Assembly: GCF_000153725.1 (NCBI RefSeq)
Contig: NZ_DS022276.1
Span: 2,943,984 to 3,007,983 of the forward strand
Length of the DNA: 64,000 nt
Direction of reading: 5' to 3'
Origin: Salipiger bermudensis HTCC2601
Lineage (GTDB): Bacteria > Pseudomonadota > Alphaproteobacteria > Rhodobacterales > Rhodobacteraceae
Part shown: positions 1 to 64,000 of the stretch, piece by piece
How positions within the stretch are numbered: position 1 is the stretch's first letter
Layout of the letters: every line of letters begins with the position of its first letter
Notes under the pieces: generated by a model
What the model was told of the DNA's origin: nothing
Databases searched by the model: none
Seen by the model: only the letters and a program-made list of their open reading frames with translations
Program-made: the position numbers and the translations under genes

Positions 1-35
1 CGCGCCGAGGCACAATTCTGTCTGGGAAGATGCCA

Positions 36-2036
36 ATGAGTGACCTGCGCAAGATCATCATCGACGGGAAAGAGCTGGAGGTCGATCCGGCCATGACGCT
101 GATCCAGGCCTGTGAGCAGGCCGGGATCGAGATCCCGCGCTTCTGCTACCACGAGCGCCTGTCGATCGCTGGCAACTGCCGCATGTGCCTTGTCGAGGTG
201 GTGGGCGGCCCGCCCAAGCCCGCGGCCTCCTGCGCCATGCAGGTGCGTGACCTGCGCCCCGGGCCCGAGGGCCAGCCGCCGGTGGTCAAGACCAACTCGC
301 CGATGGTCAAGAAGGCGCGCGAGGGGGTGATGGAGTTCCTGCTCATCAACCACCCGCTCGATTGCCCGATCTGCGACCAGGGCGGCGAATGCGACCTGCA
401 GGACCAGGCGATGGCCTATGGCGTCGACTTCTCGCGCTTCCGCGAGCCCAAGCGCGCCGTCGACGATCTCGATCTCGGCCCGCTGGTCGAGACCCACATG
501 ACCCGCTGCATCTCCTGCACCCGCTGCGTGCGCTTCACCACCGAGGTGGCGGGCATCGCGCAGATGGGCCAGACCGGCCGCGGCGAGGATGCGGAGATCA
601 CCAGCTACCTGAACCAGACGCTGGATTCGAACCTGCAAGGCAACATCATCGACTTGTGCCCGGTGGGCGCGCTGGTCTCCAAGCCCTACGCCTTTACCGC
701 CCGCCCGTGGGAGCTGACCAAGACCGAGAGCATCGACGTGATGGATGCGCTCGGCTCCAACATCCGGGTCGACACCAAGGGCCGCGAAGTGATGCGCTTC
801 CTGCCGCGCAACCATGACGGCGTGAACGAGGAGTGGATTTCGGACAAAACCCGCTTCGTCTGGGACGGCCTGCGCCGCCAGCGCCTCGACAAGCCCTATA
901 TCCGCGACAACGGCAAGCTGCGCCCGGCCACCTGGCCCGAGGCGCTGACCAAGGTCGCCGAGACGCTGAAGGGCGCCAAGAAGCCGGTCGGCCTGGTGGG
1001 CGATCTCGCCTCCGTCGAGTCGGCGTTCTCGCTCAAGACCCTGATCGAGGGGCAGGGCGGTTCGGTCGAGTGCCGCACCGATGGCGCCAAGCTGCCCGCC
1101 GGCAACCGCTCGGCCTATGTCGGCAACGCGCTGATCGAGGACCTCGATGTCGCAAGCGAGGTCATCCTCGTGGGCGCGAACCCGGCGCAGGAAGCGCCCG
1201 TGCTCAACGCGCGCATCCGCAAGGCCTGGCTGCACGGCGCCACCGTGAAGCTGATCGGCGAAGCGGTGGATCTGACCTATGATTACGAGCATCTCGGTGC
1301 CGATCGCGCCGCTCTCTCCGCCGCCGAGGCGGGCGAGGGTGCTGTGGTCATCGTCGGGCAGGGCGCGCTGCAGGAGGCCGATGGCGCCGCGGTGCTTTCC
1401 ACCGCGATGAAGCTGGCCGAGGCCGCCTCTGCCAAGTTCATGGTGCTGCACACCGCCGCCGCCCGCGTCGGCGCGCTCGACGTGAACGCGGTGACCGAGG
1501 GCGGCATGGATGCCGCCATCGACGGGGCCGACGTGATCTGGAACCTCGGCGCCGACGAGCTCGAGATCGCCGAGGGGCCCTTTGTGATCTATCAGGGCAG
1601 CCACGGCGACCGTGGCGCGCACCGCGCCGACGTGATCCTGCCGGGCGCCGCCTACACGGAAGAGAACGGGCTCTTCGTCAACACCGAGGGCCGTCCACAG
1701 CTTGCCATGCGCGCCTGCTTCCCGCCGGGCGAAGCCAAGGAGAATTGGGCCATCCTGCGCGCCCTCTCGGCCGAGCTTGGCGCGACGCTGCCGTGGGACA
1801 GCCTGCCGCAGCTGCGCCAGAAGCTGGTCGCCGAGGTGCCGCACCTGGCGCAGATCGACGAGGTTCCGGGCAACACCTGGGCCAGCACCGAGCCGGGCTC
1901 GCTGGGCAAAGCGTCGTTCCGCTACGCGATCAAGGATTTCTACCTGAGCAACCCGATCGCGCGGTCGAGCGTGCTGATGGCCGAGCTGTCGGCCAACGCC
2001 AAGGCCCGCCGCGACCAGCCGCTCGCCGCCGAATGA
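36..2036 (+). CDS. nuoG: NADH-quinone oxidoreductase subunit G (NuoG)
   Basis: Large Fe-S subunit of the peripheral arm of complex I, which carries electrons from NADH toward quinone at the cytoplasmic face of the membrane. The N-terminus is a [2Fe-2S] ferredoxin-like domain with Cys37, Cys48, Cys51 and Cys66. [19 protein letters not shown] segment (His/Cys-ligated cluster) and [10 protein letters not shown] (a [4Fe-4S] site) follow, then a molybdopterin-oxidoreductase-like domain without an obvious catalytic role. The length of 666 residues is usual for alphaproteobacterial NuoG. I prefer the second ATG (36) over the ATG at 30 because a GGGAAG Shine-Dalgarno sits six bases upstream of it. 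It is the first gene of the nuo segment seen here, and the operon clearly continues upstream outside the window. Its stop overlaps the next start (ATGA). Confidence 0.96.
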
Positions 2037-2434
2037 CCATGCGGGCGCGCCTCTCCCTCTCCTGCCTCGCGCTGACGGCGCTGGCCTCCTGCGCCGAGAC
2101 GGCACAGGAGCCCGATGCGCCGTTCGTGCCGGTCTACGAGGGGGTGGAGACTCGGCTGCTCGACGGCGATCTGGTGAATTTCTTCGTGCAGATGCGCGGC
2201 GCCCGCGATGCGGCGGATGTCGAGGATTACGCCCGTTGCGCCGCGGCGCAGTACGCGCTGATCCGCGGCTACGGATTCGCGCGGCATCTGCGCACGAATG
2301 TCGCGCAAGAGGGTGGCCTCTGGCGCGGAGATGCTGTTTACACGATCTCGGCGGCGTTGCCCGCAGGGCTGAAGACGATCGACGCGGAAGTCGTCGCGTC
2401 AGCCTGCGCCGAGAACGAAATACCGATGGTGTGA
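2033..2434 (+). CDS. small putative lipoprotein inside the nuo operon
   Basis: A protein of 133 residues that I do not recognise as a named family. The N-terminus ([20 protein letters not shown]) is a lipoprotein signal with an L-A-S-C lipobox, so the mature protein would begin at the lipidated Cys and sit in the inner or outer membrane facing the periplasm. The remainder is soluble with no repeats. The start codon overlaps the nuoG stop (ATGA), and nuoH begins ten bases after its stop, so it is co-transcribed and probably translationally coupled with complex I genes. Unassigned reading frames inside nuo operons are known in Rhodobacter relatives. A role in complex I assembly or stability is only an inference from position. 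An alternative start is ATG 2039. Confidence 0.8.
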
Positions 2435-2444
2435 GGGACACTTG

Positions 2445-3482
2445 ATGGCAGACTTCTTCTCAACCCCACTCGGAACCTTCGTGATCATCCTGGCCCAGTG
2501 CCTGGCCGTGCTCGGCTTCGTGATGATCTCGCTGCTGTTCCTGGTCTACGGTGACCGCAAGATCTGGGCCGCTGTCCAGATGCGGCGCGGGCCGAACGTC
2601 GTGGGCACCTTCGGCATCCTGCAATCGGTGGCCGACGCGCTGAAATACGTGCTCAAGGAGGTGGTGATCCCCGCCGGTTCCGACAAGGCGGTGTTCATCC
2701 TCGCGCCGATGATCTCGTTCGTCATGTCGATGATCGCCTGGGCGGTGATCCCGTTCTCGGACGGCTGGGTGCTCTCGGACATCAACGTGGCCATCCTCTA
2801 CGTCTTCGCGATCTCCTCGCTCGAGGTCTACGGCGTGATCATGGGCGGCTGGGCGTCGAACTCGAAATACCCGTTCCTCGGCTCGCTGCGCTCTGCCGCG
2901 CAGATGATCTCTTACGAGGTGTCGATCGGCCTGATCATCATCGGCGTGATCATCTCGACCGGCTCGATGAACTTCGGCAACATCGTGCAGGCGCAGGACA
3001 CCGGCTGGGGCTTCTTCGGCTGGTACTGGCTGCCGCATTTCCCGATGGTCTTCCTGTTCTTCATCTCGGCGCTGGCCGAGACCAACCGCCCGCCCTTCGA
3101 CCTGCCGGAAGCGGAATCCGAGCTCGTCGCCGGGTACCAGGTGGAATACTCGGCCACGCCGTTCCTGCTCTTCATGGCCGGCGAATACATCGCCATCTTC
3201 CTGATGTGCGCGCTGACCTCGCTGCTGTTCTTCGGCGGCTGGCTGTCGCCGATCCCGGGGCTGCCCGACGGCGCGCTGTGGATGGTCGGCAAGATGGCCT
3301 TCTTCTTCTTCATCTTCGCGATGGTGAAGGCGATCACGCCCCGCTATCGCTACGACCAGCTCATGCGTCTTGGCTGGAAGGTGTTCCTTCCGTTCAGCCT
3401 CGTGTGGGTGGTCTTCGTGTCCTTTGCCGCCAAGTTCGGCTGGTTCTGGGGCATCTTCGCCCGCTGGACCACGGGAGGTTAA
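2445..3482 (+). CDS. nuoH: NADH-quinone oxidoreductase subunit H (NuoH)
   Basis: Integral membrane subunit of complex I at the junction between the peripheral arm and the membrane arm, forming part of the quinone-binding chamber. About 345 residues with roughly eight hydrophobic helices. The family-typical acidic loop is visible in [21 protein letters not shown], where the charged residues line the quinone cavity. A TTG codon lies directly before the ATG, and I chose the ATG at 2445. It sits between the lipoprotein gene and nuoI with very short spacers, consistent with one operon. Confidence 0.96.
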
Positions 3483-3487
3483 GCTAG

Positions 3488-3985
<498 letters not shown>

Positions 3986-4001
3986 GCCGAGAGAGATCGC
4001 C

Positions 4002-4091
4002 ATGACCGCCACCCGCACCGCCCTTTCCGCAAGCCGCTGCCGCCTCGCGCGGCGGTGTGGCGGTGCGCTTGACCAAGGATTGACGGCATGA
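4002..4091 (+). CDS. possible 29-residue micro-ORF between nuoI and the CMD-like gene
   Basis: A short frame starting MTATRTALSASRC and ending at a TGA that overlaps the next ATG (ATGA at 4088-4091). A purine-rich GAGAGAGA stretch precedes its ATG at a plausible distance. It is Arg/Ala-rich with no recognisable domain. The only support is the ribosome-binding site and the stop-start overlap, so it may be a translational-coupling leader for the downstream gene or simply untranslated spacer. Confidence 0.25.
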   Translation: MTATRTALSASRCRLARRCGGALDQGLTA

Positions 4092-4492
4092 CCGAAAAGA
4101 CCCCGTTCGAGCTGATGATGCAGCAGGCGCAGGAGATGGCGAAGGCCTTCAACCCCGCGCTCGAGAGCTTCTCGCCGCGCGAGTACGAAAAGCTCTGGCC
4201 GACCATGCCCAAGGATTTCATGGAGTTCTGGTTCGGCCGCGGCATGTCGAAGGAGGGTCTCGACAGCAAGACCCGGCTTCTGCTGACGCTGGCGGGGTTG
4301 ACGATGCAGGGCGCGCAGGCCGATACGCCGGTCAGGATGACCGTGCGCCACCTGATCGAGGCCGGCGCCACCAAGGACGAGATCGCCGAGACCATCGCCC
4401 ACATGTCGATGTTCGCCGGCATACCCGCCATGACCCGCGCCATGGAGCTTGCGCGCGAGGTGATGGAAGACAACAAGGATGACGAAGAATGA
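4088..4492 (+). CDS. carboxymuconolactone decarboxylase (AhpD-like) family protein
   Basis: A helical protein of 134 residues resembling the carboxymuconolactone decarboxylase/AhpD fold. The core family segment is around [15 protein letters not shown] to [16 protein letters not shown]. The redox CxxC of AhpD peroxidase partners is absent, so a peroxiredoxin-like function is unlikely; the decarboxylase-type histidine region (AHMSMFAG) is present. It lies inside the nuo operon, overlapping the nuoJ start by four bases (ATGA), so it is co-expressed with complex I. Substrate unknown. Involvement in aromatic catabolism is not supported by its neighbours. Confidence 0.8.
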
Positions 4493-5097
4493 CCGTGTTC
4501 GCCTTCTACCTGTTCGCGCTCTGCACCATCGTCGGCGGGCTGTTCACCGTGATCAGCCGAAACCCGGTGCACTCGGTGCTCTGGCTGATCCTGGCCTTCC
4601 TCAGCTCGGCCGGGCTGTTCGTACTGCTGGGGGCGGAGTTCGTGGCGATGCTGCTGATCATCGTCTACGTGGGCGCGGTGGCGGTGCTGTTCCTCTTCGT
4701 GGTGATGATGCTCGATGTCGATTTCGCCGAGCTTCGGGCCGGGATGGCGAAATACATGCCGCTGGCGCTGCTGATCGGCGTCATCCTCCTGATGCAGCTC
4801 GGCATGGCCTTCGGCGTGTGGGAGGTCTCCGAGATCGCCGCCTCGCAGCTCTCGGCCCCGACGCCGCTGGCCACCGAGACCCAGAACACCGCGGCGCTCG
4901 GCCTGCTGCTTTATGACCGTTATTTCCTGCTGTTCCAGCTCGCCGGCCTGATCCTGCTGGTGGCGATGATCGGGGCCATCGTGCTGACCCTGCGCCACCG
5001 CCAGGACGTCAAGCGCCAGAACGTGCTGGCGCAGATGTACCGCGATCCGAAGAAGGCGATGGAACTTCGGGATGTGAAACCGGGGCAGGGGCTCTAA
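4489..5097 (+). CDS. nuoJ: NADH-quinone oxidoreductase subunit J (NuoJ)
   Basis: Membrane subunit of complex I near the quinone/antiporter junction. 202 residues with five hydrophobic helices, including the conserved glycine-rich helix around [21 protein letters not shown], whose pi-bulge segment is typical of NuoJ. The start overlaps the preceding CMD-like gene by four bases. About 100 bases of spacer follow before the next micro-ORF/nuoK pair. Confidence 0.95.
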
Positions 5098-5198
5098 GGC
5101 CGCCGCCCGGCTCGCCCGCCCGGGCGAGCGACCAGAACGGGGCCCGCGGGCCCGACGCAAGACAAATGCTCCGCAACAGGGGCGGAAGAGGGACAGCG

Positions 5199-5300
5199 AT
5201 GAGCGTAGCCAGTTGGATAGCCATCTTTTTCGCGGGAATCTTCGTTCCCGTCGTCCTCGGGGTGCGCCAGTCGCGGCGCCGGAACGGAGAGCGCACATGA
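5199..5300 (+). CDS. candidate 33-residue membrane micro-protein upstream of nuoK
   Basis: ATG at 5199 preceded by GGAAGAGGGA, encoding a peptide that begins [19 protein letters not shown] and continues LGVRQSRRR: one hydrophobic segment of about 16 residues followed by a strongly basic tail, as in a single-pass protein with its C-terminus in the cytoplasm. Its TGA overlaps the nuoK ATG (ATGA at 5297-5300), so nuoK translation may depend on it. No family recognised. A coupling leader peptide or an accessory complex I micro-subunit are both possible. Confidence 0.55.
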
Positions 5301-5602
5301 TCGGAGTCGAGCATTACCTCACAGTGGCGGCGGTGCTGTTCGTCACCGGCATCTTCGGGATCTTCCTGAACCGGAAGAACGTCATCATCCTGCTGATGAG
5401 CATCGAGCTCATCCTGCTCTCGGTGAACATCAACTTCGTGGCCTTCTCGGCGCATCTCGGCGATCTCGCGGGGCAGGTCTTCACGCTCTTCGTGCTCACC
5501 GTGGCCGCAGCCGAGGCGGCGATCGGCCTTGCGATCCTCGTCTGCTTCTTCCGCAACCGCGGCTCGATCGCCGTGGAAGACGTCAACGTGATGAAAGGCT
5601 AA
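5297..5602 (+). CDS. nuoK: NADH-quinone oxidoreductase subunit K (NuoK)
   Basis: Small membrane subunit of complex I, 101 residues with three hydrophobic helices, homologous to the MrpC antiporter subunit. The conserved membrane glutamates are visible in [11 protein letters not shown] and in [10 protein letters not shown]. The start at ATG 5297 (MIGVEHYL) gives the usual family length; an upstream in-frame extension would add about 28 non-conserved residues. It overlaps the 33-residue micro-ORF by four bases. Confidence 0.96.
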
Positions 5603-5608
5603 AGCGAG

Positions 5609-7764
<2,156 letters not shown>

Positions 7765-7765
<1 letters not shown>

Positions 7766-9315
7766 TGGATAACCTGCTGTCCATCGTCACCTTCCTGCCC
7801 GCGCTGGCGGCGCTGATCCTGGCGCTGTTCCTGCGCGGCGGGGATGCTGCCGCCGACCGCAACGCCAAGTGGCTGGCGATGATCGCCACCTCGGCGACCT
7901 TCGTGATCTCGCTGTTCATCCTGTTCCAGTTCGATGCCTCGAACACCGGCTTCCAGATGGTGGAAGAGGGGACTTGGATCATGGGGATGAACTACAAGAT
8001 GGGCGTGGACGGTATCTCGGTGCTGTTCGTCATGCTCACCACCTTCATGATGCCGCTGACCATCCTCGCGAGCTGGGACGTCAAGCTGCGGGTGAAGGAA
8101 TACATGATCGCCTTCCTGCTGCTCGAGACGCTGATGCTCGGCGTGTTCATGGCGCTCGACCTGGTGCTGTTCTACCTGTTCTTCGAGGCAGGCCTGATCC
8201 CGATGTTCCTGATCATCGGCATCTGGGGCGGCAAGAACCGCATCTATGCCAGCTTCAAGTTCTTCCTCTACACCTTCCTCGGCTCGGTCCTGATGCTGGT
8301 GGCGATGGTGGCGATGTATGCCGATGCCGGCACCACCGACATCCCGACGCTGCTGGCGCACGAGTTCGCCTTCGCCGATTTCGAGGTGCTGGGTATCCAC
8401 ATCGTCGGTGGCCTGCAGACCATGCTTTGGCTCGCCTTCTTCGCCAGCTTCGCGGTGAAGATGCCGATGTGGCCGGTGCACACCTGGCTGCCGGATGCGC
8501 ACGTGCAGGCGCCCACCGCGGGCTCGGTCGTGCTGGCGGCGATCCTGCTGAAGATGGGCGGCTACGGCTTCCTGCGCTTCTCTCTGCCGATGTTCCCGGT
8601 GGGCTCCGAGGTCATGGCACCGCTGGTGTTCTGGATGTCGGCCATCGCCATCGTCTACACCTCGCTCGTCGCGCTGGTGCAGGAGGACATGAAGAAGCTC
8701 ATCGCCTATTCGTCGGTCGCTCACATGGGCTACGTGACCATGGGCATCTTTGCCGCCAACCAGCAGGGCATCGACGGTGCCATCTTCCAGATGATCAGCC
8801 ACGGCTTCATCTCGGGCGCGCTGTTCCTCTGCGTTGGCGTCATCTACGACCGGATGCACACCCGCGAGATCGACGCCTATGGCGGCCTGGTGAACCGGAT
8901 GCCGGCCTACGCGCTGATCTTCATGCTCTTCACCATGGCCAATGTCGGCCTGCCGGGCACCTCTGGCTTCATCGGCGAATTCCTGACGCTGATGGGCATC
9001 TTCCAGGTCAACACCTGGGTCGCCGCCGTGGCCGCCTCGGGGGTGATCTTCTCGGCGGCCTACGCGCTCTGGCTCTACCGCCGCGTGGTGCTGGGAGACC
9101 TGATCAAGGAGAGCCTGCGCACCATCCAGGACATGACCTCGCGCGAGAAGTGGATCTTCGCGCCTCTGGTGGTCATGACGCTCTGGCTCGGGGTCTACCC
9201 GGCGGCGGCGCTGGACATCATCGGGCCCTCGGTCGAGGCGCTCGTGGGCAATTATGACACGGCCGTCGCGGCCGCCGATCTTGGCGGACCGACCGTGGCC
9301 GAAGCGAACCACTAA
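7765..9315 (+). CDS. nuoM: NADH-quinone oxidoreductase subunit M (NuoM)
   Basis: Antiporter-like proton-translocating membrane subunit of complex I, 516 residues and about 14 hydrophobic helices. The family signature [20 protein letters not shown], with its pumping-channel residues, and the Lys in the discontinuous helix region are intact. The start overlaps the nuoL stop (TAATG), indicating translational coupling. Confidence 0.97.
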
Positions 9316-9326
9316 GGGGGCGGGGC

Positions 9327-10769
9327 ATGATCTCGGCTGATCTCAACATCATCCTCCCGGAGATCGTTCTGGCGGTCTTTGCCATGCTGGCACTGATCGG
9401 CGCGGTCTATACCGGCAAGGACAAGCTCGCCCCGGTGCTGGTCTGGGCCAGCGCTGCGGTGATGCTGGTCATGGCGCTCTGGATCGGCACCACCGGCGGG
9501 CAGGACCAGACGGCGTTCTGGGGCATGTTCACCGACGATGCCTTCTCGCGCTTCGCCAAGGTGGCGATCCTGCTCTCGGCGGCGGTCGTGCTGCTGATGT
9601 CCGAAGGCTACATGTCGCGCCACGGGCTCCTGCGCTTCGAGTACCCGGTGCTGGTGCTGCTCTCGGTCGTGGGCATGATGGTCATGGTTTCGGCCGGTGA
9701 CCTGATGACGCTCTACATGGGGCTCGAGCTGCAATCTCTGGCGCTCTACGTCGTGGCCTCGCTGCGCCGCGACAGCGAGCGTTCGACCGAGGCCGGCCTG
9801 AAATACTTCGTGCTCGGCGCGCTGAGCTCGGGCCTGCTGCTCTACGGCGCCTCGCTGGTTTACGGCTTCGCCGGCACCACGCTGTTCTCCGGCGTCATCG
9901 CGGCGGCCACCGAGGGGCACATGTCGATCGGCCTTCTGATCGGCCTGGTGCTGATGATCTCGGGCCTGGCGTTCAAGGTCTCGGCAGTGCCGTTCCACAT
10001 GTGGACGCCTGACGTCTACGAAGGCTCGCCGACCCCGGTCACCGCGTTCTTTGCCACCGCGCCGAAGGTTGCCGCGATGGGTCTCTTCGCACGGCTGCTC
10101 TTCGACGCCTTCGGCGGCGCCATCGCCGACTGGAGCCAGGTCGTGGCGCTGCTGTCGCTGCTGTCGATGTTCCTCGGCGCCATCGCCGCCATCGGCCAGC
10201 GCAACATCAAGCGCCTGATGGCCTATTCCTCGATCACCCATATGGGCTTTGCCCTGATGGGACTGGCCGCGGGCACCGAGTTCGGCGTGCAGGCGATGCT
10301 GGTCTACATGGCAATCTACGTCACGATGAATGTCGGCACCTTCGCCTTCATCCTGTCGCTGAGCCGCGAGGGCCAGCCGGTGACCGATATCGGCGCGCTG
10401 GGGATGTATTCCAAGCGCGAACCGGGCAAGGCGCTGGCGATGCTTGTGCTGCTGTTCTCCCTCGCGGGCGTGCCGCCGCTGGTGGGCTTCTTCGGCAAGC
10501 TCTACGTGCTGCAGGCGGCCTATGGCGGCGGGCTGGCATGGCTGGCGGTGGCCGGTGTGATCGCCTCGGTGATCAGCGCCTTCTACTACCTGCGCATCGT
10601 CTACTTCATGTATTTCGGTGAAGAGCGCGAGGACGCGCTGGATACCGGCGGGTCCCCGGTGCTCTGGGGTTTCCTGATGGTCTCGGCCTTCCTGATGGTG
10701 GCGGGGGTTGTGAACCTCTTCGGCGTCGAGGGCGCCGCGGCCGCGGCGGCGGCGACGCTTGTCAACTGA
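9327..10769 (+). CDS. nuoN: NADH-quinone oxidoreductase subunit N (NuoN)
   Basis: Third antiporter-like proton-pumping subunit of complex I, 480 residues with about 14 hydrophobic helices. [20 protein letters not shown] is the family signature and [16 protein letters not shown] carries the conserved glutamate. It is the last gene of the operon, with a strong terminator 28 bases after the stop. The start is preceded by AAGGGGGCGGGGC. Confidence 0.97.
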
Positions 10770-10797
10770 GCCGCACCGCCAGATGCCTGCAAACGGT

Positions 10798-10824
10798 GAC
10801 GCGCCTCTGGCGCGTCGCTTTTTT
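10798..10824 (+). terminator. Rho-independent terminator of the nuo operon
   Basis: Perfect 8-bp stem GACGCGCC / GGCGCGTC with a TCT loop, followed immediately by GCTTTTTT. It lies just after nuoN, where the complex I operon should end. Confidence 0.92.
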
Positions 10825-10828
10825 CGTG

Positions 10829-10875
10829 CCGCCTGCGGCGGGTTTGCCTCCGGCGGGGATATTTTGAGCCAGAAG
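10829..10875 (+). repeat. dispersed intergenic repeat, variant copy
   Basis: Hairpin CCGCC-TGC-GGCGG at 10829-10841, then CTCCGGCGGG, then GGGATATTTTGAGCCAGAAG ending at 10875, just upstream of birA. It resembles the GGAGTATTT...AGAAG elements at 21135, 33193, 33235 and 43081, but with GATATTTT in place of GAGTATTT. Confidence 0.5.
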
Positions 10876-10895
10876 AAACACAACGGGGCGCGGGC

Positions 10896-11642
10896 GTGAG
10901 CTGGCCCGCGGGATATGGCCGCCGGGTGCTGGCGGAGATCGACAGCACCAATGCCGAAGCCGCGCGGTTGGCGGGGACGCTGGCGGGGCCCGAATGGATC
11001 TGCGCCCTGCGCCAGACCGCCGGGCGCGGGCGGCGCGGGCGGGCCTGGGCCAACCCCGAGGGCAATTTCGCCGCCACGCTGGTGACCATGCCGCGAGAGG
11101 CGCCGCAGCTCGTGGCGCTGCGCAGCTTCGTGGCCTCTCTGGCGCTGTTCGATGCCTTCTCCGCGGCCACCGGCCGGGTCGACGGGCTGGCGCTGAAATG
11201 GCCCAACGACGTGCTGCTCAATGGCGGCAAGGTGGCGGGCATCCTGCTCGAGAGCCTCGGCCAGCGCCGCGGCGTGGCGCATCTGGCGATCGGCATCGGG
11301 GTCAACCTCGTGGCCGCACCCGGCGCCGACGAGGTCGAGCCCGGTGCGCTGCGTCCGGTGTCGCTCTTGTCGGAGACCGGGGTGCACGTGGAGCCCGAGG
11401 CGTTTCTCGAGCTGCTGGCCAGCGCCTATGCCGAGCACGAGGCCCGGTTCGTGACCTATGGCTTCGCGCCGCTGCGCGAGGCCTGGCTGGCGCGCGCCGC
11501 GCGGCTGGGCGAGGTGATCACGGCGCGCACCGGCACGGCCGAGATCACAGGCACCTTCGAGACCGTGGACGCCGGCGGAAATCTGGTGTTGAAGAGCAGC
11601 GCCGGGCGGCAGGCGATCGCCGCGGCGGACGTGTTTTTCTGA
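10896..11642 (+). CDS. birA: biotin-[acetyl-CoA-carboxylase] ligase (BirA, monofunctional)
   Basis: Cytosolic enzyme that activates biotin with ATP and attaches it to the biotin carboxyl carrier protein. 248 residues with the ligase signature GRGRRGRAWANPEGN near residue 45, the LKWPNDVLL substrate motif and the GIGVNL segment. There is no N-terminal helix-turn-helix, so it should not act as the E. coli-type biotin repressor. It heads the birA-coaX-rnj group, a common alphaproteobacterial arrangement after nuoN. GTG at 10896 is the in-frame start (gtgagctgg). Confidence 0.92.
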   Translation: MSWPAGYGRRVLAEIDSTNAEAARLAGTLAGPEWICALRQTAGRGRRGRAWANPEGNFAATLVTMPREAPQLVALRSFVASLALFDAFSAATGRVDGLALKWPNDVLLNGGKVAGILLESLGQRRGVAHLAIGIGVNLVAAPGADEVEPGALRPVSLLSETGVHVEPEAFLELLASAYAEHEARFVTYGFAPLREAWLARAARLGEVITARTGTAEITGTFETVDAGGNLVLKSSAGRQAIAAADVFF

Positions 11643-11656
11643 GGGAGGAGGCACTG

Positions 11657-12436
11657 ATGCTTCTCGCCATCGACTGCGGCAACACCAACACGGTCTTCTC
11701 GATCTGGGACGGCGAGCGCTTCCTCGCCACCTGGCGGACCTCGACCGAGCATCAGCGCACCGCCGACCAGTATTATGTCTGGCTCTCGACCCTGATGGAG
11801 TTCCAGGGCATCGAGGCCGACATCACCGACATGATCATCTCGTCGACCGTGCCGCGGGTGGTGTTCAACCTGCGCGTCCTGGCCGACCGTTATTTCAACA
11901 CGCGGCCCTACGTGGTCGGCAAGCCCGATTGCCGGCTGCCGGTGGATGTGCGCGTCGATGCGGGCACCGCGGTGGGGCCGGACCGTCTTGTAAACACGGT
12001 GGCGGGTTACGATCTATATGGCGGCGACCTGATCGTGGTGGACTTCGGCACCGCCACCACCTTCGACGTGGTGGCAGGCGACGGGGCTTACGTCGGCGGC
12101 GTGATCGCGCCGGGCGTGAACCTCAGCCTCGAGGCGCTGCACCAGGCCGCCGCCGCGTTGCCGCATGTGGACATCACCAAGCCGCAGCGCGTGGTGGGCA
12201 CAAACACCGTGGCCTGCATGCAATCGGGCGTGTTCTGGGGCTATGTCGGCCTCGTCCGTGAAATTTGCGACCGCATCAAGGCCGAACGTGATCGGCCGAT
12301 GAGGGTCATCTCAACAGGCGGGCTGGCGCCTCTTTTCCAGCAATCCGAGGACCTGTTCGACGAGTGGGTGGATGAACTCACCATGCATGGTCTGACCGTC
12401 ATACACAGCTACAACAAGAGGCAGGAAACTGCATGA
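11657..12436 (+). CDS. coaX: type III pantothenate kinase (CoaX)
   Basis: Phosphorylates pantothenate in the first step of coenzyme A synthesis. 259 residues of the ASKHA fold; the N-terminal phosphate motif DCGNTNTVFS and the second phosphate motif DFGTATTFD are clear, as is GPDRLVN in the pantothenate/cation region. ATG 11657 is preceded by GAGGGAGGAG with correct spacing; a much longer upstream frame is a shadow of birA. The stop overlaps the rnj ATG (ATGA). Confidence 0.95.
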   Translation: MLLAIDCGNTNTVFSIWDGERFLATWRTSTEHQRTADQYYVWLSTLMEFQGIEADITDMIISSTVPRVVFNLRVLADRYFNTRPYVVGKPDCRLPVDVRVDAGTAVGPDRLVNTVAGYDLYGGDLIVVDFGTATTFDVVAGDGAYVGGVIAPGVNLSLEALHQAAAALPHVDITKPQRVVGTNTVACMQSGVFWGYVGLVREICDRIKAERDRPMRVISTGGLAPLFQQSEDLFDEWVDELTMHGLTVIHSYNKRQETA

Positions 12437-14100
12437 GTAACGAGCGTATCATCTACCTCCCGCTGGGGGGCGCCGGCGAGATCGGCATGAACTGCTATGT
12501 CTACGGATATGGCGAACCGGGCAAGGAGCGTCTGATCGTCGTCGATCTGGGCGTCGCCTTCCCCGACATGGACAGCAGCCCCGGCGTCGACATCATCTTC
12601 GCCGACATCGCCTGGCTGGAGCAGAACCGCGACCGCATCGAGGCGGTGTTCATCACCCACGCCCACGAGGACCATATCGGCGCCGTGGGCCATTGCTTCG
12701 AGCGGCTCGGCGTCCGGATCCACGCCCGCGCCTTCACCGCCAACCTGGCGCGCCAGAAGCTGGCCGAGTACGGCTATTCCGAGGACACGGTGCAGACCTG
12801 CTCGAAATGGCCCGAGACCGTCGAGGCGGGGCCGTTCAAGGTCGGCTTCCTGCCGATCTCGCACTCGATCCCGGAAAGCTCGGCGCTGGTCATCGACACG
12901 CCCGGCGGGCGGCTGATCCACTCGGGCGACTTCAAGCTCGACCCGACCCCGATCGTGGGCGAAGCTTTCGATCCCGAGCTCTTCGCCGAGGTCTCGGCGG
13001 GCGGCGTCAAGGCGCTGATCTGCGACTCGACCAACGTGTTCTCGCCCAACCCGGGCCGCTCGGAGGTCGAGGTCGGGCCGAATATCGAGGAACTGGTCGC
13101 CGGCGCGCCCAACATGGTGGTCGCCACCACCTTCGCCTCCAACGTGGCGCGGGTTAAGACGCTGGCCGAGGCGGGCTCCAAGGCGGGCCGCTCGATCTGC
13201 CTTCTGGGCCGCGCCATGCGGCGGATGATCGAGGCCGCCATCGAGACCGGCGTGCTGACCGATTTCCCGCCGGTGATCGGGCCCGAGGACGCGGTGCAGA
13301 TCCCGCGCGAGAACGTCATGCTGATCGTCACCGGCAGCCAGGGCGAGCGCCGCGCCGCCAGCGCGCAGCTGTCGCGCGGCAAGTACAACGGCATCGAGCT
13401 GAAGGAGGGCGATATGTTCCTGTTCTCCTCCAAGACCATCCCGGGCAACGAGAAGGACGTGATCCGGATCATGAACAACCTGTCGGAGAAGGGCGTCGAC
13501 GTGGTCGATGACAGCGCCGGCAAGTATCACGTCTCGGGCCATGCCAATGGGCCCGATCTCGAGCGGCTGCACGAGATCGTGTCGCCGCAGCTGGTGATCC
13601 CGATGCATGGCGAACACCGTCACCTGCGCGAGCACGTCAAGCTTGCCAAGGCCAAGGGCCGTGCCGGCGTGCTGGCGGTCAACGGCATGATGATGGACCT
13701 GAGCGGCAACGAGCCCACCGTGGCCGAGTGGATCGACGCGGGCCGCACCTATCTCGACGGCTCGGTGCAGATCGGTGCGCTTGACGGCATCGTGCGCGAC
13801 CGCATCCGCATGGCGCTGAACGGCCATGTCATCGTGACGGTGATCCTCGACGAGGATGACGAGCCGCTGGGCGAGCCGTGGTGCGAGCTGAAGGGCCTGC
13901 CCGAGACCGGGCGATCCAACGCCTCGCTGGTCGAGGTGCTGGAAGAGGACCTGAGCCAGTTCCTTGGCCGTGCCGGCGAGAAGACCCTCACCGATGACGA
14001 CAAGATCGAGGAGGGCATGCGCCGCATCGTGCGCAACACCGCCCAGAACGAGATCGGCAAGAAGCCGGAAGTCACCATCGTGGTCAGCCGCCTCTCCTGA
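12433..14100 (+). CDS. rnj: ribonuclease J
   Basis: Metallo-beta-lactamase/beta-CASP nuclease that processes and degrades RNA (endonuclease and 5'-3' exonuclease) in the cytoplasm. 555 residues. The zinc motif HAHEDH is at residues 76-81 (His76, His78, Asp80, His81), with further metal ligands in PISHSIPES and HSGDFKLDPTP. The GQGE-type SQGERRAASAQLSRG and SGHANGPDLERLHEIV segments are the beta-CASP and C-terminal catalytic parts. It overlaps coaX by four bases, so expression is coupled. Confidence 0.95.
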   Translation: MSNERIIYLPLGGAGEIGMNCYVYGYGEPGKERLIVVDLGVAFPDMDSSPGVDIIFADIAWLEQNRDRIEAVFITHAHEDHIGAVGHCFERLGVRIHARAFTANLARQKLAEYGYSEDTVQTCSKWPETVEAGPFKVGFLPISHSIPESSALVIDTPGGRLIHSGDFKLDPTPIVGEAFDPELFAEVSAGGVKALICDSTNVFSPNPGRSEVEVGPNIEELVAGAPNMVVATTFASNVARVKTLAEAGSKAGRSICLLGRAMRRMIEAAIETGVLTDFPPVIGPEDAVQIPRENVMLIVTGSQGERRAASAQLSRGKYNGIELKEGDMFLFSSKTIPGNEKDVIRIMNNLSEKGVDVVDDSAGKYHVSGHANGPDLERLHEIVSPQLVIPMHGEHRHLREHVKLAKAKGRAGVLAVNGMMMDLSGNEPTVAEWIDAGRTYLDGSVQIGALDGIVRDRIRMALNGHVIVTVILDEDDEPLGEPWCELKGLPETGRSNASLVEVLEEDLSQFLGRAGEKTLTDDDKIEEGMRRIVRNTAQNEIGKKPEVTIVVSRLS

Positions 14101-14143
14101 GGCGGCCGACACCGTTGACGCGGTCGCTGCCTTGCGCCATGCC

Positions 14144-14159
14144 ATCCGTCATGACGGAT
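14144..14159. promoter_or_regulatory. 16-bp perfect palindrome over the XRE-cupin start
   Basis: ATCCGTCATGACGGAT is fully self-complementary and contains the likely start codon (ATG 14151). A 13/16-matching copy, ATCCGTAATGTCGGAA, lies at 14787-14802 in the kbl-tdh promoter region. I propose it as the XRE-cupin protein's operator; this is inference from sequence alone. Confidence 0.45.
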
Positions 14160-14720
14160 CATGACGCAGAGGCGGTGCTCGGCCGCATTCCCGGACGCCT
14201 GAAAGAGGCGCGGCAGGCCCGTGGCCTGTCGCTCGACGCGGTGGCGAAACTGTCGGGCGTGAGCCGCTCGATGGTCAGCCAGATCGAGCGCGGCGAAAGC
14301 AACCCGACGGTGGCGACGCTGTGGAACCTCACCCGCGCGTTGCAGGTGGATTTCGCCGGGCTGCTGGAGCTCGGCCAGCCCGAGCGCGGCATCGAGGTGA
14401 TCCGCGCCGCACAGGCGCCGACGATCACCGGCCACGGGCAGGGCTGCCACATCACCATCCTCTCGGAGCCCGAGAAGGTGGGCATCTACGAGATCTACGA
14501 CATCCGCTTCGATCCCGGCGGTGCGCTCGAGAGCGGGCCGCACGGGCAGGGCGCACGCGAGCATCTGACGGTGCTCGAGGGCGGTCTCAGCGTGGTTTCG
14601 GGCGAGGCGCAGGAGACACTCGCGCCGGGCGACACGGCGCGCTACGCTGCCGATGTCGCACATGCGATCCGCGCCGGCGAGCAGGGCGCCCGCTGCTTCC
14701 TGATCGTGGAGACGCCATGA
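14151..14720 (+). CDS. XRE-family regulator with C-terminal cupin domain
   Basis: A DNA-binding protein of about 189 residues. The N-terminal helix-turn-helix contains KEARQARGLSLDAVAKLSGVS and MVSQIERGESNPTVATLW (residues about 15-65), and a cupin sensor domain with a HGQGAREHLTVLEGGLSV core and a late metal/ligand His fills the C-terminal half. This architecture is typical of regulators of amino-acid or polyamine metabolism. It sits directly upstream of kbl-tdh in the same direction, with the two promoters sharing a palindrome, so control of threonine catabolism is the likely role. Start uncertain: ATG 14151 is conservative; TTG 14115 and ATG 14139 are also in frame and none has a strong Shine-Dalgarno. 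Confidence 0.88.
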   Translation: MTDHDAEAVLGRIPGRLKEARQARGLSLDAVAKLSGVSRSMVSQIERGESNPTVATLWNLTRALQVDFAGLLELGQPERGIEVIRAAQAPTITGHGQGCHITILSEPEKVGIYEIYDIRFDPGGALESGPHGQGAREHLTVLEGGLSVVSGEAQETLAPGDTARYAADVAHAIRAGEQGARCFLIVETP

Positions 14721-14742
14721 GGGTGTGGTGTGTGACGTCATA

Positions 14743-14802
14743 GCGGATTTGAATCCGCGATAACGTATCTTTTATATTGACCTAAAATCCGTAATGTCGG
14801 AA
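14743..14802 (+). promoter_or_regulatory. kbl-tdh promoter with two candidate operators
   Basis: A perfect inverted repeat GCGGATT-TG-AATCCGC (14743-14758) covers a TTGAAT -35-like hexamer (14749-14754). After 18 bases comes TATATT (14773-14778), a good -10. The second candidate operator ATCCGTAATGTCGGAA (14787-14802) falls at or just after the predicted transcription start. The region is clearly more AT-rich than its neighbours. Confidence 0.55.
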
Positions 14803-14834
14803 AAGGGGCGCAATCCAACGGAAGGAGTGCCCTC

Positions 14835-16022
14835 ATGTCCGATGCTTTTCTCAGCCACATGCGCGACACGCTCGCGGGGATCGAGGCCGAAGGCCTGATG
14901 AAGACCGAGCGGCTGATCACCTCGCCGCAGGGCACCCGCGTCGGCGTCGATGGGCGCGAGCTGATCAATCTCTGCGCCAACAACTACCTCGGGCTCGCCG
15001 ATCACCCGGCGCTGGTCGAGGCGGCGACGGAAGCGATGCGCGATCACGGCTATGGGATGGCCTCGGTGCGCTTCATCTGCGGCACTCAGGATCTGCACCG
15101 CGAGCTCGAGCAGCGGCTGGCAGCCTTCCTCGGCACGCAGGACAGCATCCTCTTCGCCGCCTGCTTCGATGCCAACGGCGCGCTCTTCGAGCCGCTTCTG
15201 GGGCCGGAGGACGCGGTGATCTCGGATGCGCTGAACCACGCCTCGATCATCGACGGCATCCGGCTCTGCAAGGCCAAGCGCTACCGCTACGCCAATTCCG
15301 ACATGGCGGATCTCGAGGCGCAGCTGAAGGCGGCGCGGGCGGATGGCGCGCGCCATATCATGATCGCCACCGACGGGGTGTTCTCGATGGATGGCTACCT
15401 TGCCAAGCTGCCCGAGATCCGTGCACTGGCCGATCAATACGACGCGCTGCTGATGGTCGACGATTGCCATGCGACCGGCTTCATGGGGCCGAAGGGCGAG
15501 GGCACGCCAGCCCATTGCGGGGTCAGCGCAGACCTCCTCACCGGGACGCTGGGCAAGGCGCTCGGCGGCGCGCTTGGCGGCTATATCGCCGGGCCGCAGC
15601 CGGTGATCGACCTGCTGCGCCAGCGCGCGCGGCCCTATCTCTTCTCCAATGCGCTGCCGCCGGCGGTGGTGGCCGCTGGGCTCAAGGCGCTCGATCTGGT
15701 CGAGCAGGGCGACGACCTGCGGGCGCAGCTCTTCGAGAATTCCCGCTACTGGCGCGACGGGCTGACCGAGATCGGGTTCGACCTTCTCGAGGGTGAGCAC
15801 CCGATCATCCCGGTGATGCTGTATGATGCCCGCAAGGCGCAGGCGATGGCGCAGCGGCTCTACGAGCTTGGCGTCTACGTGTCGGGGTTCTTCTTCCCGG
15901 TGGTGCCCAAGGGCCGCGCCCGCATTCGCACCCAGATGAACGCCGCGCTGACCCGCGCGGATCTTGACGAGGCCCTCGCCGCCTTTGACCGGGCCGGCCG
16001 CGACACAGGGGTGCTGACATGA
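14835..16022 (+). CDS. kbl: glycine C-acetyltransferase (2-amino-3-ketobutyrate CoA ligase)
   Basis: PLP enzyme that splits 2-amino-3-ketobutyrate with CoA into glycine and acetyl-CoA, the second step of threonine catabolism. 395 residues of the alpha-oxoamine synthase family. The Schiff-base lysine is Lys241 in [12 protein letters not shown]; the [10 protein letters not shown] and [11 protein letters not shown] segments contact PLP. ATG 14835 has GGAAGGAG nine bases upstream. It overlaps tdh by four bases, so the unstable intermediate is made and used by coupled gene products. Confidence 0.96.
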
Positions 16023-17056
16023 CCAACCAGATGATCGCATTGGAGAAGTCGAAGCCGGAGCCGGGTCTCTGGCAGGTCGAGGCGCCGGTGCCCGAGATCG
16101 GCCCCGAGGATGTGCTGATCCGGATCAACAAGACCGGCATCTGCGGTACCGACATCCATATCTGGAACTGGGACGAGTGGGCGCAGCGCACCGTGCCGGT
16201 GCCGCTGATCACCGGCCACGAATTCGCCGGCGAGATCGTCGAGCTGGGCCGCGACGTGACCGGTCTCGAGATCGGCCAGCGCTGTTCGGGCGAGGGACAC
16301 CTGATCGGGCGTCAGAGCCGCCAGAGCCGCGCCGGGCGCTTTCACCTCGATCCCGAGACCCGCGGCATCGGCGTCAACGAGCAGGGCGCCTTCGCCGAGT
16401 ATCTGCGCCTGCCGGCCTTCAACGTGGTGCCGCTGCCCGATGCCGTCGACGACGAGATCGGCGCGATCCTCGATCCGCTGGGCAACGCGGTGCACACGGC
16501 GCTGAGCTATGATCTGGTGGGCGAGGACGTGCTGATCACCGGCGCCGGCCCCATCGGCATCATGGCCGCGGCGGTGGCACGGCACGTGGGCGCGCGGCAC
16601 GTCGTCATCACCGACGTCAACCCGGCGCGGCTCGAGCTTGCGGCGCAGGTGACGGACGTGGTGCCGGTCAACGTGGCGCAGGAGGATCTGCGCGACGTGG
16701 CGGCGCGGCTGAAGATGAAGCAGGGCTTCGACGTCGGGCTCGAGATGTCGGGCAATCAGGCGGCGCTCGACCAGATGGTCGAAAGCCTCGTGATGGGCGG
16801 GCGCATCGCGCTGCTGGGCATTCCGCCGGGCAAGAGCCCGGTCGACTGGTCGCGCATCGTGTTCAAGGCGATCACGCTCAAGGGCATCTATGGCCGCGAG
16901 ATCTTCGAGACCTGGTACAAGATGATCGCGATGCTGGAGAACGGGCTCGACGTGCGCCGGGTGATCACCCACCGCTTCGCGGCAACGGACTTTCGCGAGG
17001 GGTTCGAGATCATGCGCAGCGGGCTCTCGGGGAAGGTGGTGCTGGACTGGCGCTGA
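16019..17056 (+). CDS. tdh: L-threonine 3-dehydrogenase (lacks structural-zinc cysteines)
   Basis: Zinc-dependent medium-chain dehydrogenase that oxidises L-threonine to 2-amino-3-ketobutyrate with NAD+. 345 residues. The catalytic zinc region [16 protein letters not shown] (Cys42) and [12 protein letters not shown] are intact, and the Rossmann segment is [10 protein letters not shown]. Unusually, the four cysteines that bind the structural zinc in E. coli Tdh (CGHCRNCRGGRTHLC) are replaced by Gly97, Ser100, Ser103 and Asp111 in [16 protein letters not shown]. The flanking sequence aligns without gaps, so this is substitution and not deletion. It pairs with kbl and ends the operon. Confidence 0.95.
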
Positions 17057-17125
17057 GGGCGTAAGATGTCCCGGGTTCCGGCGCCTGAGAGGGCGGGCGG
17101 CGCCTTGTGAAGCGGCCCTTGCCTG

Positions 17126-17578
17126 TCACTCCCCGCCGAGCTTCTTGAGCAGGCGGAGCAGCGTCTCCTTCTCGCGCTCGCGCAGGGGGGACAGCGTCTC
17201 GGCACTCACCGCGATGGCGGCATCCACCGCCGCGTCGATCAGCGCCACGCCGTCGGCGGTGAGCGAGACGAGATGGCGGCGGCGGTCCACCGGGTCGGCT
17301 TCGGTCTTCAGCAGGCCGCGCGCGATCAGCCGGTCGACCACGCCCTTGGTCGTCGCCCCGTCCATGGCCACCGAGCGGCCCAGCAGGTTCTGCGAGGTCG
17401 GACCGTCCTCGGCCAGCCGGTGCATCACCGAGAACTGCGTGGGCGTCAGTTTTCCCGGCACGCTTTCGGCGAAGATGTTCGAGTTGCGCTGGTAGGCCTT
17501 GCGGAGCAGGAACCCGATCTGTTCGTCGAGCACGTAGCCATGTTCGGCGCTGGTGCGGGCTTTCGGCGTGTCTTCCAA
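17126..17578 (-). CDS. MarR-family transcriptional regulator
   Basis: Winged-helix repressor of 150 residues. The recognition region TPTQFSVMHRLAEDGPTSQNLL and wing KTEADPVDRRRHLVSLT are typical of MarR proteins that respond to small phenolic or aromatic ligands. Start is TTG at 17578, with AGGAGGT eight bases upstream on the minus strand. It lies just downstream of the livFGHMK genes on the same strand with a 90-base gap holding its own palindrome, so it is probably the local regulator of the catabolic island. The ligand is unknown. Confidence 0.9.
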   Translation of the reverse strand: MEDTPKARTSAEHGYVLDEQIGFLLRKAYQRNSNIFAESVPGKLTPTQFSVMHRLAEDGPTSQNLLGRSVAMDGATTKGVVDRLIARGLLKTEADPVDRRRHLVSLTADGVALIDAAVDAAIAVSAETLSPLREREKETLLRLLKKLGGE

Positions 17579-17636
17579 GAAATCGGACCTCCTGTCTGGC
17601 GCTCCATCCTTGCAAAAAGAGCGCCCCTTTGGCGAT

Positions 17637-17655
17637 TATGCTGCAGTGCAGTATA
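17637..17655. promoter_or_regulatory. candidate MarR operator
   Basis: TATGCTGCAGTGCAGTATA contains CTGC-AGT-GCAG within near-palindromic TAT flanks, upstream of the MarR gene. Position and size fit an autoregulatory MarR site; not otherwise supported. Confidence 0.35.
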
Positions 17656-17667
17656 GGCGCTTGTGGC

Positions 17668-18369
17668 TCAGACGGAAAGATAGGCGTCGCGGATCTCGGG
17701 ATGTGCCTCCAACTCCTTGAAACTGCCGTCGAACTTCTTCTCTCCGCCTTCGATGATGATGGCTCGATCAGCCACCGCGCGGGCGAAATGCAGGTTCTGC
17801 TCGGAGATCATCACCGTCAGACCCTCGGCCTTGAGCTTCAGGATCGTCGCCGCCATCTGCTCGACGATCACCGGCGCGATGCCCTCGGAGGGCTCATCGA
17901 GCAGCAGCAGGGAGGGGTTGCCCATCAGCGTACGCGCAATGGTCAGCATCTGCTGCTCGCCGCCCGACATGTGCTTGCCGCGGTTGGCGCGGCGCTCGGA
18001 GAGGTTGGGAAAGATCTCGAAGAGTTGCTCGACGGTCCAGTGCGGCGCGTCCTGGCGCCTGGGCTGGCGCCCGACCTCGAGGTTCTCGATCACCGTCAGG
18101 TCGGTGAAGATCCGCCGGTCCTCGGGGACGTAGCCGATGCCGTCCTTGGCGACCCGGAAGGCCGGTTGGCCGATGAGGTTTTCGCCCTGAAACACCACCT
18201 GTCCCTGCTTCGGGCGGACAAGCTGCATCACCGATTTCATCGTGGTGGACTTGCCGGCGCCGTTGCGGCCCAGAAGTGCCACCACTTCGCCGCGCCGCAC
18301 CTCGAAGCTCAGGTCGTTGAGAATGTGTGCCTTGCCGTAATAGCTGTGGATGCGCTCGACGCTAAGCAT
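17668..18369 (-). CDS. livF: branched-chain-type ABC transporter ATPase LivF
   Basis: ATP-binding subunit of a high-affinity importer of the branched-chain amino acid family. 233 residues from ATG 18369 (MLSVERIHSYYG). Walker A GRNGAGKST, signature MSGGEQQM, and Walker B LLLLDEPSEGIAP. It overlaps the livG 3' end by eight bases. Members of this transporter family also import aromatic acids, amides and urea; being in an operon with ring-modifying enzymes suggests the substrate is the compound degraded by the island. Confidence 0.93.
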   Translation of the reverse strand: MLSVERIHSYYGKAHILNDLSFEVRRGEVVALLGRNGAGKSTTMKSVMQLVRPKQGQVVFQGENLIGQPAFRVAKDGIGYVPEDRRIFTDLTVIENLEVGRQPRRQDAPHWTVEQLFEIFPNLSERRANRGKHMSGGEQQMLTIARTLMGNPSLLLLDEPSEGIAPVIVEQMAATILKLKAEGLTVMISEQNLHFARAVADRAIIIEGGEKKFDGSFKELEAHPEIRDAYLSV

Positions 18370-19132
18370 GGGACTCCTCCTTGAAGAGCGTCCCGCCGCC
18401 CAGATAGACCTCCTGGACCTGCGGGTTGTTGCGCACGGCGGTGGCGTCGCCATCGGCGATCAGCTCGCCGCGGTTCAGCACCATGATGTGATGGGAATGG
18501 GCGAAGACCACGTCCATGTCGTGCTCGGTAAACAGCACCGAGACGCCCTGGTCGCGGACGATGTCGGCGACGAGCTGCATCAGCTCGACGCGGGCGCTCG
18601 GGGCCATGCCGGCGGTAGGCTCGTCCATCAGCAGCAGGCGCGGCCGGTGGCAGAGCGCGATGGCCAGCTCGAGCCGCTTGAGATCGCCATAGGCGAGGAT
18701 CGAGCAGGGTCGGTCGGCCTGATCCTGCATCGACACGGTCTCGAGGAACTCGAACGCCTCCTCGCGGTAGAGCTTCCACGCCCGGGACCCGAACGAGAAG
18801 ATCTTGCGGTGATGGCTCATCAGCGCCATCTGCACGTTCTCGATCACCGTCATCGACTGGTAGGTGCCGGTGATCTGGAAGGTCCGTCCCACGCCCCGGC
18901 GCCAGATGTCGCGGGGCTTGTGGCCGGTGATCCGCTCGCCCTCGAAGAAGACCTCGCCTTCGGTGGGTTTGAGCTGCCCCATCAGCATGTTGAAGCAGGT
19001 CGACTTGCCGGCGCCGTTGGGGCCGATCAGCGCCTTCAGCTCGCCCTTGGCGACGCTAAAGGACACGCCGTTGACCGCGAGAAAGCCGTCATAGCTCTTC
19101 TTGAGGGTCTCGACTCTAAGGATCTCGGACAT
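18362..19132 (-). CDS. livG: branched-chain-type ABC transporter ATPase LivG
   Basis: Second ATP-binding subunit of the importer, 256 residues. Walker A GPNGAGKST, signature-region LAYGDLKRLELAIAL, Walker B LLLMDEPTAGMAP, and the LivG-typical C-terminal segment (FAHSHHIMVLNRGELIADGD). Its ATG shares a base with the permease stop at 19132, so translation is coupled. It partners with LivF as a heterodimer under the fused permease. Confidence 0.94.
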   Translation of the reverse strand: MSEILRVETLKKSYDGFLAVNGVSFSVAKGELKALIGPNGAGKSTCFNMLMGQLKPTEGEVFFEGERITGHKPRDIWRRGVGRTFQITGTYQSMTVIENVQMALMSHHRKIFSFGSRAWKLYREEAFEFLETVSMQDQADRPCSILAYGDLKRLELAIALCHRPRLLLMDEPTAGMAPSARVELMQLVADIVRDQGVSVLFTEHDMDVVFAHSHHIMVLNRGELIADGDATAVRNNPQVQEVYLGGGTLFKEESHA

Positions 19133-20988
19133 CAGACCGTCTCCTCATCGGTGTTGCGGATGCGGCGCCAGAGCGTGCGCAGGGTGCCGACGATGCCCTC
19201 GGGCATCACGATCACCACGGCGATGATCACCAGACCCAACAGCAGGCGCCAGTATTCGAGGCGGGTCAGCCAGTCCTCGACCACGGTCATGAAGCCTGCG
19301 CCGACGACCCCGCCGGCCAGCGTCTTCACACCGCCGAGGAAGACCACGATCAGCGCGTCGAAGCTCTTGGCGATCTCCAACTCGGTGGGAAAGACCGAGC
19401 CCTTGGCGAAGACGAAGATGCCGCCCGCCAGACCGGCCATGGCGCCGGCGAGGGCGAAGGCCACGAACTGCACGCGCTTGACGTCGATGCCGGTGGCCTC
19501 GGCCTGGCGCGGGCTGTCGCGCCCGGCGCGCAGGGCATAGCCGAAGGGCGAATGGATGACGTGGCGCAGGAACAGGATGCCGCCGACGCCGAGGATCAGG
19601 GCGAAATAGTAGTAGGTCTCGGTGCCCGAGAGCCACTCGGAGGGCCAGATGTTGACCAGCCCGTCATCGCCGCGCGTCACCGCGCGCCACTGGAAGGCAA
19701 GGCTCCAGACCAGCTGGCTGAAGGCCAGCGTCAGCATGGCGAAATAGACCCCGGTGAGGCGGATGCAGAACCAGCCGATGCCAAGCGCCAGCAGGCCTGC
19801 GGCCAGCGGCGCGAAGAGGAAGGCCAGCTCCATCGGCGTGTCGGTGTGGAACACCAAGAGCGCCGCGGCATAGGCGCCGCCGCCGAAGAAGGCGGCATGG
19901 CCGAAGCTCACCAGTCCGCCGGAGCCGAGGATGAAATGCAGCGAGGCGGCAAAGAGCGCGAAGATCACCATGTCGATGGTCAGGATCAGCATGAACTGGT
20001 CGACAAAGAGCGGCAGCAGCGCGAGGCCAAGCAGCAGCGCCGCGATCAGCGCCTGACCCATCGGGCCATAGGGGCGGATCGGGGTTTCCGGCGCGCCGAC
20101 CTGCCCGTGCTCGCCGGCGACTTCCTCCCGGCCCAGAAGGCCGTAGGGGCGGATGATCAGCACCACGGCCATGACGACGAACATCAAGACCAGCGTCGAT
20201 TGCGGCAGGTAGGTGACGCCGAAGACGTTCAGGACCGAGATCAGCACCGAGGCGATGAAGGCGCCGGGCAGGGAGCCCATGCCGCCGATCACCACCACCA
20301 CGAAGACCGCGCCGATGATGTTGAAATCCATCAGCAGATCGGCGCCGCCCTTGGGCAGCTGCAGCGCGCCGCCCCAGCCGGCGAGCGCCGAGCCGAGGGC
20401 GAAGACGCCGGTGAAGAGCCAGGCCTGGTTGACGCCGAGCGCGCCGACCATCTCGCGGTCCTGCGTGGCGGCGCGCACCAGCACGCCGAGCCGGGTCTTG
20501 GTGATGAGATACCAGAGCGCGAAGAGGATGAAGGGGGTGATGGCGATCAGGATGATGTCGTACTTGGGCACCGGCTCGCCGAAGATGCGCCAGACGCCGC
20601 GCAGGCCCGGGGCGCGCGGCCCGAGCCGGTCCTCGGCGCCCCAGATCATCAGCGCGAGATCCTGGATCACGAGGATCACGCCGAAGGTGGCGACAAGCTG
20701 GAACAGCTCGGGCGCGCGGTAGATCGGGCGCAGCACCACCATCTCGACAAAGGCGCCGATCAGTCCGACCGCGATGCCGGTGAGCAGGATGGCGCCCCAG
20801 AAGCCCACCGCGCCGGGCAGGATCTCCATCAGGTAGATGCCGATGAAGGCGCCGAGCATGTAGAACGAGCCATGCGCGAAGTTGACGATCCGGGTGACGC
20901 CGAAGATCAGCGACAGCCCGGAGGCGACGAGGAACAGAGCCGCCGCATTGGCGAGCCCCGTCAGGAACTGGGCGAATAAGAAGGCCAT
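19132..20988 (-). CDS. livHM: fused LivH-LivM permease of the ABC importer
   Basis: Both membrane permeases of the importer in one polypeptide of 618 residues. Residues 1 to about 290 are LivH-like (NAAALFLVASGLSLIFGVTR, FAHGSFYMLGAF); after a linker near residues 295-305 (GEHGQVGAPETPIRP) the LivM-like half begins, with VSFGHAAFFGGGAYAAALL and the EAA-like ATGIDVKRVQFVAFALAGA. Usually these are two genes. The frame is open throughout with no sign of a sequencing join. ATG 20988 starts MAFLFAQFLTG. It lies between livK and livG on the minus strand, separated from livK by a 206-base spacer containing a dispersed repeat. Confidence 0.92.
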   Translation of the reverse strand: MAFLFAQFLTGLANAAALFLVASGLSLIFGVTRIVNFAHGSFYMLGAFIGIYLMEILPGAVGFWGAILLTGIAVGLIGAFVEMVVLRPIYRAPELFQLVATFGVILVIQDLALMIWGAEDRLGPRAPGLRGVWRIFGEPVPKYDIILIAITPFILFALWYLITKTRLGVLVRAATQDREMVGALGVNQAWLFTGVFALGSALAGWGGALQLPKGGADLLMDFNIIGAVFVVVVIGGMGSLPGAFIASVLISVLNVFGVTYLPQSTLVLMFVVMAVVLIIRPYGLLGREEVAGEHGQVGAPETPIRPYGPMGQALIAALLLGLALLPLFVDQFMLILTIDMVIFALFAASLHFILGSGGLVSFGHAAFFGGGAYAAALLVFHTDTPMELAFLFAPLAAGLLALGIGWFCIRLTGVYFAMLTLAFSQLVWSLAFQWRAVTRGDDGLVNIWPSEWLSGTETYYYFALILGVGGILFLRHVIHSPFGYALRAGRDSPRQAEATGIDVKRVQFVAFALAGAMAGLAGGIFVFAKGSVFPTELEIAKSFDALIVVFLGGVKTLAGGVVGAGFMTVVEDWLTRLEYWRLLLGLVIIAVVIVMPEGIVGTLRTLWRRIRNTDEETV

Positions 20989-21089
20989 GGTCCGGGTGGT
21001 GCTTTCCTGTCAGGCGTTCGGGCGCAGTGGGTCGCGGGCGCAGGACGGCTGCGCACTGCCCCGTGGTCGGGTGCGGATGAGGCAGGGGG

Positions 21090-21158
21090 GAGGGGCTCTG
21101 CCCCTCCTTGGGCCCGTAGGGCCAATTCACCCCCGGAGTATTTGTCGACGTAGAGAAG
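21090..21158 (+). repeat. dispersed intergenic repeat, three-part copy
   Basis: Hairpin GAGGGGC-TCT-GCCCCTC (21090-21106), a second hairpin TTGGGCCC-GTA-GGGCCAA (21108-21125), then the core GGAGTATTT-GTCG-ACGTAGAGAAG (21135-21158). Same architecture as the copies at 33126 and 43041. It lies between livK and livHM, antisense to their transcription. Confidence 0.65.
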
Positions 21159-21194
21159 CAGGGGGCGCGGCACGGGCGGCGCCCCCCCGCTCGG

Positions 21195-22403
21195 TCACTC
21201 GGCCGGACGCATGGCGGTGATGTCCTCGTCGGAGGGCATGTAGGGGGCCGGGTCCTTGTATTCCCAGTCCACCATCACGCCCTTGCCATCTTCGAGCGCG
21301 GTGGTGCCGACCCAGGCGCCGAGCGTCGACTGGTTGTCGATCTCGCGGTAGGTCAGCTCGCCGATGGGGGTGTTCTCGACCGTGAGGCCCTCGAAGGCCG
21401 CGACCAGCGACTCGGTGTCGGTGGCACCGGCGGCCTCGATGCCGGCGGCGATCGACTGGGCGGTCATGTAGCCCACGAGGCTGCCGATCTTCGGGGTCTC
21501 GCCTGTGGCCTCGGTATAGGCGTCGACGAAGGTCTTGCCGGGGGTGCCGTCCTCGAAGCCATACCAGGGGAAGCCGGTGACGAACCAGCCCTCGGGGGCC
21601 TCGTCGCCGAGCGGCTCGAGATATTCCGGCTCGCCGGTGAGAAGGCCGTAGACATTGCGGCCGTCGAACAGGCCGCGGTCGCCGCCGTCGCGCACGAACT
21701 TGGCGAGGTCGGTGCCGAAGGTGACGTTGTAGATCGCGTCGGGCTTGGCGCGCTCGATGGCCTGCACCTCGGCGCCGGCATCGATCTTGAACAGCGCCGG
21801 CCACTGCTCGGCGACGAACTCGACCTCGGGCTTCAGGCGCTTGAGGTTGGCCTTGAAGGCCTCGACCGCGTCCTGCCCGTAGGCATAGTTCGGGGCGATC
21901 GTGGCATACTTGATTGCGTCGGTCTTTGCGGCCTCCTCGGCCAGCATCGCGGCCTGAACCCAGGTCGAGGCGCGCAGGCGGAAGGTGTAGGGGTTGCCCG
22001 ACTTCCACACCAGGCTGTCAGCCAGCGGCTCGGAGGCGAGGTAGAGATAGCCCTTCTCGGCGGCGAAGCTCGACAGCGCGAGACCCACGTGGCTGAGGAT
22101 GGTGCCGGTCAGCATCACCGCGCCGTCGCGGGTCATCAGCTCTTCGGCGATCTTCACCGCCTCGGCCGGGTCGCCCTGGTCGTCGCGGAAGATGAACTCG
22201 AGCTCCTGGCCCAGCACGCCGCCGGCCTCGTTGATCTCGGACAGCGCCAGCTCGATGCCCAGCTTGTAGGGCTCGGCGAAGGCGGCCATGCGCTTGTAGT
22301 GGTTGATCTCGCCGACCTTGATGGTCTCCTGCGCGAAGCCCGCGGCGGGCACCAGCGCCATGGCGGCGGCCGTGGCAAGCACGGTGCGTCTCAGAAAGTT
22401 CAT
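21195..22403 (-). CDS. livK: periplasmic substrate-binding protein (LivK-like)
   Basis: Solute receptor of the importer, 402 residues. Cleavable Sec signal MNFLRRTVLATAAAMALVPA with an expected cut after GFA-QE, followed by a type I periplasmic binding fold (TIKVGEINHYKRMAAFAEPYK...). ATG 22403 has AGGAGAG upstream; longer frames upstream run into spacer. Its ligand cannot be read from sequence. The neighbouring oxygenase, Mo hydroxylase and hydantoinase genes suggest a ring compound and not a branched-chain amino acid. Confidence 0.92.
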   Translation of the reverse strand: MNFLRRTVLATAAAMALVPAAGFAQETIKVGEINHYKRMAAFAEPYKLGIELALSEINEAGGVLGQELEFIFRDDQGDPAEAVKIAEELMTRDGAVMLTGTILSHVGLALSSFAAEKGYLYLASEPLADSLVWKSGNPYTFRLRASTWVQAAMLAEEAAKTDAIKYATIAPNYAYGQDAVEAFKANLKRLKPEVEFVAEQWPALFKIDAGAEVQAIERAKPDAIYNVTFGTDLAKFVRDGGDRGLFDGRNVYGLLTGEPEYLEPLGDEAPEGWFVTGFPWYGFEDGTPGKTFVDAYTEATGETPKIGSLVGYMTAQSIAAGIEAAGATDTESLVAAFEGLTVENTPIGELTYREIDNQSTLGAWVGTTALEDGKGVMVDWEYKDPAPYMPSDEDITAMRPAE

Positions 22404-22428
22404 GGGGATATACTCTCCTGTTGGTGGC

Positions 22429-22445
22429 GTTGCCCTAGCGGCAAC
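22429..22445 (-). other. small hairpin between the Rieske gene and livK
   Basis: GTTGCC-CTAGC-GGCAAC, a 6-bp perfect stem in the 67-base spacer, without a T tract. It may act as an mRNA processing or stability element that gives livK a different expression level from the upstream enzymes. Confidence 0.4.
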
Positions 22446-22470
22446 TTTTGGTATCCCGGTCTTACGCCGG

Positions 22471-23541
22471 TTAATCGTGGTAGACAAACGCCGGCGAGGG
22501 ATCGGCGGCGAGGTCCTCGGTGCGTTCCAGTTCCAGAAGTTCGTTGATGCGCTTGCGATAGACAAGGGGGCCCTTGTCGATGGCGATGCGGATCGGGCGG
22601 CGCGTCTGCGGGCGCATCTCCTCCTCCTGCACCGCCTCGAGGATCTCCTTGTCCTCGTCAAAGGCCTTGCGGAACATGGTGTCCATGCGCTCGGCCGCCT
22701 CCGCGTCGTCGGTGGCGGTGTTGCGCAGATGCATCCAGCGGTCGATGGTGTAGGTCTCGGTGACCGGCGTCATGAAATGCAGCGCGAAGATGCGCACGCC
22801 CTCGCCGCGATCCTCCTCGGCGCATTTCTTCTCGGTCTCGATGGAGCCGAAATCGATCACCGCCGTGCAAGGCGTGTAGAGGTAGTAGTAATGCCAGCGG
22901 TCGACATTGCCGGAAAAGCCGCCGAAGGCCTTGAAGAAGCCGATCGGTTCGGCGTCGCGAATCCAGCGCCACGCGACAATCGCCTCGCCCTCGGTCTGCA
23001 CATGCACCGGCACGTTCTCGGACGCCGCGTTGCCCAGCGTGGTGGGGTGCACGAAGCTCACATGCGCCGGGTCGACGAGGTTCTCGGCCACGTTGAGGTA
23101 GTTCGACTTGAGATGCAGCGCGTCGCCGTGATGCGCGGCCCAGGCCGGGTCGGAGAACTCGGGCATGTCGAAGACCTGCGCTTCGTCGGCTTTTTCGGGG
23201 TCGCCCATCCAGATCCAGACGATGCCGTGCTTCTCGACGATCGGGTAGGAGATCACGTAGGCGGATTTCGGAAGGTTGGTCTGGCCGGGCACCCGGACGC
23301 AGGCGCCGGAGCAGTCGAAGGTCAGCCCATGATAGCCGCATTGCACGGTGTCGCCGATGCGCTTGCCCTTGGAGAGCGGCAGTAGGCGGTGCGGGCAGCG
23401 ATCCTCGAGCGCCGCGACCGCGCCATCGGACTTGCGAAACATCACGACATTGTCGCCGAGGATGGTGAAGCGGCGCAGCTCGTCGTCGATTTCCGTCGAC
23501 CAGCCAGCGACATACCAGGCGTTCTTCACGAAATTCGTCAT
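22471..23541 (-). CDS. Rieske non-heme iron oxygenase, catalytic subunit
   Basis: Aromatic-ring-hydroxylating or O/N-demethylating oxygenase alpha subunit of 356 residues, similar in layout to vanillate demethylase oxygenase. The Rieske [2Fe-2S] ligands are in CPHRLLPLSKGK and QCGYHGLTF (residues about 45-70). The mononuclear iron ligands are in ENLVDPAHVSFVH (two His four residues apart). ATG 23541 (MTNFVKNAWYVAGW) follows an AAGGGAGCAAGAC ribosome site. No ferredoxin reductase gene is adjacent, so electrons must come from elsewhere. It is the gene between the AA_synth pair and the importer in the minus-strand operon. Confidence 0.9.
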   Translation of the reverse strand: MTNFVKNAWYVAGWSTEIDDELRRFTILGDNVVMFRKSDGAVAALEDRCPHRLLPLSKGKRIGDTVQCGYHGLTFDCSGACVRVPGQTNLPKSAYVISYPIVEKHGIVWIWMGDPEKADEAQVFDMPEFSDPAWAAHHGDALHLKSNYLNVAENLVDPAHVSFVHPTTLGNAASENVPVHVQTEGEAIVAWRWIRDAEPIGFFKAFGGFSGNVDRWHYYYLYTPCTAVIDFGSIETEKKCAEEDRGEGVRIFALHFMTPVTETYTIDRWMHLRNTATDDAEAAERMDTMFRKAFDEDKEILEAVQEEEMRPQTRRPIRIAIDKGPLVYRKRINELLELERTEDLAADPSPAFVYHD

Positions 23542-23593
23542 CGTCTTGCTCCCTTGCAATCTCGCTCGGTTCGTCAGCGAAGTCCTGTTCCGT

Positions 23594-24172
23594 TCAGCGC
23601 AATCCGTCGGCGCCCTCGATCTCGTCCTGTCTCAGGCCGCCCACCCGGGGCAGCGGTCGTCCGGATTGTTGCAGCACCACCGCGACAACGATCTCGCGCG
23701 GGCGGGGCGCGTCGGGCAGGCGCAGGCGCATGGCGTCGAAATGGCTGCGCACGTAAGCGGCATCCTTGTGGCCAAGCGGCACGTCGAGGATCTCGCCGGC
23801 GCGGCCGATGGCCTTTGACGAGGGCACCAGCGCCTTGCCGCCGCCGATCACCGCGCGCAGCGGCGCGCCGAGCTTGGGGTGCAGCAGCGCCGCGGCGTGC
23901 TCCAGCTCGCCAAGCTCGCCCACCAGCGCGGCCTTGCCGTAGCCCTCGATGTCGTCCGGGGCGCAGCCGAGCGCGGCCAGCGCCTCGTTGCCCAAGCGCG
24001 TGCCGAGCTCTGCGCCGGTCTCGATCAGCTCCGAGAGGTCCTTGACATAGGTGCCGGCGAAAGGGTTCTCGATCACCGCGGCGGCGAGTGCCCGGCGGGC
24101 GGGCGGCGTCACCGCCTGGCCCATCTCGGAGCGGGTCTCCTCGACCAGCGTGATGATCTTGCGCAGCTTCAA
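23594..24172 (-). CDS. AA_synth (DUF1185) family protein, copy 2
   Basis: 192 residues from a TTG start at 24172 that overlaps the stop of copy 1 (TTGA), so the two are translationally coupled. The family (Pfam AA_synth) is named amino acid synthesis family but has no firmly known activity. It shares with copy 1 the segments VIENPFAGTYVKDLSEL, IEGYGKAALVGELGELEHA, KALVPSSKAIGRAGEILDVPLGHKDA, YVRSHFDAM, LPDAPRPREIVVAVV and a DGLR C-terminus. Clear paralogues side by side suggest a heteromeric enzyme. Given the neighbours, a ring-cleaving or ring-product hydrolase is possible but unproven. Confidence 0.85.
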   Translation of the reverse strand: MKLRKIITLVEETRSEMGQAVTPPARRALAAAVIENPFAGTYVKDLSELIETGAELGTRLGNEALAALGCAPDDIEGYGKAALVGELGELEHAAALLHPKLGAPLRAVIGGGKALVPSSKAIGRAGEILDVPLGHKDAAYVRSHFDAMRLRLPDAPRPREIVVAVVLQQSGRPLPRVGGLRQDEIEGADGLR

Positions 24173-24753
24173 CGTAGACCGTCCTCGCCCTTGACCTGAT
24201 CCTTGGTGAGACCGCCGATGCGGGCATGGATGCGGCCCGCGGTGGTCATCACCAGAACCAGCGCGATCTCGTTGGGGCGCGGCGCGTCGGGCACGCCGAC
24301 CTCGACCGCATCGTAATGGGTGCGCACGTAGGAGGCATTGGTGTGGGTCACCGGCACGTCGAGGCGGGTGCCGGCGGCACCGACCTTCTTGGTCGAGGGC
24401 ACGATGGCCATGCTCTCCGCGATGGCGTCGCGCATGGCGTAGCCGCCGGGCACGTGCCAGAGCGCGCCATGCTCGATCTCGCCATTGACGCCGACGATGG
24501 CCCCCTTGCCGTAGCCTTCCACCACGGAGGCATCGCCGCCGAGCGCGTCGATGCACATCTTGGCCATCTCGGCGCCGAGCGGTTCGAGATCTTTCATGAA
24601 GGGCAGGATGTCCTCGACATAGGCGCCGGCATAGGGATTCTCGATCACCGCTATGGCGGCGGCGCGCTTCTGCGGCGCCTCGGGGGCAGGGCCGCCCTCG
24701 TGGAAGATGGTTTCGACCTGGACCAGCGTCTTGCGGACCTTCACCTCAGGCAT
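24169..24753 (-). CDS. AA_synth (DUF1185) family protein, copy 1
   Basis: 194 residues, starting MPEVKVRKTLVQVETIFHE. It carries the same motif series as copy 2: AVIENPYAGAYVEDILPFM, VEGYGKGAIVGVNGEIEHG, MAIVPSTKKVGAAGTRLDVP, YVRTHYDAVEVGVPDAPRP and a DGLR terminus. The start overlaps the end of the UPF0280 gene by eight bases. Like its partner, it lacks an assigned function; the Glu-His pair in EIEHG and the Ser-Thr-Lys-Lys motif are conserved between the two copies and are candidates for catalytic or binding residues. Confidence 0.86.
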   Translation of the reverse strand: MPEVKVRKTLVQVETIFHEGGPAPEAPQKRAAAIAVIENPYAGAYVEDILPFMKDLEPLGAEMAKMCIDALGGDASVVEGYGKGAIVGVNGEIEHGALWHVPGGYAMRDAIAESMAIVPSTKKVGAAGTRLDVPVTHTNASYVRTHYDAVEVGVPDAPRPNEIALVLVMTTAGRIHARIGGLTKDQVKGEDGLR

Positions 24754-25609
24754 ATTCAGGCTCCTCCTGGGAAATGGCATCGCCGATGGCCGTGCGCTGG
24801 CCTGCCACGGCAAGGCAGGCGGCGCGGATCAGGCCGCGGCGGATGTAGTCTTGTGCCAGCGCGTGCCCGGCGTCCAGCGCCTGTCGCGCCTCATCGGGGG
24901 CAAGCGGACCGACATTTGTGGTGACGTACCGCGCGCCGAGATCGCTGTCCGGGGCGAGGTCTCTGGCGGGCACGCGCGCGATGGCGGGGTGGCCGGGCAG
25001 ATCGACGGCATTGGCAATCAGCGTGGCGGCCACATCGGCGGTGGCAGCATCGCGGGCCAGTACGGTGACCGCGTCGGCGATGCCCATCGACTGCGAGCGC
25101 CCGCGCCAGCCGCTGGTGGCGACACCGCCGATGCCGTCGCCGGGGCCGATGACGGCGCGGCCGCCGGGGGCACGGATGATCGGGTCTTCGCAGATCGCCA
25201 GCCGCAGCGGGCTCTGACCGGTCCAGAGCGCGATGTCGCCGCCGTTGTTCACATGCGCGCTGTCGAGCCCGTGGCCGGGCACCAGCATCGCGGCGAGCAC
25301 GTGATCGGCCACCGAGCCAGCCACCGCCGCCATTGGCGTGACGAAGGTTTCGCTGAAGGGGGCGGCGGCTGACACCATGCGGTTTGCCACCGGGCCCATC
25401 GGCTGGGCGCCGCGTGGCGCGCGCAGGCGGGGCAGCTCCTGGCAGAGTGTGGGCAGCACCGGCTCGAACGCTTCGTGGGCGCGGCGCAGGGCGGATTTCG
25501 CGGCCTCGGGCACGCCCTTCGCGGTCACGATTAGGTCGATGGGGCCGTGGGTCAGCCGCATCCGCCCATCGCGGGCAAAGCGCACCACGGGGCCCTCGCG
25601 AAAGCTCAT
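24746..25609 (-). CDS. UPF0280 family protein (ApbE-like superfamily)
   Basis: 287 residues with the UPF0280 hallmarks ANRMVSAAAPFSETFVTPMAAVAGSVADH and HVNNGGDIALW, and GVATSGWRGRS later. The family is related in fold to ApbE flavin transferases, whose AGSVAD/NNGGDIA-type motifs bind flavin and metal; its own activity is not established. It overlaps the preceding Fe-S reductase gene by four bases (ATGA at 25606-25609). Because the characterised homologue of that reductase contains covalent flavin, a role in flavin attachment is an attractive inference. Confidence 0.87.
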   Translation of the reverse strand: MSFREGPVVRFARDGRMRLTHGPIDLIVTAKGVPEAAKSALRRAHEAFEPVLPTLCQELPRLRAPRGAQPMGPVANRMVSAAAPFSETFVTPMAAVAGSVADHVLAAMLVPGHGLDSAHVNNGGDIALWTGQSPLRLAICEDPIIRAPGGRAVIGPGDGIGGVATSGWRGRSQSMGIADAVTVLARDAATADVAATLIANAVDLPGHPAIARVPARDLAPDSDLGARYVTTNVGPLAPDEARQALDAGHALAQDYIRRGLIRAACLAVAGQRTAIGDAISQEEPEYA

Positions 25610-27114
25610 TTCAACGGCTCCTTGCCAACCGGCCAGGGCGCGCCGCTCTTGCGGCTCTCCGAGCGCTGGCCCGACAGGCGGTGATCGCTCTGCCGCGGAT
25701 GCACGCCCTTGAGCGCATCCTCGAGCGGCATCACGTAATCCATGTGACCGCCAAGCGCCTGGTAGTCGGCGCGCGACATGGTGAACTCGATCGGAGCGAC
25801 CAGCGCCGGGGTGGGCACGTAGCCGAAGGCGTTCTTCGGCATCTGCGTGACGTCCGACATGAAGGTGATGCCGCCGCCGGGCCACATCATCACCGGCGCG
25901 CCGCCGCAGGTGACGCGGGTGAGCCGCGACTGTACGGACCGGGTAAGCGAGACCGGGTTCTCGGTCACGCCAGAGCGCAATGAGCCGCCAGCGCCGGCCA
26001 TGAACAGCACCGAGGCCATCGAGGGCTCGCAATTCTCCTCGATGCGTTGCACCGACGGCAACAGCCGCGCGGGCATCTCCTTCTGCACCGGCACGAGGTC
26101 GTCGTTGAGCTCGTAATAGGCGGCGTGCTCGCCGGTGGTCGAAACCATGAGGATCGACAGCCCCGGCCAGGCCTCGGGTTTGAATGTATCGAGGATCGCC
26201 AGCGGATCCGAGAGGTCGGTGCCGCCCCATCCGGTGCCGGGCTCGGCGACCTGAAAGTAGCGCCCGGGGGTCGAGCGGCGGCCCTTGATCTTGATGCCGG
26301 TGGGCTTCCAGCCGATGACCTTGCCGGCCTGGTGCTCGGACATGACGCCGGTGATGTGGTCGTCGACCACCACCACCTCGTCGACCAGCCCCTGCCATTG
26401 CGCCGCGAACATGCCGACGGTGGCCGAGCCGCAGCCGACGCGCATGCGCTCTTCCGCCTGGCCGTTGACGATCGGAGCCTGTCCGGCGGTGATCTCGAGA
26501 TCGACGCCATTGTCGATGGTGAGTGCCACGCTCTCGCCGTTGCACAGCGCCAGCAGCGCAGAGCAGGTGGCGCGACCCTCTTTCTTGGATCCGCCGGTAA
26601 GGTGATTCACCCCGCCCAACGACAGCATCTGCGAGCCGTATTCCGAGGTCGTCACGTGGCCGATGACCTCGCCCTCGGCGCGCACCCAGGCGCATTCGGA
26701 GCCGAGGTGGCGATCGGTGTCGATCTTCACCTTGGCGCCGCAATAGGAAAAGATCCCCTCGGTCACCACGGTGATCATGTCGGCATCCGCCGCCGTTGAT
26801 GCGACGATGAACGGTGCGGGCTTGTAATCGGGATAGGTGGTGCCCGAGCCCACGGCGGTGAGGAAGGCTTCGTCGCCCGAGACGATGTCGCCATCCCACT
26901 CGCGGTCGAGGAAGGGCACCAGCGCCACGTCCTCGCGGTTCTCCAGGATGGTCAGCGGGTCCAGACGCACCAATTCGCCGCCCTCGTTGGCGTAGCGGTC
27001 GCAGGCCCCGGCGCGGCCCTCGGCGATATAGCACATCACCGGGCAGGCATCGCAGCGAATCTTTTCGGGCTTGTCCGCTCGCTTGCGTTTTACCGGGGGC
27101 GTCTCAACGGTCAC
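25606..27114 (-). CDS. 6-hydroxynicotinate reductase-like Fe-S flavoprotein
   Basis: 502 residues from a GTG start at 27114 with AAGGAG seven bases upstream. An N-terminal ferredoxin-like cysteine set is at Cys21, Cys24, Cys28 and Cys38 (CDACPVMC...C); more cysteines follow in FSYCGAKVK, GSECAWVRAEGE and MRVGCGSATVGMF. I recognise the protein as a homologue of Eubacterium barkeri 6-hydroxynicotinate reductase, which reduces an N-heteroaromatic ring to its tetrahydro-oxo form. The exact substrate here is not known. Residues 381-384 read S-G-V-T (in SLRSGVTENP), resembling the S/T-G-A-T sites that ApbE enzymes flavinylate. First gene of the minus-strand operon, divergent from the Mo hydroxylase genes. 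Confidence 0.85.
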   Translation of the reverse strand: MTVETPPVKRKRADKPEKIRCDACPVMCYIAEGRAGACDRYANEGGELVRLDPLTILENREDVALVPFLDREWDGDIVSGDEAFLTAVGSGTTYPDYKPAPFIVASTAADADMITVVTEGIFSYCGAKVKIDTDRHLGSECAWVRAEGEVIGHVTTSEYGSQMLSLGGVNHLTGGSKKEGRATCSALLALCNGESVALTIDNGVDLEITAGQAPIVNGQAEERMRVGCGSATVGMFAAQWQGLVDEVVVVDDHITGVMSEHQAGKVIGWKPTGIKIKGRRSTPGRYFQVAEPGTGWGGTDLSDPLAILDTFKPEAWPGLSILMVSTTGEHAAYYELNDDLVPVQKEMPARLLPSVQRIEENCEPSMASVLFMAGAGGSLRSGVTENPVSLTRSVQSRLTRVTCGGAPVMMWPGGGITFMSDVTQMPKNAFGYVPTPALVAPIEFTMSRADYQALGGHMDYVMPLEDALKGVHPRQSDHRLSGQRSESRKSGAPWPVGKEPLK

Positions 27115-27157
27115 GTGCGGGCTCCTTGGCTGGCCATGTGGCGTCATTGCGTCGTAA

Positions 27158-27173
27158 TTCGTTTGTATACGAA
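27158..27173. promoter_or_regulatory. candidate operator A in the divergent promoter
   Basis: TTCGTTTGTATACGAA, inverted repeat TTCGT-N6-ACGAA, 44 bases upstream of the reductase GTG and 20 bases downstream of a minus-strand TTGACA (27198-27193). It matches operator B (ATCGTTCGCACACGAA) at 12 of 16 positions. TTTGTATACGAA also resembles GntR/FCD-type sites. Confidence 0.45.
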
Positions 27174-27289
27174 CGCATGGCCCCGGCCACTCTGTCAAGC
27201 GGCATGGTGTGACGGCGCGGGGCGAGATGGACCTGTGTCGCGTTTTTCAGCATTCTGCCAGATGCGGGCGATGGGCGCGATGAAGGCGA

Positions 27290-27344
27290 TTGACAGAAAT
27301 CGGAAACCGCCCCTACGCTCGCTCTCAAATCGTTCGCACACGAA
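27290..27344 (+). promoter_or_regulatory. promoter and candidate operator B for the Mo hydroxylase-hyuAB genes
   Basis: TTGACA (27290-27295), an 18-base spacer and TACGCT (27314-27319) as a weak -10. The operator-like ATCGTTCGCACACGAA (27329-27344) follows where transcription should begin. The remaining sequence of the 293-base divergent spacer shows no gene. Confidence 0.45.
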
Positions 27345-27407
27345 TGAAGTGCGGCGGAAAAGGCGGCGCAGACCGACCAACCCAGCGACCAGCAAGGAGA
27401 AAGCCCA

Positions 27408-28256
27408 ATGCCACTGCATCGCCCCGAATCGCTCGACGCTGCGCTCGAGCTTCTGCAGGGCGGCAGGGCGGTCGTCCTTGGCGGCGGCACCGACCTTTAC
27501 CCGGCGCTGCGCGACGGCACACCGCCGCCGGAGATGGTGGACCTCACGCGAATCGACGGGCTGCGCGGCATCTCTCGCAGCGGGGATGGCTGGCGCATCG
27601 GCGGGGCAACCACGTGGACGCAGGTGGTGAAGGCCGAGCTGCCGCCGCTCTTCGACGGGCTCAAGGCCGCCGCGCGCGAGGTCGGCTCGGTGCAGATCCA
27701 GAACGCCGGGACCGTGGCCGGCAACCTCTGCAACGCCTCTCCGGCGGCCGATGGCGTGCCGGCGCTGCTGGCGCTCGATGCGCAGGTCGAACTGGCCGCG
27801 CCCTCGGGGATGCGGCGGATGCCGCTGAGCGACTTCATCACCGGCCCGCGCGCCACGAAGCTGGTGCCGGGCGAGATCCTCACCGCGCTCTTCATCCCAG
27901 AGGCCACGGGGCAGGGCGCCTTCCTCAAGCTCGGCGCGCGGCGCTACCTGGTGATCTCCATCGCCATGGTCTCTGCGGTGGTCGAGATGGAGGGCGACAC
28001 CGTCAAGAGCGCGCGCCTCGCCGTGGGTGCCTGCTCCCCGGTGGCGCGGCGGCTTCCGACACTGGAGGCGACGCTCGCCGGCAAGAGCATAGCGCAGGCC
28101 GAGCAGGCCGCGCTGGACTACGGCTACCCCGAGCTCAGCCCCATCGACGACGTGCGTGCCGGCGCTGGCTACCGTCGGGAGGCCGTTGCCACGCTGGTGG
28201 CCCGTGCGCTTTCGCAGGCCGCTCTCACCGACAAGGAGGTGCCCCATGTCGCTTGA
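27408..28256 (+). CDS. FAD subunit of a xanthine dehydrogenase-family Mo hydroxylase
   Basis: 282 residues of the CoxM/CutM/XdhB medium-subunit family, which holds the FAD that takes electrons from the iron-sulfur clusters. The two FAD-contact motifs are clear: VLGGGTDLYPALRDG near residue 25 and VGSVQIQNAGTVAGNLCNASPAAD near residues 88-112. ATG 27408 follows AAGGAGAAAG. It overlaps the next subunit by 11 bases. The partner gene contains both the iron-sulfur and molybdenum parts, so these two genes suffice for a complete hydroxylase. Confidence 0.93.
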   Translation: MPLHRPESLDAALELLQGGRAVVLGGGTDLYPALRDGTPPPEMVDLTRIDGLRGISRSGDGWRIGGATTWTQVVKAELPPLFDGLKAAAREVGSVQIQNAGTVAGNLCNASPAADGVPALLALDAQVELAAPSGMRRMPLSDFITGPRATKLVPGEILTALFIPEATGQGAFLKLGARRYLVISIAMVSAVVEMEGDTVKSARLAVGACSPVARRLPTLEATLAGKSIAQAEQAALDYGYPELSPIDDVRAGAGYRREAVATLVARALSQAALTDKEVPHVA

Positions 28257-30963
28257 TGCGCCGCAGGGCCATATCGGCTTCACCCTCAACGGGTCCGAGA
28301 TCACCGTGCCCGCCGATCCCACCGCGCGTCTCTCGGAGGTGCTGCGCGAGAGTGCCGGGGCGCGTGACGTCAAGGTCGGCTGCAATGCCGGCGATTGCGG
28401 CGCCTGCACGGTGCTGCTCGACGGCGCGCCGGTCTGCGCCTGCATGATCGCCGCCGGGCAGGCGCAAGGTTGCGAGATCGAGACGCAGGCCGGGCTGGTG
28501 GCGGGCGACCGCGACGCCGAGCGTCTGGCGCAGAGCTTCCAGCGCCATCAGGCGGCGCAGTGCGGCATCTGCACCCCGGGCATGATGGTCTCGGCCGTCG
28601 CGCTGCTGCGCTCGGGCGAGGACCTGACCGAAGAGAGCGTCTCGGACGCATTGGGTGGTGTGCTCTGCCGCTGCACGGGGTATCGCAAGATCATCGCCGC
28701 CGTGCTCGACGCCTCGACGGCGGCCCCCCTGGCGGAAGGCGGCGTCGGCGCGCCCATTGCGCGGCTTGACGGCTGGCAGAAGGTCAATGGCAGCGAGCGC
28801 TTCGGCGATGACGTGGCGCCGGCGGATGCGCTCACCGTGCAGGTGATCCGGTCGCCGTTCCACCGGGCAAGCTTCAGCTTCGGCGATCTCGAGACCTTCC
28901 GCGAGGAGAACGCCCTCGAGCTGATCCTCACCTCCGCCGATATCCCCGGCGAGAACCGTTTCGGCGTAATCCCCGGCTTCGAGGACCAGCCGGTCTTTGC
29001 CGAAGGTGAGACCCGCTTCAAGGGCGAGGCGGTGGCCGCCGTGGTCGGCACGCCCGAGGCGCTGGCGGGGATGGAGCCGTTTCCCGTCGCATGGGAAGAG
29101 CTGGCGTCGGTGCTGACCCCGGAGGGGGCCGACACCGCCGTGCTGCTGCATGGGGACCGCGCCGACAACGTCATGTGCCGCGGCTATGTCGCGCGCGGCA
29201 ATGCCGCCGAGGCGATGAGCAAGGCCGCGCATGTGGTTTCGGGCGAATTCTCCACCGGCTTCATCGAGCATGGCTATATCGAGCCCGAGGCCGCCTCGGC
29301 GCGGCGCGTGGGCGACCGCATCGAGGTGCAATGCTGCACGCAGGCGCCGTTCATGAACCGCGACGGCATCGCCGGGATCATGGGGCTGGCGCTGGAACAG
29401 GTGCGCATCCTGCCCACGGCCACGGGCGGCGGCTTCGGCTCCAAGCTCGACCTCACCGCGCAGCCCTACGTGGCGCTGGCGGCGTGGGTTCTGAACCGCC
29501 CGGTGCGCATCGCCTACACCCGCACCGAATCCATCGCGACCTCGACCAAGCGGCATCCGAGCCAGGTCCACATGGAGGTCGGCGCGGATGCGGAGGGTCG
29601 GATCAGCGCGGTGCGCTTCGACGGGGTGTTCAACACCGGCGCCTATGCCAGCTGGGGGCCGACGGTGGCCAACCGTGTGCCGATCCACGCCTCCGGCCCC
29701 TACAAGACCCCGAATTACGAGGCGAAAAGCGCCGGCATCCACACCAACACCGCCCCCGCAGGGGCCTTCCGCGGCTTCGGCGTGCCGCAATCGGCGGTGG
29801 CGCAGGAGCAGCTCTACGATCTGCTCGCCGAGAAGCTGGGCATGGACCGGCTCGACTTCCGGCGCCTCAACTGCCTCGGCAATGGCGATCCGACCGTGAC
29901 CGGGCAGGTCTTCGAGGCCGGCATGGGCATCGACGCCTGCTTCGATGCGCTCAAGCCGCATTGGGACAAGGCGCTGGCCGAGGCCGAGACGTTCAACGCT
30001 TCGAACAAGGCCAGAAAGCGCGGCGTCGGCATCGCGGCGGGCTGGTATGGCTGCGGCAACACCTCGATCTCGAACCCCTCGACGATCCGCGCCGGCATCA
30101 CGCCCGAAGGCACGCTCTGCCTGCACCAGGGCGCGGTCGATATCGGGCAGGGGGCCAACACCGTCATCACCCAGATCTTCGCCGAGGCGCTGGGCGTGCC
30201 GGTGGGCCAGATCACCATCCTCGGCCCCGACACAGACATTACGCCTGATGCCGGCAAGACGTCTGCCAGCCGCCAGACCTATATCTCGGGCAACGCCGCC
30301 CGCCTCTGCGGTGCCGCACTCCGGGCCAAGATCCTGCGTCAAGGCAATGTCTCCGAGGCAGCGACGATCACACTCGAGGATGGCGGCATCACGCTTTCGG
30401 ACGCGGGCACAAAGGTGCGTGTCTTGCTCGAGCCCTCCGAGGGCTACGCCATAGAGGCAGTCGAGAGCTACGACCCGCCCACCACGCCGCTGGATGAGAA
30501 CGGGCAGGGCGATCCCTACGCCGTCTTCGGCACCGCGGCCCAGATCTGCGAGCTCGAGGTCGACATGGCGCTGGGCACGGTCAAGCTCTTGCGCATCGTG
30601 GCGGCGCATGACGTTGGCCGCGCAATCAACCCGCTGCTGGTCGAGGGCCAGATCGAGGGCGGCGTGGCGCAGGGCATTGGCCTCGCGCTGATGGAAGAGT
30701 TCCTTCCCGGCCGCACCGAGAACCTGCACGACTATCTCATCCCCACCATCGGCGACGTGCCCCCGATCGAGAGCCTGATCATCGAGAGCGGCGATGCTCA
30801 CGGCCCCTATGGCGCCAAGGGCCTCGGCGAGCACTGCCTGATCCCCACTGCGCCTGCGGTGCTCAATGCCATCGCGCACGCCACCGGCGCCCGCGTCCAC
30901 CACCTTCCCGCCACGCCCGACACGGTGCGCGTGGCGATCCTCGCCTCAGGCAAGGGCGCGTGA
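28246..30963 (+). CDS. fused [2Fe-2S]-molybdopterin subunit of a Mo hydroxylase
   Basis: 905 residues. Residues 1 to about 165 form the small iron-sulfur subunit with CNAGDCGACTVLLDGAPVCAC (plant-type cluster) and CGICTPGMM...CRCTGYRK (second cluster). After a linker (VGAPIARLDGWQKVNGSERF) comes the molybdopterin-binding large subunit, with GGGFGSKLDL, APAGAFRGFGVPQ, a QGAVDIGQGANTV segment and the catalytic Glu in GAKGLGEHC near the C-terminus. Such enzymes hydroxylate N-heterocycles or aldehydes using water. Small and large subunits are usually separate genes. ATG 28246 has AAGGAGGTGCCCC upstream. The stop overlaps the hyuA ATG by one base. Confidence 0.93.
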   Translation: MSLDAPQGHIGFTLNGSEITVPADPTARLSEVLRESAGARDVKVGCNAGDCGACTVLLDGAPVCACMIAAGQAQGCEIETQAGLVAGDRDAERLAQSFQRHQAAQCGICTPGMMVSAVALLRSGEDLTEESVSDALGGVLCRCTGYRKIIAAVLDASTAAPLAEGGVGAPIARLDGWQKVNGSERFGDDVAPADALTVQVIRSPFHRASFSFGDLETFREENALELILTSADIPGENRFGVIPGFEDQPVFAEGETRFKGEAVAAVVGTPEALAGMEPFPVAWEELASVLTPEGADTAVLLHGDRADNVMCRGYVARGNAAEAMSKAAHVVSGEFSTGFIEHGYIEPEAASARRVGDRIEVQCCTQAPFMNRDGIAGIMGLALEQVRILPTATGGGFGSKLDLTAQPYVALAAWVLNRPVRIAYTRTESIATSTKRHPSQVHMEVGADAEGRISAVRFDGVFNTGAYASWGPTVANRVPIHASGPYKTPNYEAKSAGIHTNTAPAGAFRGFGVPQSAVAQEQLYDLLAEKLGMDRLDFRRLNCLGNGDPTVTGQVFEAGMGIDACFDALKPHWDKALAEAETFNASNKARKRGVGIAAGWYGCGNTSISNPSTIRAGITPEGTLCLHQGAVDIGQGANTVITQIFAEALGVPVGQITILGPDTDITPDAGKTSASRQTYISGNAARLCGAALRAKILRQGNVSEAATITLEDGGITLSDAGTKVRVLLEPSEGYAIEAVESYDPPTTPLDENGQGDPYAVFGTAAQICELEVDMALGTVKLLRIVAAHDVGRAINPLLVEGQIEGGVAQGIGLALMEEFLPGRTENLHDYLIPTIGDVPPIESLIIESGDAHGPYGAKGLGEHCLIPTAPAVLNAIAHATGARVHHLPATPDTVRVAILASGKGA

Positions 30964-33071
30964 TGCTCGACCAAAAGACCCCGGCAGATGCCGCAGGAAA
31001 GGCCCCCGAGATGACCGACAAGACCCTCACCGGACGCTTCGCCGGGATTGACGTGGGCGGCACCTTCACCGACCTGGTGTTCTACGACAGCAAGGCGCGG
31101 GCGGTGAAGCTCGCCAAGGTGCCCACCACGCTCGACAACCAGTCGAAGGGGGTGCTTGCGGCGCTCGATGCGGCGGCGGTGGACGCCGCGGCGCTTGATC
31201 TCATCGTGCACGGCACCACCACCACCACCAACGCGGTACTCGAGCGTCAGCTCTGCAAGACCGGGCTGGTGACGACACTGGGCTTCCGCGACGTGCTCGA
31301 GCTTGGCCGCCGGACGCGCCCGCACGCCTATGGCATGACCGGCCAGTTCCGCCCGATCATTCCGCGCGACCTGCGGCTCGAGATCCCCGAGCGCATGCTG
31401 GCGGACGGCTCGGAATACGCGGCCCTCGACGAGGACGCGCTGCGCGCCGCGCTTGCGGAGCTGCTCGACAAGGGCTGCGAGGCGCTGGTGATCCACTTCC
31501 TGCATGCCTATGCCAACCCCGCCCACGAGATCCGCGGCGGCGAGATCGCCCGCGAGATCTGGCCCAACGGCAACATCACCCTCGGCCACGCGCTGATCTC
31601 GGAAAGCCGCGAGTTCGAACGCGGCGTGACCGCGGCGGTCAATGCCTCGGTGCAGCCGCTGTTGCGCCGCTATGTCGAGCGGCTGGCCGACCGGCTGTCG
31701 GAGCGCGGCTATGAGCGTGACCTCTTGGTGATGAACGGCAATGGTGGCATGGTCTCGGCCCGAGTGGTGGCCGAGGAGGCCGCCAAGACGGTGATGTCCG
31801 GTCCGGCGTCAGGTGTCATGGCCGCCGCCTATACCGGGCGGCGCGCCGGCATCCCCGATCTTCTGACCTATGACATGGGCGGCACCTCCACGGATGTGGC
31901 GATGATCCGCGGTGCCGATCCGGCGGTCTCGCACGAGATCGAGATCGAGTATGCCATGCCGATCCACGTGCCGATGGTCGACGTGCGCACCGTGGGGGCG
32001 GGTGGCGGCTCCATCGCGCGGGTTGACGCGGCGGGGCTCTTGCAGGTGGGGCCCGACAGCGCCGGCTCGGTGCCGGGGCCGATCTGCTACGGCAAGGGCG
32101 GCCTCGAGCCCACCATCTCGGATGCCAACATGGCGCTGGGCCGGATGGATCCGGGCAAGCTCAACACCATCTCCGGCGATGTCTCGCTCGAAACCATCCG
32201 CGCCGCCTTCCAGTCACGGCTCGGCGATGCGCTGGGGCTGGACGCCACCGAGGCGGCAGCGGCGGTGCTGCGCATCGCCACGGCCAAGATGGCCGACGCG
32301 GTGCGCATGGTGTCGATTTCGCTCGGCGAGGACCCGCGCGACTTCGCGCTCTTCGCCTTTGGTGGGGCCGGACCGCTGCACGCCTGCGCCATCGCGCGCG
32401 AGCTCGGCGTGCCGCGGGTGCTGGTACCGGCGCGGCCCGGCATCACCAACGCGCTGGGCTGCGTGGTGGCCGACCTGCGCCACGATTACGTGGCCACGGT
32501 GAACCAGCCGCTGGATGCCTGTGACATGGAGGAGGTGCACGCGCTCTTCGCCCGCCAGGTCGAGGAGGGCCGCGCCGCCATCGGGCGCGAGCGGGTCGAG
32601 ATCGCCGAGGAGAAGATCTCCTTCTCGGTCGAGATGCGCTTCATCGGCCAGACCCACCTGCTGCGCGTGCCTCTGCCCTCGGCGACGCCCACGCGCGAGG
32701 CACTTCAGGCGCTGTTCGAGGAGGCCTATTTCAAGCGCTTCCAGGTCAAGCTGCCGGAAATCCGCCCGGCGCTGGTCAACGTCAACACCTCTGTCATCGG
32801 CCGCCGCCCCGAGATCGACCTCTCGGCGCTGATCGACCCCGCGGGCCGCAAGGCGACGCTGGACGAGGCCCGCACCGGCACCCGCCCGGTGTTCTTCGAC
32901 GCCTGGATCGACACCCCGATCTACTGGCGCGACCACCTGCCGGCGGAAGCCACGCTTTCGGGGCCGGCCATCGTCGAGCAGATGGACTGCACCCTGGTGC
33001 TCGAGCCCGGCGACGTGGCCACGCAGGATACCGATGGCAATCTCATCGTGACCGTGGGGCCACGCACATGA
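30963..33071 (+). CDS. hyuA: hydantoinase/oxoprolinase subunit A (HyuA-like)
   Basis: 702 residues of the N-methylhydantoinase A/5-oxoprolinase A family, an ATP-dependent amidohydrolase subunit that phosphorylates cyclic imide or lactam rings. N-terminal ASKHA motif GIDVGGTFTDLVFYD, then VHGTTTTTNAVLER, the central LTYDMGGTSTDVAMI and FGGAGPLHACAIARELGV. ATG 30963 shares one base with the preceding stop; a second ATG at 31011 (MTDKTLTGRF) gives a shorter form. It works with HyuB, separated here by a 235-base spacer carrying two inverted repeat copies. Confidence 0.93.
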   Translation: MLDQKTPADAAGKAPEMTDKTLTGRFAGIDVGGTFTDLVFYDSKARAVKLAKVPTTLDNQSKGVLAALDAAAVDAAALDLIVHGTTTTTNAVLERQLCKTGLVTTLGFRDVLELGRRTRPHAYGMTGQFRPIIPRDLRLEIPERMLADGSEYAALDEDALRAALAELLDKGCEALVIHFLHAYANPAHEIRGGEIAREIWPNGNITLGHALISESREFERGVTAAVNASVQPLLRRYVERLADRLSERGYERDLLVMNGNGGMVSARVVAEEAAKTVMSGPASGVMAAAYTGRRAGIPDLLTYDMGGTSTDVAMIRGADPAVSHEIEIEYAMPIHVPMVDVRTVGAGGGSIARVDAAGLLQVGPDSAGSVPGPICYGKGGLEPTISDANMALGRMDPGKLNTISGDVSLETIRAAFQSRLGDALGLDATEAAAAVLRIATAKMADAVRMVSISLGEDPRDFALFAFGGAGPLHACAIARELGVPRVLVPARPGITNALGCVVADLRHDYVATVNQPLDACDMEEVHALFARQVEEGRAAIGRERVEIAEEKISFSVEMRFIGQTHLLRVPLPSATPTREALQALFEEAYFKRFQVKLPEIRPALVNVNTSVIGRRPEIDLSALIDPAGRKATLDEARTGTRPVFFDAWIDTPIYWRDHLPAEATLSGPAIVEQMDCTLVLEPGDVATQDTDGNLIVTVGPRT

Positions 33072-33125
33072 CCGGCGGCATCAAGAGCTCCGGCGCCGGA
33101 GTGTGGGTTTCACACCCCGCACCCT

Positions 33126-33257
33126 GGGCTCCGCCCACGTCAGGGCGAAACCGTCCCCCGGACGCTTTCCGGGACGCCCATCCGCCCCCCGTGGAGTATT
33201 TGCAACGTAAAGAAGCCGGGAGCGGCGCCCCTGTCTTCTCTTCGTCAAAAATACTCC
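33126..33257. repeat. inverted pair of dispersed repeats between hyuA and hyuB
   Basis: A plus-strand three-part copy: hairpin GGGC-TCC-GCCC (33126-33136), CGTCCC...GGGACG (33152-33176), and core GGAGTATTT-GCA-ACGTAAAGAAG (33193-33215). A minus-strand core follows (33235-33257, reading GGAGTATTT-TTG-ACGAAGAGAAG on the other strand). The two cores can pair across a 19-base loop. The spacer 33072-33306 holds no gene I can support. Confidence 0.65.
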
Positions 33258-33306
33258 CGCCGGAGGCATCCTCCCTTCCCGCCCTTGCTGTCTTCGGAGG
33301 TCTGAC

Positions 33307-34983
33307 ATGACGCTCGATCCCATCACCCTCACGGTCATCCAGTCCGGCCTGCAGCAGGTCTGCGACGAGATGGATCTGTCCTTCTCCCGCGCCGCCTTCT
33401 CGCCTGTGATCGCCGAAGCCAACGACCGCTCGGACGGGATCTATTCCGCCGAGGATGGCAGCCTGATCGCACAAGGCTCCCAGGGCCTGCCGGTCTTCGT
33501 CGGCGTGATGCAGTATTCCACCGCGACGCTGATCAGGATGATCGAAGAGGGCAAGGTGATCGCGCCGAAGCCCGGCGACATCTACATCGTCAACGATCCC
33601 TATCTCGGCGGCACCCACCTGATGGACGTGCGTTTTGCAATGCCGGTCTGGCGCAATGGCGAGATCTTCTGCTGGCTGTCCAACACCGGTCACTGGCCCG
33701 ATACCGGCGGCGCGGTGCCCGGCGGGTTCTCGGCCTCGGCCACGGCGGTCGAGCAGGAGGGGCTGCGGTTGCCACCCGTGCGCCTGTTCAAGAACGGCGA
33801 GCTCGACCCCGAGATTTACGCCATCATCTGCTCCAACATTCGAGTCGCGGACCAGCGCATCGGCGACGTCAAGGCGCAGGCGGCGGCGCTCTACGTGGGT
33901 GAGGCGCGGCTCACCCGGCTGCTCGACCGCTACGGAGACGACACCGTGCGCGAGGCCATCCGCGAGCTGCGCAGCCGCGCCGCCGAGCAGATGCGGGCGC
34001 AGATCGCGCAGATCCCGCCCGGCACCTACCGCTCCACCGCCTATATCGACAGCGATGGCGTGGTGAACGAACCGCTCGAGATCAAGCTCGCGGTGACCGC
34101 CGATGGCGAAGGGCTGAGCTTCGATTTCGCGGGCTCCAGCCCGCCCTGCCAAGGGCCGATGAACTCGGTCATCGCCACCACGCTGAGCTCGGTCTACCTT
34201 GCCATGCGGCACATCTTTCCCGATGTGCCGATCAGCGCCGGCGCTTTCGAGCCGCTCACCGTCAAGCGCCCCGAGGGCACCTTCCTCGACGCGCAATACC
34301 CGCGCCCGGTCTCGGGCTGCGCGGCGGAGGTCAGCCAGCGCATCGCCGAGGCGGTGTTCGCGGCTCTGGTCGAGGCGCTGCCGGGCAAGGTGAGCGCGGC
34401 CCCCGCGGGCTCCTCGGGCAATTTCGCGCTGGGCGGCGAGGTGCCCGAGACCGGGCAGAGCTACGTCATGTACCAGATCTCGGGCGGCGGCTATGGCGGC
34501 TACGCGGGCGGCGACGGCATCTCCAACGGCTGCTCGACCATCGGCATCTCCAAGGCCCCCCCGGTGGAGATCATGGAGCAGCAATTCCCGGTGCTCTACC
34601 ACCGCTATGCCCTGCGCGAGGGCTCGGGCGGGGCGGGCGCGCAGCGCGGCGGGTTCGGGCTCGACTACGAGGTCGAGATCCTCAAGGGGCAGGCGCGGGC
34701 GAGCTTTGTTATGGATCATGGTCGCTTCGGCCCGCAGGGGGCGCTCGGCGGCGGCGACGGCGCGGTCAACGAGGTGGCGGTGACGCGCGGCGGCGAGACC
34801 TTCACGCCGGCGCACCTGTCGAAGGCGCAGGACATCTCGCTGGTGGCGGGCGACCGGGTGCGGGTGAAGACCCCCGGCGGTGGCGGCTATGGCGATCCGG
34901 CGACTCGTGACCGGACACTGGTCGACGAGGACGTGCGGCTCGGGCGGTACTCGGCGGAAGAGGCGAAGCGGCTCTTTGGGTGA
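33307..34983 (+). CDS. hyuB: hydantoinase/oxoprolinase subunit B (HyuB-like)
   Basis: 558 residues of the N-methylhydantoinase B/5-oxoprolinase B family, the partner that hydrolyses the activated ring. Conserved family stretches include SRAAFSPVIAEANDRSDGIY, GDIYIVNDPYLGGTHLMDV, the GGGYGGYAGGDG glycine-rich segment and the C-terminal VRVKTPGGGGYGDPATRD. GGAGGTCTGAC precedes the ATG. With HyuA it forms an ATP-dependent ring-opening enzyme; acetophenone carboxylase-type and acetone carboxylase-type reactions occur in the same superfamily, so carboxylation cannot be excluded. Confidence 0.93.
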   Translation: MTLDPITLTVIQSGLQQVCDEMDLSFSRAAFSPVIAEANDRSDGIYSAEDGSLIAQGSQGLPVFVGVMQYSTATLIRMIEEGKVIAPKPGDIYIVNDPYLGGTHLMDVRFAMPVWRNGEIFCWLSNTGHWPDTGGAVPGGFSASATAVEQEGLRLPPVRLFKNGELDPEIYAIICSNIRVADQRIGDVKAQAAALYVGEARLTRLLDRYGDDTVREAIRELRSRAAEQMRAQIAQIPPGTYRSTAYIDSDGVVNEPLEIKLAVTADGEGLSFDFAGSSPPCQGPMNSVIATTLSSVYLAMRHIFPDVPISAGAFEPLTVKRPEGTFLDAQYPRPVSGCAAEVSQRIAEAVFAALVEALPGKVSAAPAGSSGNFALGGEVPETGQSYVMYQISGGGYGGYAGGDGISNGCSTIGISKAPPVEIMEQQFPVLYHRYALREGSGGAGAQRGGFGLDYEVEILKGQARASFVMDHGRFGPQGALGGGDGAVNEVAVTRGGETFTPAHLSKAQDISLVAGDRVRVKTPGGGGYGDPATRDRTLVDEDVRLGRYSAEEAKRLFG

Positions 34984-35219
34984 GCGCTTCCCCGGCGCGG
35001 AACAAGGCTGAAGGCTGCCGCGCCATCGTCATGCTGGAAGCATGCCTCTGGCATGGCCCGCCCCCCGGGCTGGCGATTTGTCTGGTCTGGGCGCTGAGTT
35101 GCGAGGTCCTTCGGATTTGGTCGGGATAAATCGAGAGGATCAAATCGAAAGATCGCCATCCCACGGACCGGCGATGGCGCGGCAGGCTCCGCGTCGTGGT
35201 GAGACGATGGGAACGTTCG
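34984..35219. other. intergenic spacer after hyuB
   Basis: No convincing gene. It holds a short hairpin CATGCC-TCT-GGCATG (35041-35055) without a T tract. A few open frames here have no ribosome-binding site and non-protein-like composition. Confidence 0.5.
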
Positions 35220-35245
35220 AAAAAAACCGCCGGTCAGACCGGCGG
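35220..35245 (-). terminator. Rho-independent terminator of acnA
   Basis: On the minus strand, CCGCCGGTC-T-GACCGGCGG followed by TTTTTTT; on the plus strand the A tract is 35220-35226 and the stem 35227-35245. It lies beyond the long hairpin that follows the acnA stop. Confidence 0.88.
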
Positions 35246-35260
35246 GTTTCTACGTTCTTG

Positions 35261-35300
35261 TGATCGTGCCACCCGCGCCAGCGCGCGGGTGGCACGATCA
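35261..35300 (-). other. perfect 18-bp hairpin directly after acnA
   Basis: Arms 35261-35278 (TGATCGTGCCACCCGCGC) and 35283-35300 are exact reverse complements around a 4-base loop, four bases beyond the acnA stop codon. It is separate from the U-tract terminator further on. It could protect the acnA mRNA 3' end or be a protein-binding site. Confidence 0.75.
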
Positions 35301-35304
35301 GATA

Positions 35305-38076
<2,772 letters not shown>

Positions 38077-38307
38077 GTCTGGCTCCCTTGCATGAAGGCT
38101 GGAGAAAAGCGTGTGCTTCTCAAATAACTGGCGCATGAACATCTAGTCTTCAAGGGCTTTGCGCCAAATTGTATACCGTAGAATACCAAATGTTTTGCAT
38201 TCGTGCCACGGCTGGCGCGCTTCACCTGCTCTCGCAAAACCTTGATTGGTTATTTCAAGCGCGTTTGGATACCCCGGATCGGGGGAAAAACAGGGAAAAG
38301 ACCACCG

Positions 38308-39015
38308 ATGCTTCGACAAAGCCGATGGAGCCACTGGATCGCCGCTGCCTGTCTTGCCGTTTCGGCGACGGTGGCCGGCGCGGACGAGCATCCCGTGGTG
38401 GTCGAACTGTTCACCTCGCAGGGCTGTGCCTCGTGCCCGGCGGCGGATGCGATCCTGGCCGAGCTCGGCGAGCAGGAGAACGTGATCCCGCTGGCGCTGC
38501 ATGTCGATTACTGGGACTACATCGGCTGGAAGGACAATTTCGCCGATCCGGTCTTCACCAAGCGGCAGAAGGGCTATGCCCGGTCCGCCGGTCGGCGGTC
38601 GATCTACACGCCCCAGATGATGGTGGGCGGGGTCTACGACGTGGTCGGCTCACGCCCGATGAAGGTTGTCGACGCGATCCGCCACGCCAGCGAGAAGCCG
38701 GCGCAGGCGCGGGTCAGTCTGAGCCGCGACGGCGACACGCTTCAGATCACCGCTCAGCCGCTGTCGGCGCTGCCGGAAACCGTGGTGCAAATGGTGCGCT
38801 ATTCCCCGCGCGAACGCGTCGACATCCTGGATGGCGAAAACGCCGGGCGTGAAATCACCTATACCCATGTGGCGCATGGCTGGCAGGTGTTGGGCGTCTG
38901 GAACGGCGATGCCGATCTCGAGATGAACGTCGCGCTTGAGGGATCCGACCCGGTGGTCGTGATGCTTCAGGAGAAGGATTACGGCGCCATTCTCGCCGCC
39001 GCGCGCTTGCGCTGA
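38308..39015 (+). CDS. DUF1223 family secreted thioredoxin-like protein
   Basis: 235 residues. N-terminal signal peptide (WIAAACLAVSATVAGA, cleavage before DEHP), then a thioredoxin-like fold with VVELFTSQGCASCPAAD, in which C-A-S-C is a CxxC redox pair, and HVDYWDYIGWKDNFADP typical of DUF1223. Function unknown; a periplasmic thiol-disulfide or copper-related role is plausible from the CxxC motif. ATG 38308 (MLRQSRWSHW) is preceded by GGGAAAAG. Its 3' end overlaps the convergent acyltransferase gene by 37 bases. Confidence 0.88.
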   Translation: MLRQSRWSHWIAAACLAVSATVAGADEHPVVVELFTSQGCASCPAADAILAELGEQENVIPLALHVDYWDYIGWKDNFADPVFTKRQKGYARSAGRRSIYTPQMMVGGVYDVVGSRPMKVVDAIRHASEKPAQARVSLSRDGDTLQITAQPLSALPETVVQMVRYSPRERVDILDGENAGREITYTHVAHGWQVLGVWNGDADLEMNVALEGSDPVVVMLQEKDYGAILAAARLR

Positions 39016-39911
39016 CGCTTGGCCTGCCGTTTCGGTTTCCAGCGTCGGTGAATCCAGAACCACTGACCGGGATCCGCCTCGATCCGCGCCTCGAGCCGGC
39101 GGGTCGCCGCGCGCATCATCTCGACCGGATCACCATGCGGGATCGGCGCCTCGAACACCGCCTCGAAGGACACGCCGTCGGGCTGCCGGATGCCGAAGAA
39201 CGGCACGAAGAGCGCGTCGGTCTTGACCGCGATCTCCGCGCTCGAGGTCAGGGTGGGGGCGGGCTGGCCGAGGAAGTCGATCGGCGTGCCGTCGCTGCTG
39301 TAGACATCGAAGAGCAGCACGCCCATGCCGCCGCCGCGGATGTGCTTCAACAGGCCCATGGTCCCGCGCCGGCCCTGTTCGAAGACCGGGTCCGACAGCG
39401 CGTGCATGTTGGCGGCGTAATGCTCGTTGAAGAACGGGTTGGCCATTGGACGGTAGAGCCCGCCGATGCGCCAGCCACGCGCCACCAACGCCGCGCGCGG
39501 GGCTTCGAAATTGCCGTAATGGCCGGTGACGAAAAGCACGGGGCGGCCCTCGGCGCGGGCGCGCTCTATCTCGGGCAGGCCGTCTCCGGAGACCGGGGCA
39601 TCCTTCATGCGCTCGAGCAGGCCGGCGACGTCGTAATTCTCGATCATCGTGCGGCCGGCATTCTCGGTCACCTCGTCGGCGATGCGCTGGCGCTCGGGCT
39701 CGGGCAGGTCGGGCCAGACATGGGCGAGGTTGTCGAGCACGCGGGTCCGGTAGCCGGCGAGCGGCGCGATGACCCGGCGCACGGCCCAGCCCATGATCCG
39801 CAGACGGCTGCGCAGGGGCAGGGTGAGCGCCAGCGCGATCAGGCCGCGCAGGGCGCGGTCCGCCATCCAATCGGCCCAGCCGCCGCGCGGTGTGTCCTTG
39901 CTCTTGCCCAA
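38979..39911 (-). CDS. lysophospholipid/lipid A acyltransferase (LpxL/HtrB family)
   Basis: 310 residues from a TTG start at 39911 with AGGAG seven bases upstream. It transfers a secondary acyl chain onto Kdo-lipid A precursors at the inner membrane. The family HxxxxE motif is HYGNFE, preceded by PVLFVTGHYGNFEAP; N-terminal hydrophobic helix (RGLIALALTLPLRS) and a basic C-terminus (RRWKPKRQAKRQRKR). A longer frame up to 40022 exists, but its N-terminus is Arg/Pro-rich and unlike the family. It is 130 bases downstream of fliG on the same strand. Confidence 0.88.
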   Translation of the reverse strand: MGKSKDTPRGGWADWMADRALRGLIALALTLPLRSRLRIMGWAVRRVIAPLAGYRTRVLDNLAHVWPDLPEPERQRIADEVTENAGRTMIENYDVAGLLERMKDAPVSGDGLPEIERARAEGRPVLFVTGHYGNFEAPRAALVARGWRIGGLYRPMANPFFNEHYAANMHALSDPVFEQGRRGTMGLLKHIRGGGMGVLLFDVYSSDGTPIDFLGQPAPTLTSSAEIAVKTDALFVPFFGIRQPDGVSFEAVFEAPIPHGDPVEMMRAATRRLEARIEADPGQWFWIHRRWKPKRQAKRQRKRAAARMAP

Positions 39912-40041
39912 GCGTCCGCTCCTGTCGTTGCGGGCGAAGAGATAGGCCGGGCGGCCGCGCGGCACAAGCGCCAGGTCCCGGAAGGGGGCTGCGCGCGGAG
40001 GCCTTGCGCCGGGTTGGGCCATCGTGTTTCACCGCCGACGC

Positions 40042-41094
40042 TCAGTCGTCGTCGCCGTCGGGATCGCGCAGCTCGATCTCTCCGGTATTGACGAGGTCGC
40101 GGATCGCCGAGACCACCTCGTTCATCGCGGCCTCGCCCTTCTTGGCGTTGACGCTCATCCCGGCGGCATCCTCGCGCAGCGAGCCCGACATGCGCTTGGA
40201 CACGTTCTCGAGGATGAACTCGACCGCCTTGAGATCGTCCTCGCTGCTAGAGGCGGCGATGGCCATGGTCAGCACATCGCCGGGCACGTCGCGCGTGATC
40301 TTGGGCACATCCTCGGGCTTCAACCGCTCGGGGATGTTGGCGAAGGTGAAGATCGCCTTGCGCACCGCCTCGGCGAAGTCCTTGTCGGTCTCTTCCAGCC
40401 CTTCGAGCACCTCGTCGCGCTTGGCGCTGGCGGCATAGTTGAGGATCGCGCCGACCCGTTCGTTGGGCTTTTTCTCGAAGGCGCGGGGCGGTTCGGCATC
40501 GAGCTGGGCGGCGATGCTGAGGCCGATGCGATCGACCGCCTCGGGGCTGACGCCGGCGGTCATCGAGATGGCGTAGCTGATGCGCCGGGCACGATCACCG
40601 GGCAAACGGGCGAGCACCTTGGCGGCCTTCGCGGTCTCGATCTTGGACATCATGACTGCCGCGACCTCGGTCGATTCGCCCAGAACCAGCGTCTCGAGCC
40701 GCTCTTCTTCGAGCCCGTTGATCCGTTCCCACGGGTCGCCGGTCTGGCGCACCCCGGCCTCCTTGCGCAGGCGCGCGGCGGTGCGGTGGCTGATGCGCCC
40801 GTCGAGCGCCGAGAGCGCGCCGGCCATGTCGCCGGGGAAGGACATGCCGATCTGTTCGAGCTCGTTGGTGAATTCCTCGATCACGCTGTTCAGCGTTTCC
40901 CGGTCGATATAGCGCATGCGGCCGAGCTGCGCCGTGAGCTCGGCCTGGAGATCGTCCGGCAGGGCGGAGAGCGGAATGTCGGCACCCTCGTTGAGCAGGA
41001 ACTGCACCACGATGGCGGCCTTGGCGCGCCGGGTCAGCGGACCGCGACCGGAGGAGGGGCCGGGAAGGGCGGCGAGAGAGGAAGCGTGGGACAT
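40042..41094 (-). CDS. fliG: divergent FliG-like flagellar motor switch protein
   Basis: 350 residues aligning with FliG over all three domains, the rotor protein that couples stator force to flagellar rotation. The C-terminal SKRMSGSLREDA...IRDLVNTGEIEL matches FliG, but the middle-domain EHPQ motif is replaced by GESTEVAAVMMSKIETAKAA, and the torque helix lysine segment reads LTMAIAASSSEDD. Other flagellar genes are absent nearby, so it is an orphan here. ATG 41094 was chosen over a GTG at 41100. It may be a functional but lineage-specific FliG, or a paralogue with another job. Confidence 0.82.
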   Translation of the reverse strand: MSHASSLAALPGPSSGRGPLTRRAKAAIVVQFLLNEGADIPLSALPDDLQAELTAQLGRMRYIDRETLNSVIEEFTNELEQIGMSFPGDMAGALSALDGRISHRTAARLRKEAGVRQTGDPWERINGLEEERLETLVLGESTEVAAVMMSKIETAKAAKVLARLPGDRARRISYAISMTAGVSPEAVDRIGLSIAAQLDAEPPRAFEKKPNERVGAILNYAASAKRDEVLEGLEETDKDFAEAVRKAIFTFANIPERLKPEDVPKITRDVPGDVLTMAIAASSSEDDLKAVEFILENVSKRMSGSLREDAAGMSVNAKKGEAAMNEVVSAIRDLVNTGEIELRDPDGDDD

Positions 41095-41180
41095 GGACAC
41101 CGCTTGGGATGGGACATCCGAAGAGGTAGCGCGTCGGGGTTAACGAAGCCTCATCAAATGACGGCTTGCGGGCCGCGACG

Positions 41181-41205
41181 AAAAAAGGCGACCCGTTGGG
41201 CCGCC
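41181..41205 (-). terminator. Rho-independent terminator after the 51-residue secreted protein gene
   Basis: On the minus strand, GGCGGCCC-AAC-GGGTCGCC followed by TTTTTT. On the plus strand the A tract is 41181-41186 and the stem 41187-41205. Confidence 0.85.
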
Positions 41206-41230
41206 TCGATCCAGCTCCGTGAGCGATGTG

Positions 41231-41386
41231 TCAGCCGGAGATGACCTTGCAGGTGCCGGTGGCGGCGTCAAACACCGTGCCGGCGGCGCAGCTCACCTTG
41301 GCCTCGCTATGGCCGGTGCAGGCTGCGGTGGCGGCGAAGGGGGCCACGGCGAGGGCAGCGGCGGTCAGTAGGGTCTTGATCGTCAT
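41231..41386 (-). CDS. small secreted three-cysteine protein
   Basis: 51 residues, beginning MTIKTLLTAAALAVAPFAAT, a clean signal peptide cut near TAA-CTG. The mature part of about 29 residues has three cysteines (Cys23, Cys33, Cys46) and the pattern CAAGTVFDAATGTC, reminiscent of small chitin-binding or peritrophin-like cysteine motifs. AGGAGG precedes the ATG and a terminator follows, so it is a monocistronic gene. Function unknown. Confidence 0.78.
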   Translation of the reverse strand: MTIKTLLTAAALAVAPFAATAACTGHSEAKVSCAAGTVFDAATGTCKVISG

Positions 41387-41500
41387 CTTGCGTCCTCCTG
41401 TTGGAATACGGGAAGGCTAGCACGGGTTGACGTGGCGGCAAAAAGAAACCGCGCGGATGTCGGTTTCACATCGCCGTGACGGGGAGAGCTTCGGCAAAAC

Positions 41501-41574
41501 GCCGGCTGTCGCCGGCGATGCACCACCGTGGTGGTGCGCCTCCGGCCGGGCACGCTGCACGTCCGGCCGGAGGC
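41501..41574 (-). other. three consecutive hairpins after purB
   Basis: In purB transcription order: GCCTCCGGCCG / CGGCCGGAGGC (11 bp, arms 41564-41574 and 41538-41548), GCACCACC-AC-GGTGGTGC (41520-41537) and GCCGGC-GACA-GCCGGC (41501-41516) followed on the minus strand by GTTTTGCC. The last is a weak intrinsic terminator; the array probably ends purB transcription. Confidence 0.7.
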
Positions 41575-41591
41575 TATGGGCAAGGCGCGGC

Positions 41592-42896
<1,305 letters not shown>

Positions 42897-43040
42897 CGGC
42901 TGTCCTCGGGGTTGCGTGCGGATTGCGCGCGTCATAGGGCGTGAGGGGCTGGGCGGCAAGGGTCGGCTGCCTTTGCGGCAGGCGGGGCGCGCAAGAGGGC
43001 GCTGTCCGATGGTCGCCCGAGCCGCGACGCCGGGGCAAGA

Positions 43041-43103
43041 GGGGGCGCTGCCCCCGCCGCAGCGGAGCTGCGACTCCCCCGGAGTATTTTGGACGTAGAG
43101 AAG
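43041..43103 (+). repeat. dispersed intergenic repeat, three-part copy
   Basis: Hairpin GGGGGC-GCT-GCCCCC (43041-43055), hairpin CGCAGC-GGA-GCTGCG (43058-43072), then the core GGAGTATTT-TGG-ACGTAGAGAAG (43081-43103), ten bases before the DUF6314 ATG. Same order and spacing as the copy at 21090-21158. Its AGAGAAGGA end may double as the ribosome-binding site of the next gene. Confidence 0.68.
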
Positions 43104-43112
43104 GACAAGGCG

Positions 43113-43520
43113 ATGCGCGGGTTGGAGGGGTTTCTCGGGACATGGCAGCTTGAGCGGGAGATCTCGCACGGCGATGGCAGCTCTGCGCGGTTCGAAGGGG
43201 TGGCCGAATGGCGGCCCGAGGGCGAGGGCGCGGTCTATGTCGAGCGTGGCGAGCTCATGATGGGGCAGGGGCGCTTCGCGGCCGAGCGGCGCTATCTCTG
43301 GGACCGCGACCTGCGGGTGTTCTTCGATGACGGGCGGTTCTTTCACCAGGTCCCCGAGGAGGGGGGCGCTGCGGCGCATTGGTGCGATCCCGACCAGTAC
43401 GACGTGCATTACGATTTCAGCCGCTGGCCGGAGTGGCAGGCGCGCTGGCAGGTGCGGGGGCCCCGCAAGGACTATGTCATGGTCTCGCGCTACCTGCCGG
43501 TGGGGCCGTCAAAGCAGTGA
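43113..43520 (+). CDS. DUF6314 family protein
   Basis: 135 residues without signal peptide or membrane segment. I recognise the N-terminal GLEGFLGTWQLEREI with later GRFAAERRYLWDRD and YDVHYDFSRWPEWQARWQVRGPRKDYVM as DUF6314, a lipocalin-like beta-rich family of unknown function. ATG 43113 follows AGAGAAGGACAAGGCG, part of which belongs to the dispersed repeat. Divergent from purB. Confidence 0.7.
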   Translation: MRGLEGFLGTWQLEREISHGDGSSARFEGVAEWRPEGEGAVYVERGELMMGQGRFAAERRYLWDRDLRVFFDDGRFFHQVPEEGGAAAHWCDPDQYDVHYDFSRWPEWQARWQVRGPRKDYVMVSRYLPVGPSKQ

Positions 43521-43647
43521 GATTTCCGTGGCTTGTGCCCGGGTATACGTTTGTATCCCGCTAAGGCGCTGAAACGGCTGGTGAAATTTTCTTTACTTCG
43601 GGCGGGGGCCTTGTAGGTTTCGGCAGATGACTGCCCGAGGACGCCCC

Positions 43648-44949
43648 ATGCCCCCGATCGAGGACCACCCGCTGCGCTACCAGCTCGCCAACGAGCTGCA
43701 CGCCCGCCCGTTTCCCGCGCTGCAGGCGCCGGCGCGGGCGGTCTACCTTGCCATCAAGAAGGCGCAGGACGCGGCCTCGCGCGACCGCTCGGAGGATCTC
43801 GATCACCTGCTCGACCTGCTCGACCGCTACGGCACCCAGCATCCGCAGCCCGGAGCGACGCATTTCACCGCCGCCATCGGCAAGCACGTGCTGAAATGGG
43901 AGCAGCATACCGAGTTCGTCACCTACACGGTGTTTCTCAACGGGCTTGGCGAGCGGCCCTACGATCCGGCAGATTTCGAGGTGTTTCCGGATGACTGGCT
44001 GCGCGATGCGCCGGGCGTGCGGGTGACCTCGGCGATGCTGCGGATCTGCGAGCGCCCCGAGGACGAGGATCGGATCAACGATATGACGCGGGACTGGATG
44101 GTGGCCGACAGCCTCGCGGTGAGCCGGGTGATCGACGATGCCGTCGTGGTGGCGGGCGACTTCCGCATCGACGAGGGCGGCCATCTGCGCTTTGCGGTGT
44201 TCCCGCGCAGCGATGTCGGGGTGCGCAGGGTCGGGCGCATCGTGCAGCGGCTCTGCGAGATCGAGACCTACAAGGCGCTGTCAATGCTGGGGTTCACCCG
44301 GGTGCGGGCAATCCAGCCGCGGATGACCGAGATCGACGAGGAGCTGACCCGGCTGATGACCGCCATGACCCATAGCGACGCGCCCGAGGAAGAGACGCTG
44401 CAGGCATTGCTAAGGGTGTCCTCCGAGCTCGAGACCCTGTCGGCGCAGACCGCGTTCCGGCTCTCGGCGACCGGTGCCTATGAAGCGCTGGTGACGCAGC
44501 GCATCGCCGTGCTGCGGGAGGAGCGCTTCGAGGGGCGTCAGACCTTCCGCGAGTTCATGGCGCGGCGCTTCGATCCGGCCATGCGCACTGTGAAGAGCGC
44601 CGAGAAACGGCTCGAGGCGATGTCGGCGCGGGCGATGCGGGCAGGCGATCTGCTGCGCACGCGGGTCGAGGTCAAACGCTCGGCACAGAATCAGGACCTG
44701 CTCGAGAGCATGGACCGGCGCGCCGGGTTGCAGCTGCGGCTGCAGCACACGGTCGAGGGGCTTTCGGTCGTGGCGATCAGCTATTACGCGGTGTCGCTGG
44801 TGGCCTACCTGCTTTACCCGCTTGCGGGGATGGCGGGGCTCAGCAAGGGCATGATGACAGCGCTGGTGGTGCCGCCGGTGGTGCTGGCGGTCTGGCTCGG
44901 GCTCAGGCGCATCCGCGCCAAGGTCGAGGGCGGCGAGGCTCACGAATAG
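43648..44949 (+). CDS. DUF3422 family membrane protein
   Basis: 433 residues. The N-terminal ANELHARPFPALQAPARAVYLA is the DUF3422 hallmark. A long cytoplasmic part with a coiled-coil-like stretch (about residues 290-380) precedes two C-terminal transmembrane helices (VVAISYYAVSLVAYLLYPLAG and MMTALVVPPVVLAVWLGL), as in CorA-like topology but without a GMN motif. Function unknown. ATG 43648 has CGAGGACG upstream; ATG 43627 adds seven residues. Its end overlaps the convergent sulfotransferase-like gene by ten bases. Confidence 0.85.
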   Translation: MPPIEDHPLRYQLANELHARPFPALQAPARAVYLAIKKAQDAASRDRSEDLDHLLDLLDRYGTQHPQPGATHFTAAIGKHVLKWEQHTEFVTYTVFLNGLGERPYDPADFEVFPDDWLRDAPGVRVTSAMLRICERPEDEDRINDMTRDWMVADSLAVSRVIDDAVVVAGDFRIDEGGHLRFAVFPRSDVGVRRVGRIVQRLCEIETYKALSMLGFTRVRAIQPRMTEIDEELTRLMTAMTHSDAPEEETLQALLRVSSELETLSAQTAFRLSATGAYEALVTQRIAVLREERFEGRQTFREFMARRFDPAMRTVKSAEKRLEAMSARAMRAGDLLRTRVEVKRSAQNQDLLESMDRRAGLQLRLQHTVEGLSVVAISYYAVSLVAYLLYPLAGMAGLSKGMMTALVVPPVVLAVWLGLRRIRAKVEGGEAHE

Positions 44950-45689
44950 CGGTAGCCGAGATCCGCCTCGCGCCCGAGATCGAGCTGGCTTTGCAGGAAG
45001 GTGAGATCCTCCGGCGAGAGCAGGTCCGGCGTCGAGGGGCGCTCTTCGACCGAGGGCAGGAAACGCGAGCCGAGGCGCTTGACCACCGGGCGATAGGTTT
45101 GCGGCGCGGGCGGCAGAGTAAGCCGTTTCTCCAGCGTTTTCAAAAAGCCCTGGGGATCTCCTTGCACGGTTTCCAGCCGGCAGAAGATGACCGAGCAGCC
45201 GCGGTTGAGAAAGCCCAGCAGCCCCTCGAGCTTGGCGCGGCGCAGGGCGAAGAGATTGGCGAAGGGCGCCCCTGTCAGCGGATGGCGGTCGAGTTGCAGC
45301 GCCTCGCCGCTGCCGCCATGCGCCTGCACCTGCGGGAAGTAGCGCGGCCGGTCGGCGATGGTGGCCCACTCGGCGCGCAGGAACGCGGCGAAGGGCAGGC
45401 GCTGCATCGCGGGCGGGCAGTGCCAGGGTTTCGAGTGCATCGACAGCGCCCATTCGGCGGCGTGGCGGATGACGCAGATCACCGCGAGATCGGCGGGGAT
45501 CGCGGTCATGTGCGGGAAGCCGTGCTTCCAGCCGAAATCGTCGCTCGGGGCCAGCGCGGTGTTCCGCCCGATCAGGCGCTTGACGTAATTGGTGCCAGAG
45601 GACCGCTCGCCGAAGACCTGGTAGCGGGTGATCTTCGCTCCGGTCAGGGCAAAATGCAGGCCGGTCTCGGGGAAGTCGTCGGGGATCAT
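44940..45689 (-). CDS. sulfotransferase-like protein
   Basis: 249 residues with a P-loop-like segment YQVFGERSSGTNYVKRLI near the N-terminus, where GERSSGTNY would bind the 5'-phosphosulfate of PAPS. VICVIRHAAEWALSMH is the second (3'-phosphate) motif. These support a cytosolic sulfotransferase-fold protein, though the substrate is unknown and some family members are not sulfotransferases. It is divergent from a glycosyltransferase 123 bases away, a pairing that suggests modification of a surface glycan. Confidence 0.72.
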   Translation of the reverse strand: MIPDDFPETGLHFALTGAKITRYQVFGERSSGTNYVKRLIGRNTALAPSDDFGWKHGFPHMTAIPADLAVICVIRHAAEWALSMHSKPWHCPPAMQRLPFAAFLRAEWATIADRPRYFPQVQAHGGSGEALQLDRHPLTGAPFANLFALRRAKLEGLLGFLNRGCSVIFCRLETVQGDPQGFLKTLEKRLTLPPAPQTYRPVVKRLGSRFLPSVEERPSTPDLLSPEDLTFLQSQLDLGREADLGYRYS

Positions 45690-45812
45690 GCGGACGGGCC
45701 TCGCGTGATATGCCCGCAACGCTGGCGGGCCGGGCTGGCAATGGCGATTCTCTTTAGAGTGACATGCCGATAGGCTATTGCCGGGGCAGCTGGCAAGAAA
45801 GGGATGGGGCGG

Positions 45813-46688
45813 ATGCAATCGGTCGTGGCGGCGGTGACGATGGTGCGGGACGACGCGTTCTTCCTGAAGGCGTGGCTGCGCCATTACGGCGAGATGCTGG
45901 GGCGCGAGAACTGCTACATCGTCAACCACGGGCGCGGCGAGGAGGTCGCGACGCTGGCCGAGGGCTGCAACGTGATCGGCATCCCGGGCGATCCGCATCC
46001 GAATTTCGACATGAAGCGCTGGCGGCTGCTGAACGGTGTCGTGGCGGGGCTGCGCAGCTATTACAAACATGTCATCGTGGGCGATGTGGACGAGCTGGTC
46101 GTGCTCGACCCAGAGGAGGGGCGCGGGCTGGTGGACTATCTTGCCGAGCAGCCGCTGCGGCGGGTGCTGACGCCTCTGGGGCTCGAGGTGATCCATCGCA
46201 TCGATCTTGAAGAGCAGGCGATCGAGGGGCAGATCCTCGGGCCGCGCCGTCACGTGCGGCTGGCGCCGCATTACTCCAAGCCCTGCGTGCTCTCGCTCGG
46301 CACCAAGATTGCGCGCGGCGGGCATTTCACCCAGGCCTCGAAGCTTTTTACGCCGGATCCGCTGTACCTTTTCCACCTGAAGTTCTGCGACTTCGGCACC
46401 TATGTCGAGGCGATGGACCGGCGCAACGCCGTCACCGAAGAGATCGGCGTGGGCGTGAAGGAGGCCGCGATCGGGCGCCACTGGTTCGCAGAGGCGCGGG
46501 GCGAGGACCGCGCGCTCTTCGAGGGCTTTGCGGCGTTGCCGATGCAGGAGGGGTTCGACCTCGCCTGGGTGCGCAAGCGCATGAAGCGGAGTTGGAAGGC
46601 GCGGGGCGAGACCGGCTACTGGCAGTTCGACCGGCCCGAGTATGACCAGCAATACCTGCTGCCCGAGCGGTTCAGCGGGCTGTTCTGA
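45813..46688 (+). CDS. glycosyltransferase (GT2/GT92-like)
   Basis: 291 residues. The N-terminal VVAAVTMVRDDAFFLKAWLRHYGEMLG and IVGDVDELVVLDP, with a DxD metal motif, are typical of family 2 or 92 glycosyltransferases that act on cell-surface glycans. Start ATG 45813 has GAAAGGG at good spacing; ATG 45804 lies nine bases upstream with no room for a ribosome site. No membrane anchor is seen. It shares the upstream region with the divergent sulfotransferase-like gene, and the two may decorate the same polymer. Confidence 0.82.
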   Translation: MQSVVAAVTMVRDDAFFLKAWLRHYGEMLGRENCYIVNHGRGEEVATLAEGCNVIGIPGDPHPNFDMKRWRLLNGVVAGLRSYYKHVIVGDVDELVVLDPEEGRGLVDYLAEQPLRRVLTPLGLEVIHRIDLEEQAIEGQILGPRRHVRLAPHYSKPCVLSLGTKIARGGHFTQASKLFTPDPLYLFHLKFCDFGTYVEAMDRRNAVTEEIGVGVKEAAIGRHWFAEARGEDRALFEGFAALPMQEGFDLAWVRKRMKRSWKARGETGYWQFDRPEYDQQYLLPERFSGLF

Positions 46689-46748
46689 GCAAGCGGTGCG
46701 GGAGGTGGGGCGTTGGCGGTATGCCTGCCTCCTGGCAGAAACACCGAT

Positions 46749-46768
46749 GACCGCCGCAAGCGGCGGTC
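46749..46768. other. hairpin between convergent genes
   Basis: GACCGCCG-CAAG-CGGCGGTC, a perfect 8-bp stem with no T tract on either side, between the glycosyltransferase and the membrane protein gene. A possible bidirectional transcription end. Confidence 0.5.
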
Positions 46769-46844
46769 AGGGCGCGTGGGCTTTTCCGATGCGTGAGGGG
46801 GGCGCGATCGGTCGGCGCGTCACGATGGGATCAGGTCACAGGGA

Positions 46845-47375
46845 TCAGTTCAGGCCGTTCGAGGACACGAAGGCGATCGAGGCGAGATCGATATTGGCGG
46901 TGCTCGAAGCGGCGACGATCAGCGAACGAGAGTTCTGATCGATCATCCCGAGGCCCGCGTCGAAGACGCTTGCCGGGGTGTAGACCAGCGCGCCGGCGGC
47001 GAGGGCACCGGCCAGAAGGCCCCCGGAGTTGCGCTTGTCGGTGCTGGCGCGGCGCGCCATCAGGAAGCGGAACAGGTGGATGCCGAGCATCACCGCGGAA
47101 ACCGCGAGCAGGGCGGCCAGCATGAAGAACACGTAGTCGTGGTATTCGGCGGGCAGATTGCCCTGAAGCAGGCTGTTCTCGATATGGCCGCGGTTGCGGG
47201 CGACCGAGATCACCAGGTAGGCCCAGCCGAAGCCCATGATCAGCGACATGATCGGACGTGCGGGGGAAGAGAAGGACTTCTTCACCTCGCCATGGCGCGA
47301 GAATTCGGGGTCAATGCGGCTGACCCGTGCTTTGAAGTCCTGCTGCGTCATCTTGCGAAACGTGTAGTTTCTCAT
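46845..47375 (-). CDS. conserved membrane protein of unknown function
   Basis: 176 residues. A cytoplasmic N-terminus (MRNYTFRKMTQQDFKARVSR) is followed by three hydrophobic helices: IMSLIMGFGWAYLVISVA, YVFFMLAALLAVSAVMLGIHLF and LLAGALAAGALVYTPASVF. The C-terminus (SSTANIDLASIAFVSS) is probably extracytoplasmic. No family recognised. AAGGAACGGATC precedes the ATG. The upstream spacer is AT-rich for this genome and holds a palindrome at 47447. Confidence 0.75.
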   Translation of the reverse strand: MRNYTFRKMTQQDFKARVSRIDPEFSRHGEVKKSFSSPARPIMSLIMGFGWAYLVISVARNRGHIENSLLQGNLPAEYHDYVFFMLAALLAVSAVMLGIHLFRFLMARRASTDKRNSGGLLAGALAAGALVYTPASVFDAGLGMIDQNSRSLIVAASSTANIDLASIAFVSSNGLN

Positions 47376-47692
47376 GATCCGTTCCTTGACCCTTCGACCC
47401 TTCAGATCGTCTTTTTGGGAGAAGGCTGATCCCCATGGGGGCCTTTCCTATCCTTAAGGGTAGGCTAGGAAGCAATCATGGCGGATTTGTGCGCCGATTA
47501 CGGCTGCAACGGGATTTGAAAACGGAAATTTCTCGAAGTTTTTCGGTATCTTTGGGGGAATTAGGCGGAACGTGACAACTTTATGGCGATTAGATGCGCT
47601 TCCTGACACTTTTCCCACTCTGAAGTCTTTCTGGGGGTCTCTGAGGGGGAAACTTGATTCTCAAGAGTCCCCCTCAGGTTGTTCATCTGTCG
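47376..47692. other. AT-rich spacer with a palindrome and a long hairpin
   Basis: Two structures are seen. CCTATCCTTAAGGGTAGG (47447-47464) is a near-perfect palindrome about 75 bases upstream of the membrane protein gene, a possible operator. A nested hairpin at 47641-47677 has outer arms CTGAGGGGGA / TCCCCCTCAG and inner CTTGA / TCAAG, just beyond the M20 peptidase stop, where it probably ends or stabilises that mRNA. No gene found. Confidence 0.55.
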
Positions 47693-49066
47693 TCAGGCTG
47701 ACATTGCATCGAGGATCCGCGCCCAGCTGCGAATGCCCTTGTGATAGCTTTCGAGATCGTACTTCTCGTTGGGCGAGTGGATCTGGTCGTCATCCTTGCC
47801 CCAGCCTACCAGCATGGCGTCCATGTCGAGGATGGTCTTGAAGTAGCCGGCGATCGGGATCGAGCCGCCGCAGCCCGCATAGGCCGCCGGGTCGGGCCAC
47901 TCGTCGGACAGCGCCTTGCGCGCCGCCTCGAAGCCCGGATGCTCGGTCGACATCTGCGAGGCGGGCGAGCAGCTGTGGTCGGTCCAGGCGATCTTGCAGT
48001 CGGCGGGCAGTTGCGCCTCGACCCAGGCACGGAAGTTCTTGCGGATTGCCTGCGGGTCCTGTGTGCCGACGAGGCGGAAGCTGATCTTGGCATGGGCCTC
48101 GGAGGGCAGCACGGTCTTGAAGCCGTCGCCGGTATAGCCCGACCAGATGCCGTTGATCTCGGCGGTGGGGCGGGCCCAGATCATCTCGAGCGGGGTGACG
48201 CTGTTTTCACCCGCGGGGACCGACAGCCCGACATCGCCGAGGAAGCCCTTGGCATCGAAGCCCAAGCCCTCCCACTGGGCCTTGAGCTCGTCCGACAGCT
48301 CCGGCACGCCTTCATAAAGCTCGGGCACCTGGATCACGCCGTTCTCATCGAAGAGCCCGCCGAGGATCTTGGTCAGAACGCGGGCGGGGTTCATGGCGAT
48401 GCCGCCATACATGCCCGAGTGCAGATCCTTGTCGGGGCCGGTAATGGTCAGCTCCTCGCCGAGCAGGCCGCGGAGCATGGTCATGATCGCCGGGGTCTTC
48501 GACTGAAACAGGCCGGTGTCGCAGATCAGCGCGATCTCGGCTTTCAGCTCCTCCGCGTTCTCCTTCATGAACGGCACCAGCGAGGGCGAGCCGCTCTCTT
48601 CCTCGCCCTCGAGGAAGAAGGTGATCTTGCAGGGCAGCGCGCCGTGCTCGGCCTTCCACGCCCGACAGGCCTCGATGAAGGTCATCAGCTGGCCCTTGTC
48701 GTCCGAGCTGCCGCGGCCGCGGATCACCTTGCCCTTGGGCGTCTCCTCGATGGCCGGGTCGAACGGGTCGCGGTCCCACAGGTTCAGCGGATCGACCGGC
48801 TGCACATCATAATGGCCGTAGAACAGTACGTGCGGGCCGGGGCCATCGACATGGCCCACCACCATCGGGTGGCCCGGCGTGGCGCGTTTCTCGGCGCTGA
48901 CGCCAAGCGACTGCAGATCCGCCACCAGCCAGTCGGCGGCCTTGTCGCACTCGGCCTTGTAGGCTGGGTCGGTCGAGATCGACTGGATGCGGAGAAGCTC
49001 GAGCAGACGATCGGTTGCGGCGGGGAGATCGCTGTCGATGCGGGCGAGAACGGCGTCGAGGGACAT
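47693..49066 (-). CDS. M20-family metallopeptidase/dipeptidase
   Basis: 457 residues of the M20 zinc peptidase family acting on dipeptides or N-acyl amino acids in the cytosol. Metal-ligand motifs are intact: FYGHYDVQPVDP, GRGSSDDKGQLM, FFLEGEEESGSPSL (general-base Glu), CDTGLFQ and the C-terminal DDQIHSPNEKYDL. The dimerisation lid domain (about residues 190-350) is present. AGGAGCACATGGC precedes the ATG. A hairpin follows the stop. Confidence 0.92.
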   Translation of the reverse strand: MSLDAVLARIDSDLPAATDRLLELLRIQSISTDPAYKAECDKAADWLVADLQSLGVSAEKRATPGHPMVVGHVDGPGPHVLFYGHYDVQPVDPLNLWDRDPFDPAIEETPKGKVIRGRGSSDDKGQLMTFIEACRAWKAEHGALPCKITFFLEGEEESGSPSLVPFMKENAEELKAEIALICDTGLFQSKTPAIMTMLRGLLGEELTITGPDKDLHSGMYGGIAMNPARVLTKILGGLFDENGVIQVPELYEGVPELSDELKAQWEGLGFDAKGFLGDVGLSVPAGENSVTPLEMIWARPTAEINGIWSGYTGDGFKTVLPSEAHAKISFRLVGTQDPQAIRKNFRAWVEAQLPADCKIAWTDHSCSPASQMSTEHPGFEAARKALSDEWPDPAAYAGCGGSIPIAGYFKTILDMDAMLVGWGKDDDQIHSPNEKYDLESYHKGIRSWARILDAMSA

Positions 49067-49146
49067 GCCATGTGCTCCTGTGGCTGTGGGGAGATTGGGT
49101 TCGCCGCGACCCTACCAGCGCCGTGGGCACTGTCCAGAGCAGGCGC

Positions 49147-49479
49147 TCAGACCGCCACCACCGCGAGCCCGGCCAGCACCATCCCGGCACCGAGCGCCTG
49201 CCGCAGGCTCAGCCCTTCGCCGATCCAGCTGGCATAGCCGAGCACCAGCAGCGTCTCGGCGGCGATGATGGCGAGATAGACCACCGAGAGCTCGGCTCGA
49301 CGCATCAGCAGGATCTCTGCCGCGAAGGCAGCCAGGAACCCCGCGATCGCGAGGGCGAGGCCGGTCGCCATGTGGCCCTGCGCCGAGAGCTTCATGCCGA
49401 CGGTGGCCAGCGCGTAGCCAGCCGCGGTGCCAAGCACCAGCGTGGGCGCGGAAAGGGCCGGGAGGGACAGGCTCCACAT
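49147..49479 (-). CDS. SMR/EamA-like four-helix transporter
   Basis: 110 residues with four hydrophobic helices, the size of small multidrug resistance or half-size EamA proteins. The Glu in AFAAEILLMRRAELSVVYLAII is a candidate proton/substrate-coupling residue, and the AIIAAETLLVLGYASWIGEGLS region resembles the third SMR helix. Substrate unknown. AAAGG lies upstream of the ATG. It is 67 bases beyond the M20 gene in position but starts upstream of no other gene on its strand. Confidence 0.75.
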   Translation of the reverse strand: MWSLSLPALSAPTLVLGTAAGYALATVGMKLSAQGHMATGLALAIAGFLAAFAAEILLMRRAELSVVYLAIIAAETLLVLGYASWIGEGLSLRQALGAGMVLAGLAVVAV

Positions 49480-49653
49480 GAAATGACCTTTGAAAATCCA
49501 CTATCAAATCGGGTGTGGCACCACCGGGGTGGCGTCCACGGGTGTTTTCAATGTCATCACGATGCACGCGCCAGAGTTGTCTGGCGAGTACGATAAACCT
49601 TACCCTTCGTCAGGGAGGCCGGGACAGTTGAGCAATGCCCCGACCGGCAGCGC

Positions 49654-49947
49654 TCAGCGCTTTCCGGCGCCGCGGCCACCGGATGCCTCGCGCGACCCGC
49701 TGCCGTCGCTGCCGCTGCCAGCCCCGGCGGCGGTGCCGCTGGTCTTGCCATGGGCGTTGCGGCTCATGACGCCGCGCATCTCGTCTTCGCCGGGCGTGTC
49801 GGTGCTCTTGGCCTGATTGCTGTCGTGGTTCTTCTCCCTGACTTCGCTCAGGTCGTCGGTCCACGGGTTGGCGTGGCCAGCGGCAAGGGTGCTGGCGCTG
49901 CCGGTCAGGGCGATGACGGCAAGGGCCAGTGTCGCGAACTGCTTCAT
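49654..49947 (-). CDS. small secreted Gly/Ser-rich protein
   Basis: 97 residues. Signal peptide MKQFATLALAVIALTGSAST with cleavage near LAA-GHAN, then an acidic/amide segment (NPWTDDLSEVREKNHDSNQ) and a disordered Gly/Ser/Ala-rich tail (GTAAGAGSGSDGSGS) ending in GKR. AGAGGAGAGAGC precedes the ATG. No family recognised. It is divergent from hemA and shares its AT-richer upstream region. The 174-base spacer downstream contains a 6-bp hairpin (49570-49585) without T tract. Confidence 0.7.
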   Translation of the reverse strand: MKQFATLALAVIALTGSASTLAAGHANPWTDDLSEVREKNHDSNQAKSTDTPGEDEMRGVMSRNAHGKTSGTAAGAGSGSDGSGSREASGGRGAGKR

Positions 49948-50172
49948 GCTGCTCTCTCCTCTCATTGTCTCGGATGGCACCTGCGGTGCAATTCTTAACA
50001 TATCATTTTTTGAATGTAATGTCGCCGTGGCATGATGTCCCGACGCGTGCCGGCAGCGCTCACGCTTGCGGGAGGGCAGGGGAACGCGCTTGAATTGCTG
50101 TATTCGGACGGTATCTATGCGCCAGATCCCGATGCGCCCCGAGAGACGGCGCCGGAACACGATCCGAAAGTC

Positions 50173-50186
50173 TTGATGCAAATCAA
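50173..50186. promoter_or_regulatory. FnrL/FNR binding site upstream of hemA
   Basis: TTGAT-GCAA-ATCAA, an exact match to the FNR consensus TTGAT-N4-ATCAA, in the 383-base spacer between the secreted-protein gene and hemA (49948-50330). A TCTAAA -10-like box at 50208-50213 would place the site near -41, the geometry of direct activation. Oxygen control of hemA by FnrL is established in Rhodobacter sphaeroides. I see no gene in the rest of the spacer. Confidence 0.85.
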
Positions 50187-50330
50187 GGCCGCGACTCTTA
50201 GTCTCTTTCTAAACCGTGGACAGGATGCACTGTGAGCGTTATCCATTCACGAACGTGAATGCGGGTAGAACCGCCGACGAGACGCCGCGCAGCCAGCAAC
50301 GACGTGGCCAAAGCGAAGGAGGAGATACCG

Positions 50331-51554
50331 GTGGATTACGCCGCGAAGCTCGACGAAGCCCTGAACCGACTGCACGACGAAGGCCGCTACCGCACCTTCA
50401 TCGACATCGAGCGCAAGAAGGGCCAGTTCCCGCACGCCACATGGCGCAAGGCCGATGGCTCGGAGCAACCGATCACCGTGTGGTGCGGCAACGACTATCT
50501 CGGCATGGGCCAGCACCCGGCGGTGCTGGGCGCGATGCACGAGGCGATCGACGCCACCGGCGCAGGCTCGGGCGGCACGCGCAACATCTCGGGCACCACG
50601 GTTTATCACAAGCGGCTCGAGGCCGAGCTGGCGGATCTGCACGGCAAGGAAGCGGCGCTGGTCTTCTCCTCCGCCTATATCGCCAATGACGCCACGCTCT
50701 CGACCCTGCCTAAGCTGTTCCCCGGACTGATCATCTATTCCGACGAGCTGAACCATGCCTCGATGATCGAGGGCATCAAGCGCAACGGCGGCGCCAAGCG
50801 GATCTTCCGTCACAATGATGTCGATCACCTGCGCGAACTGATCGCCGCCGACGACCCGCGTGCGCCGAAGCTCATCGCGTTTGAATCGGTCTACTCGATG
50901 GATGGCGATTTCGGCCCCATCGCCGAGATCTGCGATCTGGCAGAGGAGGTCGGCGCGCTGACCTATCTCGACGAGGTGCACGCCGTCGGCATGTACGGCC
51001 CGCGCGGCGGCGGCGTGGCCGAGCGCGACCGGCTGGCGCATCGCATCGACATCATCAACGGCACGCTGGGGAAGGCCTTCGGCGTGTTCGGCGGCTACAT
51101 CGCGGCGAGCGAAAAGATGTGCGACGCTGTGCGCTCCTACGCGCCGGGCTTCATCTTCACGACCTCGATCCCGCCGGCGGTGGCGGCCGGTGCGGCGGCC
51201 TCGATCGCTCATCTCAAGCAGGACCTGGGGCTGCGTGACAGGCACCAGACCCAGGCGCGGATCCTCAAGACCCGGCTCAAGGGCATGGGGCTGCCGATCA
51301 TCGACCACGGCAGCCACATCGTTCCGGTGATCGTCGGTGACCCTGTGCACACCAAGCAGCTCTCGGACATGCTGCTCGATGGCTACGGCATCTACGTCCA
51401 GCCGATCAACTTCCCCACTGTGCCGCGCGGCACCGAGCGTCTGCGCTTCACGCCCTCGCCAGTGCACGGCCCCGACGAGATGGACAAACTGGTGCACGCG
51501 CTTGATGCGCTGTGGTCGCATTGCGCCCTGAACCGTCAGGAACTCAGCGCCTGA
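50331..51554 (+). CDS. hemA: 5-aminolevulinate synthase
   Basis: PLP enzyme condensing glycine and succinyl-CoA to 5-aminolevulinate, the first step of haem and (where present) bacteriochlorophyll synthesis by the Shemin route. 407 residues, the same length as Rhodobacter HemA, if started at GTG 50331 (gtg gat tac gcc), which has AAGGAGGAG upstream; an ATG 72 bases earlier gives an unconserved tail. PLP lysine is Lys248 in [28 protein letters not shown] and NHASMIEGI are intact. It ends at a hairpin and T-rich terminator. Likely activated when oxygen is low through the FNR box upstream. Confidence 0.97.
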
Positions 51555-51594
51555 TCCGATCACGCTCCGGTCCCGGAGCGCTGAGTGTCTTGCC

Positions 51595-51638
51595 AACCCT
51601 CCCGTCCGCATGGACCGGGAGGGTTTATCTATCTTTTT
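51595..51638 (+). terminator. hemA terminator
   Basis: AACCCTCCCG-TCC / GGACCGGGAGGGTT stem with one bulged base around GCAT, then TATCTATCTTTTT. A second palindrome CGCTCCGG-TC-CCGGAGCG lies just before it (51563-51580). The 51555-51906 spacer otherwise holds only the next promoter. Confidence 0.75.
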
Positions 51639-51806
51639 ACCAATTCGGTGCAGGATCACATCGCGCCGGACGAGAATCCAGCCGATGGGATTCGTGAACA
51701 GATAGAGGAACTTCGGCGCGGCCCGCTTCGTTGGGCCAAGTGCACGATGTACGGGCGGGCTTGCGCAGAACGACGCTCATAGCCTGCCGAATCTCTGTAA
51801 AAGCAG

Positions 51807-51834
51807 TTGTGATGTGCTAACGTGGCCCTAATAA
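51807..51834 (+). promoter_or_regulatory. predicted promoter of the RodZ-like gene
   Basis: TTGTGA (51807-51812), 16 bases, TAATAA (51829-51834), about 70 bases before the ATG. Good sigma-70-type hexamers in an AT-richer stretch. Confidence 0.5.
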
Positions 51835-51906
51835 AACGCGCGACGCGAATCGCGAAAGCGTGATTGGGCAGGCGAGCTGGGACAGCACCATTTTTAGGTT
51901 GAACGC

Positions 51907-53532
51907 ATGATCGGGCGGAAATCCTCACGTAGGCCGGACGAGGTCGTCGAAGATGATGGCCCGCGCGGATTTGATGATTTTGCACTGCGGCTTGGCGATG
52001 TCATGCGCGGTGAACGCGCGACCATGGGCAAATCGCTGCTCGACGTCCAGCGCGAGCTGAGGATCAAGGCAAGCTACATCGCCGCGATCGAGAACTGCGA
52101 TCCCTCCGCCTTCGATACCCCGGGCTTCATCGCCGGCTACGTGCGCTCCTATGCGCGCTATCTCGGCATGGATCCGGACGAGTGCTTCCAGGAATTCTGC
52201 GCCGAGAGCGGATTCTCCGTCGCGCACGGCATGTCCGAGAACGCCTCGACCATCCGCAAGCCGAACTACACCAAGTCCGAAGCGCCGCGCCCCGCAGCGC
52301 GCGATCCCTTCGCCGAGCCGCGGATGCCCTTCGTGCCCGCCGGCGACAGCCTGCTGTCGCGGATCGAGCCCGGGGCGGTGGCCTCGATGCTGGTGCTGGT
52401 CGCGCTGATCGGCGGCATCGGCTATGGCGGCTGGGCGGTCCTGCGCGAGGTGCAGCGTGTGCAGCTTGCCCCGGTCGACCAGACCCCGGTGGTGCTGAGC
52501 GAGCTCGACCCGCTCGATGGCGCTGTCGCGCCGGTCGCGGAAGAGGGCACCACCGATGATGTGGTGGCGCAGGCCGATGGCGTTGGCGCCTTCTCGCCCC
52601 CGGGCGCCGAGGCGCTCGACCGTCTCTATCGCCCGCAAGCGCTCGACGTGCCGGTGCTGGTGGCCCGCGACGCGCCGATTTCCTCGCTCGATCCGGCCAC
52701 GGTCGGCGTCTTCGCGCAGCGCGGCACCGTGCCGCCGGCGCCGGTTGCCGCCCCCGATGGTTCCGAGCGTCAGCTTGCGCAGCTGCAGCCGGTGGCGCCG
52801 CAGCTCGGCACCGGCGATCAGATGACGCTGGTCGCAGTGCGCCCGGCCTGGGTGCGCGTGCGCGGCGACGATGGCAGCGTGCTGTTCGAACGCGTGATGG
52901 ATGCCGGAGAGACCTGGGCGGTGCCGGCAGGGCAGACCGATCCCAAGCTCAACGTGGGCGAGTCCGGCGCGGTCTATTTCGCGGTGAACGGCCAGACCTA
53001 CGGCCCGGCCGGTCCCACCGGCACGGTGACCCGCGACCTGTCGCTTCAACCCGAGCTGATCGCCGCCGCCTACACCCCGGCCGACGCCACGCGCGACACC
53101 GATCTGCAGCGCGTGATGGACGACCTGACCCAGTTCGCAGCGGCGCAGCCGCAGGGCGAGCCCGGCCAGCCCAAGGTGCTCGAGGACAGCGCCCCCGGCG
53201 TGACGATGATCGCCGTACGCACCGCTTGGGTGCGGGTCCGCGCTGCCGACGGTTCGGTGATCTACGAGGCGACCATGCGCGCGGGCGACACGTTCGAGCT
53301 GCCCAGCACCGAGGATCCGGCGACCCTGCGGGTGGGCGAATCCGGCGCGGTCTATTTCGCCGTCAACGGCCAGACCTACGGCCCGGCCGGCGACACCGGC
53401 GCGGTGACCTCGAACCTTGCGCTCTCGGTCGACAACCTGACCTCGAGCTACCAGGTCGCCGACATCGCGCGTGACGCCGATCTCGAGCGGGTGGTCGCCG
53501 AGCTCAACAGCGGCGTAACCGTCACCGACTGA
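51907..53532 (+). CDS. RodZ-like protein with duplicated C-terminal domain
   Basis: 541 residues. Cytoplasmic N-terminal helix-turn-helix (about residues 25-95: [37 protein letters not shown]), one transmembrane helix (about 156-178) and a periplasmic part. This is the layout of RodZ, which links MreB to the wall-elongation machinery. The periplasmic region carries two copies of a DUF4115-like domain, residues about 306-380 and 432-507, both containing [15 protein letters not shown]; 59-base segments at 52954-53012 and 53332-53390 differ at three positions. ispG follows in the same direction, as is common for RodZ. Confidence 0.9.
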
Positions 53533-53654
53533 TCCGCGCCTCGGTTTCCGTCCGGTTCCCGGCCCGGGTGTCACGCAATCGTCTCTGGTCTCGTGGCGCT
53601 CGCGGCATTAGGTATGGCCGCACGCGAACCACCTGTCTCGAGGAGCCTTGCGGC

Positions 53655-54788
53655 ATGAGCCACAATCCGATCCGTCCCTGGCGCAACATCGAGCGGCGCA
53701 AGTCGCGCCGGATCATGGTCGGCAACGTGCCGGTGGGCGGCGACGCCCCGATCTCGGTCCAGACCATGACCAACACGATCACCACCGACGTGAAGGCGAC
53801 GGTGGAGCAGGTCCAGCGCGCCGCCGAGGCCGGGGCCGATATCGTGCGCGTCTCGGTCCCCGACGAGGACAGTGCGAAAGCTCTGAAGGAGATCGTGCGC
53901 GAAAGCCCGGTGCCGATCGTCGCCGACATCCATTTCCACTACAAGCGCGGCATCGAGGCCGCCGAGGCCGGCGCCGCCTGCCTGCGCATCAATCCCGGCA
54001 ACATCGGCAGCGAGGCCCGCGTGCGCGAGGTCATTGCCGCTGCCCGCGATCATGGCTGCTCGATGCGCATCGGGGTGAATGGCGGCTCGCTCGAGAAACA
54101 CCTGCTGGAGAAATACGGCGAGCCATGCCCCGAGGCGATGGTCGAGAGCGCGCTCGATCACATCCGCATCCTCGAGGACAACGATTTCCACGAGTTCAAG
54201 ATCTCGGTGAAGGCTTCGGACGTGTTCCTGTCCTCCGCCGCCTACATGGGGCTTGCCGACGTGACCGACAAGCCGATCCACCTCGGCATCACCGAGGCGG
54301 GCGGCCTGACCTCGGGCACGATCAAGAGCGCCATCGGCCTCGGCCAGTTGCTCTGGATGGGCATCGGCGACACGCTGCGCGTCTCGCTGTCCGCCGATCC
54401 GGTGGAGGAGATCAAGGTCGGCTACGAGATCCTCAAGTCTCTCGGCCTGCGCCATCGCGGCGTCAACATTATCTCCTGCCCGTCCTGCGCCCGTCAGGGC
54501 TTTGACGTGATCAAGACCGTCGAGGCGCTGGAAGAGCGGCTCGAGCACATCAAGACGCCGATGTCGCTGTCGATCATCGGCTGCGTGGTGAACGGCCCCG
54601 GCGAGGCGCTGATGACCGATGTGGGCTTTACCGGCGGCGGCGCCGGCAGCGGCATGGTCTATCTCGCGGGGAAGGCCAGCCACAAGATGAGCAACGACCA
54701 GATGATCGACCACATCGTCGAGGAGGTCGAGAAGAAGGCGGCGCAGATCGAGGCAGAGGCCGACGCCGCCACTGAAGCCGCGGAATAA
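53655..54788 (+). CDS. ispG: 4-hydroxy-3-methylbut-2-enyl diphosphate synthase (IspG/GcpE)
   Basis: [4Fe-4S] enzyme of the non-mevalonate isoprenoid pathway converting MEcPP to HMBPP. 377 residues from ATG 53655 ([17 protein letters not shown]), preceded by GAGGAGCC. TIM-barrel segments [19 protein letters not shown] and [16 protein letters not shown], and the C-terminal cluster cysteines in [12 protein letters not shown] and [11 protein letters not shown], are intact. Follows the rodZ-like gene with a 122-base gap. Confidence 0.96.
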
Positions 54789-54906
54789 CGCCGTCGGGCC
54801 CAGGAGTTGCGGGCGTGGCCCAGAGCCGGGCCGCGGCTCCCTGCCGATCCCGTCAGAACAAGACGCTCCTCGCGCAGCGCCGGCCCCGCGCCATGTTGTC
54901 ATTCGC

Positions 54907-57000
54907 TCAGGGCCGTGCGTCGATGATCCGCGACGCGACGCCAAGCACCACGCCCTCGCGGCCCTCGAGCGTCTCGGCCAGGGCCTCGGCCACCGAGGCC
55001 ACGCTCTCGTCGCGCGGGCGGCGGATGTCGAAGAGAGGTTCGCGCGACAGGATCGCCACCACCTCGGACTTGCCGTAATCGCCTTCGGTCACCTGCACCG
55101 CCAGCCGCGTCGGGTCCTCGGTCAGCGACGAGATCGGCCACAGCACGCGGATCTTGCGAATGCCGTTCTCGACCACGCCGAGTGCGTCGACCGAGGTTTC
55201 TTCGGCATTCATGTTGGGCAGGATGTGGAAGACCTTGCCGGTGTTGTCGACCACCATCACCCAGAGCGAGGCGTCGGCCACGTCGGCGGGCAGCTGGATC
55301 TCGGCCACCGGGTTCTCGCCTGTGCGGTAGACACCGGTGAGCACCGGCTTGCCGGTGCCGCCGTCGCCGAGCCAGATCGACACCGGCCCGGCGGGCGTGT
55401 TGGGCATCACCGAGCGGATGGCGCAGAGATCCTCGTTCAGGGTGCGGGTTTCGATACGCAGCTTGCGGTCGCCGATGGCCGGGCTCAGGTCGGCGCGCAT
55501 CGCCTCGGCCACCGCTTCGTCCGAGATGTCGCCGGTGATGGTGACGGTTTCGAACAGCGCATAGGTCACGCCATCGCCGTCGAGCTGCTCGAGCGGGCCG
55601 CAATCGGCGTGGCCGGCGAGCACCCGGTCGAGCGCGGAGGCCTGCAGCCGCTCGGGCCCTGCCAGCAGTTCGGCGCTGACCGCGAGCGCGCTGTCGCGCC
55701 CCGAGATGGCATCGCGGAGCGCGTCGCGCGCCGGTGTGCTGGGGGCGAGGCCGGTGAGCCGGGCGGTGTTGCCGCTGACCTCGAGGTCCCAGCTCTCGAG
55801 TGGCGAGAGGCTGGTGAGCAAGGTCGCGACCTCCTCGGTCCAGCCCTCGAAGGGCAGGCCTGTGGCGAGCGTCAACGCGCCCTCGGGCGCGGCACCGCCC
55901 GCGGCCTCGCCGAAGGCGGCGCTCAGCGTCTGCGCCGCCGCCTCGTCGGGGGCGTTGCCGCTCAGGTGCGGGGTGGCGCCGTTCTTGCCGGCGCTCAGCC
56001 GGTAGGGTTCGGCATGGGGCAGGGGCGGCGGGAACAGCGCATCAAACGCGCCGCCCTGCCACAGCGAGACGCCGCCGGCGGCCACCGCCACCAAGAGCCC
56101 GGCTGCGATCATCCCGCCGCGGCCGCCCGTCTTCTCTTTCTGCTTTCCGGCCGCCTTGCCCGAGAACGGCTTCAGCCAGCTGTCGAGCTTCTCCAGCGCC
56201 TCGGTCGCATCGCGCGGACGGTTGCGCAGATCGGGGGCGGCGAGCCATTCGATCAGATCTTTCAGCGGCGATTCCAGCCCCGAGGTGTCGAGCGGACGCG
56301 CCTTGAAGCGCACCACCTCGCCGGGATTGGTGCCCACCTCCGGCACTTCGCGCCGCTTCACTGCCAGCAGAGAGGCGCCGAGCGCATAGAGGTCGGCGCG
56401 GAAATCCGCGTCACCGTCGAGCTGCTCGGGGGCGGCGTATTCGTATTTACCCGCGAACTGCTTGCCGACGATGGTGCGCGCGCCGGCGGCGGTGTCCTTG
56501 GCGATGCCGAAGTCGATGATCGTCGCCTGCTCGGGCTCGCCGGCGCGCAGGATGATGTTGTCGGGTGAGAGATCCCGATGGACGATGCCCTGCGCATGGG
56601 TCGCCACCAGCCCCTCGAGCACGCGGTGCGCCACGATCAGCAGCTCGCGATCCTCGAGCCGGCGCTGCTCCATCAGGTCGCTGAGCGATATGCCGTCGAC
56701 GTAATCCATCACGAGGAAGACGTGGCCGTCATCCGAGCGTGAGCAGTCGGAATAGCGCACCACCGCGTCGTTGAGGATGCTGCGCATCTGCTCTTCGCGC
56801 TTCATCAGCTCGACATATTCGGACTGGCCCGAGAACTGCGCGTTGAGCGCCTTGATCGCCACGTTGCGCTCGGAAATCTGGTTTCGGGCGAGGTAGACCT
56901 CGCCGGTTCCGCCGCGCCCGAGCACGCCAAGCACCTCGTATGTATTGTTGAGCACCTGGCCCTTGGAAAAGATGTCCGTCGCGAGCGGGTCCTTGAGCAC
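54907..57000 (-). CDS. membrane Ser/Thr protein kinase of the T6SS locus
   Basis: 697 residues if started at GTG 57000 (GAGGA eight bases upstream); TTG 57030 would add ten. A complete eukaryotic-like kinase domain occupies about residues 20-280: G-loop LGRGGTGEVY, Lys50 (AIKAL), HRDLSPDN with Asp143, DFGIAK with Asp163. A single transmembrane helix at about 297-315 is followed by a periplasmic domain of some 380 residues ending in a DUF4384-like region (VSIWLGDGGTGKPVLTG, NMNAEETSVDALG). The layout resembles PpkA, which activates T6SS by phosphorylation. Divergent from tssH. Confidence 0.9.
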   Translation of the reverse strand: MLKDPLATDIFSKGQVLNNTYEVLGVLGRGGTGEVYLARNQISERNVAIKALNAQFSGQSEYVELMKREEQMRSILNDAVVRYSDCSRSDDGHVFLVMDYVDGISLSDLMEQRRLEDRELLIVAHRVLEGLVATHAQGIVHRDLSPDNIILRAGEPEQATIIDFGIAKDTAAGARTIVGKQFAGKYEYAAPEQLDGDADFRADLYALGASLLAVKRREVPEVGTNPGEVVRFKARPLDTSGLESPLKDLIEWLAAPDLRNRPRDATEALEKLDSWLKPFSGKAAGKQKEKTGGRGGMIAAGLLVAVAAGGVSLWQGGAFDALFPPPLPHAEPYRLSAGKNGATPHLSGNAPDEAAAQTLSAAFGEAAGGAAPEGALTLATGLPFEGWTEEVATLLTSLSPLESWDLEVSGNTARLTGLAPSTPARDALRDAISGRDSALAVSAELLAGPERLQASALDRVLAGHADCGPLEQLDGDGVTYALFETVTITGDISDEAVAEAMRADLSPAIGDRKLRIETRTLNEDLCAIRSVMPNTPAGPVSIWLGDGGTGKPVLTGVYRTGENPVAEIQLPADVADASLWVMVVDNTGKVFHILPNMNAEETSVDALGVVENGIRKIRVLWPISSLTEDPTRLAVQVTEGDYGKSEVVAILSREPLFDIRRPRDESVASVAEALAETLEGREGVVLGVASRIIDARP

Positions 57001-57138
57001 GATCTGTTCCTCGTGGCCGGCGAGCGCCAAAGCGGTCGATTTGAAAGCGAAATTAGGTTAGTCTGAAAGCATAATACGAGACCGATTATTTCATTACCGG
57101 CTCTGCCGGACAATATTTTTCGCCGGAGATACTCAAAG
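57001..57138. promoter_or_regulatory. divergent kinase/tssH promoter region
   Basis: AT-rich relative to the flanking genes, with a CCGG-CTCTG-CCGG hairpin and AATATT stretch before tssH. It must hold promoters for both directions; I cannot assign hexamers with confidence. Confidence 0.4.
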
Positions 57139-59883
57139 ATGGCCACTCGCGGCTCGCAGGAAACGATCAAGCGCAAGGAGCTTGTCGGCAAGCTCAACCC
57201 CACCTGCCTCAAGGCATTTTCCGAGGCTGCACAGGCCGCGAAACGGCGCGGCAACCCTTATGTGGAACTTGTCCACTTCGTCACGGCGCTCGCGGACACC
57301 GAGTATTCGGATGTTGCGATTCTCTTTGATACCGCCGGGGTCGACCGGCACCGTTTCGACGGCGACATCCTCAAGGCGACAGACGCGCTGCCGCATGGCG
57401 CGAGCGCGGTCGAGGAGTTCTCCGACCACATCTTCCGCGCCATCCAGGAGGCCTGGAGCCTCGCCTCGCTCGATTACGGCGATGACACGGTGCGCTCGGC
57501 CTACTTGCTGATCGCGGCGCTGAAGGTGCCGGTGCTCGAGGGGCTGCTCTACAAGATCAGTCTCGAGTTCGACAAGATCGACCCCAACGCCGTGGCCGAC
57601 CAGCTCGACACGCTGCTGGTCGACAGCATCGAGCGCCCGGCCACCGCGCCGGAGGAGGCGCCCAAGGCCAAGCCCACGCCGGGCGGCAAGTCGGCGCTGG
57701 CGCAATACGCCACCAACCTCACCGAGCGCGCCAAGGCGGGCAAGATGGACCCGGTGGTGGGCCGCGACCCCGAGATCCGGCAGATCGTCGACATCCTGTT
57801 GCGGCGCAAGCAGAACAACCCGATCCTCACCGGCGAGGCCGGGGTCGGCAAGACCGCGGTGGTCGAGGGCTTCGCCCAGCGGCTGGCGCGCGGCGACGTG
57901 CCGCCGCAGCTGCGCAATGTCGATCTGCACATGCTCGACATCGGCCTGATGCAGGCTGGTGCCTCGGTGAAGGGCGAGTTCGAGAAGCGCCTCAAGGCGG
58001 TGATCGAGGAGGTGCAGAGTTCGGACACGCCGATCATCCTGTTCATCGACGAGGCTCACACCCTGATCGGGGCGGGCGGTGCCGCCGGCACCGGCGATGC
58101 GGCCAACCTGCTGAAGCCACCGCTGGCGCGTGGCGAGCTGCGCACCATCGCGGCCACGACATGGGCGGAGTACAAGCAGCATATCGAGCCCGACCCGGCG
58201 CTGACCCGGCGCTTCCAGACGGTGATCGTCGACGAGCCCGACGAGGAGAAGGCTGTGCTGATGTGCCGGGGCGTGGCCGGCGTGCTCGAGAAGCACCACA
58301 AGGTCGAGCTGCTGGACGAGAGCATCGAGGCGGCGGTGAAGCTGTCGCATCGCTACATCCCGGCGCGGCAGTTGCCCGACAAGGCCATCAGCCTGCTCGA
58401 CACTGCCTGCGCCCGCGTCGCGGTGAGCCAGCATGCCACCCCTGCCGAGGTCGAGGATTGCGAGCGGCGTCTGGCGGCGCTCGAGATCGAGTCCGGCATC
58501 ATCGAACGCGAGGAGGCGATTGGCATCGAGGTCGACGCGCGCGCCGCCGAGGTGGCAGCCCAGCTTGCCGATGCGAAGGCCTGTCTCGACCGCGCCAATG
58601 CGCGCTGGGAGGAGGAAAAGGCCATCGTGGCCGAGATCCTCGACCTGCGTGCCCAGCTGCGCGGCGCCGGGGCCAAGCTCGACGAGACCGGCGAGATCGG
58701 CGACGCGCCGCCGCCCGAGTGGGAGGTGGCCGAAGGCGACGTTGCCGTGGCCGAGGCCCCGGTTCAGACCGAGCCCGTGACCGAGAGCTTCGACCGCGCC
58801 GCGGCGCTCGACAGCCTGCGCGAGCGCATGGCGGCGCTGAGCGCGGCGCAGGGCGAGACGCCGCTGATCCTGCCGGCGGTCGATGCCATGGCGGTGGCCG
58901 CGGTGGTGCAGGACTGGACCGGCATTCCCATGGGGCGGATGCTGGCAAGCCAGACCGAGCGCGCGCTGTCGCTGGCGAGCAACCTCGCCGAGCGGGTGGT
59001 CGGGCAGGACCACGCCATGGAGATGATCGCCAACCGCATCCAGACCTCTGCCGCCGGGCTCAAGGCGCCCGAGAAGCCGGTGGGCGTGTTCCTGCTCTGC
59101 GGCCCCTCTGGCGTCGGCAAGACCGAGACCGCGCTGGCGCTGGCCGAGCTGATGTATGGCGGCGAGGACAACCTCATCTCGATCAACATGAGCGAATACC
59201 AGGAGGCCCACACTGTCTCGACGCTGAAGGGCGCGCCTCCGGGCTATGTTGGCTACGGCAAGGGCGGGGTGCTGACCGAGGCGGTGCGGCGCCGGCCCTA
59301 TTCGGTGGTGCTGCTCGATGAGGTCGAGAAGGCGCACCCGGACGTGCACGAGATCTTTTTCCAGGTCTTCGACAAGGGGATGATGGACGACAGCGAGGGC
59401 CGCCGGATCGACTTCAAGAACACGCTGATCCTGCTGACCTCGAATGTCGGTTCGGACGAGATCATGCGGCTGACGAAGGACGGCACCGAAGCGGTCGAGG
59501 AGCAGGTGCTCTCGGACGCTCTGCGCCCGCCGCTGCTCAACGTCTTCCCGGCGGCGCTGCTGGGGCGGGTGGTGACGATCCCGTACTACCCGCTCTCGGA
59601 CACGATGATCGAGGCCATCGCCGGCCACAAGCTGCGGGGCATCGCCAAGCGGCTGGGCGAGGGCTATGGCGCCGAGCTGGTGATGGGCGACGGCGCGATG
59701 CAGGTCATCAAGGATCGCTGTACCGAGATCGAGAGCGGCGGCCGGATGATCGACGCCATTCTGACCAACACGCTGCTGCCAGAGCTGAGCCGGCGAATCC
59801 TGTCCTATCAACTGGAGAAGAAGGCGCTGCACAGGGTCACGGTGACCGGCGGTCCCGAGGGGTTCGGTTACGCGTTCGATTAG
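57139..59883 (+). CDS. tssH: T6SS sheath-recycling ATPase TssH (ClpV)
   Basis: AAA+ disaggregase of 914 residues that disassembles contracted TssB/TssC sheaths. The N-terminal ClpV/ClpA domain (about 1-150) is followed by two ATPase modules: Walker A GEAGVGKT at residue 232 with IDEAH, and GPSGVGKT at residue 655 with LLDEVEKAHPDV, plus the SNVGSDEIM sensor region and a C-terminal D2-small domain. The middle coiled-coil insert is short and includes a Pro/Glu/Ala linker near residues 525-550. First gene of the plus-strand T6SS operon. Confidence 0.95.
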   Translation: MATRGSQETIKRKELVGKLNPTCLKAFSEAAQAAKRRGNPYVELVHFVTALADTEYSDVAILFDTAGVDRHRFDGDILKATDALPHGASAVEEFSDHIFRAIQEAWSLASLDYGDDTVRSAYLLIAALKVPVLEGLLYKISLEFDKIDPNAVADQLDTLLVDSIERPATAPEEAPKAKPTPGGKSALAQYATNLTERAKAGKMDPVVGRDPEIRQIVDILLRRKQNNPILTGEAGVGKTAVVEGFAQRLARGDVPPQLRNVDLHMLDIGLMQAGASVKGEFEKRLKAVIEEVQSSDTPIILFIDEAHTLIGAGGAAGTGDAANLLKPPLARGELRTIAATTWAEYKQHIEPDPALTRRFQTVIVDEPDEEKAVLMCRGVAGVLEKHHKVELLDESIEAAVKLSHRYIPARQLPDKAISLLDTACARVAVSQHATPAEVEDCERRLAALEIESGIIEREEAIGIEVDARAAEVAAQLADAKACLDRANARWEEEKAIVAEILDLRAQLRGAGAKLDETGEIGDAPPPEWEVAEGDVAVAEAPVQTEPVTESFDRAAALDSLRERMAALSAAQGETPLILPAVDAMAVAAVVQDWTGIPMGRMLASQTERALSLASNLAERVVGQDHAMEMIANRIQTSAAGLKAPEKPVGVFLLCGPSGVGKTETALALAELMYGGEDNLISINMSEYQEAHTVSTLKGAPPGYVGYGKGGVLTEAVRRRPYSVVLLDEVEKAHPDVHEIFFQVFDKGMMDDSEGRRIDFKNTLILLTSNVGSDEIMRLTKDGTEAVEEQVLSDALRPPLLNVFPAALLGRVVTIPYYPLSDTMIEAIAGHKLRGIAKRLGEGYGAELVMGDGAMQVIKDRCTEIESGGRMIDAILTNTLLPELSRRILSYQLEKKALHRVTVTGGPEGFGYAFD

Positions 59884-60089
59884 GCCGGTGCGGCGGAAAC
59901 GGGCGCGGTCGTCGCTCGGTTTTTGGTAATATGTTGCAACTATTAGGAGAATCTTGACGTAGCGTCGCGATCATTTTCTCGCGAGCCTGCGTTTTGGGCA
60001 TTGAATACCTTACCTTCAAGATCGTTGCCCGAATCGACGCTGTCTGTAACACTTTGTTTCGTTAAGTCATTTTTTAGAGGCCATTTCTG

Positions 60090-61238
60090 ATGGAGATCGT
60101 TTCGCTCCTGGCGCCTGTGGAAGGCGATCAGCCTTCCGGTGTCGAGTTGAGAAATGATGGGAGGTTTCACGCCATCGAGCGTCTGCTCGAGGCTGCCGAC
60201 AGCAGCGTTCGCCTTAAGGATGATGGAACGATCAACGAGGCGGCGGCTGCGGTGCCGTGGCAGGAGATCATGGACGAGGGCCGGGCGCTCTCTGCCGATG
60301 GTCGCGATCTGCGACTCCTGGTGATCCTCGTGCGGGCCGGCTACGGCAGCGAGGGCTTCGAGGGGCTGCGCCACGGGCTCGAGCTTCTGACCAAGACGCT
60401 GGCCGACTACTGGGACAGCCTGCACCCGGCGCTGCGCGACCGGCCCGATCCGAAGATGGCGGTGCTGCCGCGCTCCAACGCGTTGCGCCAGCTCGAGAAC
60501 GACGACAACGGTCTGCTGGGCGATTTGCGCTGGGGCTTTGTGCTGACCCCGCGCGGCATCGGTCCGATCAGCGGCGATGACCTTGCGAAGGCTGGGTTGA
60601 GCGATTTCGAGATGCTCAACCGCGCCGCTTCGGGTCTGAGCCAGGGCGAGAAGGACGCGCTGGTCTCGAAGCACGGCCAGCGGGTCAACCGGGTGAACGC
60701 GGCGACGCGGGCGCTCGCCACCGAGGAGACCGAGCGCGCCGACGCGATGATCGCGGATCTGATGGCCTGCGAGGCGGGCATAAAGGCGCTGTGCGCCGCT
60801 TTCGATCAGGGCGCCGGGCTGCCGGAGGGGCAGGGACTGATCCTGCCCGAGCTGCTCGAGTTCCTCGAGCGCTGTCGCGCCAGCCTCGAGATGGGCCGCG
60901 CTGCCGTGGCCGGGGCCGCCGCGCCCGAGACACAGGCCGCCGCGCCTGCACCGGACGGCGCGGCCGCAGCGCCCGCCGCCGGGGCCGCGCCCGCCGCTGC
61001 CGCACCGGCGGTGCCGGCGGTCGATGGCGCGATCCGCAACCGCGCCGATGTCGAGAATTCGCTCGACCGCATCGTCGAGTTCTACGAGCGCACCGAGCCC
61101 TCGTCTCCGATCCCGCATCTCGCCCGGCGGATGCGGCGCATGGTGGCGATGGATTTCTTGGAGCTAATGGAAGAGATCGCGCCCTCGGGACTGAAGGAGT
61201 TCCGCAACATCGCCGGGGTCGACGACAAGAAGAAATAG
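60090..61238 (+). CDS. tssA: T6SS protein TssA (ImpA N-terminal domain)
   Basis: 382 residues. The ImpA_N domain occupies the N-terminal half (LLAPVEGDQPSGVELRNDG..., LADYWDSLHPALRDRPDPK). A roughly 40-residue Ala/Pro linker (about 275-312) and a short C-terminal domain (RADVENSLDRIVEFYERTEPSSPI..., KEFRNIAGVDD) follow. TssA caps the baseplate or sheath during assembly. 206 AT-rich bases separate it from tssH, possibly with an internal promoter. Confidence 0.92.
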   Translation: MEIVSLLAPVEGDQPSGVELRNDGRFHAIERLLEAADSSVRLKDDGTINEAAAAVPWQEIMDEGRALSADGRDLRLLVILVRAGYGSEGFEGLRHGLELLTKTLADYWDSLHPALRDRPDPKMAVLPRSNALRQLENDDNGLLGDLRWGFVLTPRGIGPISGDDLAKAGLSDFEMLNRAASGLSQGEKDALVSKHGQRVNRVNAATRALATEETERADAMIADLMACEAGIKALCAAFDQGAGLPEGQGLILPELLEFLERCRASLEMGRAAVAGAAAPETQAAAPAPDGAAAAPAAGAAPAAAAPAVPAVDGAIRNRADVENSLDRIVEFYERTEPSSPIPHLARRMRRMVAMDFLELMEEIAPSGLKEFRNIAGVDDKKK

Positions 61239-61259
61239 GGACACAGGAAAGGTATTCGG

Positions 61260-61799
61260 ATGGCCGACAGCAAGCAGAAAGTCATTGAACGAAACCGGGC
61301 CCCCCGGGTTCAGATCGCCTATGACGTGGAGCATTACGGCAGCCCCACGACCATTGAACTGCCCTTCGTGATGGGGGTGATGGCGGACCTCTCCGGTGCC
61401 TCCGAGACGCCCGAGGCGAAGAAGCCGATCGGCGACCGCAATTTCGTCGAGACCGATGCCGGGCGCTTCAACAAGTTCATGGAAGCGCTGGCACCGCGGG
61501 TGAAGGCGCGGGTCAAGAACACCCTGCCGGCGGAAGAGGGCGAGGAGGCGGACGAGGAGATGTTCGTCGATCTCAGCTTCAAGAGCATGAGCGATTTCGC
61601 CCCCGACAAGGTCGCCGAGCAGGTGCCGGCGCTCAACGAGCTGCTCGGCATGCGCCGCAAGCTCGAGGAGCTGCTCAGCTATATGGACGGCAAGGTCGAT
61701 GCGGAGAAGCGCATCGCCCAGCTTCTCAACAATGAGCCGCTGCTGGCACAGGCCGCAGAGCAGGCGATGGCCGCGCAGGCCGACAGCAAGGAGGACTGA
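61260..61799 (+). CDS. tssB: T6SS contractile sheath small subunit TssB
   Basis: 179 residues with the family-typical RAPRVQIAYDVEHYGSPTTIELPFVMGVMADLSG start and KVRAEQVPALNELLGMRRKL-like region (KVAEQVPALNELLGM). It interlocks with TssC to form the sheath around the Hcp tube. ATG 61260 is preceded by ACAGGAAAGG. Tight spacing to tssC (three bases after the stop). Confidence 0.95.
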   Translation: MADSKQKVIERNRAPRVQIAYDVEHYGSPTTIELPFVMGVMADLSGASETPEAKKPIGDRNFVETDAGRFNKFMEALAPRVKARVKNTLPAEEGEEADEEMFVDLSFKSMSDFAPDKVAEQVPALNELLGMRRKLEELLSYMDGKVDAEKRIAQLLNNEPLLAQAAEQAMAAQADSKED

Positions 61800-61802
61800 C
61801 GC

Positions 61803-63311
61803 ATGGCTGAAGAACAGAAGACGGACGCCGGCGGCGCAGCCGAGGCCGAAGCGCTCGACCTCGGGGAGTTCTCCTCGCTGCTCGAGAAGGATTTCCGGGT
61901 CAAGGACGCCGAGAGCGACAAGTTGCAGTCGCTGGTCGCCAACCTCGCGGTTGCGGCGAAGGAGAAGTCGGGCACCGCGACGATCTCGGGCAACGCGGTG
62001 AAGTCGATCAAGTCGCTGATCGCCGGCATCGACCAGATGCTGTCGAAACAGATGAACGAGATCCTGCACGCTCCCGAGGTGCGCGAGATCGAGGGCACCT
62101 GGCGCGGCCTGCATTACCTCGTGAACAACACCGAAACGGATCAGAAGCTGAAGATCCGGGTGATGAACATGAAGAAGGACGAACTGGCCGACCACCTCGA
62201 GGATTACGAGGGCCAGATGTGGGACCAGTCGGCGGTCTTCAAGAAGATCTACTCGGACGAGTACTCGATGTTCGGCGGCGAGCCCTTCGGTGCCATCGTC
62301 GGCGCCTACGAGTTCAGCCACAAGCCCAAGGACGTGGGCATGCTGCGCAATCTCAGCGGCATCTGCGCCTCGGCACACGCGCCGTTCATCGCTGCCGCCG
62401 CGCCGCAGCTGTTCCGCATGGAAAGCTGGCAGGAACTGCCCAATCCGCAGGACCTCGAGCAGATCGTCTCGAGCCCGGAATATGCCAGCTGGCAGTCGCT
62501 GCGCGAATCCGAGGATGCGCGCTATATCGGCCTGACCATGCCGCGCGTGCTCGGGCGTCTGCCCTACGGCGCCGAGACGGTGCCGGTGAAGGGCTTCGAT
62601 TTCGAGGAAGAGCTCGACGGTCAGCACGACCATTACGTCTGGATGAACGCGGCCTTCGCCATGGGCGTGAACATCAACCGCAGCCACAAGATCTCGGGCT
62701 GGGGTACGCAGATCCGGGGCGTGGAATCCGGCGGCACGGTGATGAACCTGCCGGTGCACACCTTCCCCACGGATGACGGCTCGGTGGCGATGAAATGCCC
62801 CACCGAGATCGCCATCGACGACCGGCGCGAGGCGGAACTGGCCAAGCTCGGCATGATGCCCATCCTGCACCGCAAGAATACCGACGTGGCCGCCTTCATC
62901 GGTGCCCACTCGCTGCAGGATGACGAAACGCGGGCCGGCAAGCTGGTCGATCCCGATGCGCAGGCGAACGAACGCCTGTCGGCGAACCTTCCCTACCTGT
63001 TTCCGGTCAGCCGGTTCGCCCATTACCTCAAAGCCATCGCGCGCGACAAAGTCGGAAGTTTCAAGGAACGCGCCGATATGCAGGTTTGGCTGGGAGAGTG
63101 GATTAACCGCTACGTCCTCGCCAATCCGGCCATGGCCGATGACAAGGCCAAGGCCCGAAGACCGCTTGCCGCCGCTGAGGTGCAGGTGGACAGTGTCGAG
63201 GGACGTCCCGGGTATTACAACGCCCGTTTCTACCTTCGGCCGCACTACCAGCTGGAGGGGATCAATGCGAGCCTGAGGCTCGTCTCCGAGCTGCCCTCCG
63301 TGAAATCGTAG
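61803..63311 (+). CDS. tssC: T6SS contractile sheath large subunit TssC
   Basis: 502 residues. EIEGTWRGLHYLVNNTETDQ, EPFGAIVGAYEFSHKPKDV, DARYIGLTMPRVLGRLPYG and the C-terminal YYNARFYLRPHYQLEGINASLRLVSELP are clear TssC hallmarks. Forms the sheath with TssB, and its N-terminus is the ClpV target region in the complex. Directly downstream of tssB. Confidence 0.97.
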   Translation: MAEEQKTDAGGAAEAEALDLGEFSSLLEKDFRVKDAESDKLQSLVANLAVAAKEKSGTATISGNAVKSIKSLIAGIDQMLSKQMNEILHAPEVREIEGTWRGLHYLVNNTETDQKLKIRVMNMKKDELADHLEDYEGQMWDQSAVFKKIYSDEYSMFGGEPFGAIVGAYEFSHKPKDVGMLRNLSGICASAHAPFIAAAAPQLFRMESWQELPNPQDLEQIVSSPEYASWQSLRESEDARYIGLTMPRVLGRLPYGAETVPVKGFDFEEELDGQHDHYVWMNAAFAMGVNINRSHKISGWGTQIRGVESGGTVMNLPVHTFPTDDGSVAMKCPTEIAIDDRREAELAKLGMMPILHRKNTDVAAFIGAHSLQDDETRAGKLVDPDAQANERLSANLPYLFPVSRFAHYLKAIARDKVGSFKERADMQVWLGEWINRYVLANPAMADDKAKARRPLAAAEVQVDSVEGRPGYYNARFYLRPHYQLEGINASLRLVSELPSVKS

Positions 63312-63341
63312 CACTGACTTTGAAGCAAATGGAGAGGTAGA

Positions 63342-63851
63342 ATGGCATTTACCGGCTATCTGAAAATCCCGGATATCGACGGCGAGTCGCAGCGCGCCGA
63401 GCATGAGGAAGAGATCGACATCACCGACATCATGTGGTCGGTCGAGCAGGCCGCCACTGCGCAGACCGGCCGCGGCCGGGCGCGCTCGCGCGCCGAGGTC
63501 TCGTCGCTCTACTGCAAGAAGGTCTACGATGCCTCCTCGCCCTACATCGCGCTCGCCGCGATGCAGGCCAAGAGCTTCAAGGACGTGATCGTGACGGTGC
63601 GGCGGGACTCGGGCGATGCCCATCTCGACTACCTCACCATCACCATGACCAACACGATCATCTCGAGATACGAGGTCAATGGCGTCGGGCGGATCACCGA
63701 TTCCGAGGGCAAGGAGCGTGAAGGTCAGGAGCTGCAGGAGTCGATCGGCTTCGCGTTCGAGAACATCAAGATCAAGTACATCGTCCAGGAGGAGGATCAC
63801 TCCGCCGGCGACGAGCACGAGGTCGAGTTCGACATCGCCATGGGGGCCTGA
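63342..63851 (+). CDS. hcp: T6SS tube protein Hcp (TssD)
   Basis: 169 residues starting MAFTGYLKIPDIDGESQRAE, the beta-barrel protein that stacks into the secreted inner tube. The C-terminal VNGVGRITDSEGKEREGQELQESIGFAFENIKIKYI matches Hcp. GGAGAGGTAG precedes the ATG. No toxin extension is present at either end. Confidence 0.95.
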   Translation: MAFTGYLKIPDIDGESQRAEHEEEIDITDIMWSVEQAATAQTGRGRARSRAEVSSLYCKKVYDASSPYIALAAMQAKSFKDVIVTVRRDSGDAHLDYLTITMTNTIISRYEVNGVGRITDSEGKEREGQELQESIGFAFENIKIKYIVQEEDHSAGDEHEVEFDIAMGA

Positions 63852-63873
63852 GGCGCGCCGATGAGCACCCCTG

Positions 63874-64000
63874 ATGCCCGAAAGTAGCAAGTCGCAGGCT
63901 GTCTCCCGGCAGGAAGTTGTCCAGCCGTCCCTCTGGGACCGGTTGGTCAACGACCTGCCGGGGCTTTCGGCCGAGGCCGACGCGCTGTCCCGCGATCTGG
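63874..64000 (+). CDS. tssE: T6SS baseplate protein TssE, partial at window end
   Basis: The first 42 residues (MPESSKSQAVSRQEVVQPSL followed by WDRLVNDLPG...ALSRDL) resemble the N-terminus of TssE, a gp25-like baseplate wedge protein, in the expected place after hcp. A nine-codon frame beginning at ATG 63861 ends at once and is rejected. The gene continues beyond the window, so the assignment rests on a short segment and context. Confidence 0.65.
   Translation, partial: MPESSKSQAVSRQEVVQPSLWDRLVNDLPGLSAEADALSRDL

Follow-up and report, generated by a model that had tools for sequence, protein, structure and literature searches.

We analysed a stretch of 64,000 nucleotides from Salipiger bermudensis HTCC2601 (hereafter the window) and found that it carries an island of genes that probably forms a reductive-type catabolic cluster for nicotinate or a closely related pyridine-carboxylate; we put the probability of this reading, with the full mechanism as proposed below, at roughly 0.7. 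The hydantoinase-like proteins HyuAB of this island look like an ATP-dependent replacement of enamidase, and the UPF0280 protein encoded beside the reductase gene is proposed to be its flavin transferase.

Gene content and organization of the island

Scans with Pfam and NCBIfam models showed that the genes listed in the original prediction are real and lie at the coordinates it gave. The minus strand encodes MarR, LivF, LivG, LivHM, LivK, a Rieske protein, two AA_synth proteins and UPF0280, and the plus strand encodes a FAD subunit, a fused FeS-Mo subunit, HyuA and HyuB. The two operons had been described as facing each other, which is wrong: they diverge, and hnr (likely start 27147) and the FAD-subunit gene (likely start 27408) begin about 260 bp apart. 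The limits of the island, 17126–34983, match the stop codons of MarR and HyuB.

17126..17578, minus: MarR-family regulator, BpsR-like, candidate 6-hydroxynicotinate sensor (Pfam MarR; PDB 2nnn, 6pcp/6pco)
17668..18390, minus: livF, ABC ATPase (start approximate)
18362..19132, minus: livG, ABC ATPase
19132..20988, minus: livHM, both permease domains in one fused protein of 618 aa (two BPD_transp_2 stretches)
21195..22403, minus: livK, periplasmic binding protein, candidate nicotinate binder (Peripla_BP_6; 3i45_A; start approximate)
22471..23559, minus: Rieske non-haem iron oxygenase, VanA/DdmC type, accessory
23594..24172, minus: AA_synth protein 2, close relative of SPO0826 (PDB 2qtp; E 1.6e-78)
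24169..24753, minus: AA_synth protein 1 (E 1.9e-69; start approximate)
24746..25606, minus: UPF0280, ApbE-like predicted fold, candidate flavin transferase for Hnr (start approximate)
25606..27147, minus: hnr, 6-hydroxynicotinate reductase-like iron-sulfur protein (ORF to 27198, likely ATG at 27147)
27158..27177, no strand: operator-like palindrome, site 1, TTCGTTTGTATACGAACGCA, upstream of hnr
27329..27348, no strand: operator-like site 2, weaker (4/20 mismatches), upstream of the FAD-subunit gene
27408..28256, plus: molybdenum hydroxylase FAD subunit
28246..30963, plus: molybdenum hydroxylase, [2Fe-2S] and Mo-cofactor subunit fused (start approximate)
30960..33071, plus: hyuA, putative ATP-dependent lactamase alpha subunit (ATP motifs intact)
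33307..34983, plus: hyuB, putative ATP-dependent lactamase beta subunit, apparent enamidase replacement (metal-site H104, D107, H129; partition with enamidase)

From the observed gene content, co-occurrence, enamidase exchange, ApbE-like predicted fold, HyuAB motifs and operator-like site we infer the following reactions and regulatory steps, with the identity of the substrate drawn from homology. LivKHMGF would import the substrate, and the FAD/FeS-Mo hydroxylase, a member of the xanthine dehydrogenase family, would form 6-hydroxynicotinate. Hnr would reduce this to 1,4,5,6-tetrahydro-6-oxonicotinate (THON), with electrons probably coming from NADPH via ferredoxin, and HyuAB would then open the THON lactam at the expense of ATP, the role that enamidase has elsewhere. 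The opened product, formylglutarate or its enamine form, may pass through glutarate into central metabolism. UPF0280, as an ApbE-like flavin transferase, would fix a covalent flavin on Hnr, and MarR would repress both divergent operons via the palindromes between them until released by 6-hydroxynicotinate.

Conservation of the gene set

The gene set is a conserved cassette, beyond chance. Among 33 named relatives, UPF0280 and AA_synth were each found in 32, LivK and MarR in 31, the Mo subunit in 29, HyuA and the Rieske gene in 28 and HyuB in 26, some of the gaps being contig ends. A gene for ferredoxin-NADP reductase is part of the cluster in 16 of the 33 and is absent from that of the window. 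The cassette genes are inherited together across relatives; this co-inheritance, together with an operator-like motif between the operons, supports the originally predicted route of import, hydroxylation, reduction and opening of an N-heterocycle. In the model strain Ruegeria pomeroyi, a close AA_synth gene adjoins Liv genes (SPO0822-0826).

HyuAB and enamidase appear to replace each other

A survey of the class covered 385 genomes, and Hnr was present in 68. With identity cut-offs chosen after the data had been seen, these divide into 29 with an enamidase orthologue and 39 with an orthologue of the window's HyuB, no genome having both and none having neither; p-values for this partition are overstated because the genomes are related. 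Dropped from the counts were 6 of 36 genomes with enamidase-like proteins of only 37–42% identity and 13 of 52 in which the best HyuB-like protein was merely 44–64% identical, below the 65% required (G065, which has Hnr and enamidase, is among them). Weaker enamidase-like proteins (37–40%) also occur in HyuB genomes G104, G289 and G064.

The window's own genome holds HyuB, and no enamidase was detected in it at E ≤ 1e-50. Genomes with a clear enamidase (orthologue of 2vun) have clusters that contain orthologues of the Mo hydroxylase and of the Hnr, UPF0280, AA_synth, Liv and MarR genes. The Hnr tree, built without a survey locus whose hnr is split (L132), contains at least five supported switches between enamidase and HyuB, and a switch is seen between Hnr relatives of 76–82% identity. 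The original prediction had taken the lack of enamidase as a sign that this is not simply the nicotinate pathway; that argument is not supported, given those shared orthologues and the mutual replacement of the two enzymes across the 68 genomes, and the "missing" enamidase is explained because HyuAB appears to take its place.

Neighbourhoods of hnr were fetched for 60 of the 67 other Hnr genomes (27 enamidase-type and 33 HyuB-type; G044, G064, G087, G231, G292, G339 and G367 were left out). Since HyuB was not scored in the fetched stretch of 20/33 HyuB-type loci, nor enamidase in 12/27 enamidase-type loci, many openers must lie outside the cluster or past the fetched ends. It could accordingly be argued that HyuAB, a widespread type of protein, acts on an unrelated lactam or hydantoin while another enzyme elsewhere in the genome opens the Hnr product; the HyuB orthologue is present in the genome in those 20 cases, some of which involve contig ends. 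We regard this as improbable in view of the either-or partition and of the presence of HyuA within the stretch at 20/33 HyuB-type survey loci and 28/33 named loci. It also fits poorly with the correlation between HyuB and Hnr distances (r 0.90, 45 loci), which was compared with cluster genes only, the others giving 0.64–0.93. In the 24 survey loci with neither HyuAB nor enamidase in the stretch, no recurrent unassigned gene was common to more than three loci, and a whole-genome search found one of HyuB or enamidase in each genome.

The sequences of HyuAB are consistent with an ATP-dependent lactamase. Its ATP motifs are intact in the window, all three being found in 56/56 HyuA hits, and the H-x2-D...H pattern of the HyuB metal site (H104, D107, H129) recurs in 46/47 HyuB hits. 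Assignments to caprolactam, acetophenone and xanthine were rejected, every score being far under the curated cut-offs; against the NCBIfam caprolactamase equivalog cut-off of 1000 bits the two subunits scored 491 and 303. Among the literature matches listed, none joined hydantoinase or oxoprolinase with enamidase; one of them, a fungal nicotine transcriptome (PMC6346535), joins oxoprolinase with 6-hydroxynicotin-.

Hnr and a candidate flavin transferase

For the Hnr-like protein (530 aa), neither Pfam nor NCBIfam gave a match at E ≤ 0.001, and none was found among PDB sequences at E ≤ 1. AlphaFold modelled it poorly (mean pLDDT 57), and this model had no structure match at E ≤ 0.001. The protein is named after homologues that carry the annotation "6-hydroxynicotinate reductase" in many of the 26 plasmid records found to contain hnr; 7 of these records were viewed. 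Eight cysteines are at least 98% conserved across 98 sequences.

UPF0280 was identified by NF003322 (326.8 bits, cut-off 290). It is present in 68/68 Hnr genomes (6 of 74 genomes with scores under 30 bits were dropped from this count, as was 1 of 82, as weak, from that of AA_synth) and is nearly always the downstream neighbour of hnr; in Rhizobium sp. L1K21 (L021) it lies outside the fetched stretch, elsewhere in the same genome, and at locus L090 it begins 419 bp past the hnr match. Its predicted structure (pLDDT 92.8) matched the fold of ApbE flavin transferases, whereas by profile alone the relation is weak (hhalign probability 15%), with no match to Pfam ApbE (PF02424) or to any other Pfam family at E ≤ 0.001. 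The ApbE motifs NxGGD, ATSG and AD-x3-T are found in UPF0280, and a Gly aligns with the ApbE catalytic His, the residue before I-x-D. Hnr is said, in the 2006 work of Alhapel, to carry a covalent flavin; a candidate target in Hnr is LR[SA]GVT, found in 99/101 aligned rows (LRAGTT in 1/101). The name "UPF0280" (earlier Pfam name DUF375) was searched for and occurs in none of the papers covered.

We lean, with some reserve, towards a joint reading in which UPF0280 is a dedicated cytosolic flavin transferase that acts only on Hnr, at LR[SA]GVT as a new target motif, and HyuAB hydrolyses THON with ATP, having changed places at least five times in Alphaproteobacteria with enamidase, which needs no ATP. 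Under the same joint reading, the swaps would represent repeated non-orthologous displacement within an otherwise constant pathway.

Transport, regulation and the nature of the substrate

LivK matched 3i45_A, reportedly a structure with nicotinic acid bound, over nearly its full length (sequence match, E 6.4e-136). The MarR protein matched PDB 2nnn (E 1.5e-33) and BpsR (6pcp/6pco, E ~1e-24), and resembles in sequence this 6-hydroxynicotinate sensor; the full BpsR ligand set (Y15, H23, R26, H32) occurs in 7 of 74 aligned regulators, the window's having two of the four. The operator-like palindrome lies between the divergent operons and also in some enamidase-type clusters, with such a site in only 26/60 survey loci. 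A five-membered or pyrimidine-like substrate would be chemically neat, for example pyrrole-2-carboxylate hydroxylated and reduced to 5-oxoproline, which HyuAB, a relative of 5-oxoprolinases, would convert to glutamate, and the lack of downstream genes would then be accounted for; we consider it very improbable, as the enamidase exchange, the BpsR-like regulator and the shared transporter orthologues all indicate a pyridine.

The Rieske gene is found in 28/33 named loci and in 12/60 survey loci. Its nearest solved relatives include the demethylases DdmC and NdmA, and an AA_synth homologue, TgnF, is assigned to the trigonelline pathway in PMC7913881; these points and its frequency in the named loci would suit a cluster for a different pyridine carboxylate or for an N-methylated compound of this kind such as trigonelline, with the Rieske protein demethylating and HyuAB marking the change of substrate. 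This seems unlikely to us, since the Rieske gene goes with enamidase-type (11/27) more than with HyuB-type (1/33) survey loci, both types share orthologues of the Mo hydroxylase, LivK and MarR, and the opener switches between closely related Hnr proteins. Homarine was considered as substrate because PMC13390433 cites a 2026 study of how it is broken down. It was rejected, its catabolism reportedly depending on a hom operon of six genes that is unlike the island's gene set.

If nicotinate degradation by this route is correct, a ring opener can be named for 39/68 (more than half) of the sampled alphaproteobacterial genomes with Hnr, UPF0280 gains a function and the attachment of the covalent flavin of Hnr an explanation. 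Degradation of the vitamin B3 ring would then be a widespread trait of marine Rhodobacterales, the host of the window being a marine bacterium.

Comparison with known systems

In the nicotinate fermentation of Eubacterium barkeri, a Mo hydroxylase and 6-hydroxynicotinate reductase reportedly precede ring opening (Alhapel 2006), the same order that we propose for the window. The island differs from this system in having no enamidase (2vun), and none of the later fermentation genes was seen in it; the Eubacterium Mo hydroxylase (3hrd) has two Mo subunits, whereas the window's enzyme has a fused FeS-Mo subunit. With ApbE (1vrm, 4ifu, 5mgy, 6nxi), UPF0280 shares the predicted fold and the three motifs, but it is below Pfam detection, does not conserve the catalytic His and apparently has a single partner, Hnr.

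With CapAB, OplAB and hydantoinases, HyuAB shares both subunits, the ATP motifs and a His-Asp-His site with CapB spacing, OplAB being described as opening delta-valerolactam (PMC8453981, PMC11033972); it differs in scores that do not exceed half of the caprolactamase cut-offs and in sitting in a pyridine-type cluster. The window's regulator belongs, like BpsR of Bordetella (6pco, 6pcp; PMC6837509), to the MarR family and shares its Y15 and R26, but has F and N for H23 and H32.

The island had been predicted to be undescribed, yet a related alphaproteobacterial nicotinate cluster is already in print: AZC_2804-2790 of Azorhizobium caulinodans and Bradyrhizobiaceae, aerobic alphaproteobacteria, where hnr is accompanied by an ABC transporter and by two unknown proteins (PMC3511419). 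By its published description, that cluster differs from the window, whose genome has HyuAB and no enamidase at E ≤ 1e-50 and whose island adds the Rieske gene. The reductive 6-hydroxynicotinate pathway itself is already known, and what is new here is most likely a variant of it, with two gene functions proposed.

Gene content and conservation of the island

All genes named in the original prediction are present and in the order claimed, but the two operons, described there as facing each other, instead diverge from a shared intergenic region:

17126 to ~27147, minus strand: gene set running from hnr (~27147) down to marR (17126)
27408 to 34983, plus strand: plus-strand gene set

The LivH and LivM parts of the transporter form a single protein. 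For the 530-aa Hnr-like protein no sequence match was found in Pfam, NCBIfam or PDB; its homologues carry the annotation 6-hydroxynicotinate reductase. The island is flanked by an aminotransferase and Zn-dehydrogenase pair (14835-17056) on one side and an aconitase (35305-38142) on the other. Elsewhere in the window, a carboxymuconolactone decarboxylase-like gene (4088-4492) lies within a nuo (complex I) run, between a NuoI-like 4Fe-4S gene and a NuoJ-like gene, and type VI secretion genes (57139-63311; ClpV-like AAA protein, ImpA, VipA and VipB) adjoin a divergent protein kinase gene (54907-57030).

The divergent cassette and its gene order are preserved in most of the 33 named relatives found with Hnr, which span Salipiger, Primorskyibacter, Roseibium/Labrenzia, Stappia, Breoghania and others; the genes are therefore co-inherited and not scattered. 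The Hnr of S. bermudensis shares 96% identity with the window's, whose genome is Salipiger-like. Two records titled Enemella evansiae (an actinobacterium; L016) and Cytophagaceae MAG (L029) bear the rhodobacterial cluster, with Hnr identities of 82% and 95%, and these assemblies are probably mislabelled or contaminated. In two loci (L132, from genome G028, and L027) hnr is in two pieces, with UPF0280 and other cluster genes still there.

Probable exchange of enamidase and HyuAB

Hnr occurs in 68 of the 385 genomes sampled from the whole class, representing 34 families. Of the 68, 29 have enamidase, which is otherwise present only in G082, and the remaining 39 have HyuB, which is absent from every genome that lacks Hnr, so that the split has neither overlap nor remainder, at cut-offs of at least 65% identity that were picked after the lists were seen. 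The next enamidase-like proteins reach 42% and less (37-40% in three HyuB genomes), and the next HyuB-like proteins 63-64%, in four genomes that all lack Hnr. Within the fetched stretches only, HyuA or HyuB appears in 21 loci, enamidase in 15, both in none and neither in 24; one of the 21 (L124) has a distant HyuAB match (30-35%) and comes from an enamidase-type genome. On a 60-row Hnr tree the enamidase/HyuB label switches a minimum of 7 times, and well-supported branches make 5 of these switches unavoidable; the nearest relatives of the window's Hnr in this sample bear enamidase.

Since orthologues of the Mo hydroxylase, LivK and MarR are common to loci of both types, the most economical interpretation is a single pathway whose ring-opening step can be served by either of two enzymes. 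The proposed N-heterocycle route is supported, whereas its separation from the nicotinate route is not, because enamidase and HyuB replace each other across the Hnr genomes; most likely, the island is a nicotinate route with HyuAB substituting for enamidase. Two functional proposals from this analysis are new and testable.

Partners of the hnr-UPF0280-AA_synth core also vary on plasmids, as seen in the 7 viewed of 26 plasmid records with hnr.

Partners of the core in the viewed plasmid records
L067, L068: NicAB-type hydroxylases and HyuAB
L066, L071: FAD/FeS-Mo hydroxylase and HyuAB
L070: HyuAB; hydroxylase absent from the stretch
L069: FAD/FeS-Mo hydroxylase, amidohydrolase and a distant HyuAB pair
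L072: NicAB-type hydroxylase and amidohydrolase

In L072 the amidohydrolase is orthologous to enamidase (2vun, E 2.4e-111). Two of these clusters encode proteins of 457-487 aa (L068:4737-6200 and L071:14933-16306) with no match in Pfam (E <= 1e-10) or NCBIfam (E <= 1e-20); relatives of the former recur in several survey loci.

Transport and regulation

The window's LivK aligns over nearly its full length with 3i45 (E 6.4e-136), which we take to be a Rhodospirillum rubrum protein with nicotinic acid as its ligand.

At 27158 there is a near-perfect palindrome, TTCGTTTGTATACGAACGCA, and at 27329 a weaker copy; shuffled sequence gives 0.01 such sites expected in the window, which is no independent test because this region and its relatives served to define the motif. 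Among the 40 named and plasmid loci, some of which supplied the motif, 36 have sites with up to 4/18 mismatches. In the independent survey, sites (up to 4/20 mismatches) were found in 26 of 60 loci, nearly always directly upstream of cluster genes; five shuffled sets gave at most 1 each.

The closest structure to the window's MarR protein is 2nnn, followed by the Bordetella BpsR entries 6pco/6pcp. In BpsR, 6-hydroxynicotinate is held by Y15, H23, R26 and H32, residues that P. putida NicR lacks according to the same source (PMC6837509). The equivalent Y and R are present in all 74 aligned regulators, and the two histidine positions vary.

Rieske, AA_synth and HyuAB proteins

Several otherwise complete cassettes (e.g. 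L004, L031, L032) have no Rieske gene, which is therefore accessory. The nearest relatives of its product are 7qwt and dicamba demethylase, and it might conceivably open the route to N- or O-methylated pyridines.

AA_synth proteins occur in 59/68 Hnr genomes versus 22/317 others (e.g. G154, G252, G331; some belong to other genera of the family that the window comes from), and the family therefore has roles also beyond the Hnr pathway. These proteins have a chorismate-mutase-like fold (PMC2954203), and a relative in the trigonelline pathway is TgnF (PMC7913881). AA_synth 2 of the window closely resembles SPO0826 of R. pomeroyi (PDB 2qtp, E 1.6e-78), which adjoins the Liv genes SPO0822-0825 (PMC2954203).

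The HyuA motifs DVGGTFTD, DMGGT and GSVPGP are intact. THON, the product proposed for Hnr, is a six-membered lactam, and we infer that it is opened by HyuAB. Another six-membered lactam, delta-valerolactam, is opened by OplAB, which belongs to the HyuAB family (PMC11033972). In HyuB, the residues H104, D107 and H129 are conserved and spaced as in the metal site of the caprolactamase CapB (PMC8453981).
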